This document shows positions 1 to 32,499 of a stretch of DNA of 32,499 nucleotides, piece after piece. Each line of letters opens with the position of its first letter. Within the stretch, counting starts at the first letter, position 1. Both the position numbers and the translations under genes were made by a program. Source of the stretch: Muribaculaceae bacterium Isolate-013 (NCI) (GTDB lineage: Bacteria > Bacteroidota > Bacteroidia > Bacteroidales > Muribaculaceae); contig SCEJ01000037.1 of NCBI GenBank assembly GCA_004102785.1, positions 1 through 32,499 on the forward strand, read 5' to 3'. The notes under the pieces were generated by a model. It was not told the origin of the DNA. It saw only the letters and a program-made list of their open reading frames with translations, and searched no databases.

Positions 1-364
1 CCGTCGGGAATACCAGTCCGGTGAAGGTGTGCACCCGCACCGGCACGCGGCACATCCATGCCGCCATCATGCACAGCAGTCCGGCCTTCGGGGTTATGGA
101 GTGGACCATCCGCGGTTTCTCGCTGCGGAACACCCGAATCAGCCTCCAGAGGCTCACGAGGTCCTTCAGCGGCGCCATGCGCCTCTCCATGGGCACTGCG
201 GCGGTGCGCACCCCCTCGCGCTCCTCGATATCGTGCATCGCCGGTCCGGGCGAACTGACGGCCACCACCTCGTAGCCCTCCTGCTCCCTCAGCTCCTTCA
301 AGAGCCCCCGGCAGAATGTGTCAAGCGACCCCGGCACGGTGGACGCGCGTATGATTTTTGTCAT
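1..364 (-). CDS. Glycosyltransferase family 4, N-terminal part (runs off the window)
   Basis: The minus strand is open from ATG at 364 to the window edge (121 codons). The start reads MTKIIRASTVPGSLDTFCRG, followed by stretches such as 'VHSITPKAGLL' and 'VRVHTFTGLVFP'. These fit the N-terminal acceptor-binding Rossmann half of a GT4 enzyme of the PglA/WbuB/CapM kind; the C-terminal nucleotide-sugar half with its EX7E motif is outside the window. The ATG overlaps the stop of the preceding gene as ATGA, so the start is well supported and translation is probably coupled. It is expected to add one sugar to the lipid-linked repeat unit on the cytoplasmic face. Because the preceding gene is frameshifted here, coupled translation of this gene may be reduced. 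The exact donor and linkage cannot be told. Confidence 0.85.
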   Translation of the reverse strand, partial: MTKIIRASTVPGSLDTFCRGLLKELREQEGYEVVAVSSPGPAMHDIEEREGVRTAAVPMERRMAPLKDLVSLWRLIRVFRSEKPRMVHSITPKAGLLCMMAAWMCRVPVRVHTFTGLVFPT

Positions 365-1396
365 TTTTTATAACCCAAATATTTGAAATAACTCGGAATC
401 CTGTTCAACAACACTTTAAAAGTTTTAAATCTGTTGTAGTTGAATTCCCGTAACATCTTTTTGATAGATTCCCGTCTGAATGCTCTGACTTGTTGTCTTT
501 TAAATGCCATTTCAGAGGCTTTGTCCGATATCGTCCGCCTGAATAGATTCATTATATCCGATTCACTGAAATGGAATATACCGTCACGGGTAATGCAATA
601 CGGGCGTTCGATACCTGGAGGTATCGCTATGTTCTTTTTTGTCATGAAGTGCACATAACATACCTCTTGTTTGTCAAATTTATCTACTGACGTCATGTAG
701 TACACCCATGTAGAGCCATCACATTCCTTGACAAATAGTTCCCCTAATTCCGGATTTCGGAAATTCTTCCATTTGAATTGATCCGTATAGGCATAAAAAG
801 TGACTTCATCGCCTTTGGAATAAAAGTTTCGGTTATTCCTGACAAAATACTCATTGATGCCGCATTCATCGAAATTCATGGAATATGATGTCTCAACAAT
901 ATCCTTGAAAGGTATACACCCCTCGGTATCTGAATAAAAGATGTTGTTTATTTCAGGTGTATTCCGGTATATTGACAAATGGCCGCAACGGTAGATTCGA
1001 TCATATTTCCAATATTGAATTCTATGAAGAAACTTTGATATATTGCCCCATATAAGATCGCAGTCAATATACCCCCAATATTCATAACCTTTCAGATACT
1101 CTTGAAACAGCAGTCCGTATGTGGGCTTGTAGTCACATAGTTTATATGGATGTCCAAGATAAAAACGATTATATCCCAAATTTAAAAACAATGTTTTGAA
1201 TTTCTGATATATCTGATTCCAGGACATTGATAGCACTCTGACATTATCCGGAACGGCCCCGACGGCCTGGTCGGTGACTATTAGAAAGTCAATATCGGAA
1301 TTGTCAGCACAAGATTCTATGTACCCCCCCCCAGTATGGTGGCAATTTGCCAAACCATGGCAGGGTAAGGCAGATCTTATTACACTTACGGCTCAT
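361..1396 (-). pseudogene. DUF6625-like glycosyltransferase-type gene, frameshifted at a G9 tract (probable phase-OFF state)
   Basis: The start is ATG at 1396, which overlaps the upstream stop as TAATG. It reads MSRKCNKICLTLPWFGKLPP and then YWGG, where a run of nine G (1324-1332, minus strand) shifts the frame. The product would end after 30 residues. With eight G the frame continues as YIESCADNSDIDFLIVTD to the stop at 361, giving 344 residues. The long open part holds 'HPYKLCDYKPTYGLLF', 'YWGYIDCDLIWGNI' and 'GHLSIYRN', which I associate with DUF6625 proteins of Bacteroidota surface-polysaccharide loci. The 'DCD' is a plausible DXD-type metal site, so a glycosyltransferase role is likely but unproven. 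A start at 1353 (TTG) would give an open frame but would remove the conserved N-terminus. Base composition is more AT-rich than in the flanking GT4 genes. Confidence 0.8.
1324..1332 (-). repeat. Poly-G tract, 9 G (out of frame)
   Basis: Nine consecutive C on the plus strand are nine G in the coding strand of the DUF6625-like gene, at codons W22-G23-G24. Eight or eleven would keep the gene open; nine gives a stop six codons after the shifted GTA codon that ends the tract. This is the longest G/C homopolymer in the window. Confidence 0.95.
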
Positions 1397-2520
1397 TAAG
1401 TATCGCAAAGGTATAGTTTGTATAACCGGTTTATATTCTCCACTACATCATATCCGGCGTTTTGAATAACGGGGAGTTGAGTTCTGCGTTGCGGGTGCAT
1501 ATTGTAAGTCTCAACTATTGCTTTTGCCCATTCGCCGATGTCGGAACCCAATGACATAAACCGCACATTTCCGGTGATATCCGTCTGGCGGTCGATTACA
1601 TCGGAAAGCAGACATGGCAGTCCTGCGGCCTGAGCCTCGATTACACTGACTGGCAGCCCCTCGAAAACCGACGGCATAAAAAACACATCGAATGCCTGGA
1701 GCAGATCGGGAACATCCGGACGCAGTCCGGCGAAAATAACGTTGTCGCTGATACCTGAGCGTGCGGCAAGAGTGGCGGTTTCATCCATCAGCGGTCCGCT
1801 CCCGACAAGGAGCAGCCGTGCCGAGGGATACGCTTTTACAACCTCCGCGAAAACTTTTATAATGAACGAATGGTTTTTCTGCGGGCAGAATCGCGCGACG
1901 TTTCCGATTACAAGCGCATCGGCCGGGATGCCGAGTTCCTTACGTTTCTCCTCCCTGGTGGATGGATTGAACTGATAGCGAGCGGCATCAATGGCATTGT
2001 TGAGTAACTGGAAATCACGTTTGCCATAGAGGAATCTTCCGGCATCCTTGCCGCATGCAAGTCTTTGAGTGGCAAATCTGTTAGTCCAAAGTTTGCCGAA
2101 CTGGCGGAAAATAAACTTATAGTCAAAGCCGAGGTCAGCGATATGGCTTGAAGCTATCAGATTCTTTATGCCGTATTTTTTTGCGTATCTCAGGGCGAAT
2201 CCGGAGTTTTCCTGAATATGCCCGTGCACGGCCGTGAATTCACCCCGGTGCTCTCTGAAGAAGCCGTCAAGCCACCTGAAATATGCCGGGTAGGACCACG
2301 GCCGGATGGGCATGGCTCTGAAAATCCGGCCTCCGAGCGCCTCGATTTCGTCGTCATAGTCGGCCCGCTGCTGACGGTGCACAAGAAAGTCGAACTGCAC
2401 TTTGTTGCGGTCAATCGCGCGGTAATGGTTCATTACCATTGTCTCGGCGCCTCCGCGGTTCATGGCCGTGAGCACCTGCAGGACTCTGAATGGAGTTTGT
2501 GGCACCTCTGATTTATGCAT
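1396..2520 (-). CDS. Glycosyltransferase family 4
   Basis: A 374-residue GT4 (GT-B fold) enzyme. The N-terminal domain begins after about 11 residues with 'FRVLQVLTAMNRGGAETMV', the GGAE glycine-rich loop of EpsF/EpsD-type enzymes. The C-terminal donor domain starts near residue 200 with 'LVIGNVARFCPQKNH' and carries the EX7E motif in 'FEGLPVSVIEAQAAG' near residue 300. It should transfer a hexose or similar sugar from a nucleotide donor to the growing lipid-linked repeat unit. The start at 2520 overlaps the end of the preceding GT4 by 8 bp. The next gene starts on this gene's stop (TAATG). The adjacent GT4 is a clear paralogue: both have RLACG-DAG, a -NNA-D block and a shared C-terminus. The equivalent conserved Gly-Gly here is GGA GGC, not a G run. 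Confidence 0.93.
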   Translation of the reverse strand: MHKSEVPQTPFRVLQVLTAMNRGGAETMVMNHYRAIDRNKVQFDFLVHRQQRADYDDEIEALGGRIFRAMPIRPWSYPAYFRWLDGFFREHRGEFTAVHGHIQENSGFALRYAKKYGIKNLIASSHIADLGFDYKFIFRQFGKLWTNRFATQRLACGKDAGRFLYGKRDFQLLNNAIDAARYQFNPSTREEKRKELGIPADALVIGNVARFCPQKNHSFIIKVFAEVVKAYPSARLLLVGSGPLMDETATLAARSGISDNVIFAGLRPDVPDLLQAFDVFFMPSVFEGLPVSVIEAQAAGLPCLLSDVIDRQTDITGNVRFMSLGSDIGEWAKAIVETYNMHPQRRTQLPVIQNAGYDVVENINRLYKLYLCDT

Positions 2521-3601
2521 AAATAGTCTCCATTGTTCTGGTTAGACTGGATAAGTCATATTTGCTTCCGGCCAGTCGGCCGGCATTCTTTTTGCGGTCG
2601 GTAGGAGCCAATGCATGTTTCACGGCATCGACCCAGGCCGAGACATCATTGCCAAGTGACAGGAATCGGACATTTCCGGTCACATCAATCTCGGATGTGT
2701 TTGTATCGGATGCTATTACTTTCAGGCCGGCAGCCTGAGCCTCTACCGCAACGAATGCGAGGCCTTCAAACCAGGACGGCAACAGAAAACAGTCGAAGGC
2801 AGAATAATAATCCTGTGGCTCGCTTATATTCCCGGTGAAAATCACGTCCTGAATGATACCCGAACTTTCGGCAAACTCCATAATCTCGTTTTTCATCGGA
2901 CCGTCTCCGCAAAGCATCAGTTTTGTTTTCAGTAGCGGATATTCCTGCTTAAGGCGTGTAAATAATCCGATTATGAATTTCTGGTTCTTTTCGGGAACGA
3001 ACCTGCCCATGTGGCCGATTACAAGTTCGTCGGTCAGGCCGTATTTCCGTCTGATATTCCGGCTTGCCTCAACATTGTATCGGAACCGGTCAAGGTCAAC
3101 GGCATTGTTTACAACCGTGAAATCTTTTCCCCGGAACATCCACTTGCCTGCATCCGTTCCGCATGCGAGTCGGATAAAATCCTTTTTCATGCATAATCTA
3201 CGGTTTAGAAGATGCAGCAATCTGGCCGGAGTGCCGCCCGAACCGTTGTGCGTGTTGTGCGAATGTATAATTACTTTGCCCGGAAATTTCGATGCGACAA
3301 CCGCGGGTACCGGATTGACAAAAGCGTTCATGTGAATGTGAACATAATCATATCCGCTCTTCAGGATAGAGGATAACTCGCGGTATTGCTTCAGGATATT
3401 TCTTCTAAAGTCCGTTATTATGTATATTTCCCCCCCCTTTTCCTCGATAAGCTTTTTGAATGCCTTATGTCCGATTTCCGGATTCTGAATGGCGAAATCA
3501 AAATGGTATTCAGAAGAGTCGATATTGCGGAGGATATTATAGATAAACGTTTCGGCTCCGCCTACATTCAGTCCGTGTATTACATGTAGGATTCTTTTCA
3601 T
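2513..3601 (-). CDS. Glycosyltransferase family 4 with an in-frame G8 tract (phase-variation candidate)
   Basis: A 362-residue GT4. I place the start at ATG 3601 (MKRILHVIHGLNVGGAETFI), which overlaps the upstream stop as TAATG; an upstream alternative would add 17 unconserved residues. The GGAE loop lies at about residues 14-17, the C-terminal donor domain near residue 180 ('LVIGHMGRFVPEKNQ'), and the EX7E motif in 'FEGLAFVAVEAQAAG' near residue 285. Codons K55-G56-G57-E58 contain eight G in a row. Seven G would give a stop four codons after the tract and nine G a stop nine codons after it, so this gene is ON in this sequence. It is probably an EpsF-like sugar transferase in repeat-unit assembly, paralogous to the following gene. 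Confidence 0.92.
   Translation of the reverse strand: MKRILHVIHGLNVGGAETFIYNILRNIDSSEYHFDFAIQNPEIGHKAFKKLIEEKGGEIYIITDFRRNILKQYRELSSILKSGYDYVHIHMNAFVNPVPAVVASKFPGKVIIHSHNTHNGSGGTPARLLHLLNRRLCMKKDFIRLACGTDAGKWMFRGKDFTVVNNAVDLDRFRYNVEASRNIRRKYGLTDELVIGHMGRFVPEKNQKFIIGLFTRLKQEYPLLKTKLMLCGDGPMKNEIMEFAESSGIIQDVIFTGNISEPQDYYSAFDCFLLPSWFEGLAFVAVEAQAAGLKVIASDTNTSEIDVTGNVRFLSLGNDVSAWVDAVKHALAPTDRKKNAGRLAGSKYDLSSLTRTMETIYA
3430..3437 (-). repeat. Poly-G tract, 8 G (in frame)
   Basis: Eight consecutive G in the coding strand of the GT4 gene at 2513-3601, reading AAG GGG GGG GAA. Gain or loss of one base produces a nearby stop. The neighbouring paralogue encodes the matching Gly-Gly as GGA GGC, so the protein does not require a homopolymer here. 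Confidence 0.95.
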
Positions 3602-4500
3602 TACCGATGCTGTTTTTTGCTCTTGTAAACGATGTATTTGTAAAGCATCCACCCCAGCGGCCTGGTCATGACTGTGAGGAATTTCTTCGGAGATTTTTTT
3701 AGCCAGTCACGGTCCTTGCTGATAATGCAACTGCTGTTGTAGTGGATGTTCAGGCGGATAAGATTCCTCAATGTATTCCTTTTGAGTCCCATCTCCATGA
3801 GCCGTAGTTTTGCAAAAGAGCGGGGAGAGTTGAGATACTGACGGAATATACCGGCCGACATGCTGTCGCCACCGGTCTGATATTCTACGAAACACAGGTT
3901 TTCGTTTAGAATCAGTGACGGCTGCCGGTCGTCGGCCAAAGCGAGCATATAGAAAGGATTGAAGTTTTTTTCGCCGGGGAACCCCTCCATCGGCGACACC
4001 TCTTTCATAAGGGCGGTGCGCATCACCTGCTTGGTGTCGCCGAAATGGATTTTTTTGATATACAGGTCCATCATATGGCATACTTTCAGGTCGCCTGGGA
4101 AGTAACCGCCGATGGGCTTGCCGTCAAGGGTGAAATCAAGTCCGGTAATCCCGGCATATTCGTCGCTGCCATGCTCTTTCCAGTATCCGGTGATCAGCTC
4201 CACGGCGTTGTCGGGCATGAAATCATCGGAGTCGATGCATACGTTGAGCTCCGTCTCGATAACCTCATAGGCTTTGTTGTATCCTGTGTATAGACCGCCG
4301 TTTTCCTTGTAAATATACCTTATAGGTATGCGGTTTTCTTCAATCCAGCCCCTGACCAGCCCGGCGGTGCCGTCGGTGGAGCCGTCGTCAATCACAAGCC
4401 ATTCAAAATCCTTGCATGTCTGACGCAGCAGGCTTTCGTAGGTGCGGGGCAGCGTGTGCGCGCGGTTGTAAGTGGGAGTAAAAACTGTAAGGGTTTTCAT
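3601..4500 (-). CDS. Glycosyltransferase family 2
   Basis: A 299-residue GT2 (GT-A fold). The start ATG at 4500 forms an ATGA overlap with the preceding stop and reads MKTLTVFTPTYNRAHTLPRT. Four upstream codons (to 4512) are possible but less likely. Key motifs are 'WLVIDDGSTDGT' near residue 36-47 (nucleotide binding) and 'CIDSDDFMPDN' near residue 90 (DXD metal site). The C-terminal part ('PEKNFNPFYML'-like region and 'GGDSMSAGI') resembles Bacteroidota capsule GT2 enzymes. It adds one sugar, probably with inversion, on the cytoplasmic side. It is coupled at its 3' end to the GT4 by TAATG. Acceptor and donor are not predictable. Confidence 0.92.
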   Translation of the reverse strand: MKTLTVFTPTYNRAHTLPRTYESLLRQTCKDFEWLVIDDGSTDGTAGLVRGWIEENRIPIRYIYKENGGLYTGYNKAYEVIETELNVCIDSDDFMPDNAVELITGYWKEHGSDEYAGITGLDFTLDGKPIGGYFPGDLKVCHMMDLYIKKIHFGDTKQVMRTALMKEVSPMEGFPGEKNFNPFYMLALADDRQPSLILNENLCFVEYQTGGDSMSAGIFRQYLNSPRSFAKLRLMEMGLKRNTLRNLIRLNIHYNSSCIISKDRDWLKKSPKKFLTVMTRPLGWMLYKYIVYKSKKQHR

Positions 4501-5534
4501 CTCAAAAAACAAGATAATATTCGTTTTACAAACCGTCTACATCGTTCATCTCTGATATTTTGACGGACTAACTGAATAATTGAATCAGAATCCTCATTGA
4601 TAAAATAATTGTAGACGTCGTTTCCGGTAGACAATTCTCTGAAATTGCTCCAAATGCTTTTATCACGCAATTCGGATGTTATCCAGGCGTTTAATTTTTC
4701 AGCCGGTTCATTAAGATGTATTATGCGTTGTTTGACAACAGATAAAAAAATATTCTTTATTTCAATTGACAGATATTTCTCTGCTGCTGCCAGACCATGT
4801 TTTTTGCTTTCAGCTTTTTTTATAAAATACTGTTGCTTTAAATCCGGCCAAAGATGCTTATTGTATCCTGACGTCAGTCCTCCTACACGATAATAATATC
4901 CATAGAAGTCAATAATTGAGTATTTTTTTATAAACGGGAATAAGCTAAGATTAAAAATCAAATCTTCTCCCATTTTGAATCCGGATGGATTTAAGTTGGC
5001 TCTGATTATTGTTTCCAACTTATATAATTTCCCCCAGATATTTACATCCAGTTTATTGACTCCAAAAAAAGAAATATAATAGTCGTTCATGAGAGAGGGC
5101 TGCGACAATACCTGAGGCATGACGCGGACTGTCCCTCTCTTAATGACAGGCCCGAATACCCTACACCAAAGCATCTGCACAACATCAGCATCGGTTGTTT
5201 GCATGTTGTATGCTAATACTTTGAAGGTGTTTTTGTGGATATAGTCGTCGGAATCTAAGAAAAATACCCCCCCCGAGTTGAGATTATCAGTCAGAAAGCG
5301 TAAGCCTGTAAATCGAGCCTTGTCAACTCCTTCATTTTGAGCCTTATCAATGAAGTGTATTTTTTCAGGATATTTATTTTGATAAGACAGACATATATCA
5401 CGGCTTTTGTCTGTTGAGGCATCGTTCACCAGAATTATATCGAAATTATGGTATGTTTGCCTCAGAACGGAATCGATACACTGTCTGAGGTAACGTTGAG
5501 TGTTGTATACAGGTATTACACAGTGTATTTTCAT
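4497..5534 (-). CDS. Glycosyltransferase family 2 with an in-frame G8 tract (phase-variation candidate)
   Basis: A 345-residue GT2. The N-terminus reads MKIHCVIPVYNTQRYLRQCI, with 'IILVNDASTDKS' near residue 35-46 and the DXD site 'FFLDSDDYI' at residues 91-99. Immediately before it, codons S87-G88-G89-V90 hold eight G in a row. Seven G gives a stop after three more codons; nine G gives a stop within about 25 codons. Either change would leave only the nucleotide-binding half, without the metal site. The gene is ON here. It is AT-rich compared with its GC-richer neighbours, which suggests separate acquisition. It overlaps the next gene as ATGA and follows the polymerase gene after a 10 bp gap. 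Confidence 0.92.
   Translation of the reverse strand: MKIHCVIPVYNTQRYLRQCIDSVLRQTYHNFDIILVNDASTDKSRDICLSYQNKYPEKIHFIDKAQNEGVDKARFTGLRFLTDNLNSGGVFFLDSDDYIHKNTFKVLAYNMQTTDADVVQMLWCRVFGPVIKRGTVRVMPQVLSQPSLMNDYYISFFGVNKLDVNIWGKLYKLETIIRANLNPSGFKMGEDLIFNLSLFPFIKKYSIIDFYGYYYRVGGLTSGYNKHLWPDLKQQYFIKKAESKKHGLAAAEKYLSIEIKNIFLSVVKQRIIHLNEPAEKLNAWITSELRDKSIWSNFRELSTGNDVYNYFINEDSDSIIQLVRQNIRDERCRRFVKRILSCFLR
5267..5274 (-). repeat. Poly-G tract, 8 G (in frame)
   Basis: Eight G in the coding strand of the GT2 gene at 4497-5534, reading TCG GGG GGG GTA, four residues before the catalytic DSDD. One-base changes truncate the enzyme. Confidence 0.95.
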
Positions 5535-5544
5535 TTCTTATAAA

Positions 5545-6663
5545 TCAATAATATATGAAAGTCATGAATAGGGTGAAAGCTGTGTGGGCCATCAGTATGG
5601 TGCCTGCGATGCGCCCCTGGCTCTTTCCCCACACGTTCATCCGCAGACAGGGATATGCAATCACTACCGGATATAGGAACCATGACAGGTAGGCGAACCG
5701 GTTGCTGTAAGCGGCGTTCATCATCATTACCCAGAACGAATTGGCCAAAGTGTAGGTGCTCAGCAGAATTCGGTAGGTGCGGTCGGATGTGCCCGTCTTT
5801 GATGTCACGACCATTCCCAGCAGTATAGGCATGAAACTGTAAAGGAGGAAGTCGGGGCGGAATCCACCCTTGAAGCCCTGGTCGGCGTATGCGTCGGCGG
5901 CCTGGACGTATCCGGAAAGGCGGTCGTCGAAACCGAGGCCGGTGAAGAAACTCTCGATTGCCCCGCGGGCCACCACACTAAGCACAATCGACAGGAACCA
6001 GAAGTATATCAGAGGGCGCGGGTTTTTGATAAACAGGGCTGCCATCGAACAGACAATCGGCAGCGCCGAAGATTTGTGGATGAAAAATGCGGCCATGCAC
6101 AGCAGCGCGTAAGCCATATAGTTCTTTCTCTCGGTGGCGATAAAGGAGATGGCAAGGATTACAATCGAGCATGCCAGGCCGTTTCTGATGCCGTTTGTCG
6201 CATATGTGAAGAATGAGAAGGCTCCCATATAAAAGAGCAGTGCCCCGTAGGTGTTGTTGCCGAACAGCCGCCTGAGACCGCCCAACGCGAAGAACATATA
6301 GCCGAACATTATCACGGTGAAATATACCGACACATCGACATATTTCGCACACAGCGCGGTGATAAAAGCAAAAAGCCATTCATATTCTCCGATACCGATT
6401 CTGACATCCTCAAGTTTAACCCATCCATAGGTCATGGCATAGTTGGCAGTGTCGCCAAACAAGACTCCTGACAGGGGGCGGTTGCCGATAATGAGGCAGT
6501 ATGCTGTCAGAGCAATTACGATGAGCCCCAACTGGCTGTTGTTGCCCTGCAGCATGTGGCGGGCGTCGCGGTTCTGCCACGACTGGAACGCTGCGATACT
6601 CAAGGCTGTCACGGCGAGAATAGTGCCGCTCTGGAAGTATTTTGCAATCTCGATTGAAATCAT
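5545..6663 (-). CDS. EpsG-family polysaccharide polymerase (Wzy-type)
   Basis: A 372-residue multi-pass membrane protein. The start at 6663 overlaps the upstream stop as TAATG (MISIEIAKYFQSGTILAVTA); the longer open frame upstream is not needed. About ten hydrophobic segments are visible, for example 'LGLIVIALTAYCLII', 'VYFTVIMFGYMFFALGG', 'LACSIVILAISFIA' and 'AIESFFTGLG' with a hydrophilic periplasmic loop after it. Residues 'GDTANYAMTYGW', 'NGIRNGLA' and 'FIHKSSALP' match the EpsG family (D/Y near TM2, R-x-x-x-A and H-x-S). It is the only polymerase candidate in the window and should join lipid-linked repeat units at the periplasmic face after Wzx flipping. Confidence 0.87.
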   Translation of the reverse strand: MISIEIAKYFQSGTILAVTALSIAAFQSWQNRDARHMLQGNNSQLGLIVIALTAYCLIIGNRPLSGVLFGDTANYAMTYGWVKLEDVRIGIGEYEWLFAFITALCAKYVDVSVYFTVIMFGYMFFALGGLRRLFGNNTYGALLFYMGAFSFFTYATNGIRNGLACSIVILAISFIATERKNYMAYALLCMAAFFIHKSSALPIVCSMAALFIKNPRPLIYFWFLSIVLSVVARGAIESFFTGLGFDDRLSGYVQAADAYADQGFKGGFRPDFLLYSFMPILLGMVVTSKTGTSDRTYRILLSTYTLANSFWVMMMNAAYSNRFAYLSWFLYPVVIAYPCLRMNVWGKSQGRIAGTILMAHTAFTLFMTFIYY

Positions 6664-7412
6664 TACAGACGCATTAAGTTTTTGAGACGCCCTGAAGCCC
6701 TTGTGCCGATAAGGCGGTGAAGCATACGCGAGCACCAGGTGCGGAGACCCGACTGCCGGTCGCACCATGTTTTGGAGAACCAGTGGATAGAGACCGTCTC
6801 AGGGGTGACGCGCAGCCGGCCGGTGGCATCGTCCAGCGGGTTAAAATAAGTTGCAGGATATACGGATATTCCGGCCACATGCTGTGTGCCGCCGACGCAC
6901 CGCAGTCCTGCTTTTTTCATCTCCCTGGTGGTTATATTCACCACCGCGTCGGTTATGTTGAGGGTATTGTCATCCTTGATGAACCTGAGCCTGGAATAAT
7001 ACTCCAGTATCGGCTCATAGGCGTCCATCCCCCGGGAGGCTCCCATTCCGAGCCCGGGATTCACCGCCATATTGCCTGATTCGGAACCGGGGTCAATCTC
7101 AAAACCCAGGAATGGTCCGGCGGCGATGATGTCGTCCATCGGGCGGATTACCTCCACGTCGGTGTCGAAGTACAGGCCTCCGTGCTCGTAAAGAATTCTG
7201 AAGCGGGCGTAGTCGCTGACGAATGCATATTTCCCTACGGAGTATGCCTGGGCTGTGTATGGGATGGCGTTGACATCGAAATTATCCTCGTTCCACTCCA
7301 CGATCTCATAGTCGGGGAGATATTTGCGCCAAGAGGCTATGCATTTCTTCGCAGATTCAGGCAGAGGCTTGCGCCCGAACCAGCAATAGTGTATATTTTT
7401 GGGTATAGACAT
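6663..7412 (-). CDS. GT32-type glycosyltransferase (DXD sugar-binding family)
   Basis: A 249-residue protein starting MSIPKNIHYCWFGRKPLPES, the hallmark 'IPKxIHYxWFG' opening of the Gly_transf_sug/GT32 family. The block 'YAFVSDYARFRILYEHGGLY' followed by 'FDTDVEV' (near residue 82) supplies the DXD metal and donor site. It probably transfers galactose, mannose or a related sugar. A paralogue sits at 14480-15256. The gene is GC-richer than the AT-rich genes at 10-17 kb. It ends on the start codon of the polymerase gene (TAATG) and lies 2 bp after the acyltransferase gene. Confidence 0.92.
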   Translation of the reverse strand: MSIPKNIHYCWFGRKPLPESAKKCIASWRKYLPDYEIVEWNEDNFDVNAIPYTAQAYSVGKYAFVSDYARFRILYEHGGLYFDTDVEVIRPMDDIIAAGPFLGFEIDPGSESGNMAVNPGLGMGASRGMDAYEPILEYYSRLRFIKDDNTLNITDAVVNITTREMKKAGLRCVGGTQHVAGISVYPATYFNPLDDATGRLRVTPETVSIHWFSKTWCDRQSGLRTWCSRMLHRLIGTRASGRLKNLMRL

Positions 7413-7414
7413 CG

Positions 7415-7960
7415 TTATTTGTAAATCGGCTGATAATCCAGGTGTTGTTTCTGCCTTACAATTGTGGACGGAGGTATGGCGCCGTCAATTATACATCCGG
7501 CGCCAATCACACAATTGTCTCCAATGTGTGTCCCCTTGAGAAGTATTACATCTGAAGCAATCCAGCAATTATTGCCGACAATAATCTCTCCCGTATTCAG
7601 GGCGCATGACACACCCCCGTCTTTTGAAAATTTATGATTGTTGTCAAAAATTCTGACACCGGGGCCAAACATACAGCCGGCGCCGATGCTGACGCGGTTA
7701 TGGCAGCTAATCATGCATTGCCGGTTCATGTATGTACGTTCACCGATGTCAAGGGAACCATTGCCATGAGTCTGGATGTCGACACCAGGAGCCAATTCGA
7801 TATTCCGGCCAAAACGGCACTCCGACCTGCCATAAAGCCGGACTGAAGCTCCGGGAGAAATTCGTTCGACTGCGCATGCCCGGTAGCGCGACTTATAACG
7901 AATCCGGTATATTATATTGCGGATGAGATTATACAGCAGTATAAAAACTGTCCTGATCAT
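7415..7960 (-). CDS. Hexapeptide-repeat (LbH) O-acyltransferase
   Basis: A 181-residue left-handed beta-helix acyltransferase of the serine-acetyltransferase/WcaF/maltose-acetyltransferase class. Hexad repeats run from about residue 55 to the end: 'GRNIELAPGVDIQTHG', 'SIGAGCMFGPGVRIFDNNHK' (the His of the active-site block), 'IIVGNNCWIASDVILLKGTH' and 'IGDNCVIGAGCIIDG'. The N-terminus has a basic, hydrophobic stretch (MIRTVFILLYNLIRNIIYRI) that may associate with the membrane. It should use acetyl-CoA or another acyl-CoA to decorate a sugar of the repeat unit. The start overlaps the preceding GT4 stop as ATGA. Confidence 0.92.
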   Translation of the reverse strand: MIRTVFILLYNLIRNIIYRIRYKSRYRACAVERISPGASVRLYGRSECRFGRNIELAPGVDIQTHGNGSLDIGERTYMNRQCMISCHNRVSIGAGCMFGPGVRIFDNNHKFSKDGGVSCALNTGEIIVGNNCWIASDVILLKGTHIGDNCVIGAGCIIDGAIPPSTIVRQKQHLDYQPIYK

Positions 7961-9159
7961 AATCCAAGAAGATTGTATATCTTGTTTACTTCGGCTTCGT
8001 TGCCGAAATCGAGATTGCCGAGATTGCCGGCAATTCTGTTTCGCAGAGGTTCATCGGAGATGAAACGGGCCAGTCCCCGGGCGCACCCTTCATTGTCGAG
8101 CGGCACTATCACGCCGTCAACACCGTGGCGTATCTGCGATGGAGCGGTGGGATATGCAGTCACCACCACCGGCTTCCCGAGCATCTGCGCCTCGCGCACG
8201 GTGACGGACTTCCCCTCGTAACGCGACGGCTGCACATATATGTCGCAGGCCTTGATGTAGGGGTAGGGGTTCTCTTTTTTGCCAAGTATTATGACGTGAT
8301 TCTCCATGCCCAGTGCTGATATATTATCCAGAATCAGTTTTGAATCGCCATATCCCACTATATACCATTTGAAATTCCGGCATCCGTTTTTTACTAAGGC
8401 GGAAGCTATAAGGGGGATGTTTTCAAAGTTCTTGGCGTAACAGAAACGTCCGATTGACAGCATCTTTATTTCGCCGGACATTTCGCTCTCCACGCTGAAT
8501 TCGTTGGATCTATTACGGACAAATCCCGGTGACAGTATATTTTCAATCTCGACGATTCGGTCTTTAAGAGAGGGGAAAGTCTTGAGAAACGAAGCGCTTA
8601 CATCTGATGATATCGAGGCGATATAATCGTAGGCACCCCACACCGGAAGCTCTTTGCGTGCATTGACGTGCACTGTGGAATAATCTGAGTGAATCCACGC
8701 TATTCTTTTCCGTGCCCTGACATTCTTTAAACCGTAGTTGTGCGGTATCAGAAACGAAATGCACAGGTCATACTCCTGCTTTGGATTGATTGCGGGCAGC
8801 ATGGGGGCGAGACATGAGCCGATATATTGATAAATCGAGTCATCGACGGTATCGACCGGGCCGCGCCGGCGGGCATATGCTCCATGCTGAAATCTGGCCA
8901 CGATTCTTCCGGCGGCAACACGAGCCTCGCCGCTTCTGATTACATCACGCAGCGGTCTCTCAAGCATGGAATAAGCCTTGATTTCAGGCAATAGGTTCAC
9001 CCATCCGGGAATGAATTTCATCAGCGGTCCCTGGTGTGAGTATACGAACAGGTCAACATCCACTTTCGCCGGGTCAAGGGCACCCAAAAGTCCGATAAGA
9101 CTGATTTCGGCGCCACCCAGCTCCATGTAGTGCATCAGTATGATTATCTTCGGTTTCAT
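7957..9159 (-). CDS. Glycosyltransferase family 4
   Basis: A 400-residue GT4. The N-terminus is 'KIIILMHYMELGGAEISL' (GGAE loop); the donor domain starts near residue 235 ('IKMLSIGRFCYAKNFENIP'), and the EX7E-like motif is in 'PSRYEGKSVTVREAQMLG' near residue 325. The central region contains 'AWIHSDYSTVH'. It closely resembles the GT4 at 10968-12134, sharing 'NPYPY-K--DIYVQ-SRYEG' and the following 'VVTAY' block, so the two are paralogues. Both junctions are ATGA overlaps, with the GT2 upstream and the acyltransferase downstream. It should add one sugar to the lipid-linked repeat unit. Confidence 0.92.
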   Translation of the reverse strand: MKPKIIILMHYMELGGAEISLIGLLGALDPAKVDVDLFVYSHQGPLMKFIPGWVNLLPEIKAYSMLERPLRDVIRSGEARVAAGRIVARFQHGAYARRRGPVDTVDDSIYQYIGSCLAPMLPAINPKQEYDLCISFLIPHNYGLKNVRARKRIAWIHSDYSTVHVNARKELPVWGAYDYIASISSDVSASFLKTFPSLKDRIVEIENILSPGFVRNRSNEFSVESEMSGEIKMLSIGRFCYAKNFENIPLIASALVKNGCRNFKWYIVGYGDSKLILDNISALGMENHVIILGKKENPYPYIKACDIYVQPSRYEGKSVTVREAQMLGKPVVVTAYPTAPSQIRHGVDGVIVPLDNEGCARGLARFISDEPLRNRIAGNLGNLDFGNEAEVNKIYNLLGL

Positions 9160-10214
9160 CTGTGAAGAATTTTCCGTGCTACATTTTTTAATTTGTTTTT
9201 AAGCCGATCACGCTGCATTACACGAATGTAAGAGGCTGCCGATTGAGCGTCTATCGCTCTGAAATATCCTGTATGAAGAGAGGCGACATAGTCGGAATGC
9301 CTGAGAACGTCAATAGTGCGGCGTACATCTGCGCTACGCATGATTTCAAGTAGTTCAGATTCATGCCGTATGTCATCTGAGGCAGTATTGTCGGGATGAA
9401 ATACATTGAAATTTATATTCGTCACTAACGAATTGAAAAAACGTTGGTGAATGTATTCAAACAAGCTTCTGTCACGAAGATTCCAGTCGGCATACAGTGT
9501 GAGAAATGCATCCCGAACGCGACGATATATGTCAAGGCGCTCCGGGATAAAGCGAGAGCGCGTATTGCCATTGTCGTATACAAAATAGGTGTACAATATA
9601 TCCGGAATAGCACGCAAACTCTGTGCTTTGGGATAAACCGCAAGATTGAACACTTCATCCTGCTGAATCCGCAGAGGTTCAAATTTTATTTCGTTAGTAC
9701 GTATAAACTCACGGCGGTATGCCTTGTTCCACACAAAACCATTGTTAAGCCGCAACCCCGACAGATGCTCAGTATAGTTTGCACGAATATCCTCATTGCT
9801 CCTGCAGTCAAGTGAATGGAAGCGGTACTCATTCCGCAGCTTCAATACGGGATTAACTTCTTCATATCCGAACACCAGGACGTCAACAGCGTTGTTGGCC
9901 AATTCCTCATGCAGGCGCGTGAATGCTCCCGAAACAAGAAGGTCATCAATATCGAAGAAAAGGATATAATCGCCTTTCGCCGCCTGGATACCTGCATTAC
10001 GGGCAGGCCCGGAGCCTTCATTTCGTTTGTGTATTACGGAAACGAACCCATGCTCAGCAGCAAGGCGGTCACATATCGCCGCACTTGAATCAGTTGAGCC
10101 GTCATCAACGAGGATTACTTCAAAATCACTGTAGTCCTGAGCCAGCAAGGCTCCGAATCCTCTTTCGATGTATCGGGCTACGTTATATATCGGTATTATT
10201 ACCGAAAAAAACAT
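9156..10214 (-). CDS. Glycosyltransferase family 2
   Basis: A 352-residue GT2. The N-terminus is MFFSVIIPIYNVARYIERGF, with 'EVILVDDGSTDSSA' near residue 32-45 and 'GDYILFFDIDDLLVSGAF' near residue 85-102, where the metal-binding DXD is DID. The C-terminal 220 residues, with 'NGFVWNKAYRREFI' and 'QQDEVFNLAVYPKA', are the usual capsule-type GT2 extension. It lies 27 bp after the acyltransferase gene and overlaps the following GT4 as ATGA. The sugar donor is unknown. Confidence 0.92.
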   Translation of the reverse strand: MFFSVIIPIYNVARYIERGFGALLAQDYSDFEVILVDDGSTDSSAAICDRLAAEHGFVSVIHKRNEGSGPARNAGIQAAKGDYILFFDIDDLLVSGAFTRLHEELANNAVDVLVFGYEEVNPVLKLRNEYRFHSLDCRSNEDIRANYTEHLSGLRLNNGFVWNKAYRREFIRTNEIKFEPLRIQQDEVFNLAVYPKAQSLRAIPDILYTYFVYDNGNTRSRFIPERLDIYRRVRDAFLTLYADWNLRDRSLFEYIHQRFFNSLVTNINFNVFHPDNTASDDIRHESELLEIMRSADVRRTIDVLRHSDYVASLHTGYFRAIDAQSAASYIRVMQRDRLKNKLKNVARKILHR

Positions 10215-10241
10215 TGGATTACAGACTGACTTAATTTATTA

Positions 10242-10955
10242 TTATTTTGACACGACTCTGACCGGGCGTTCATTGACTACTTTCGCACCATCAGGTATTT
10301 TTTTATTGGTTAGGAATGTGCCGAAGCCGACAACAGAGCCGTTACCAAGTTCAGTGCCTTTAAGAATGGCCGCGTTTTCTCCAATCCAGCAGTCATCTCC
10401 AATCTTAACAGGTGCTGTGGCGGGGCGTTCGGATTCGTATCCGAAATATGGGAACCTGTCTTCTGTAACTCGGCGCCGTTCTGCGGCATCAAGTATGGAA
10501 TGGGTATTTGTATCCCAAATACGCACATTATACGAAATCTGATTGTATGAACCGATTTCAACACATTCGTCACAACGTATTTCAGATCCTTCGTTTATAT
10601 TGGTGTAGCGTCCTATTGACAGGCACCCGCCGAAACGTAGCCATATTCTTCTACATGAAAGCTTGGAGTGATCCGCCATTTCCATCATACCGTTGTTGAC
10701 AATGATTTTTAATTTCTCATTTTTTCGCCCTGACAGTATGGAATTATCCCCAATTATTACCGAGCCTTTGTTGAGATACATCTCAACGTTATCAACTATA
10801 CACTTATCTTTGATTATGATATTTGTGCCCGGGCTTGCGACAATTCTGCTGTTGCGTATTATTGCTTTGTCAGAGATGCGTATTGTAGCTCCGCACATTT
10901 TACGGACAATACTTCCTCTGAATATATGCCGATATATCAACTCTGAAAGGATCAT
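10242..10955 (-). CDS. Hexapeptide-repeat (LbH) acyltransferase
   Basis: A 237-residue left-handed beta-helix acyltransferase. The N-terminal half holds irregular hexads ('IRISDKAIIRNSRIVASPGT', 'IIIKDKCIVDNVEMYLNKG', 'VIIGDNSILSGR'). The C-terminal half has the active-site region 'NVRIWDTNTHSI' followed by 'KIGDDCWIGENAAILKGTEL' and 'GNGSVVGFGTFLTNKKIP'. The fold and layout resemble WbbJ/WcaF-like O-acetyltransferases, with the catalytic His in 'TNTHSI'. It likely acylates a sugar of the repeat unit. It begins 12 bp after the preceding GT4 stop. It is AT-richer than the other acyltransferase gene and belongs to the AT-rich block of about 10.2-16.9 kb. Confidence 0.9.
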   Translation of the reverse strand: MILSELIYRHIFRGSIVRKMCGATIRISDKAIIRNSRIVASPGTNIIIKDKCIVDNVEMYLNKGSVIIGDNSILSGRKNEKLKIIVNNGMMEMADHSKLSCRRIWLRFGGCLSIGRYTNINEGSEIRCDECVEIGSYNQISYNVRIWDTNTHSILDAAERRRVTEDRFPYFGYESERPATAPVKIGDDCWIGENAAILKGTELGNGSVVGFGTFLTNKKIPDGAKVVNERPVRVVSK

Positions 10956-10967
10956 GTGAATAAAAAA

Positions 10968-12134
10968 TCAGTAACCTATGAGTTTTTGTATTTTCTTGAA
11001 CTCCTCTATATTTCCTTTTTTCTCTTTTGAGAGGTTGTCCGCGATTTCCTTGTATAAGTCCGAATCTCCGACAAGTTTCTCTATGGCGTCGGATATATCG
11101 GCAATTTCGTAAGATGTGATAATTCCGTTGATTCCGTTTTTTATCTGTAAATCCACACAATCGTATGCTGTTGTCACGACAGGGATATTAAGAAGTCTCG
11201 CTTCCGCAATAGAAAGCCCATATCCTTCATATCGTGAAGTCTGTACATATATGTGTGATTTTTTGAAATATGGGTACGGATTTGCAACGGTGCCAAGAAG
11301 TGATATACAATCCTCCAGACCCAAAGAGGATATCATGGATTTGATTTTTTCCTTATCCTTGCCATCGCCTAATATGTTCCAATGAAAAGAAAGGCCACGT
11401 TGCTTTAATTCGTTACACACCTGAATGAGTATATCATATCCTTTCTGCTCGAAATTCAATCGGGCGACGGTCAGTATGTTGATTACTCCGTCCGTCATTT
11501 CCACTGTACATTCTTTTTGAGACAGCGCAGAAATGAACTCCGGATTTACAATGTCGTATATAGTCTCGGTATTATGCTGTAAGTGAGGATAGCATTTGAT
11601 GAAACTCTGGCGAACCACATCAGATACACATATCACTTTGTTGAATTTACTCAAATATCTGTCATAATATTTCTGCAATTCCACTGAGTGATGAATGGTG
11701 ACATTCATCCATGTGTATTTATTTGATGCGTTGACTTTTTCGGCTACATATATGGATGGAAGGCGCTGGGCATATGCAAATGCCACATCATACGTTTTGG
11801 GCTGTGACGGATAATCCGAGGAAAAAAAACGCCATATGCGGCGTGTGTCATCATTAGCTGTCTTGGGTGGAGCTATTCTCAGAAAAGCCGAATACACATA
11901 TTTTTTTACCAGAAAGGCTACGCGCTTAAGAAATCCGGCCGGAACCTCCGGAGCGAGGGTAGGGAGTACGTTGACTTCACAAGGCAGGTATTCTTCATTT
12001 ATACCACCCCTGCCGAACATAAGCAAATCGACTTCGACCCTATCATAATCAATAAAACCAAGCAGATTTATCAGGCTTTTTTCCGCCCCTCCGCTTCCGA
12101 GAGAGTCAATAACTATAAGCAGATTCTTTTTCAT
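10968..12134 (-). CDS. Glycosyltransferase family 4
   Basis: A 388-residue GT4. The N-terminus is [20 protein letters not shown]; the donor domain begins near residue 230 ('GVINILTVARLNFEQKGYDI'), and the EX7E motif lies in 'SRYEGYGLSIAEARLLNIP' near residue 320. It is a paralogue of the GT4 at 7957-9159, and like that gene it is followed by a hexapeptide acyltransferase. The start overlaps the ugd stop by one base (TGATG). It probably adds one sugar on the cytoplasmic face; the donor is unknown. Confidence 0.92.
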   Translation of the reverse strand: MKKNLLIVIDSLGSGGAEKSLINLLGFIDYDRVEVDLLMFGRGGINEEYLPCEVNVLPTLAPEVPAGFLKRVAFLVKKYVYSAFLRIAPPKTANDDTRRIWRFFSSDYPSQPKTYDVAFAYAQRLPSIYVAEKVNASNKYTWMNVTIHHSVELQKYYDRYLSKFNKVICVSDVVRQSFIKCYPHLQHNTETIYDIVNPEFISALSQKECTVEMTDGVINILTVARLNFEQKGYDILIQVCNELKQRGLSFHWNILGDGKDKEKIKSMISSLGLEDCISLLGTVANPYPYFKKSHIYVQTSRYEGYGLSIAEARLLNIPVVTTAYDCVDLQIKNGINGIITSYEIADISDAIEKLVGDSDLYKEIADNLSKEKKGNIEEFKKIQKLIGY

Positions 12135-13477
12135 CAGTCGCGCTGGAATATGTCTCGTGTATATACTTTTGAGACTACGTCATCGAGTGCGGAGTCATAT
12201 CGGTTTGCCACGATAGCTTTTGATTCGGATTTGAACATTTCAAGGTCGTTTACAACAGTTGAACCAAAAAAGGTTGATCCATCCGGCAGAGTAGGCTCAT
12301 AAACGATTACATTCGCCCCCTTCGCCTTGATTCGCTTCATTACACCCTGGATGGACGACTGACGGAAATTGTCACTGTTTGATTTCATGGTCAGACGGTA
12401 TATGCCTATTGTGCAGTCGGGAGCCTCGACAGCCGGATTGAAGTCATGACGGTCATGGTAATCGTAGTATCCTGCAAGTTTCAGCACTCTGTCTGCAATA
12501 AAATCCTTGCGTGTGCGGTTGCTCTGCACAATTGCAGTCATCATTTCCTGCGGTACATCGGCATAATTCGCAAGCAACTGCTTTGAATCCTTTGGCAGAC
12601 AGTAGCCTCCGTAGCCGAAAGAGGGATTGTTGTAATGGTTCCCGATACGAGGGTCGAGTCCGACCCCTTTTATAATTGCATTTGAATCCAGGCCCTTCAT
12701 CTCGGCATATGTGTCGAGTTCATTGAAATAGCTGACCCTCAGAGCAAGATAGGTATTGGCAAAAAGTTTTACTGCTTCCGCCTCCTTCAGCCCCATAAAC
12801 AGAGTGGGAATGTCAGGCTTCAGCGCACCACTCTGAAGCAATGAGGCAAATTGTCTGGCAGCATTCTCAAGCAGCGGAATGTCAGCGATCCGGGCAATAG
12901 CATCGTTCTCTGCTTCAAATTTACTGTCATCGATATGTTTGGGAATCCCTACAATGATACGGCTCGGGTAGAGATTGTCGTACAGTGCCTTACTTTCTCT
13001 AAGAAACTCCGGAGAGAAAAGAAGATTGAGCTTTTCATAACCCTTGGCTGCATATTTAAGATAAAGCGACCTGCAATAACCTACCGGAATGGTCGACTTT
13101 ATAACAATCACAGCATCAGGGTTCACCTCAAGCACCAGGTCAATAACCTCCTCCACATGTGAAGTGTCGAAGTAATTCCTTATAGAATCATAGTTTGTCG
13201 GGGCTGCCACAATTACAATGTCAGCCGAGGCATATGCGTTGGCGCCATCAAGAGTTGCTGTCAGATCAAGAGGTTCTTCGGCAAGATATTTTTCAATGTA
13301 ATCATCCTTAATCGGAGATTTGCGTTCATTGATAAGCTTTACTTTCTCAGGCACTATATCAACAGCCAACACTTTATTGTGACGGGCCAGCAAAACTGCC
13401 AGACTTAGCCCGACATAGCCTGTACCGGCTACCGCCACGATGCATTTTGATGTATCGGACATATATTTTGGGGTCAT
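12134..13477 (-). CDS. ugd: UDP-glucose 6-dehydrogenase
   Basis: A 447-residue nucleotide-sugar dehydrogenase that should oxidise UDP-glucose to UDP-glucuronate with two NAD+. The Rossmann motif '[18 protein letters not shown]' is at residues 15-32, and the conserved 'IVAAPTNYD' and 'KSTIPVGY' follow. The catalytic cysteine lies in '[16 protein letters not shown]' near residue 270. The C-terminal UDP-binding domain contains '[18 protein letters not shown]'. The set fits Ugd better than UDP-ManNAc or GDP-mannose dehydrogenases, although those share the fold. An alternative start at 13462 (MSDTSKC) would remove five residues. It supplies a uronic acid, so the polysaccharide is probably acidic. 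Confidence 0.92.
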
Positions 13478-13502
13478 ACTGATAAATTTTTATATCGGAC
13501 TC

Positions 13503-14435
13503 TTACTCCTTTACCTGATTATCCCTGGCAACAAGCGCACCATAGAATGTAGGCAATCCCATATCAGTGACAAGTTTGTATTTGATTCTCCATGTCAGTG
13601 AAAGGAACTCGTTGTTTTTTATAAGATGGTTCAATCTATCATAATCGACTGCGTCATTAAACGTGTATCGGGATGAGTGCAGGTCCGGAGAACTGACAAT
13701 CAGATTGTCAACGGTTCGCTTTACGTCTGAAAACTCTTCGTAGGCAATTCTAAGGAATCCATCGAACATCAGGTAAGTCACAGCAGCATCATACTTCTCC
13801 CAATATGAAACGAGCGTATCAAGCATATATCGGAAAATTTTGTGTTCGGCAGGTCCCGCCATCACTCCAAACCACCATCGTCCCTGACACAGTGTAACAT
13901 TCTCAGTATGAGCCATTCTTGGCATGAAGAACTTATCATGATGTTTCAATGGTTGTATAATATATAAGGCTGAGTCAACCCACATGCCACCATATTTTGT
14001 AAGTAGAGACAGGCGGAGTATGTCGCTGAAATGACTTAGAGAGATAATACCGCTACGCATCTTCTTGACAATCTTGTCCGGAATCGTAACATAATCAGCA
14101 TAGTTATCCTTAGTTATCAGAATTACCTTATGCCCGTTGCAGTTTCGTAACAGAGAGTCGTGACACTTGCGGATAATATCCGGCATATTGTCATAGCCCT
14201 GCCACCATGAGGTCCAGATTAAGTAGTCTCCATTAATATTGTCCTCCGTGTGAATGTTTTGGTATTTCTCAATAATTTTTTTATTGAGTCTTCGCTGAAA
14301 TCCAAGAAGAGCCGGGATATAATAATCTTTTTGGGTCTTAAACTTCGATAAGACACGGGGTATCACTGCCAGCTTTAATGTAGCGCCTATCCCGAAGTGT
14401 CTTAAATGGAATCTGAATGCCTCAAAAAAACGCAT
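13503..14435 (-). CDS. Capsular-polysaccharide-type glycosyltransferase (GT32-like, Caps_synth family)
   Basis: A 310-residue protein. After about 65 basic, variable residues, 'YLIWTSWWQGYDNMPDIIRK' and 'KVILITKDNYADYVTIPD' open the catalytic domain. 'GIISLSHFSDILRLSLLTKY' followed by 'GGMWVDSALYI' (near residue 155) is the DXD-type region, here DSA rather than DXD. That pattern is usual in the Caps_synth/polymorphic capsule transferase family. It should act on the lipid-linked oligosaccharide. It is separated by 25 bp from ugd and by 44 bp from the upstream GT32 gene, the loosest spacing in this part of the operon. Confidence 0.88.
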   Translation of the reverse strand: MRFFEAFRFHLRHFGIGATLKLAVIPRVLSKFKTQKDYYIPALLGFQRRLNKKIIEKYQNIHTEDNINGDYLIWTSWWQGYDNMPDIIRKCHDSLLRNCNGHKVILITKDNYADYVTIPDKIVKKMRSGIISLSHFSDILRLSLLTKYGGMWVDSALYIIQPLKHHDKFFMPRMAHTENVTLCQGRWWFGVMAGPAEHKIFRYMLDTLVSYWEKYDAAVTYLMFDGFLRIAYEEFSDVKRTVDNLIVSSPDLHSSRYTFNDAVDYDRLNHLIKNNEFLSLTWRIKYKLVTDMGLPTFYGALVARDNQVKE

Positions 14436-14479
14436 TGCGACTCAAAATTAATTTGATTTTTCTTTATCGGTGAGTCCGA

Positions 14480-15256
14480 CTAAAGTTTCTTTATCATCAA
14501 ATAACCAAACTTGTCAAGCACATTCTCCATCAACGCACGAATACGCCACTGAATCTTATATGCGAATGTGATTTTTTCTTCTTTACGCTTTGTTGTTCGC
14601 CATCCTCCGACCGCAAGGTGCTTACAATATGTTTTAGGGAGAATTTTTATACAATCAAAATACTCGGGAGTAAAAATTTTCATTCCATCCGCCAGAATCT
14701 GCACATCTTTCACTGATGGATATGGGCAATATCCCCATTGTTTTGCGACTTCGCTCTGAATAAACGGGAGCAGAGTGATGTCGTACTTCAGACTTTCCGG
14801 CAATGTTTCAGACTGACACTGCACAAAATGACGTCCCTGATAATATTCCAGGCATTTTTTCAAATACGGATGATTGGCTATCGCGCCGAAACAATGGGAT
14901 GTCAAATATCGTTCGGTTAGTCGTGAGTTGATATGCAGAGAATTTTCAGAACCGATAAACAGTTCGTTATCAAGTAAATCGTCGAACGATTTATATGCTA
15001 TCACATCTGTGTCAAGATAAATACCCCCTTCTTTGTGAACGGCCCAGATACGCACGAAGTCTGCTGCGAACGCCCATTTCTTCATCGCTAGAGCCTCTTT
15101 CAGGAAGATGGAATCAATTGATGAAATCTTATCCATATCCCAATGTACAAACTCATAATCCGGCATAGCTTTATGCCAGGATTCCATACATTCTTTAATT
15201 TTTTGAGGGAATGGCTCGTTACTGAACCATGTATAATGAATCTTTTTGGGTATCAT
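14480..15256 (-). CDS. GT32-type glycosyltransferase (DXD sugar-binding family)
   Basis: A 258-residue member of the Gly_transf_sug/GT32 family: MIPKKIHYTWFSNEPFPQKI at the start, then 'WAFAADFVRIWAVHKEGGIY' and the DXD site 'LDTDVIAYKSFDDLL' near residue 80. It is paralogous to the gene at 6663-7412. The gene is AT-rich. It begins 1 bp after the stop of the preceding GT2 gene. It probably transfers a hexose; specificity is unknown. Confidence 0.92.
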   Translation of the reverse strand: MIPKKIHYTWFSNEPFPQKIKECMESWHKAMPDYEFVHWDMDKISSIDSIFLKEALAMKKWAFAADFVRIWAVHKEGGIYLDTDVIAYKSFDDLLDNELFIGSENSLHINSRLTERYLTSHCFGAIANHPYLKKCLEYYQGRHFVQCQSETLPESLKYDITLLPFIQSEVAKQWGYCPYPSVKDVQILADGMKIFTPEYFDCIKILPKTYCKHLAVGGWRTTKRKEEKITFAYKIQWRIRALMENVLDKFGYLMIKKL

Positions 15257-15257
15257 G

Positions 15258-16214
15258 TTATTTCTTTAAAGCTAAAAGCATCCTCATAGGCCACAAGCCG
15301 ATATGATGCGACAACAAATACGCCAGCCTATAGGCGAATGAAGCTTGTGAATAATGAAATTCCCAGCGGGCTACTTCCGGGAACAGCGTACACCATTTTT
15401 TCAAGTCGGATTTATTCAGGAACAAATCCTTGATATCTCTTTTTGATCTCAATAGCAAACCAAGCACGGATTTGCTGATGCCATGCCTTTCAAAAAATGC
15501 ATCAAGCCTGTTTAAACACTCGATTCGTTGTTTGACTACTGATGGTGAGTTTATACGGGTGGTAATAGAGTCGTCGTTGGTTTTGTTGTAATGATAGAAT
15601 GAACTATGTACATGACCTACACTTTTTGCATGATACAGCGCTCTGCATACAAACCCGAAATCCTCCATGAAATTAACATCTGGATAAAATGTAATATCAT
15701 TTTCAGCAATCAGTTGCCGCTTAATCAAGTGTCGCCATAGTGCTGGGAAGAAGAATCTATCCGACTGAATTGGTTCAAATGGCTTTTCAAAAGTCAACAG
15801 TGAACTTTTCTCCCTTTTTCCATCTTTTAAATGCTCCATATAGCCGCACGTTACTATATCGTAATCATTGTCTTTTGCAGCGTGATACATTTTTTCATAC
15901 AAATCATTATCTACCCAGTCGTCGGGATCACAATGGATAATATATTCTCCGGTCGCATGCTTTAAGCCTTCATTCCTGGCTGCCGCCTGCTTGGAGTTGA
16001 CAGGCATCCTGACTATCTTGATACGATTATCTGAATTTTCATATCTGCCGGCGACAGATTTTAAAATTTCAATAGAATTATCTGGAGTGCAGTCATCAAC
16101 AAATATGAATTCAATCCCATCCAATGATTGACTGAATAAACTTTCCGCACAACGGGAAATAAACTTCTCGGCCTTATACACCGGAATGATAACAGAAATC
16201 TTAAATGGAATCAT
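15258..16214 (-). CDS. Glycosyltransferase family 2
   Basis: A 318-residue GT2. The start is an ATGA overlap with the preceding gene: MIPFKISVIIPVYKAEKFIS. 'IEFIFVDDCTPDNSIEIL' (near residue 35-52) and 'GEYIIHCDPDDWVDNDLYEK' (near residue 90-108, metal site DPDD) are the donor and metal motifs. The C-terminal portion 'NFMEDFGFVCRALYHAK' contains the ED pair typical of LgtA/WaaV-like GT2 enzymes. It is AT-rich. It should add one sugar to the repeat unit. Confidence 0.92.
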   Translation of the reverse strand: MIPFKISVIIPVYKAEKFISRCAESLFSQSLDGIEFIFVDDCTPDNSIEILKSVAGRYENSDNRIKIVRMPVNSKQAAARNEGLKHATGEYIIHCDPDDWVDNDLYEKMYHAAKDNDYDIVTCGYMEHLKDGKREKSSLLTFEKPFEPIQSDRFFFPALWRHLIKRQLIAENDITFYPDVNFMEDFGFVCRALYHAKSVGHVHSSFYHYNKTNDDSITTRINSPSVVKQRIECLNRLDAFFERHGISKSVLGLLLRSKRDIKDLFLNKSDLKKWCTLFPEVARWEFHYSQASFAYRLAYLLSHHIGLWPMRMLLALKK

Positions 16215-17269
16215 CTGCAGAGTTTCTTATGGAACCGATTGAATCGACTAAATAACGAAATTTTCAGTCGGACTCTTAACGGAATCTTAAAATCATGCGG
16301 ATAGTCTGATTTGCGGATTTCTTCAATTATCTTGTAATTACATATCTTGTCCAGCAATATTTGGTTAATGCTCTGATAAATATCCTCGCATTTTGTTTTA
16401 AGATATAAGTCGTGACTCTTCATCGCCTCAGCTATCTCAGAATCCCATACATTCAGCATATATAAATATAGGAATTTATAATACTGCGTTATCCTTACAT
16501 GTAGAAAACGCTTTGAGGCCGAAGAATGAGCTTCATTATAAAAATCTATCAAGCATTTACCCACAGCAAAGAATTGTGCTATGCTGTTTCTAAGCTGTGC
16601 TGCGGACATTGTCTGCCCTAAGCGACCAATAAGGTATCTGTAGAGCACTAAGTCCACAAATCTGATGGTTTTACACTTGGAGAACGGAATAATTGCCCAC
16701 TCCGTATCAGTGTAGCTTATGCCTTCAGTCTGACGATATGAAAAGTGGCTGAATATATCACAACGGTAAGCCAATTTGTGCATTTGTGCCTGGCCGGCCA
16801 GCGTACTGTTTTCGCTTATGTTACTTAGAGTATATGAATGGTTGATTATGACATCAACATTTCTGAAATCAAAATAACCGATTATATTGCCCGATTCATC
16901 AATCGTAACATTAGGTGTGATGACGGCGTCATCGGAGATAGAGGGGAGGAGGCGGACGAAGCTGGAGAAGGCGGCGGTGTCGAAAGTGTCATCGGCGTCG
17001 AGGACTTTGATGTAGCGGCCGGTGGCGAGTGGGAGGGCGGCGTTTATGCATGAGCCGTAGTTTCCGTTGGGCTTGTCGATTACGCGTATTGAGCCGGGGT
17101 AACGGTCGGCATAGGAGTGGGCGATTTCTGAGGAGCGGTCCTTGGAGCCGTCGTTGACCACGAGAACCTCCACGGCGTCAAACTCGGGTATAAGGAGGGA
17201 GTCAAGGCATTTGCCTATGTATGCCTCCATGTTATATGTTGGTATGATTATAGAGATCTGCTTTTCCAT
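16211..17269 (-). CDS. Glycosyltransferase family 2, compositionally chimeric
   Basis: A 352-residue GT2. The N-terminal catalytic part is MEKQISIIIPTYNMEAYIGK, 'VEVLVVNDGSKDRSSEI' and 'GRYIKVLDADDTFDT' (DXD at residues 91-94). The first about 116 codons are GC-rich, like glf upstream: 60-base blocks from 16921 to 17160 are about 53-65% GC by my count. From about 16920 downward the gene turns abruptly AT-rich (33% for 16861-16920, 27% for 16441-16500). The frame is intact, so this looks like an in-frame recombination joint just after the metal site. The start overlaps the glf end by 22 bp. The end overlaps the next GT2 as ATGA. Confidence 0.9.
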   Translation of the reverse strand: MEKQISIIIPTYNMEAYIGKCLDSLLIPEFDAVEVLVVNDGSKDRSSEIAHSYADRYPGSIRVIDKPNGNYGSCINAALPLATGRYIKVLDADDTFDTAAFSSFVRLLPSISDDAVITPNVTIDESGNIIGYFDFRNVDVIINHSYTLSNISENSTLAGQAQMHKLAYRCDIFSHFSYRQTEGISYTDTEWAIIPFSKCKTIRFVDLVLYRYLIGRLGQTMSAAQLRNSIAQFFAVGKCLIDFYNEAHSSASKRFLHVRITQYYKFLYLYMLNVWDSEIAEAMKSHDLYLKTKCEDIYQSINQILLDKICNYKIIEEIRKSDYPHDFKIPLRVRLKISLFSRFNRFHKKLCR

Positions 17270-18390
17270 AAGTCAAATACTTGTGCGATTACGGGAGCCA
17301 TGTCGTAGTAGCGGTATTCGGCAAGACGTCCGCCGAAAATCACGTCGCTTTCGGCCGCGGCGAGTGAGCGGTATGCCTCGGCAAGAGCGTTGTTGCGGTC
17401 GTCGTTGACGGGATAATAAGGCTCCATGCCGGGAGCGTATTCGGTAGAGAACTCTCGCGAGATTACGGTGTTGGGGTTGGCATACACATCCTGGCCGAAC
17501 GACTCAAAGTGTTTGTGCTCGATTATACGGGTCCAGGGTGTCACGCCGTCGGTGTAGTTGACCACGGCGTTGCCCTGATAGTTGGGGGTGTGGAGCACTT
17601 CGGTCTCGAAACGCACAGTGCGCCAGTCGAGGCGTCCGAGCCTGAATCCGAAATATTCGTCGATCGGTCCGGTATAAACGAGCTTGTCGGCGATCTCTTT
17701 CCAGGAGTGGCGCATAGTGGAGAAATCCACCCCGGTGCGCACGTCACTTCCTGCGAGCAGGCCGTCAGTCAGACGGTTGTATCCTCCCTCCGGAATCCCC
17801 TGATAGAGGTCGTTGAAGTAGTTGTTGTCAAATGTGAGACGCACGGGCAGTCGGCGGATGATGAATGCCGGCAACTCTGTGCACGGACGTCCCCACTGCT
17901 TCTCGGTGTAGCATTTTATCAGCTTTTCGTAGATGTCGCGGCCTATCAGCGCAAGGGCCTGCTCCTCAAGGTTGCGGGGCTCGGTGACGCCATCCTGTTC
18001 CATCTGCCTGCGGGCATCGGCCCGCTGCTCCTCCAGCCTGGCAAGCACTTCGGCGGGAGTGCGCACGCCCCATATCTGATAGAATGTGTTCATGTTGAAC
18101 GGCAGGTTGTACAGACGGCCGTCGGGGGCGGAGGCCACCGGCGAGTTTGTGTAGCGGTTGAACGGCACGATGGAGTTGACAAACTCCCAAACCTGCCGGT
18201 CGGATGTGTGGAATATGTGCGCGCCGTATTTGTGCACGTTTATCCCTTTGACCGACTCGCAGTAGAGGTTGCCTCCGGTGTGTGCGCGACGGTCGATTAC
18301 CAGACATCGCCGGCCGGCATCGGTGGCCAGACGGGCGAATGTGGCTCCGAACAGTCCGGCGCCCACTATGAGGTAGTCGTATTTCTTCAT
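17248..18390 (-). CDS. glf: UDP-galactopyranose mutase
   Basis: A 380-residue flavoenzyme that converts UDP-galactopyranose to UDP-galactofuranose. From ATG at 18390 it reads MKKYDYLIVGAGLFGATFAR (FAD-binding GxGxxG), followed by 'HTGGNLYCE', 'NVHKYGAHIFHTSDRQVWEF' and 'FNRYTNSPVA'. 'IRRLPVRLTFDNNYFND', 'YQGIPEGGYNRL' and 'VYTGPIDEYFGFRLGRL' are Glf-specific blocks that contact the substrate and flavin. A TTG three codons upstream (18399) is possible but less likely. Its presence predicts galactofuranose in the product and a Galf-transferase among the neighbouring GT2 genes, plausibly the overlapping one. It is GC-rich relative to the genes after it. Confidence 0.95.
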   Translation of the reverse strand: MKKYDYLIVGAGLFGATFARLATDAGRRCLVIDRRAHTGGNLYCESVKGINVHKYGAHIFHTSDRQVWEFVNSIVPFNRYTNSPVASAPDGRLYNLPFNMNTFYQIWGVRTPAEVLARLEEQRADARRQMEQDGVTEPRNLEEQALALIGRDIYEKLIKCYTEKQWGRPCTELPAFIIRRLPVRLTFDNNYFNDLYQGIPEGGYNRLTDGLLAGSDVRTGVDFSTMRHSWKEIADKLVYTGPIDEYFGFRLGRLDWRTVRFETEVLHTPNYQGNAVVNYTDGVTPWTRIIEHKHFESFGQDVYANPNTVISREFSTEYAPGMEPYYPVNDDRNNALAEAYRSLAAAESDVIFGGRLAEYRYYDMAPVIAQVFDLWKSRSL

Positions 18391-18431
18391 GCTTGACAAT
18401 TAACTTATTATGGCCACGGATGATTAAGCCG

Positions 18432-19376
18432 TCAGCCAAAAAGTTTGTTGAAGACAATTTTTGTCAGTCCGTGACATCTGCTGATAAAATATCTGAAACG
18501 CGACGTGAGATAATGGGGCGACACTCCTTGCTCCTTACATAAGATCGCATAACATCCGCTATCTCCTGCCGCCACAGCCGTCGCCCTCATGTTCCGCTCG
18601 AAATCAGCCTTTATTCTGTCGAGCTCGGCTACTGTATCAGAATCTTTTCCAGTAAAAAAATCTCTTAAAATCCGGATAGAACGGCTGTCGTTGCGATACC
18701 GCGGCATGTTGATTTTCCCTTTTGACATCTGCATGTATGATGCTGGGTTCATGCAGTTGTAGTGATATACCACAGAATCGACCTTCGCGATGTTTCCGGC
18801 ATGATATGCCAGCCGTGGCAATGTGTGATGGTCCTCGCCTATGTTCACCCCCTCTTCGGCTCTGATATCGTTGTCGATATAAAGACTTTTGCGGATGAGG
18901 CGACGCCATATCACATGGTCAAGTGTCAGTTGTATGGTCCGGCGCACCATATCCATGCTGCTGCCATAATCCGGTTCGTAAAACATTTCTTCACGATCGG
19001 CGTAATGGGCCAGAGCGTTGCCCGACACAATATCGGCGTCTGTTGTCTGCTGTTTTTCTGCCAAAAGCTTTATCGCGTCGGGCTCAAGCCAGTCGTCCGA
19101 ATCAAGATGCATCACAAACTCACCGCATGCACAGTCGATTCCTGTGTTGCGGGCTGCAGCGAGTCCGCGGTTATGATCGTGGCGGACGATTCTGAATTTT
19201 ACGTGGCTATTGTTCCGTTCAATAAAATCTCGGGCGATGTCAATGCTCCGGTCTTTGCCGCAGTCATCGACGATGACACACTCCAGTTCTCCTTGATACG
19301 TTTGCCCGGCAACCGACTCCAGGCAGCGAAGAATGTAGTTTTCTACGTTGTAAACCGGTATTAATACTGAAATCAT
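18432..19376 (-). CDS. Glycosyltransferase family 2
   Basis: A 314-residue GT2. I choose ATG 19376 (MISVLIPVYNVENYILRCLE), 7 bp after the preceding stop; the open frame extends 12 codons further but overlaps that gene. 'LECVIVDDCGKDRSIDIA' (near residue 31-48) and 'GEFVMHLDSDDWLEPDAIKL' (near residue 88-107) hold the nucleotide- and metal-binding sites. 'GVNIGEDHHTLPRLAYHA' supplies the usual ED motif. It should add one sugar to the lipid-linked intermediate; the donor is unknown. Confidence 0.92.
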   Translation of the reverse strand: MISVLIPVYNVENYILRCLESVAGQTYQGELECVIVDDCGKDRSIDIARDFIERNNSHVKFRIVRHDHNRGLAAARNTGIDCACGEFVMHLDSDDWLEPDAIKLLAEKQQTTDADIVSGNALAHYADREEMFYEPDYGSSMDMVRRTIQLTLDHVIWRRLIRKSLYIDNDIRAEEGVNIGEDHHTLPRLAYHAGNIAKVDSVVYHYNCMNPASYMQMSKGKINMPRYRNDSRSIRILRDFFTGKDSDTVAELDRIKADFERNMRATAVAAGDSGCYAILCKEQGVSPHYLTSRFRYFISRCHGLTKIVFNKLFG

Positions 19377-19383
19377 AGTGCAG

Positions 19384-20589
19384 TCAGCATTCTGCCACTT
19401 TATTGTCGGCAATATTGCGGAGCTGATTCTCCAGCCATTGGCGTGACAGCTCTCTCCGGCGGTTAAGTTCGTCGAGGTTTATAGTGGTTTTTTCACCCTT
19501 TTCAAAAGAGCGTAGCGCTCCTTGGATATCGGATTGCATAAGCGGCCCCTCGATTACGCTACCCTCGAATTCCTTCATTCTTGCGTGCATCTCCTTTCGC
19601 ACGTTATCGGTAGGCACAATCACACGCACATTTCTGTTGTATATGATTGAGAACATCAGAGCATGATAGGAATTTGTCACAATCCAGTCAGCCGCCGAAA
19701 TCTCTCTCATAAAGTCCTTTATTGCAGCGGAGATGTAGATTTTCACAGGCGATTTAAACAGCCGCGTCTTGTCACGGATCAGTTCCTTTATTCCCTTCGC
19801 CGACCTGCAGAAATATTTTTCAAATCTGTCGGGAAACACAATTACATCGCAATTGTTCCTCCGGGCATAGTCTTCAAGAACCGGCAGCAGGTCGAAAAGC
19901 TTTTCGGCAATTGTGTAGCAGAGCAGGCGTTTACGCTTGTGTTTTCTCTTGCATTTGAACTTATCCCAGAGTTCGGGCGACACCAGCAGTGTCGGGTCAA
20001 CCACTTTCTCTGCCTTGAACCCGAGATCCTCCACCAATCTGACACCCTGCTGCTCACGCACACTTATTGCCTTGAACCTTGCGAATCCCCGGCGGTACTC
20101 CTCAAGATACTTCGGCATCAGTTCCGGCATTCCTATGCTTGCGGCATATGATATTCCCGGAATCGAAGGGTTGATGTCTTTGAGCAGATACGGCACCGGA
20201 GAGTAAAGATTGGCATTCCATATCTGGTCGCTGCCGACAGAAATCATATCCACCCCAAGATCAGCCGGCGCATCCTTCCAGTCGTAGAAAGAGTAATCCG
20301 TTGTGTGCAGATATTTTTTATGGAAACGCAGCGTCTTGAGTACCCGCAAGATATTGGATGTTCTGCCGATACTGAAAAAGCACATGAAAAGGCTGATAAG
20401 GCGGGTCTTTAGCCCCGTGTCTGTGAGGTGGCCAAGCAGCAGACGGTTATCGGGCGTAATATATCTGTCGATTATAATCGGGTCCTGACCGAGCTCCTTA
20501 TAAGCTTCCTGCATGGCAAATGCCTGCAAGGTACAGCCATAATTCATCTCTGAATGATACGTCAGGATGCCTATCTTCAGTTTGTTCAT
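19384..20589 (-). CDS. Polysaccharide pyruvyl transferase family protein
   Basis: A 401-residue protein from ATG 20589 (MNKLKIGILTYHSEMNYGCT). The N-terminal 'NYGCTLQAFAMQEA' and the central 'DMISVGSDQIWNANLY' with 'GISYAASIGMPEL' are signatures of the PF04230 (CsaB/WcaK-like) family. 'FKAISVREQQGVRLVEDLG', 'VVDPTLLVSPELW' and 'ADWIVTNSYHALMFSIIY' follow in the expected order of the GT-B-like fold. The family moves pyruvate from phosphoenolpyruvate to a sugar as a ketal, although some members are only sugar transferases. It lies next to the nitroreductase-like and QueC-like genes and probably modifies the same sugar. Confidence 0.9.
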   Translation of the reverse strand: MNKLKIGILTYHSEMNYGCTLQAFAMQEAYKELGQDPIIIDRYITPDNRLLLGHLTDTGLKTRLISLFMCFFSIGRTSNILRVLKTLRFHKKYLHTTDYSFYDWKDAPADLGVDMISVGSDQIWNANLYSPVPYLLKDINPSIPGISYAASIGMPELMPKYLEEYRRGFARFKAISVREQQGVRLVEDLGFKAEKVVDPTLLVSPELWDKFKCKRKHKRKRLLCYTIAEKLFDLLPVLEDYARRNNCDVIVFPDRFEKYFCRSAKGIKELIRDKTRLFKSPVKIYISAAIKDFMREISAADWIVTNSYHALMFSIIYNRNVRVIVPTDNVRKEMHARMKEFEGSVIEGPLMQSDIQGALRSFEKGEKTTINLDELNRRRELSRQWLENQLRNIADNKVAEC

Positions 20590-20604
20590 TTCAAAGACCA
20601 ACTA

Positions 20605-21630
20605 TTAATGAAAACTCAGAATATCGGAGAGCTCTCTTCTCGGCGACTCCGCGATGTCGATTTCTTCGGGAGTACGGCCGCAGGTTATCATCGCCGCCAC
20701 AACTTCATTCCCGGGGATTCCTGTCAGTTCGTGTAGAGCCTTGTCTTTTTCAGGATCCACACAGATTGACCAGTTGAGAATGCAGTGTGCTATTTTGTGA
20801 TAGAACAGAGAGTAGCATAAGTTCATTATGAATATGCCGCAGTTTGTATATATGTCGTAACGCTCGTCAATCCAGCAGATGCTTGACAGGTCGCCGGTTA
20901 TGATTAGCACCTTGTCGGCATCGGTGCCGAATCCGCGGTTGCCGCTCTGCATGGCCAGCACTTTATCTTTAAGTTCTTTGTCGGAAATGCAGTGCACTCT
21001 CACCGGCTGGCGGTTGCAGGCCGACGGTGCGGTCATCGCCAGCTCCACAGCTTTCTTGATTTCATCCTCGCTGACAGTGCCGCAGTAATGTCTTAACGTA
21101 TGTCTGGAGCGGGCAAAGCGCTCGAAGTCGGAATGCACATAGGCATAGAACTCCTTGTCTGTCTGATGCGGCTGCACAGCCGCCTTTACATCGGGGAATC
21201 TGTCAGTCAGGGAGTGAATCTTCTGCCAGAAAGAGTGGTGGTCCTTGCCGTCATAATCACGATGCATCACAAGATATGCCTTTAGAATTCCTATGCCGTG
21301 CACAACCTGCGCGGCCGGTTCGCCGTATAGCCGAATGTATTTCTCAATCAGCTCGACAAGCGACGTGACGGCATCCTGACCGAAATTGAATCTCCGGCGA
21401 GGCATGGTCAGACCTTTTTCCAGGCCGTGGTATGTATGGATGATCCGTGCAATCATATTCTCCCTGGTGTCGGGTCTGAATACTCCCGCATGGCTCATGT
21501 ACCGGTCCATGTCGTAGTTCAACGCCCTTTCCATGGATAGCTCGTCATGCGTCTTTCCATAATTCCGCAGCCGTTCAGCCAATGCTGCCGGGTGCAGTAA
21601 AAGGTAGATTATGCTTTTTATTCTGTTCAT
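20605..21630 (-). CDS. Nitroreductase-like flavoprotein with a long N-terminal extension
   Basis: A 341-residue protein. Residues from about 175 onward have a nitroreductase fold: 'RSRHTLRHYC' (FMN phosphate contact), 'AMTAPSACNRQPVRVHCI', 'GNRGFGTDADKVLIITGD' and the C-terminal 'GNEVVAAMITCGRTPEE'. The N-terminal 170 residues, rich in His and basic residues, have no family I recognise. Most nitroreductases are about 200 residues, so this is a two-part protein. It would be an FMN-dependent oxidoreductase with an unknown substrate. Its place between the QueC-like and pyruvyl transferase genes points to a sugar-modifying step rather than nitro-compound metabolism. Confidence 0.85.
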   Translation of the reverse strand: MNRIKSIIYLLLHPAALAERLRNYGKTHDELSMERALNYDMDRYMSHAGVFRPDTRENMIARIIHTYHGLEKGLTMPRRRFNFGQDAVTSLVELIEKYIRLYGEPAAQVVHGIGILKAYLVMHRDYDGKDHHSFWQKIHSLTDRFPDVKAAVQPHQTDKEFYAYVHSDFERFARSRHTLRHYCGTVSEDEIKKAVELAMTAPSACNRQPVRVHCISDKELKDKVLAMQSGNRGFGTDADKVLIITGDLSSICWIDERYDIYTNCGIFIMNLCYSLFYHKIAHCILNWSICVDPEKDKALHELTGIPGNEVVAAMITCGRTPEEIDIAESPRRELSDILSFH

Positions 21631-21645
21631 GTCAGTAATGTCAGG

Positions 21646-22904
21646 TTATCCCAACACTTTATTCTTTATCCGCCAGATTATTGACTTTATGCGGCCGATT
21701 CTTCTGAAACGGTTTATCCTGCGCTCGTCATTGAACTCGAAATTCAGAATCCACGACATATTCCTGTCCTTCTTCCAGAAATCAGCTTCCTTCAGGAAGT
21801 CAGCCTTGTTAGCCTCCCAGAATGCCGCATTCACATAATTATATTTAAGGAAGTCATGCAATTCGCGGTATCCGTTCTTTCCGAACCGGAATCCATAGTG
21901 GTTCGGGTCGGCATGATTGCTGATGATTTCCGTAATCGTCCGATAGCATTTTTCACAATGGCAGCAATTCTCGGAAGCTGTGGAATACCAGCATACTTTC
22001 AGTTCGACTTTCAGATTGTTACCTTTGCAGTAGTCAATTATTTTCCGGGCTTTTCCCGACCTGTCAAGATTCTCATCAACCATCTTGAATGTGCATCCCG
22101 CTATTTTAATCGCATCGACCATATCGACATTGTTGGCATCAAAGCCGAACGACTGCTGAGGATATGAGGATCCGATATAATGGATTCCTGTATTCTGAAG
22201 ATATAAAAGCGGGGCAATGGCAGATGTCATGGAAATGATATGGGCGATACTTGCCCACCAGCCGTGGTTATGCTCCGGTTTGATGATTTCACCCAGACAC
22301 TTCTCGAGATTGTTTTCATTGAAAAATCTGCGGCAGCTCGATTTGATTATAATGAAGTCGCTGCCGGTCTGTGCGGTAAGTCTGGAAAGATATCTTTCCA
22401 GGGCTTCTCTGCCGGATGTGTCGGTAAGGAGCAGATCTCCGCCCCAGATATTTATAAGAGTCGGTTTTTCACTTATTTTGTCGATAAAAGCGCTTGTGGC
22501 ATCGATTCCTCCCGTGAAAAACAACGAGGAATTACCCCCCCTATGCAATTTCTTGATTTACAGAGGGTAAGCTTATTGGTCTGGACGTCGAAGCAGAAAT
22601 CCGCATAGGGAAACATTTTTTTGAATGCGGCTTTTATACCGGGAATACTTCCGTAGAAAGCCTCGTCAAGGACCGGAACTCTGATGCCGAGCCCCAATAG
22701 CATTGACACACACATGACACTACCTACAAAGGGCACTGCGAGTACGCTTTCGGGTACAGATGTTATATCAAATTTATCAGGTAATTCAAAGTATAACTTC
22801 CGGGTTGTATCGGCGATATACGGCTTGAATTCCGACGGGTATTCAAAGTCGTATTCACATCTGTTTCCGTTGACGGTAATCTTTTTTAACTCGATATACC
22901 TCAT
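21646..22904 (-). pseudogene. QueC-like PP-loop enzyme, frameshifted at a G7 tract (probable phase-OFF state)
   Basis: The start is ATG at 22904 (MRYIELKKITVNGNRCEYDF). An N-terminal domain of about 120 residues leads to 'LCKSRNCI', where a run of seven G (22535-22541) shifts the frame, giving a 143-residue product ending ALLSTK. One more G makes a 419-residue protein that continues 'GGGNSSLFFTGGIDATSAF'. The span is 1259 nt, so one added base makes it divisible by three. TGGID (restored residues 131-135) is a PP-loop ATP-pyrophosphatase motif of the SGGxD type. C305-x8-C314-x2-C317-x2-C320 ('CWYSTASENCCHCEKC') matches the zinc site of QueC. QueC converts a carboxylate to amide and nitrile with ATP; by analogy this may activate a carboxylate. 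The substrate is unknown. Confidence 0.82.
22535..22541 (-). repeat. Poly-G tract, 7 G (out of frame)
   Basis: Seven G in the coding strand of the QueC-like gene, after codon I121. Eight (or five) would keep the gene open; seven leads to a stop at 22473. The two halves of the gene overlap across this tract in different frames. Confidence 0.95.
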
Positions 22905-22909
22905 TTCGA

Positions 22910-24469
22910 TCAATTTGTTTTAAAGATTTTACTCTTTACAAGGTTAATCACTATCTCTCGATCCTGGTTGTTGAAGATGATCAAGAAATTAAGTGCGAGC
23001 GAGATCAAGCCCACCACACACAGCGCGGCAAAGAACGAGAACCAGCTATCCACGACAATAAACTGTTGAAGACCGTATGCAACGGCAATAACTATAATCA
23101 TTCCGAGAACGCCTTTAAACAGAGCCGGAAAGAATGCTTTCCAGCTTTGCCCGAGGCATATGCCTCCATATGCTGTCGTAAACAATATATTTCTGGCGAT
23201 GGACTGGCCTCCGGATACAATCGGAATCGTCCATATTCCCAAATCGGTAGTCTTGAGTATTATGAAGATGACTACGGTTTGTATAGAACTTCCTAATAGA
23301 AGTGCAATTGTAGGGATCTTCAGTCTGTTTGTCGCAGCATACAGCCCATATACCGGATTGATGCTGGCTCCTAAAATCAATGGTGCAATGGATAATGTGC
23401 TTAACCAATAGAGTGTATCTGAATTAATATCGGGCACCCATAGGCTAAAGAAGGACCTTCCAAAAACAACAAGGAAGCCCATCGGGATGCCGATAATCAA
23501 AGATATAAGGCTTACTGACCTTGAAACGGATTTTATAAGCTCAGAGATTTGGCCTTTGGCGTACAGTATGTTGAATTGAGGCATAAACGTACCCGACAAC
23601 ATGGCAAGTAATGAGAGGATAAATGAAGGCGCAGTCTTTGCTATGGCAAAATCAGCCGTCGCAGCGGCTCCGATGAAAAGGTTTGTTATCAAGAGATCTA
23701 TCTGATTCAGCAGTATACTACCAAGCTGATTCAATGAGTTCCAGATGCCTGATTTGGTTACCTCAATTATTTTAGACCATGAGAAATACCTCTTGGGGGC
23801 GATTGTCAGCTCCGGCAACAGCAACCGTTTGAACGACAAATTCAAATATACATTGGCTAATACCGCAATAAATGCGGAAAGACTCATGTAGACAATTGAC
23901 GGTTTGAATACATAGAATAGCACGAAAATCAATACAACACGGATAACGTTGGTCAAAACACTTCTCGATGCAGACAAATCCAACCGATTCTTCACATAAG
24001 TACCCATACCCAACATTCCTGTAATCAGACCTAAAGATAATGACAATGCGCCAAAAGCAAACAGCCATCTCACTTCTGTTTCCAGTTCTTGTGGTACAGT
24101 CAGGATATCGGATATAAAAATGATTGCTACAATGGATGCCACTGTAAATATTGCCGAAAGTATGCAGTTTGCCACCCATACAGAATTGAAATACTGGTTA
24201 GCTCCTTCGATATCATTTTTATAAAATCTCATAGTGACAAACCTGCCACCCATAGAACCAACCGCCGCGGTCAGAATACTCGTATATCCAATGATATTAT
24301 TGACCAATGGAAAGAAGCTGTATGCTTCTTTTCCCACCACTCTGATCAAGTATGGTGTAAAGAAAAAAGATATGCCAAAGTTAATGGCAAACGAAACTAC
24401 ATTGAATATCAGATTCCGTGTTAGCTGCCTTTTACTTGAAATATCCTGAGCTTGCGACACTGACGTCAT
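22910..24469 (-). CDS. wzx: Polysaccharide flippase, Wzx-type (MOP/oligosaccharide flippase superfamily)
   Basis: A 519-residue multi-pass membrane protein. The start is ATG at 24469 (MTSVSQAQDISSKRQLTRNL); a 26-residue upstream extension is possible but less likely. About 14 hydrophobic segments occur, among them 'FAINFGISFFFTPYLI', 'VLIFVLFYVF', 'PSFILSLLAMLSGTFMPQF' and 'LISLIIGIPMGFLVVFG'. The opening 'NLIFNVVSFAINFGISFFFTPYLIRVVG' region and the 'EAYSFFPLVNNI' block are typical of O-antigen/capsule flippases. It should move undecaprenyl-linked repeat units to the periplasm for the EpsG polymerase. It is the first biosynthetic gene after the antiterminator. Confidence 0.92.
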   Translation of the reverse strand: MTSVSQAQDISSKRQLTRNLIFNVVSFAINFGISFFFTPYLIRVVGKEAYSFFPLVNNIIGYTSILTAAVGSMGGRFVTMRFYKNDIEGANQYFNSVWVANCILSAIFTVASIVAIIFISDILTVPQELETEVRWLFAFGALSLSLGLITGMLGMGTYVKNRLDLSASRSVLTNVIRVVLIFVLFYVFKPSIVYMSLSAFIAVLANVYLNLSFKRLLLPELTIAPKRYFSWSKIIEVTKSGIWNSLNQLGSILLNQIDLLITNLFIGAAATADFAIAKTAPSFILSLLAMLSGTFMPQFNILYAKGQISELIKSVSRSVSLISLIIGIPMGFLVVFGRSFFSLWVPDINSDTLYWLSTLSIAPLILGASINPVYGLYAATNRLKIPTIALLLGSSIQTVVIFIILKTTDLGIWTIPIVSGGQSIARNILFTTAYGGICLGQSWKAFFPALFKGVLGMIIVIAVAYGLQQFIVVDSWFSFFAALCVVGLISLALNFLIIFNNQDREIVINLVKSKIFKTN

Positions 24470-24504
24470 ATTAATGATTTTCCTTGGAAACTCTGTATTA
24501 CCAT

Positions 24505-24573
24505 GCACATGACAGGTAAAATAGAGTCCTGCAATGTGCAAAAACACATAACCCGGAATAATGTCATTCCGGG
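24505..24573 (-). promoter_or_regulatory. Tandem hairpins between the antiterminator gene and wzx (possible attenuator)
   Basis: In the 147 bp spacer, minus-strand RNA would first form CCCGGAAT-loop-ATTCCGGG (8 bp, 24552-24573), then a T-rich stretch ending in five U. A second stem follows: GCACAT/ATGTGC with inner CAGG/CCTG (24505-24539). The bases between (TGTG, six bases, CACA) can pair across and would compete with the second stem. The first hairpin resembles a weak intrinsic terminator. Its function is inferred from position only. Confidence 0.5.
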
Positions 24574-24616
24574 ATAGCTGAAATAATACTCTAATTTATA
24601 TCACTCTAAGCCCGTA

Positions 24617-25141
24617 TCAGATGGGCTGGAGGAGGTCGGGGTGGATGAAGGGGAGGGCGATGGCGCAGAGGCCGGTGAGCTCAACCACCACGTGCTTGTT
24701 TTTTTTGATGCGCTGCACGTGGCCGGTGTAGCCGGCAAACGACCCTCCGGTGATGCGCACGTGCTGTCCTTTCTTGAAGTCGCCTTTTCCGTAGACCTCG
24801 CACTTAGTGGTGTCGGAGGCTGTAAGGAGTTTTACGAGACGTATCTCTTCGTCGGTGATTGGCTGAATATTCCCTCCTTTTTCATAACGGTAGACCCACA
24901 GCGGCACCATACGGTCGGTCAGCGAACGGCCGCGCTCTTCAATCTCCAGTACTTTTACGGGGGTCTGCCGTATGAACAGCAGGCGTGGTATTATCGGTCG
25001 GATGCGCATTACGCCGGATGAAAGTTCGACCTTTTCTTTCGGAAGGAATACCTCATCGCATTCCTCAGAAAGCAGCTTTTCAGCCTCGAACTCTTTTTGC
25101 GTCTTGACGGCGAACCAATAACTTTTATGAATGTCAATCAT
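24617..25141 (-). CDS. UpxY-like NusG-family transcription antiterminator
   Basis: A 174-residue NusG paralogue. The N-terminal NGN domain starts 'SYWFAVKTQKEFEAEKLL' and includes 'VFLPKEKVEL' and 'RPIIPRLLFIRQTP'. The C-terminal KOW domain is 'KKGQHVRITGGSFAGYTGHV' with 'KHVVVELTGL' (residues about 123-160). Proteins of this kind (UpxY in Bacteroides fragilis) bind RNA polymerase early in the leader and prevent premature termination of their own capsule operon. It is the first gene of the operon, after a leader of about 195 nt. No UpxZ partner gene follows; the next gene is wzx, 147 bp on. The protein is probably a locus-specific processivity factor. Confidence 0.93.
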   Translation of the reverse strand: MIDIHKSYWFAVKTQKEFEAEKLLSEECDEVFLPKEKVELSSGVMRIRPIIPRLLFIRQTPVKVLEIEERGRSLTDRMVPLWVYRYEKGGNIQPITDEEIRLVKLLTASDTTKCEVYGKGDFKKGQHVRITGGSFAGYTGHVQRIKKNKHVVVELTGLCAIALPFIHPDLLQPI

Positions 25142-25340
25142 AGTGTGCTATGCAGATGGATACATTCCACCTTCTCTGTGTTAAGCGCAATCGGCTTATA
25201 CACAGTTATAAACGACCATCCGATGTAGATTTCGGCTTACTGCGTTCTTCCTGTACAGGAGCTCATGCAGCGGTCGGGTCCCTGCTTCCCATGATCAGGG
25301 TCATAGGTGCATCCCAGACGGGGGATGCTTAAATTCGCCT
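25142..25340 (-). promoter_or_regulatory. 5' leader of the polysaccharide operon, with a promoter-proximal hairpin
   Basis: A non-coding leader of about 195 nt lies between the promoter and the UpxY-like start. Close to the expected transcript 5' end it has a perfect 7 bp stem (GCATCCC at 25309-25315 with GGGATGC at 25322-25328) and a 6-base loop. A weaker 5 bp stem (CCCTG/CAGGG, 25280-25300) and a 12 bp palindrome TCCTGTACAGGA (25249-25260) follow. UpxY-type factors act in such leaders. Which element they would use here is not shown by the sequence. Confidence 0.5.
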
Positions 25341-25372
25341 GCAAAATTACGAAATTTTCTGTAAATACACAA
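25341..25372 (-). promoter_or_regulatory. Bacteroidota-type promoter for the polysaccharide operon
   Basis: On the minus strand TTTG (TTG at 25372-25370) is followed after 20 bp by TAATTTTGC (25349-25341), an exact match to the TAnnTTTGC -7 element of the Bacteroidota primary sigma factor. Transcription should start near 25335 and read into the UpxY-like gene. No flanking inverted repeats of the kind seen at invertible promoters were found. Confidence 0.7.
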
Positions 25373-25533
25373 ATGCCATGTGATTTGTCAAAGCTATTTT
25401 GTCTGTTTAACCGATTGAAAAGTACAGATGCTTATGTGCTGAGACTAATAAAATCCGATTATAACATTTTGCAACACAATACATTTGTATTTGCCGGAAT
25501 ATTATATCCGAGCTATCGGGGTATGGTTAAAAA
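25373..25533. other. AT-rich intergenic segment
   Basis: This lies between the operon promoter and the Crp-type gene's terminator. I see no gene here. A TAGCTTTG sequence on the minus strand (25396-25389) resembles a -7 element but lacks a TTG at the right distance. I see nothing else that can be supported. Confidence 0.5.
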
Positions 25534-25582
25534 TATCCCGTCCCGGTTCCGATTGCTATGTTGTCGGAGTCGGGACGGGATA
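25529..25582 (-). terminator. Intrinsic terminator of the Crp/Fnr-type gene
   Basis: A 12 bp perfect stem (TATCCCGTCCCG at 25534-25545 with CGGGACGGGATA at 25571-25582) has an inner 5 bp TCCGA/TCGGA stem. In the minus direction it is followed by a run of five T. It lies 49 bp after the regulator's stop codon and insulates it from the polysaccharide operon. Confidence 0.85.
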
Positions 25583-25630
25583 CTATATAATGATTATATA
25601 TAGGTGTGATTATATATCGGTGGGAGGGGA

Positions 25631-26329
25631 TTATCCGAATTTTGAGATTTTACGTAGCATCGGCTCGTTGAGCAGACGTATGCGGCGGCCGTCTACGGTA
25701 ATCAGTTTTTCGGCTACGAAGCCCGAGAGTGTGCGGATGGCGTTGGAGGTAGTCATGTTGGAGAGATTGGCAAGGTCTTCGCGGGCCATGTATATGCGCA
25801 GGGTCATGTTGTCGTCCTCGAAACCATAGTGCTCTTTAAGCACGATAAGGGCTTCGGCAAGGCGCCCGCGAATGTGCTTCTGTGTGAGGTTTACGATTTT
25901 TGTGTCGGAACCTCCGAGGTTGTGGCTTAGTTCATGGATAAAAAACCATGCAAGCTTGCGGTTCTGGTTGATCAGTTCCTCAACCAGGGTCATCGGAATC
26001 GAGCCTACGGTCGAAGCCTCGAATGCCGCCGCCGAGGAGTTGTACTTCTCTTTGGCGAAATATGCGCGGTAGCCGAAATACTGCACCGGGCGTATGAGCC
26101 GCAGAATCTGCACACGTCCGCCTATGCCGTCCTTGAATTTCTTTACTTTCCCGGTGAGCAGGCACCAGAGAAACTCGGGATCTTCCCCTTCGGCATATAT
26201 CATCTGATTCTTTTTGTAATTGTGGATTACAAATGAATCGATAATCTTTCGTTTTTCATCAGGCTCGAGAATAGTCCATATTTCGGCCATATCCTCGCTG
26301 ATTACCTTTTCAAGGGCACTTTTAATCAT
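25631..26329 (-). CDS. Crp/Fnr-family transcriptional regulator
   Basis: A 232-residue protein. Residues about 20-135 form a cyclic-nucleotide-binding-like beta-barrel ('YKKNQMIYAEGEDPEFLWCL', 'LTGKVKKFKDG', 'QILRLIRPVQYFGYRAYFAK'). The long helix 'LAWFFIHELSHNL' precedes a winged helix-turn-helix whose recognition part is 'REDLANLSNMTTSNAIRTLS' (residues about 185-204). The cysteines of FNR-type iron-sulphur sensors are absent, and the barrel does not clearly keep the cAMP-binding arginine-serine signature, so the ligand is unknown. It is a monocistronic gene with its own promoter and terminator. It lies just upstream of the polysaccharide operon but nothing proves that it regulates it. Confidence 0.92.
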   Translation of the reverse strand: MIKSALEKVISEDMAEIWTILEPDEKRKIIDSFVIHNYKKNQMIYAEGEDPEFLWCLLTGKVKKFKDGIGGRVQILRLIRPVQYFGYRAYFAKEKYNSSAAAFEASTVGSIPMTLVEELINQNRKLAWFFIHELSHNLGGSDTKIVNLTQKHIRGRLAEALIVLKEHYGFEDDNMTLRIYMAREDLANLSNMTTSNAIRTLSGFVAEKLITVDGRRIRLLNEPMLRKISKFG

Positions 26330-26394
26330 AAGTGTGACTTATACGTTAGCTTGGCAGCTACGCTTCGGTTGCTGCATACTCATGTTGTTAAACA

Positions 26395-26424
26395 CAAAGT
26401 TACAACATTTTTTTCAAAACCCAA
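26395..26424 (-). promoter_or_regulatory. Bacteroidota-type promoter of the Crp/Fnr-type gene
   Basis: On the minus strand TTG (26424-26422) and TAACTTTG (26402-26395) are separated by 19 bp, close to the Bacteroidota consensus. The start codon at 26329 follows about 60 nt downstream of the expected transcription start. Confidence 0.65.
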
Positions 26425-26559
26425 TATTTTTGCCTGATATTTTGCCTTAAGCTGCATAACGCCCTCTTTTTCGCCGTTTTTAAGCCTTTTCTGCAAATGA
26501 TTTTTGTTGACGCTTCATCGTGGCAGGGCACACCTAATATATTATATACGTATATATAG

Positions 26560-26607
26560 ACACGCGTCAAGCCTGAAGCATATGTTGACATCGGGCCTGA
26601 CGCGTGT
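26560..26607 (-). terminator. Hairpin after the TolC-type gene (probable terminator)
   Basis: ACACGCGTCA (26560-26569) pairs perfectly with TGACGCGTGT (26598-26607), and the stem extends inward through GCC/GGC after one mismatch. It lies 18 bp after the stop of the TolC-type gene. The minus-strand tail is AT-rich but not a pure T run, so termination efficiency is uncertain. Confidence 0.6.
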
Positions 26608-26624
26608 AATCCGGCATTATGCCG

Positions 26625-27947
26625 TCAGAGCAGGGGCTCTTTCTGGTAAAAACGGAGTATGCGGCAGCGGAGTATATACTCGTAACGGGCCTGCAGCCGT
26701 GTTATTTCTGTCTGAAACAGATTGGTTTTGGCCTGCTCGAACTCATAGGGAGTGGCACGTCCCAGCGAGTACTTTTCCTGAGTAGCAATGAACGACATGC
26801 GCGTTTTCTCCAGGGTCTCCTCCGATGCGAGATACTTTTCGCGTGCGCCGACTGCCTGTGTGTGTGCCAGGCGAATTGTCTTGAAAAGCTCCGACTCCTG
26901 GCGGTCGGCTTCAAGTTCGGCTTCAAGCCGCTGGAGGCGTGCGCGGCGCACATTGTTGCGGGTCGAGAAAGCGTCAAATATCGGCACACTGAGCTGAAAT
27001 CCGAGATAGGTGGAGAAGTTATGGCGCATCTGAGCTCCGAAGCTCTCATTGTGCATACCGCCTACGGTGTAGTAGCTCGAGCCGGTGCCGGCGGTGAAAC
27101 TCAGGCGCGGCAGCCATCCTGACTTTGCCAGCGAGATATTGTCGTCGGCCACACGGATGCCCTGACGGGCGGCAAGGAGCGCGCTGTTGCGCACCGAGGC
27201 GTCGGTCATCACCGTTTCAGCCGAGGGGAGCAGGGGAGAGGAATCCCCCAGGGGGGCCACATCGAAATCATCAGCCGAAGGGAGCTGGAGAAGATTCGCC
27301 AGTGTTATAAGCTGGGTGGTCACATCGGCCGTCGATGCTACAAGTTGCTGGCGGTCACGGGCTCTTTGCGCCTGGGCGTCGAGCAGGTCGGCCTCAGGCA
27401 CCTTGCCGGCATTCACGAGAGATTCCTGGCGCTCCACCTCGTACTCCGAGTAGGCAAGCTGGCTGCGTGACGCCGCCTCGACCTCGCGGCTGTACAGCAC
27501 CTGGAGGTATTGCGTGATGATATTCAGTGTAAGGTCATCTTTGGCGGCCTCATATTCGAGCAGAGTCTGTTCAAGTGTGGATTTTGCCACTTTGAGGCGT
27601 CTTACATTTTCAAGACCCTGAAAGAGGGGAACATTCAGGTTCACGCCCCACTGGAAATTGGAGGTGTTGCGGTCCACGTAAGTATTGTCGGTGGTCAGTC
27701 CGCGGCCGAAACTGAAAGACTCGGAGGCTGATGCCGAGAGGGTGGGGAGGAATGCGTCCTTGGCCGAGGTGACATCGAGTTCGCCCGAGGCCGTGCGTAA
27801 CTGTTGTTGCCTGAGGGTGATATTGTGGTCCATGGCATAGTTCACGCAGGAGTCAAGGGTCCATACCTCGGCTGACGCTTCTGGGGCCATGGCACACATT
27901 GGGAGCGCCGTGCACACAATCGCCCGGGTATATCGTATAATCTTCAT
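26625..27947 (-). CDS. TolC-family outer-membrane efflux protein
   Basis: A 440-residue protein with a signal peptide (MKIIRYTRAIVCTALPMCAM, cleavage likely after 'PEASA' near residue 26). Two OEP repeats follow: residues about 30-215 ('SCVNYAMDHNITLRQQQL', 'FLPTLSASASESFSFGRGL', 'NVPLFQGLENVRRL') and residues about 240-435 ('AKSGWLPRLSFTAGTGSSYY', 'SVPIFDAFSTRNNVRRARL', 'YSLGRATPYEFEQAKTNL'). The length and duplicated helical-hairpin layout are as usual for the family. It should form the outer-membrane channel for the ABC exporter encoded just before it. It is the last gene of that operon. Confidence 0.95.
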   Translation of the reverse strand: MKIIRYTRAIVCTALPMCAMAPEASAEVWTLDSCVNYAMDHNITLRQQQLRTASGELDVTSAKDAFLPTLSASASESFSFGRGLTTDNTYVDRNTSNFQWGVNLNVPLFQGLENVRRLKVAKSTLEQTLLEYEAAKDDLTLNIITQYLQVLYSREVEAASRSQLAYSEYEVERQESLVNAGKVPEADLLDAQAQRARDRQQLVASTADVTTQLITLANLLQLPSADDFDVAPLGDSSPLLPSAETVMTDASVRNSALLAARQGIRVADDNISLAKSGWLPRLSFTAGTGSSYYTVGGMHNESFGAQMRHNFSTYLGFQLSVPIFDAFSTRNNVRRARLQRLEAELEADRQESELFKTIRLAHTQAVGAREKYLASEETLEKTRMSFIATQEKYSLGRATPYEFEQAKTNLFQTEITRLQARYEYILRCRILRFYQKEPLL

Positions 27948-27955
27948 AAGCCGGT

Positions 27956-29056
27956 TTATTTCTTGATTTCAGATCCGCGCAGATGTGTTTTCTCGTCAAT
28001 TCCGCCTGAGGTGACTGCTACCTTTATGCCGTCGCTTACACCGGTGCCGATGTGTGTGCGGGTGAATTCCTGACGAGGCTTCTCCGATTTAAGTACGTAG
28101 ACGAATGCGCTGTCGCCGCTGTACTCAACCACACTCTCAGGGATAACGATTGTGTTTTCGGCCTTTTCGAGCACAACGGATGCGTTGGCCGAGTATCCGG
28201 CGCGCAGATTCGTGGCTGCCGCGGCATTCAGCGCCGCCTTGACCTCGAAAGTGTTTGTGCCGTTGTCGTCAGTAGCCATAGGGGCGATTTTCTCTATTAC
28301 AGCCTCAAGGTCAGAGCCGGCTACGGCACCCACGCTGATTTTCACCTCCTGCCCCTCGCGGAGAAGGTCAACCTCAGTCTCGTCTATTTTTCCCTTGAAT
28401 ATAAGGTCGGTCATGTCCGCGATTTTAGCAATGGTTGTGCCGTCGTTGAACGTATTAGACTGTATCACCGACGAGCCGACCTTTACCGGCACTTCCAGCA
28501 CAACGCCGGTGACTGTGGCGCGTACCAGCGTGTTTGAGCCCTGGGCGTTGGATGCCGACACACCGTCGCGCACGATAGTGAGCTGGTCGTTGGCCTGGGC
28601 GAGCTCGGCCACAGCCTGGTCATAGGCCGCCTTGTCGGTCTCGAGTTTTTCGCGACTCTCATATTTTTTGTCGAACAGCATACGGGTGCGTTCATACAGT
28701 GCCTTGCTCTGCTCAAGATTAATCCTGGCCACCTGCACGCGGTTCTGGGCCTGCGACAACTGCCCCTCGTCGGGGATAACCTTGATTTTGGCGATGATGT
28801 CGCCGTTGTTCACTTTGTCGCCGGGTTCCACAAGAATTTCGGTGATAATACCCGAAATCTGAGGCTTGATTTCAATTTCGTCACGCGGCTCTATTTTTCC
28901 GGTAAGCACTGTGGTACGCTCCACCTGACCACGTTCGGGTGTCACTGTCTCATAGACGGTCTCCTTCTGTCTTGAGTTCATGAAAAGGAACACGAACGTT
29001 CCGATTAGCACTGCTCCAAGGAGAACCCAGAGCAGGATTCTGAATACTTTTTTCAT
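27956..29056 (-). CDS. HlyD/MacA-type periplasmic adaptor (membrane fusion protein)
   Basis: A 366-residue protein from ATG 29056 (MKKVFRILLWVLLGAVLIGT); 15 further in-frame codons upstream are not needed. One N-terminal membrane anchor (residues about 6-25) is followed by the first half of the lipoyl domain ('PRDEIEIKPQISGIITEILV', 'EPGDKVNNGDIIAKI'), a coiled-coil hairpin (residues about 85-155), the second lipoyl half ('VRATVTGVVLEVPVKVGSSV'), and a beta-barrel ('GKIDETEVDLLREGQEVKIS'). It links the MacB-like permeases in the inner membrane to the TolC-type channel. It lies 22 bp after the second permease. Confidence 0.94.
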   Translation of the reverse strand: MKKVFRILLWVLLGAVLIGTFVFLFMNSRQKETVYETVTPERGQVERTTVLTGKIEPRDEIEIKPQISGIITEILVEPGDKVNNGDIIAKIKVIPDEGQLSQAQNRVQVARINLEQSKALYERTRMLFDKKYESREKLETDKAAYDQAVAELAQANDQLTIVRDGVSASNAQGSNTLVRATVTGVVLEVPVKVGSSVIQSNTFNDGTTIAKIADMTDLIFKGKIDETEVDLLREGQEVKISVGAVAGSDLEAVIEKIAPMATDDNGTNTFEVKAALNAAAATNLRAGYSANASVVLEKAENTIVIPESVVEYSGDSAFVYVLKSEKPRQEFTRTHIGTGVSDGIKVAVTSGGIDEKTHLRGSEIKK

Positions 29057-29078
29057 ATTTATGCTATATATTTCCCTG

Positions 29079-30356
29079 TTATTTCGACGACAGCGCCTCA
29101 ATAGGCTTTATCCTCATCGCTTTCACTGCCGGAATCAGTCCGGCGAGCGAGCCGAGGACAAGAAACACTCCCATTATCCAAAGAGCCTGCTGCGGCAGGA
29201 GCTGGAACTGAGGGGTCGAAACCTCGTTGGCGGTCATATGCTGAGTGATACCCAGCGCGATTGCGGCGAAAGTTATTCCGGCGGTGCCGGCGATGAACGT
29301 CAGCGCCATTCCCTCCGACAGAATCTGCACTATGATGTCGCGGGGCTTTGCCCCGAGCGCGCGCCGTATGCCGATTTCCTGTGTACGCTCCCTCACAATC
29401 ACCCACATTATATTTCCGATGCCGATTATTCCGGCTATCAGAGTGGAGAATCCGATAAACCCGGCAAGTAGCGAGACTCCGAGAAAAAGCATGTCGACTT
29501 TCTCGAATTCCTCCGATATGTCCATAATCCACAGAGCCGATTCATCCTGAGGGTGTATGTAGTGACGCGAGTATATCACGCGGCGTATGCGGTCCTTGAG
29601 ATTGGCTATACGGTAGCCGTCGCGGGCCACAAGCATTACCACATCAAGCTCTTCGCCGGTGCCGAATGCCTTGCGGAAGGTGGTGAAAGGGAGGATGATT
29701 TCTTCATCGATACGGCCTCCCATCTGCAGTTCGTTGAGCTGTCCGGCCATACCTACAATTTTATATGATATGCCGTTGACCTGCACTATCTGCCCTACCG
29801 GGTCGGGGATGGTGGGGAATATCTGTTCGGCCACGCGTTTGCCTATCACACACACTTTGCGGCCGGTGGCCATGTCGTTCTCGTTGATGAAGCGTCCGCT
29901 GTATATTTTCGGTTCCATAACGTCGGAGAACTCCGGCTCTACACCCATCACCTGGCCGGCAACGCTGTGGCGGCCGTTGACAAATGAGCATCCCCCCTGA
30001 AACTGGTCGGCGGTAACGGTGGCGACTTCCGGCAGAGCCTGACGCAGTCGCTCCACATCAGTCATGTCGAGCGAATACGACCGGTTTTTGGCATACCCTT
30101 TATAAGGCATCGAAGTGCGGTCCGAGGCCATGATGGCGCTGTTTGTGGCGAACCCCTCGAAGTTGCGAAGCAACAGGTCTTTGGCTCCCTGTGCGCCTCC
30201 CAGGAGTGCCGCCAGCATGAACACACCCCAGAAAATGCCGAATCCGGTAAGAAACGTGCGGGTCTTGTTCTTTGCCAGTGTGGCAGATATCTCGCGCCAG
30301 TTCTCCACATCGAAAATCTCGGTGCCCGGCAGGCGACGTCGTATTCCGGTTTTCAT
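29079..30356 (-). CDS. MacB-like ABC transporter permease (second of a pair)
   Basis: A 425-residue permease from ATG 30356 (MKTGIRRRLPGTEIFDVENW); a start three codons earlier (30365) is equally possible. TM1 ('RTFLTGFGIFWGVFMLAALL') is followed by a periplasmic MacB core domain of about 220 residues, then three C-terminal TM segments of the FtsX domain ('VSLLAGFIGFSTLIAGIIGI', 'SEGMALTFIAGTAGITFAAI', 'ALWIMGVFLVLGSLAGLIPA'). The cytoplasmic 'RTQEIGIRRALGAKPRDI' is the coupling segment that contacts the ATPase. It probably forms a heterodimer with the preceding permease. The substrate may be a peptide, lipid or toxic compound; the sequence does not tell. Confidence 0.93.
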   Translation of the reverse strand: MKTGIRRRLPGTEIFDVENWREISATLAKNKTRTFLTGFGIFWGVFMLAALLGGAQGAKDLLLRNFEGFATNSAIMASDRTSMPYKGYAKNRSYSLDMTDVERLRQALPEVATVTADQFQGGCSFVNGRHSVAGQVMGVEPEFSDVMEPKIYSGRFINENDMATGRKVCVIGKRVAEQIFPTIPDPVGQIVQVNGISYKIVGMAGQLNELQMGGRIDEEIILPFTTFRKAFGTGEELDVVMLVARDGYRIANLKDRIRRVIYSRHYIHPQDESALWIMDISEEFEKVDMLFLGVSLLAGFIGFSTLIAGIIGIGNIMWVIVRERTQEIGIRRALGAKPRDIIVQILSEGMALTFIAGTAGITFAAIALGITQHMTANEVSTPQFQLLPQQALWIMGVFLVLGSLAGLIPAVKAMRIKPIEALSSK

Positions 30357-30357
30357 A

Positions 30358-31581
30358 TTATTCATCACGCAGAGCTTCAACGGGTTTGACTTTAAGAGCC
30401 TTCATGGCCGGGAAGAACCCGGCAAGGGCACCGGCTATCACCAGCACGAGTGTCACCTCGAATGCCAGCGAGAGATTCACTGTGGGATTCACAAGAATGC
30501 CCGAGCCCTCCGACAGGTGTCCGATAATCTGTGCCAGGGCTGTGCCGAACACTATGCCTATATATCCGAAGAGGGTGGTGATTGCCACGGCTTCGGCGAT
30601 AATCTGCACCAATATTGTGCGCGGACGCGCTCCGATGGCACGGCGGATACCGATTTCATGTGTGCGTTCACGCACCGACACGAACATTATGTTGCTGATG
30701 CCTACAATGCCGCTCAGCAGCGACAGGAGCCCCAGCACCCACACCGAGACACTTAGTATCGACATGCCGTTCTGCGCCTGGAGTCCATTGAGAAAACGGT
30801 TGTTGATCCACAATGCGCTCTCGTCGTCCGGGTCAAAATTATGTGCCTTGGCCAGCGACTGGCGTATATCTTTCTCAGCGGTTTCGCCATCTGACTCACT
30901 GTTGACATTCTTCAATGTCACCTTCAGCGAGCCGACCTCTTCGGGATTTTTTGATATATGGCGTGCCGTGGTGTAGGGCACGATATTGTCGCGGTACCAG
31001 TTGGCCCGGTACACACCGACAACAAGCCAGGAAAGACCACGGCAGTTCACGCGCTTACCTACGGCGGCCATGCCGTCGGGCGGGAAGAGCTGGCGGGCGA
31101 AATCCTCGGAGAGCACCATCACATGAGCCAGTTCAGCCATGTCGCGGTCGTTTATATACCTCCCGGCAATCAGCTCATGGTTTTCGGTCAGCCGGGCCGA
31201 GGGATACATTCCGGTATATTCGCCGTTGATTGACTTGTCGGCGTATGATATTGTCTGCGCCTCGCCGTAGATTACCGACGACACTTCATCCACATGCCTG
31301 CGGCCGTCGCGTGCGATGCGGTCCATGTCGCTGTCGCGCAGCTTTATGCCGCGTCCTTCGCGGTAGCCGCCATAAGGTCGCGAAGTGTATCCGCCCCACA
31401 TCTGCACCATCTTAGAGCGCGGTCCCATCATGTTCTCCTCGAAAGAGTTGGTGACACCACGGGCCACACTAAGCAGCACAATGAGCATGAACACCCCCCA
31501 TGCCACAGCCAGCCCGGTCAGAGCTGTGCGCAGCTTGTTGTGGCGCAGGGTCTGCGATATTTCGTTAATTAAATCGAGCAC
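30358..31581 (-). CDS. MacB-like ABC transporter permease (first of a pair)
   Basis: A 407-residue FtsX/MacB-type permease. TM1 is 'RTALTGLAVAWGVFMLIVLL' (residues about 18-37), followed by a periplasmic core of about 225 residues ('TSRPYGGYREGRGIKLRDSD', 'YMYPSARLTENHELIAGRY'-like region). Three C-terminal membrane segments surround the coupling motif 'RTHEIGIRRAIGARPRTI'. It is similar to the next gene over its whole length, so the pair arose by duplication and likely works as a heterodimer. It starts 18 bp after the ATPase gene's stop. Confidence 0.93.
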   Translation of the reverse strand: MLDLINEISQTLRHNKLRTALTGLAVAWGVFMLIVLLSVARGVTNSFEENMMGPRSKMVQMWGGYTSRPYGGYREGRGIKLRDSDMDRIARDGRRHVDEVSSVIYGEAQTISYADKSINGEYTGMYPSARLTENHELIAGRYINDRDMAELAHVMVLSEDFARQLFPPDGMAAVGKRVNCRGLSWLVVGVYRANWYRDNIVPYTTARHISKNPEEVGSLKVTLKNVNSESDGETAEKDIRQSLAKAHNFDPDDESALWINNRFLNGLQAQNGMSILSVSVWVLGLLSLLSGIVGISNIMFVSVRERTHEIGIRRAIGARPRTILVQIIAEAVAITTLFGYIGIVFGTALAQIIGHLSEGSGILVNPTVNLSLAFEVTLVLVIAGALAGFFPAMKALKVKPVEALRDE

Positions 31582-31599
31582 TTCAGTGTAAATAGATGG

Positions 31600-32262
31600 T
31601 TATTCAACTATGAGACCGTCGGATATGCGGATCAGCCTGTCGGCCTGCGCTCCGACTCCAGGGTCATGGGTCACGATAACAATCGTTTTCCCATCGTTGC
31701 GGTTCAGGTCGTGGAAAACCTGCATCACATCCTTTGACGTCTGGGAATCGAGAGCTCCGGTAGGCTCGTCGGCAAGTATAATCGAGGGGGCGGTGATCAT
31801 GGCGCGGGCTATTGCGACCCGCTGCTTCTGGCCGCCCGACATTTCGCCGGGAAGGTGCGAGGCGCGGTCGGCCAGCCCCATCTTCTCAAGCTGTTCCATG
31901 GCGAGCCGGTTGCGCTGACGCCTTGGCACTCCCTGGTAAAACAGCGGCAGCGCCACATTCTCAAGCGCGGTTTTGTAGTTTATGAGGTTGAACGACTGAA
32001 ACACGAAACCGATCATGCGGTTGCGGTATTCCGCGGCCTGGTTTTCCGAAAGGTCGCGTATCAGTTTGCCGTCAAGACGGTATTCCCCCGTGTCATAGTT
32101 GTCAAGTATTCCGAGTATATTCAGCAGTGTGGACTTCCCCGATCCGGAGGCCCCCATTATCGCGGCGAGTTCACCTCGCGCGATATGGAGGTTTATCCCT
32201 TTGAGCACATGCACAGGCACCGCTCCCGGATAGGTCTTGTTAATATCAGTCAGTTCTATCAT
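31600..32262 (-). CDS. ABC transporter ATP-binding protein (MacB/LolD type)
   Basis: A 220-residue ATPase. It shows Walker A 'GASGSGKST' (near residue 38), the Q-loop in 'GFVFQSFNLI', the signature 'MSGGQKQRVAIARAM' (near residue 144), Walker B 'IILADEPTGALDS' and the H-loop 'VIVTHDPG'. 'LLNILGILDNYDTGEY' after Walker A is typical of the MacB/LolD branch, which powers extrusion from the outer face of the inner membrane through adaptor and TolC rather than classical transport. It is the first gene of the five-gene export operon. The region in front of its start is interrupted about 70 bp upstream by a group II intron. Confidence 0.95.
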   Translation of the reverse strand: MIELTDINKTYPGAVPVHVLKGINLHIARGELAAIMGASGSGKSTLLNILGILDNYDTGEYRLDGKLIRDLSENQAAEYRNRMIGFVFQSFNLINYKTALENVALPLFYQGVPRRQRNRLAMEQLEKMGLADRASHLPGEMSGGQKQRVAIARAMITAPSIILADEPTGALDSQTSKDVMQVFHDLNRNDGKTIVIVTHDPGVGAQADRLIRISDGLIVE

Positions 32263-32313
32263 TTCTTTCAGTTGTTGTACACTTTCTTAGACGCACGCCA
32301 TTGGCGATTAGTT

Positions 32314-32322
32314 GCAACGATA
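32314..32322 (-). promoter_or_regulatory. Possible -7 element of the export operon
   Basis: Minus-strand TATCGTTGC differs at one base from TAnnTTTGC and lies about 50 nt before the ATPase start. The position of a matching -33 element would fall at about 32342-32346, inside the intron, and has no TTG. The native promoter may therefore have been split. This is weak evidence. Confidence 0.3.
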
Positions 32323-32331
32323 TGAAAAAAA

Positions 32332-32499
32332 GTGAACCGGGCTCCATCGTGAAGCCCGGTCCTCCGTTTGTAGTTCGCCCGACATGGGCATAATCTAACG
32401 GGTGAAAGTCCCGAGCGCGCCCCGATAGCGGGAAGCACATAGTCCGAGGCAACGGTGTCTACCGTGAGGAGAATCGAAAGGAAGCTAAGGACAAAAGTC
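32332..32499 (+). mobile_element. Group II intron, 5' portion of the ribozyme (domain I), continuing past the window
   Basis: From GTGAACC at 32332 the plus strand becomes densely structured: stems CCGGGCT/AGCCCGG (32337-32359), GCCC/GGGC (32377-32389), CGGG/CCCG in 'CGGGTGAAAGTCCCG', CCCG/CGGG and ACGGT/ACCGT. The strings 'GGGTGAAAGTCCCG' and 'GAAAGGAAGCTAAGGACAAA' are ones I recognise from domain I of bacterial group II introns that carry a reverse transcriptase. The protein gene and the 3' end would be to the right. The exact 5' boundary is inferred from the GTG-type start. It is oriented opposite to the adjacent export operon. Confidence 0.75.

Follow-up and report, generated by a model that had tools for sequence, protein, structure and literature searches.

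Poly-G contingency loci are described for Campylobacter jejuni in the available sections of PMC8355987: intragenic G/C runs, mainly G9-G10 with G8 at the low end, whose changes in length switch genes, a restriction-modification gene being among those listed. In Bacteroides, passages of PMC3090145 and PMC11868660 describe capsule loci with invertible promoters, which make surface polysaccharide phase-variable. PMC3090145 also presents an acetyltransferase frameshift at a 4-C run in a PS locus of B. fragilis 638R, for which slipped-strand variation was suggested. Mononucleotide repeats in the acyltransferase gene of Akkermansia cps1, likewise with a suggestion of slip-strand variation, are mentioned in extracts of PMC13343947, a paper which in these extracts demonstrates inversion as its own mechanism. 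No tract-based phase variation in Muribaculaceae was found among the literature matches listed, mainly openly accessible papers.

We analysed a stretch of 32,499 nucleotides of a Muribaculaceae genome (the window), in which a polysaccharide operon on the minus strand carries four long G runs (Table 1). From sequence comparison, these runs are probably contingency loci, mediating slipped-strand phase variation of surface-glycan genes. As the first-pass annotation had stated, the runs measure 9, 8, 8 and 7 G, lie in four genes of one operon, and are on the coding strand, where they specify Gly-Gly as GGG GGG when read in the upstream frame; the longest G or C run outside the operon is indeed 6 (27251, 29992, 31494). 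Open-frame analysis showed a one-base offset at 1324 between the gene frame before the run and a downstream open frame of 320 codons, which matches the DUF6625 profile from position 16 onward. The offset at 22535, between open stretches of 126 codons upstream and 295 codons downstream, is likewise one base but in the opposite direction, and at 3430 and 5267 the frame is identical on either side of the run. All four registers therefore meet at eight G. The earlier claims that 8 is the open state for all four genes, that the G9 and G7 genes are frameshifted and that both G8 genes are intact thus hold, and, as in a contingency locus, a change of one unit at the runs shifts the gene into or out of frame. 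The NusG/KOW protein at the operon head is, by its position, presumably of the UpxY type.

Table 1. Features of the polysaccharide operon in the window
Feature	Position	Strand	Remarks
G9 run, DUF6625 gene	1324..1332	-	out of register; starts inside codon 22; followed by TA
DUF6625 gene	361..1396	-	N-terminal part, short (...PWFGKLPPYW), in one register; 320-codon piece in the other
G8 run, family 4 glycosyltransferase gene	3430..3437	-	in frame; TA flank absent; lowest certainty among the four runs
Family 4 glycosyltransferase gene	2513..3652	-	first in-frame ATG: 3601
G8 run, family 2 glycosyltransferase gene	5267..5274	-	in frame; immediately ahead of FLDSDD; followed by TA
Family 2 glycosyltransferase gene	4497..5534	-	
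G7 run, PP-loop-like gene	22535..22541	-	out of register; ahead of LFFTGGIDA motif; followed by TAA
PP-loop-like gene	21646..22904	-	divided by the run: upstream part 22542-22904 and 295-codon downstream part
Polysaccharide flippase (PF01943)	22910..24547	-	member of the same operon as the four runs
NusG/KOW protein	24617..25141	-	operon head
Short hairpin	25534..25582	no strand	upstream of the NusG-like gene

The gene carrying the G7 run allowed the most direct comparison with relatives. We named its presumed product PP-loop-like from its motif; sequence searches of the window piece against Pfam, NCBIfam and PDB returned no match, and a PP-loop-like protein of a same-genus genome (G003) gave one NCBIfam match far below cut-off and none in Pfam or PDB. 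Both halves of the gene are homologous to two G003 copies (27-29% identity), one with a C8 run and out of frame (L097 13539), the other with a C9 run and in frame (L098 12993). A homologue in Duncaniella sp. (L171) has a C9 run and is out of frame. A homopolymer of G or C is thus present at the same place in the window and in three relatives (4/4 close homologues including the window). It codes for Gly-Gly in the window and for Pro-Pro in the G003 copies and L171, so that the homopolymer, not the residues, is common to these homologues. Tract length therefore varies at this site (G7, C8, C9), and homologous alleles differ in both run length and ON/OFF state, as expected of a contingency locus.

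Genome contigs were then scanned for the motif, which could be placed in 51 of 52 loci, the Duncaniella row being counted as Muribaculaceae. A G/C run of at least 6 within 75 bases before the motif was present in 3/3 Muribaculaceae rows, which include both G003 copies, and in 0/48 non-Muribaculaceae loci. More distant PP-loop-like homologues of the family were without G/C runs wherever the motif could be placed (6/9 rows). One of the 48 outside loci, L179, has a G7 run within the motif itself. For DUF6625, a search of 198 family genomes gave two homologues, both distant and neither with a run of at least 6.

Runs in the operon coding sequence are longer than codon use predicts. In 4000 synonymous-codon shuffles of the operon coding pieces, figures that are post hoc because the window first drew attention through its runs, 0.47 runs of at least G7 and 0.066 of at least G8 are expected; four or more runs of at least G7 arose in 3/4000 shuffles, and three or more of at least G8 in 1/4000. 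The shuffled pieces omitted the codons of both frameshifted runs (1324, 22535); when the count is restricted to the two G8 runs that the pieces contain, 9/4000 shuffles give two runs of at least G8 and 305/4000 two of at least G7. These values bear on the alternative that survives best, namely that the run at 3430, and possibly that at 5267, is ordinary Gly-Gly and that 1324 and 22535 are the only contingency loci. The 3430 run is without the TA flank and LGG is encoded in a comparable segment of the adjoining family 4 glycosyltransferase gene, so Gly-Gly at 3430 may be ordinary; the genes at 3430 and 5267 are both in frame. Set against this, two runs of at least G8 are observed where the shuffles predict far fewer. 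We consider such a partial role of chance a tenable, if tentative, explanation.

In a genome-wide count, runs of at least G8 also occur outside the operon. Exact counts are G6 535, G7 89, G8 22, G9 6 and G10 2, so that runs of at least G8 are only modestly over a geometric tail; the window holds three of the 30. In five glycan regions, chosen for carrying long G runs, the counts fall from G3 1327 through G4 344, G5 73 and G6 16 to G7 4, then give G8 7, G9 4 and G10 1, i.e. a second population at 8-9.

Frames were compared in a census of 134 runs from five same-genus genomes, 53 of them intergenic or unclassed. With gene classes set by judgement after frames were known, clear frameshifts were found in 7/29 glycan/RM genes, 0/25 housekeeping genes and 0/15 secreted/surface genes (Fisher p 0.012 vs housekeeping; 0.0014 vs housekeeping plus secreted/surface). 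Judgement placed in glycan/RM a PF00884 sulfatase-like gene (L104), a TupA-type ATP-grasp (L010), hexapeptide acetyltransferases (L142, L233 3533), GtrA (L156 4601), an FrhB-like gene (L210 2257) and a MatE-type flippase (L223); the housekeeping class takes in TamB, PorZ, an M16 peptidase and an OPT transporter. The seven shifted genes are DUF6625, two PP-loop-like, two acyltransferases, a Branch-family glycosyltransferase and HsdS. For the acyltransferases the Pfam match lies in the upstream piece only, and for the Branch-family gene the Pfam scan covered that piece only, downstream continuity being our reading in all three. Unshifted housekeeping genes with equal runs include ligA, mutS, aspS, clpX and fumarase. 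At L209 2475 a G10 run is fused to ATG and the acyltransferase frame that follows lacks a separate start; this gene, probably OFF, was kept outside the clear count, and including it gives 8/29 (p 0.005).

Other shift flags were rejected. At L010, L135, L210 10899 and L226 an in-frame gene accounts for each; the L226 run lies beyond the last Pfam match, and a late frameshift there, which is possible, would bring housekeeping to 1/25. At L125, L143 6341 and L156 7634 the run is, by our reading, before or at the likely start. L029, L119, L128, L155, L212 and L021 have no annotated gene, and a profile scan of L021 gave no match. The whole-genome census was also rejected as proof of phase variation, because its runs of at least G8 mix chance housekeeping Pro-Pro/Gly-Gly, a promoter class and contingency genes. 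Not all poly-G in the genome is contingency, since many runs are due to chance and others form a distinct promoter class.

In the same census, long runs (G8+) were followed by TA in 19/29 glycan/RM genes vs 1/25 housekeeping genes (p 2e-6). TA follows G4-G7 in 5-8% of cases in all sequence analysed and 12/73 G5 runs (16%) in the five glycan regions, the frequency being slightly raised in glycan genes because they are richer in A+T (GC 0.46 in the operon, 0.55 in the rest). Across 119 genomes of the order, G8TAA was counted 6 and 9 times in two Muribaculaceae genomes and elsewhere mostly 0-3 times, with a reversed control that was non-neutral; several counts of 4-7 elsewhere mean that it is not exclusive to Muribaculaceae.

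Glycan genes are often dispensable, and it could be argued that glycan/RM genes merely drift one way at chance homopolymers acting as unselected mutational hot spots, purifying selection holding the frame at the G8 runs that exist in housekeeping genes. This is improbable given the codon-shuffle excess, the outnumbering of 7 by 8-9 in glycan regions, the TA flank, a site at which the run is of G in one lineage but of C in the rest, and the in-frame copy alongside an out-of-frame one in G003. Moreover, shifted genes are open on both sides to plausible gene ends (although the upstream side at 1324 has about 22 codons and the downstream side at L098 4735 just 46), and the stretches inspected gave no sign of another lesion. 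Homopolymer sequencing or assembly error, by which all genes would be intact and 9 and 7 miscounted, draws on the evidence coming from assemblies and on artefact-like long poly-G at contig ends of some same-genus assemblies (among the matches listed, G006 C48, G009 C48 and G010 C58, with many artefact-like runs of at least G10 in relatives), but is less probable still, because it should also hit housekeeping genes whose runs are equally long, and these were not found shifted (0/25 vs 7/29), and it accounts neither for C8 and C9 in two copies of one genome nor for the TA signature.

Comparison with relatives thus largely supports, at the level of sequence, the phase-variation reading of the first-pass annotation, which gains from run and phase differences, from clear frameshifts confined, among the genes classed, to glycan/RM genes and from G8-TA, and loses at 3430, where confidence is weak. 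The case is strong for 22535, good for 1324 and moderate for 5267. Replication slippage would gain or lose one G, closing the frame (ON) or breaking it (OFF); in this assembly the DUF6625 (G9) and PP-loop-like (G7) genes would be OFF and both glycosyltransferases (G8) ON. If slippage is frequent, reversible and selected, and the glycan changes with it, a population of mixed surface-glycan structure would be expected.

The separate promoter class is family-wide and has the form TTAAC-N5-TTAAC, G7-11, TA, then TAnnTTTG about 19 nt past the run. It is rather doubtful, though conceivable, that poly-G is a general switch element of the family, with G8-9-TA toggling translation inside surface-glycan and RM genes, in either orientation, and, near -33 in these promoters, adjusting how strongly secreted proteins are transcribed; on this view, G8-TA could be favoured by some shared factor or mutational process. 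If the phase-variation reading is true, gut commensals would have tract-switched glycan, acyltransferase and restriction-modification genes, populations in mice would carry a readable ON/OFF barcode, and 'pseudogenes' of such genomes may be OFF alleles.

Compared with the systems above, as far as the cited passages describe them, the locus resembles Bacteroides capsule loci in concerning a surface polysaccharide, proposed to be phase-variable, in Bacteroidales. Unlike promoter inversion, switching here would act within genes, enzyme by enzyme. No promoter-flanking inverted repeats were found in 24400-26700, where the repeats detected are two short hairpins and a 15-nt pair separated by 351 nt. 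B. fragilis 638R shares the proposal of slipped-strand variation for a glycan gene, but shows a single strain difference at a 4-base run where the present operon has several long ones. Akkermansia cps1 shares the slip-strand idea for a capsule-locus acyltransferase of a gut commensal, but belongs to another phylum and involves a single gene. The C. jejuni loci differ in host, their tracts being set against mostly G8-G9 runs in Bacteroidales with G or C on the coding strand and a strong TA flank; length switching is known there, whereas the present runs are known from assembled sequence. The intragenic G/C runs, a restriction-modification gene included, are common to both, and the locus is best placed among putative poly-G contingency loci, in this case of commensal Muribaculaceae.

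Four long G runs, of 9, 8, 8 and 7 bases, lie in the window as the first-pass annotation had reported. All are on the minus strand and fall within four separate genes of one operon-like series, always on the coding strand; elsewhere in the window G or C runs reach 6 at most. From the NusG/KOW protein and flippase genes up to the contig start, the series contains many GT2, GT4, capsule-synthesis, pyruvyl-transferase, UDP-galactopyranose-mutase and UDP-sugar-dehydrogenase genes. The reading frame is identical on either side of the runs at 3430 and 5267 and is offset by one base, in opposite senses, across those at 1324 and 22535, so that all four registers coincide at 8. This bears out the earlier proposal that 8 G is the open state of all four genes, both G8 genes being in frame and the G9 and G7 genes frameshifted. 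Slippage at a run would close or break the reading frame, and switching would act enzyme by enzyme. Run slippage is the simplest account of the window runs and agrees with established contingency loci, with a strong case at 22535, a good one at 1324, a moderate one at 5267 and a weak one at 3430. No inverted repeats marking an invertible promoter were found within 24400-26700.

Long G or C runs, genes of the operon-like series, and genes frameshifted at a run
Feature	Location	Position	Strand	Gene or remark
G9 run	window	1324	-	DUF6625 protein gene; frameshifted
G8 run	window	3430	-	GT4 gene
G8 run	window	5267	-	GT2 gene
G7 run	window	22535	-	gene of family-less protein with LFFTGGIDA motif (PP-loop-like); frameshifted
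Flippase	window	22910-24547		same operon-like series
NusG/KOW protein	window	24617-25141		start of operon-like series
C9 run	own genome, L028	5323		acyltransferase; frameshifted
C8 run	G003, L097	13539		PP-loop-like copy; frameshifted
G8 run	G003, L098	4735		Branch-family glycosyltransferase; frameshifted
G9 run	G003, L120	3558		HsdS; frameshifted, Methylase_S match in both halves
G9 run	G005, L209	17373		acyltransferase; frameshifted

The gene split at 22535 encodes a protein that we presume to be, and name, PP-loop-like. The compared genome G003 has two copies, and their alignment with the window gene covers either side of the run. Both carry a coding-strand C run immediately ahead of FFxGGVDA, C8 and out of frame in one, C9 and in frame in the other, with near-identical flanks, so that the run was evidently inherited together. 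Duncaniella sp. NALB_7823_3 (family Muribaculaceae; L171) has an out-of-frame C9 at the same site, and G214 is identical to it over the 2000 bases compared. Since the site encodes Gly-Gly in the window and Pro-Pro in the G003 and Duncaniella genes, these genes have the homopolymer in common, not the residues. A GTDB genome scan gave 52 loci, with the motif located in 51 (L200 was not judgeable); a G or C run of at least 6 in the 75 bases before the motif was present in all 3 Muribaculaceae rows versus 0/48 others, one of which (L179) has a G7 within the motif itself. Among more distant family members, the motif was recognisable in 6 of 9 rows, none of which had a G or C run. The window protein (21646-22904) combines an FFxGGxD motif with NCCxCEKC in a glycan locus; its relatives are in Clostridia, Bacteroidales and others, and it had no match in Pfam and no PDB sequence match.

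Chance expectation was estimated from 4000 shuffles of synonymous codons within the operon. The four runs of at least 7 G and three of at least 8 (expected 0.47 and 0.066) were matched in 3/4000 and 1/4000 shuffles respectively, and the two G8 runs within shuffled pieces in 9/4000, figures that are a rough guide only because the window was picked out by these very runs. Long runs are not peculiar to this operon, as exact counts of G6 to G10 across its own genome are 535, 89, 22, 6 and 2.

Frameshifts at such runs could also stem from sequencing error, on which a census of five same-genus genomes bears. It comprises 133 of 142 runs of at least 8 G with their surroundings (G000, G001, G003 and G004 complete, G005 16/25, the nine excluded runs fitting the promoter pattern below), plus the window's G7. 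Runs were sorted by Pfam, a few by eye or similarity (L101, L113, L139, L219, L230), into classes that are our judgement, assigned after frames were known: 29 glycan-building or restriction-modification (glycan/RM), 15 secreted/surface, 25 housekeeping/other, 12 promoter pattern and 53 either intergenic or lacking family support. The reading frame is clearly shifted at the run in 7/29 glycan/RM genes, 0/25 housekeeping and 0/15 secreted/surface genes (Fisher p 0.012 against housekeeping, 0.0014 against both other classes together). Continuity across the run is our reading for the two shifted acyltransferases, in which Pfam matched nothing downstream of it, and for the Branch-family gene, of which the upstream piece only was scanned. 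In-frame glycan/RM genes include a C5-DNA methyltransferase (own genome, L009 5130, G8), acyltransferases, a flippase, an O-antigen ligase, DUF1919 and GT9. Equal run lengths occur in ligA (two species), mutS, aspS, clpX, fumarase, queA, fructose-bisphosphate aldolase and pyruvate:ferredoxin oxidoreductase; housekeeping runs were scored in frame, L226 being the one in doubt. Sequencing error would hit both classes alike, without sparing housekeeping genes with equal runs.

Several other runs are of note. The split type I HsdS and the in-frame C5-DNA methyltransferase are possible cases of phase-variable methylation. Acyl_transf_3 genes of three same-genus species (L143 6341, L233 7223, L210 10899) carry C8 or C9 at one shared N-terminal site (LPPPI), and each starts in frame in its assembly. 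In G003, a G8 or C9 lies within an apparent signal peptide, each in frame (L110 3450, L114 3535, L135 3536). In G006, G009 and G010 (L064, L067, L077), contigs end in very long poly-G stretches with some interruptions, probably assembly artefacts.

The runs also differ in what follows them. On the G strand, TA directly follows 19/29 glycan/RM runs, in either coding orientation, versus 1/25 housekeeping runs (p 2e-6), against a background of 5-8% of G4-G7 runs in all fetched sequence. In five glycan regions it follows 12/73 G5 (16%), 1/16 G6, 1/4 G7, 6/7 G8 and 4/4 G9; as glycan genes are A+T-richer and already show 16% at G5, composition explains part of the contrast. In the exact G3 to G9 counts there (1327, 344, 73, 16, 4, 7, 4), lengths 8-9 form a second population; the regions had been selected for holding such runs. 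In the window, TA follows 1324, 5267 and 22535, and is absent after 3430.

A separate promoter class accounts for part of the genomic G8 runs, not for those of the window. Its intergenic G8-TA sites have a TTAAC box before and TAnnTTTG, which we take to be the Bacteroidota -7 element, after. The short pattern gave 43 matches in 11/14 genus genomes (reversed, 0); with the TTAAC box, it occurs in 110/198 family genomes and 21/30 genera, its reversed form having no match in the table. The run is G7-G11, then TA, with TAnnTTTG about 19 nt past it. Among fitting fetched loci (27/30), linker plus run equals 12 in 14 and run end to TAnnTTTG equals 19 in 17; the linker thus tends to compensate run length. 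In most promoter sequences inspected, another TTAAC-like box stands 10 nt upstream of the first; the class is seen at L013 5830, L022 324 and L027 5101 and among loci L031-L060. Many downstream genes, in our reading, start like secreted proteins.

No report of tract-based phase variation in Muribaculaceae was among the literature matches listed; one may exist beyond them. Slip-strand variation has been suggested for a single glycan acetyl/acyltransferase gene in B. fragilis (PMC3090145) and in Akkermansia (mentioned in PMC13343947). Campylobacter poly-G phase variation (PMC8355987) works as proposed for the window runs, whereas Bacteroides capsules (PMC3090145, PMC11868660) switch by inversion, unlike the run-based switching proposed here.
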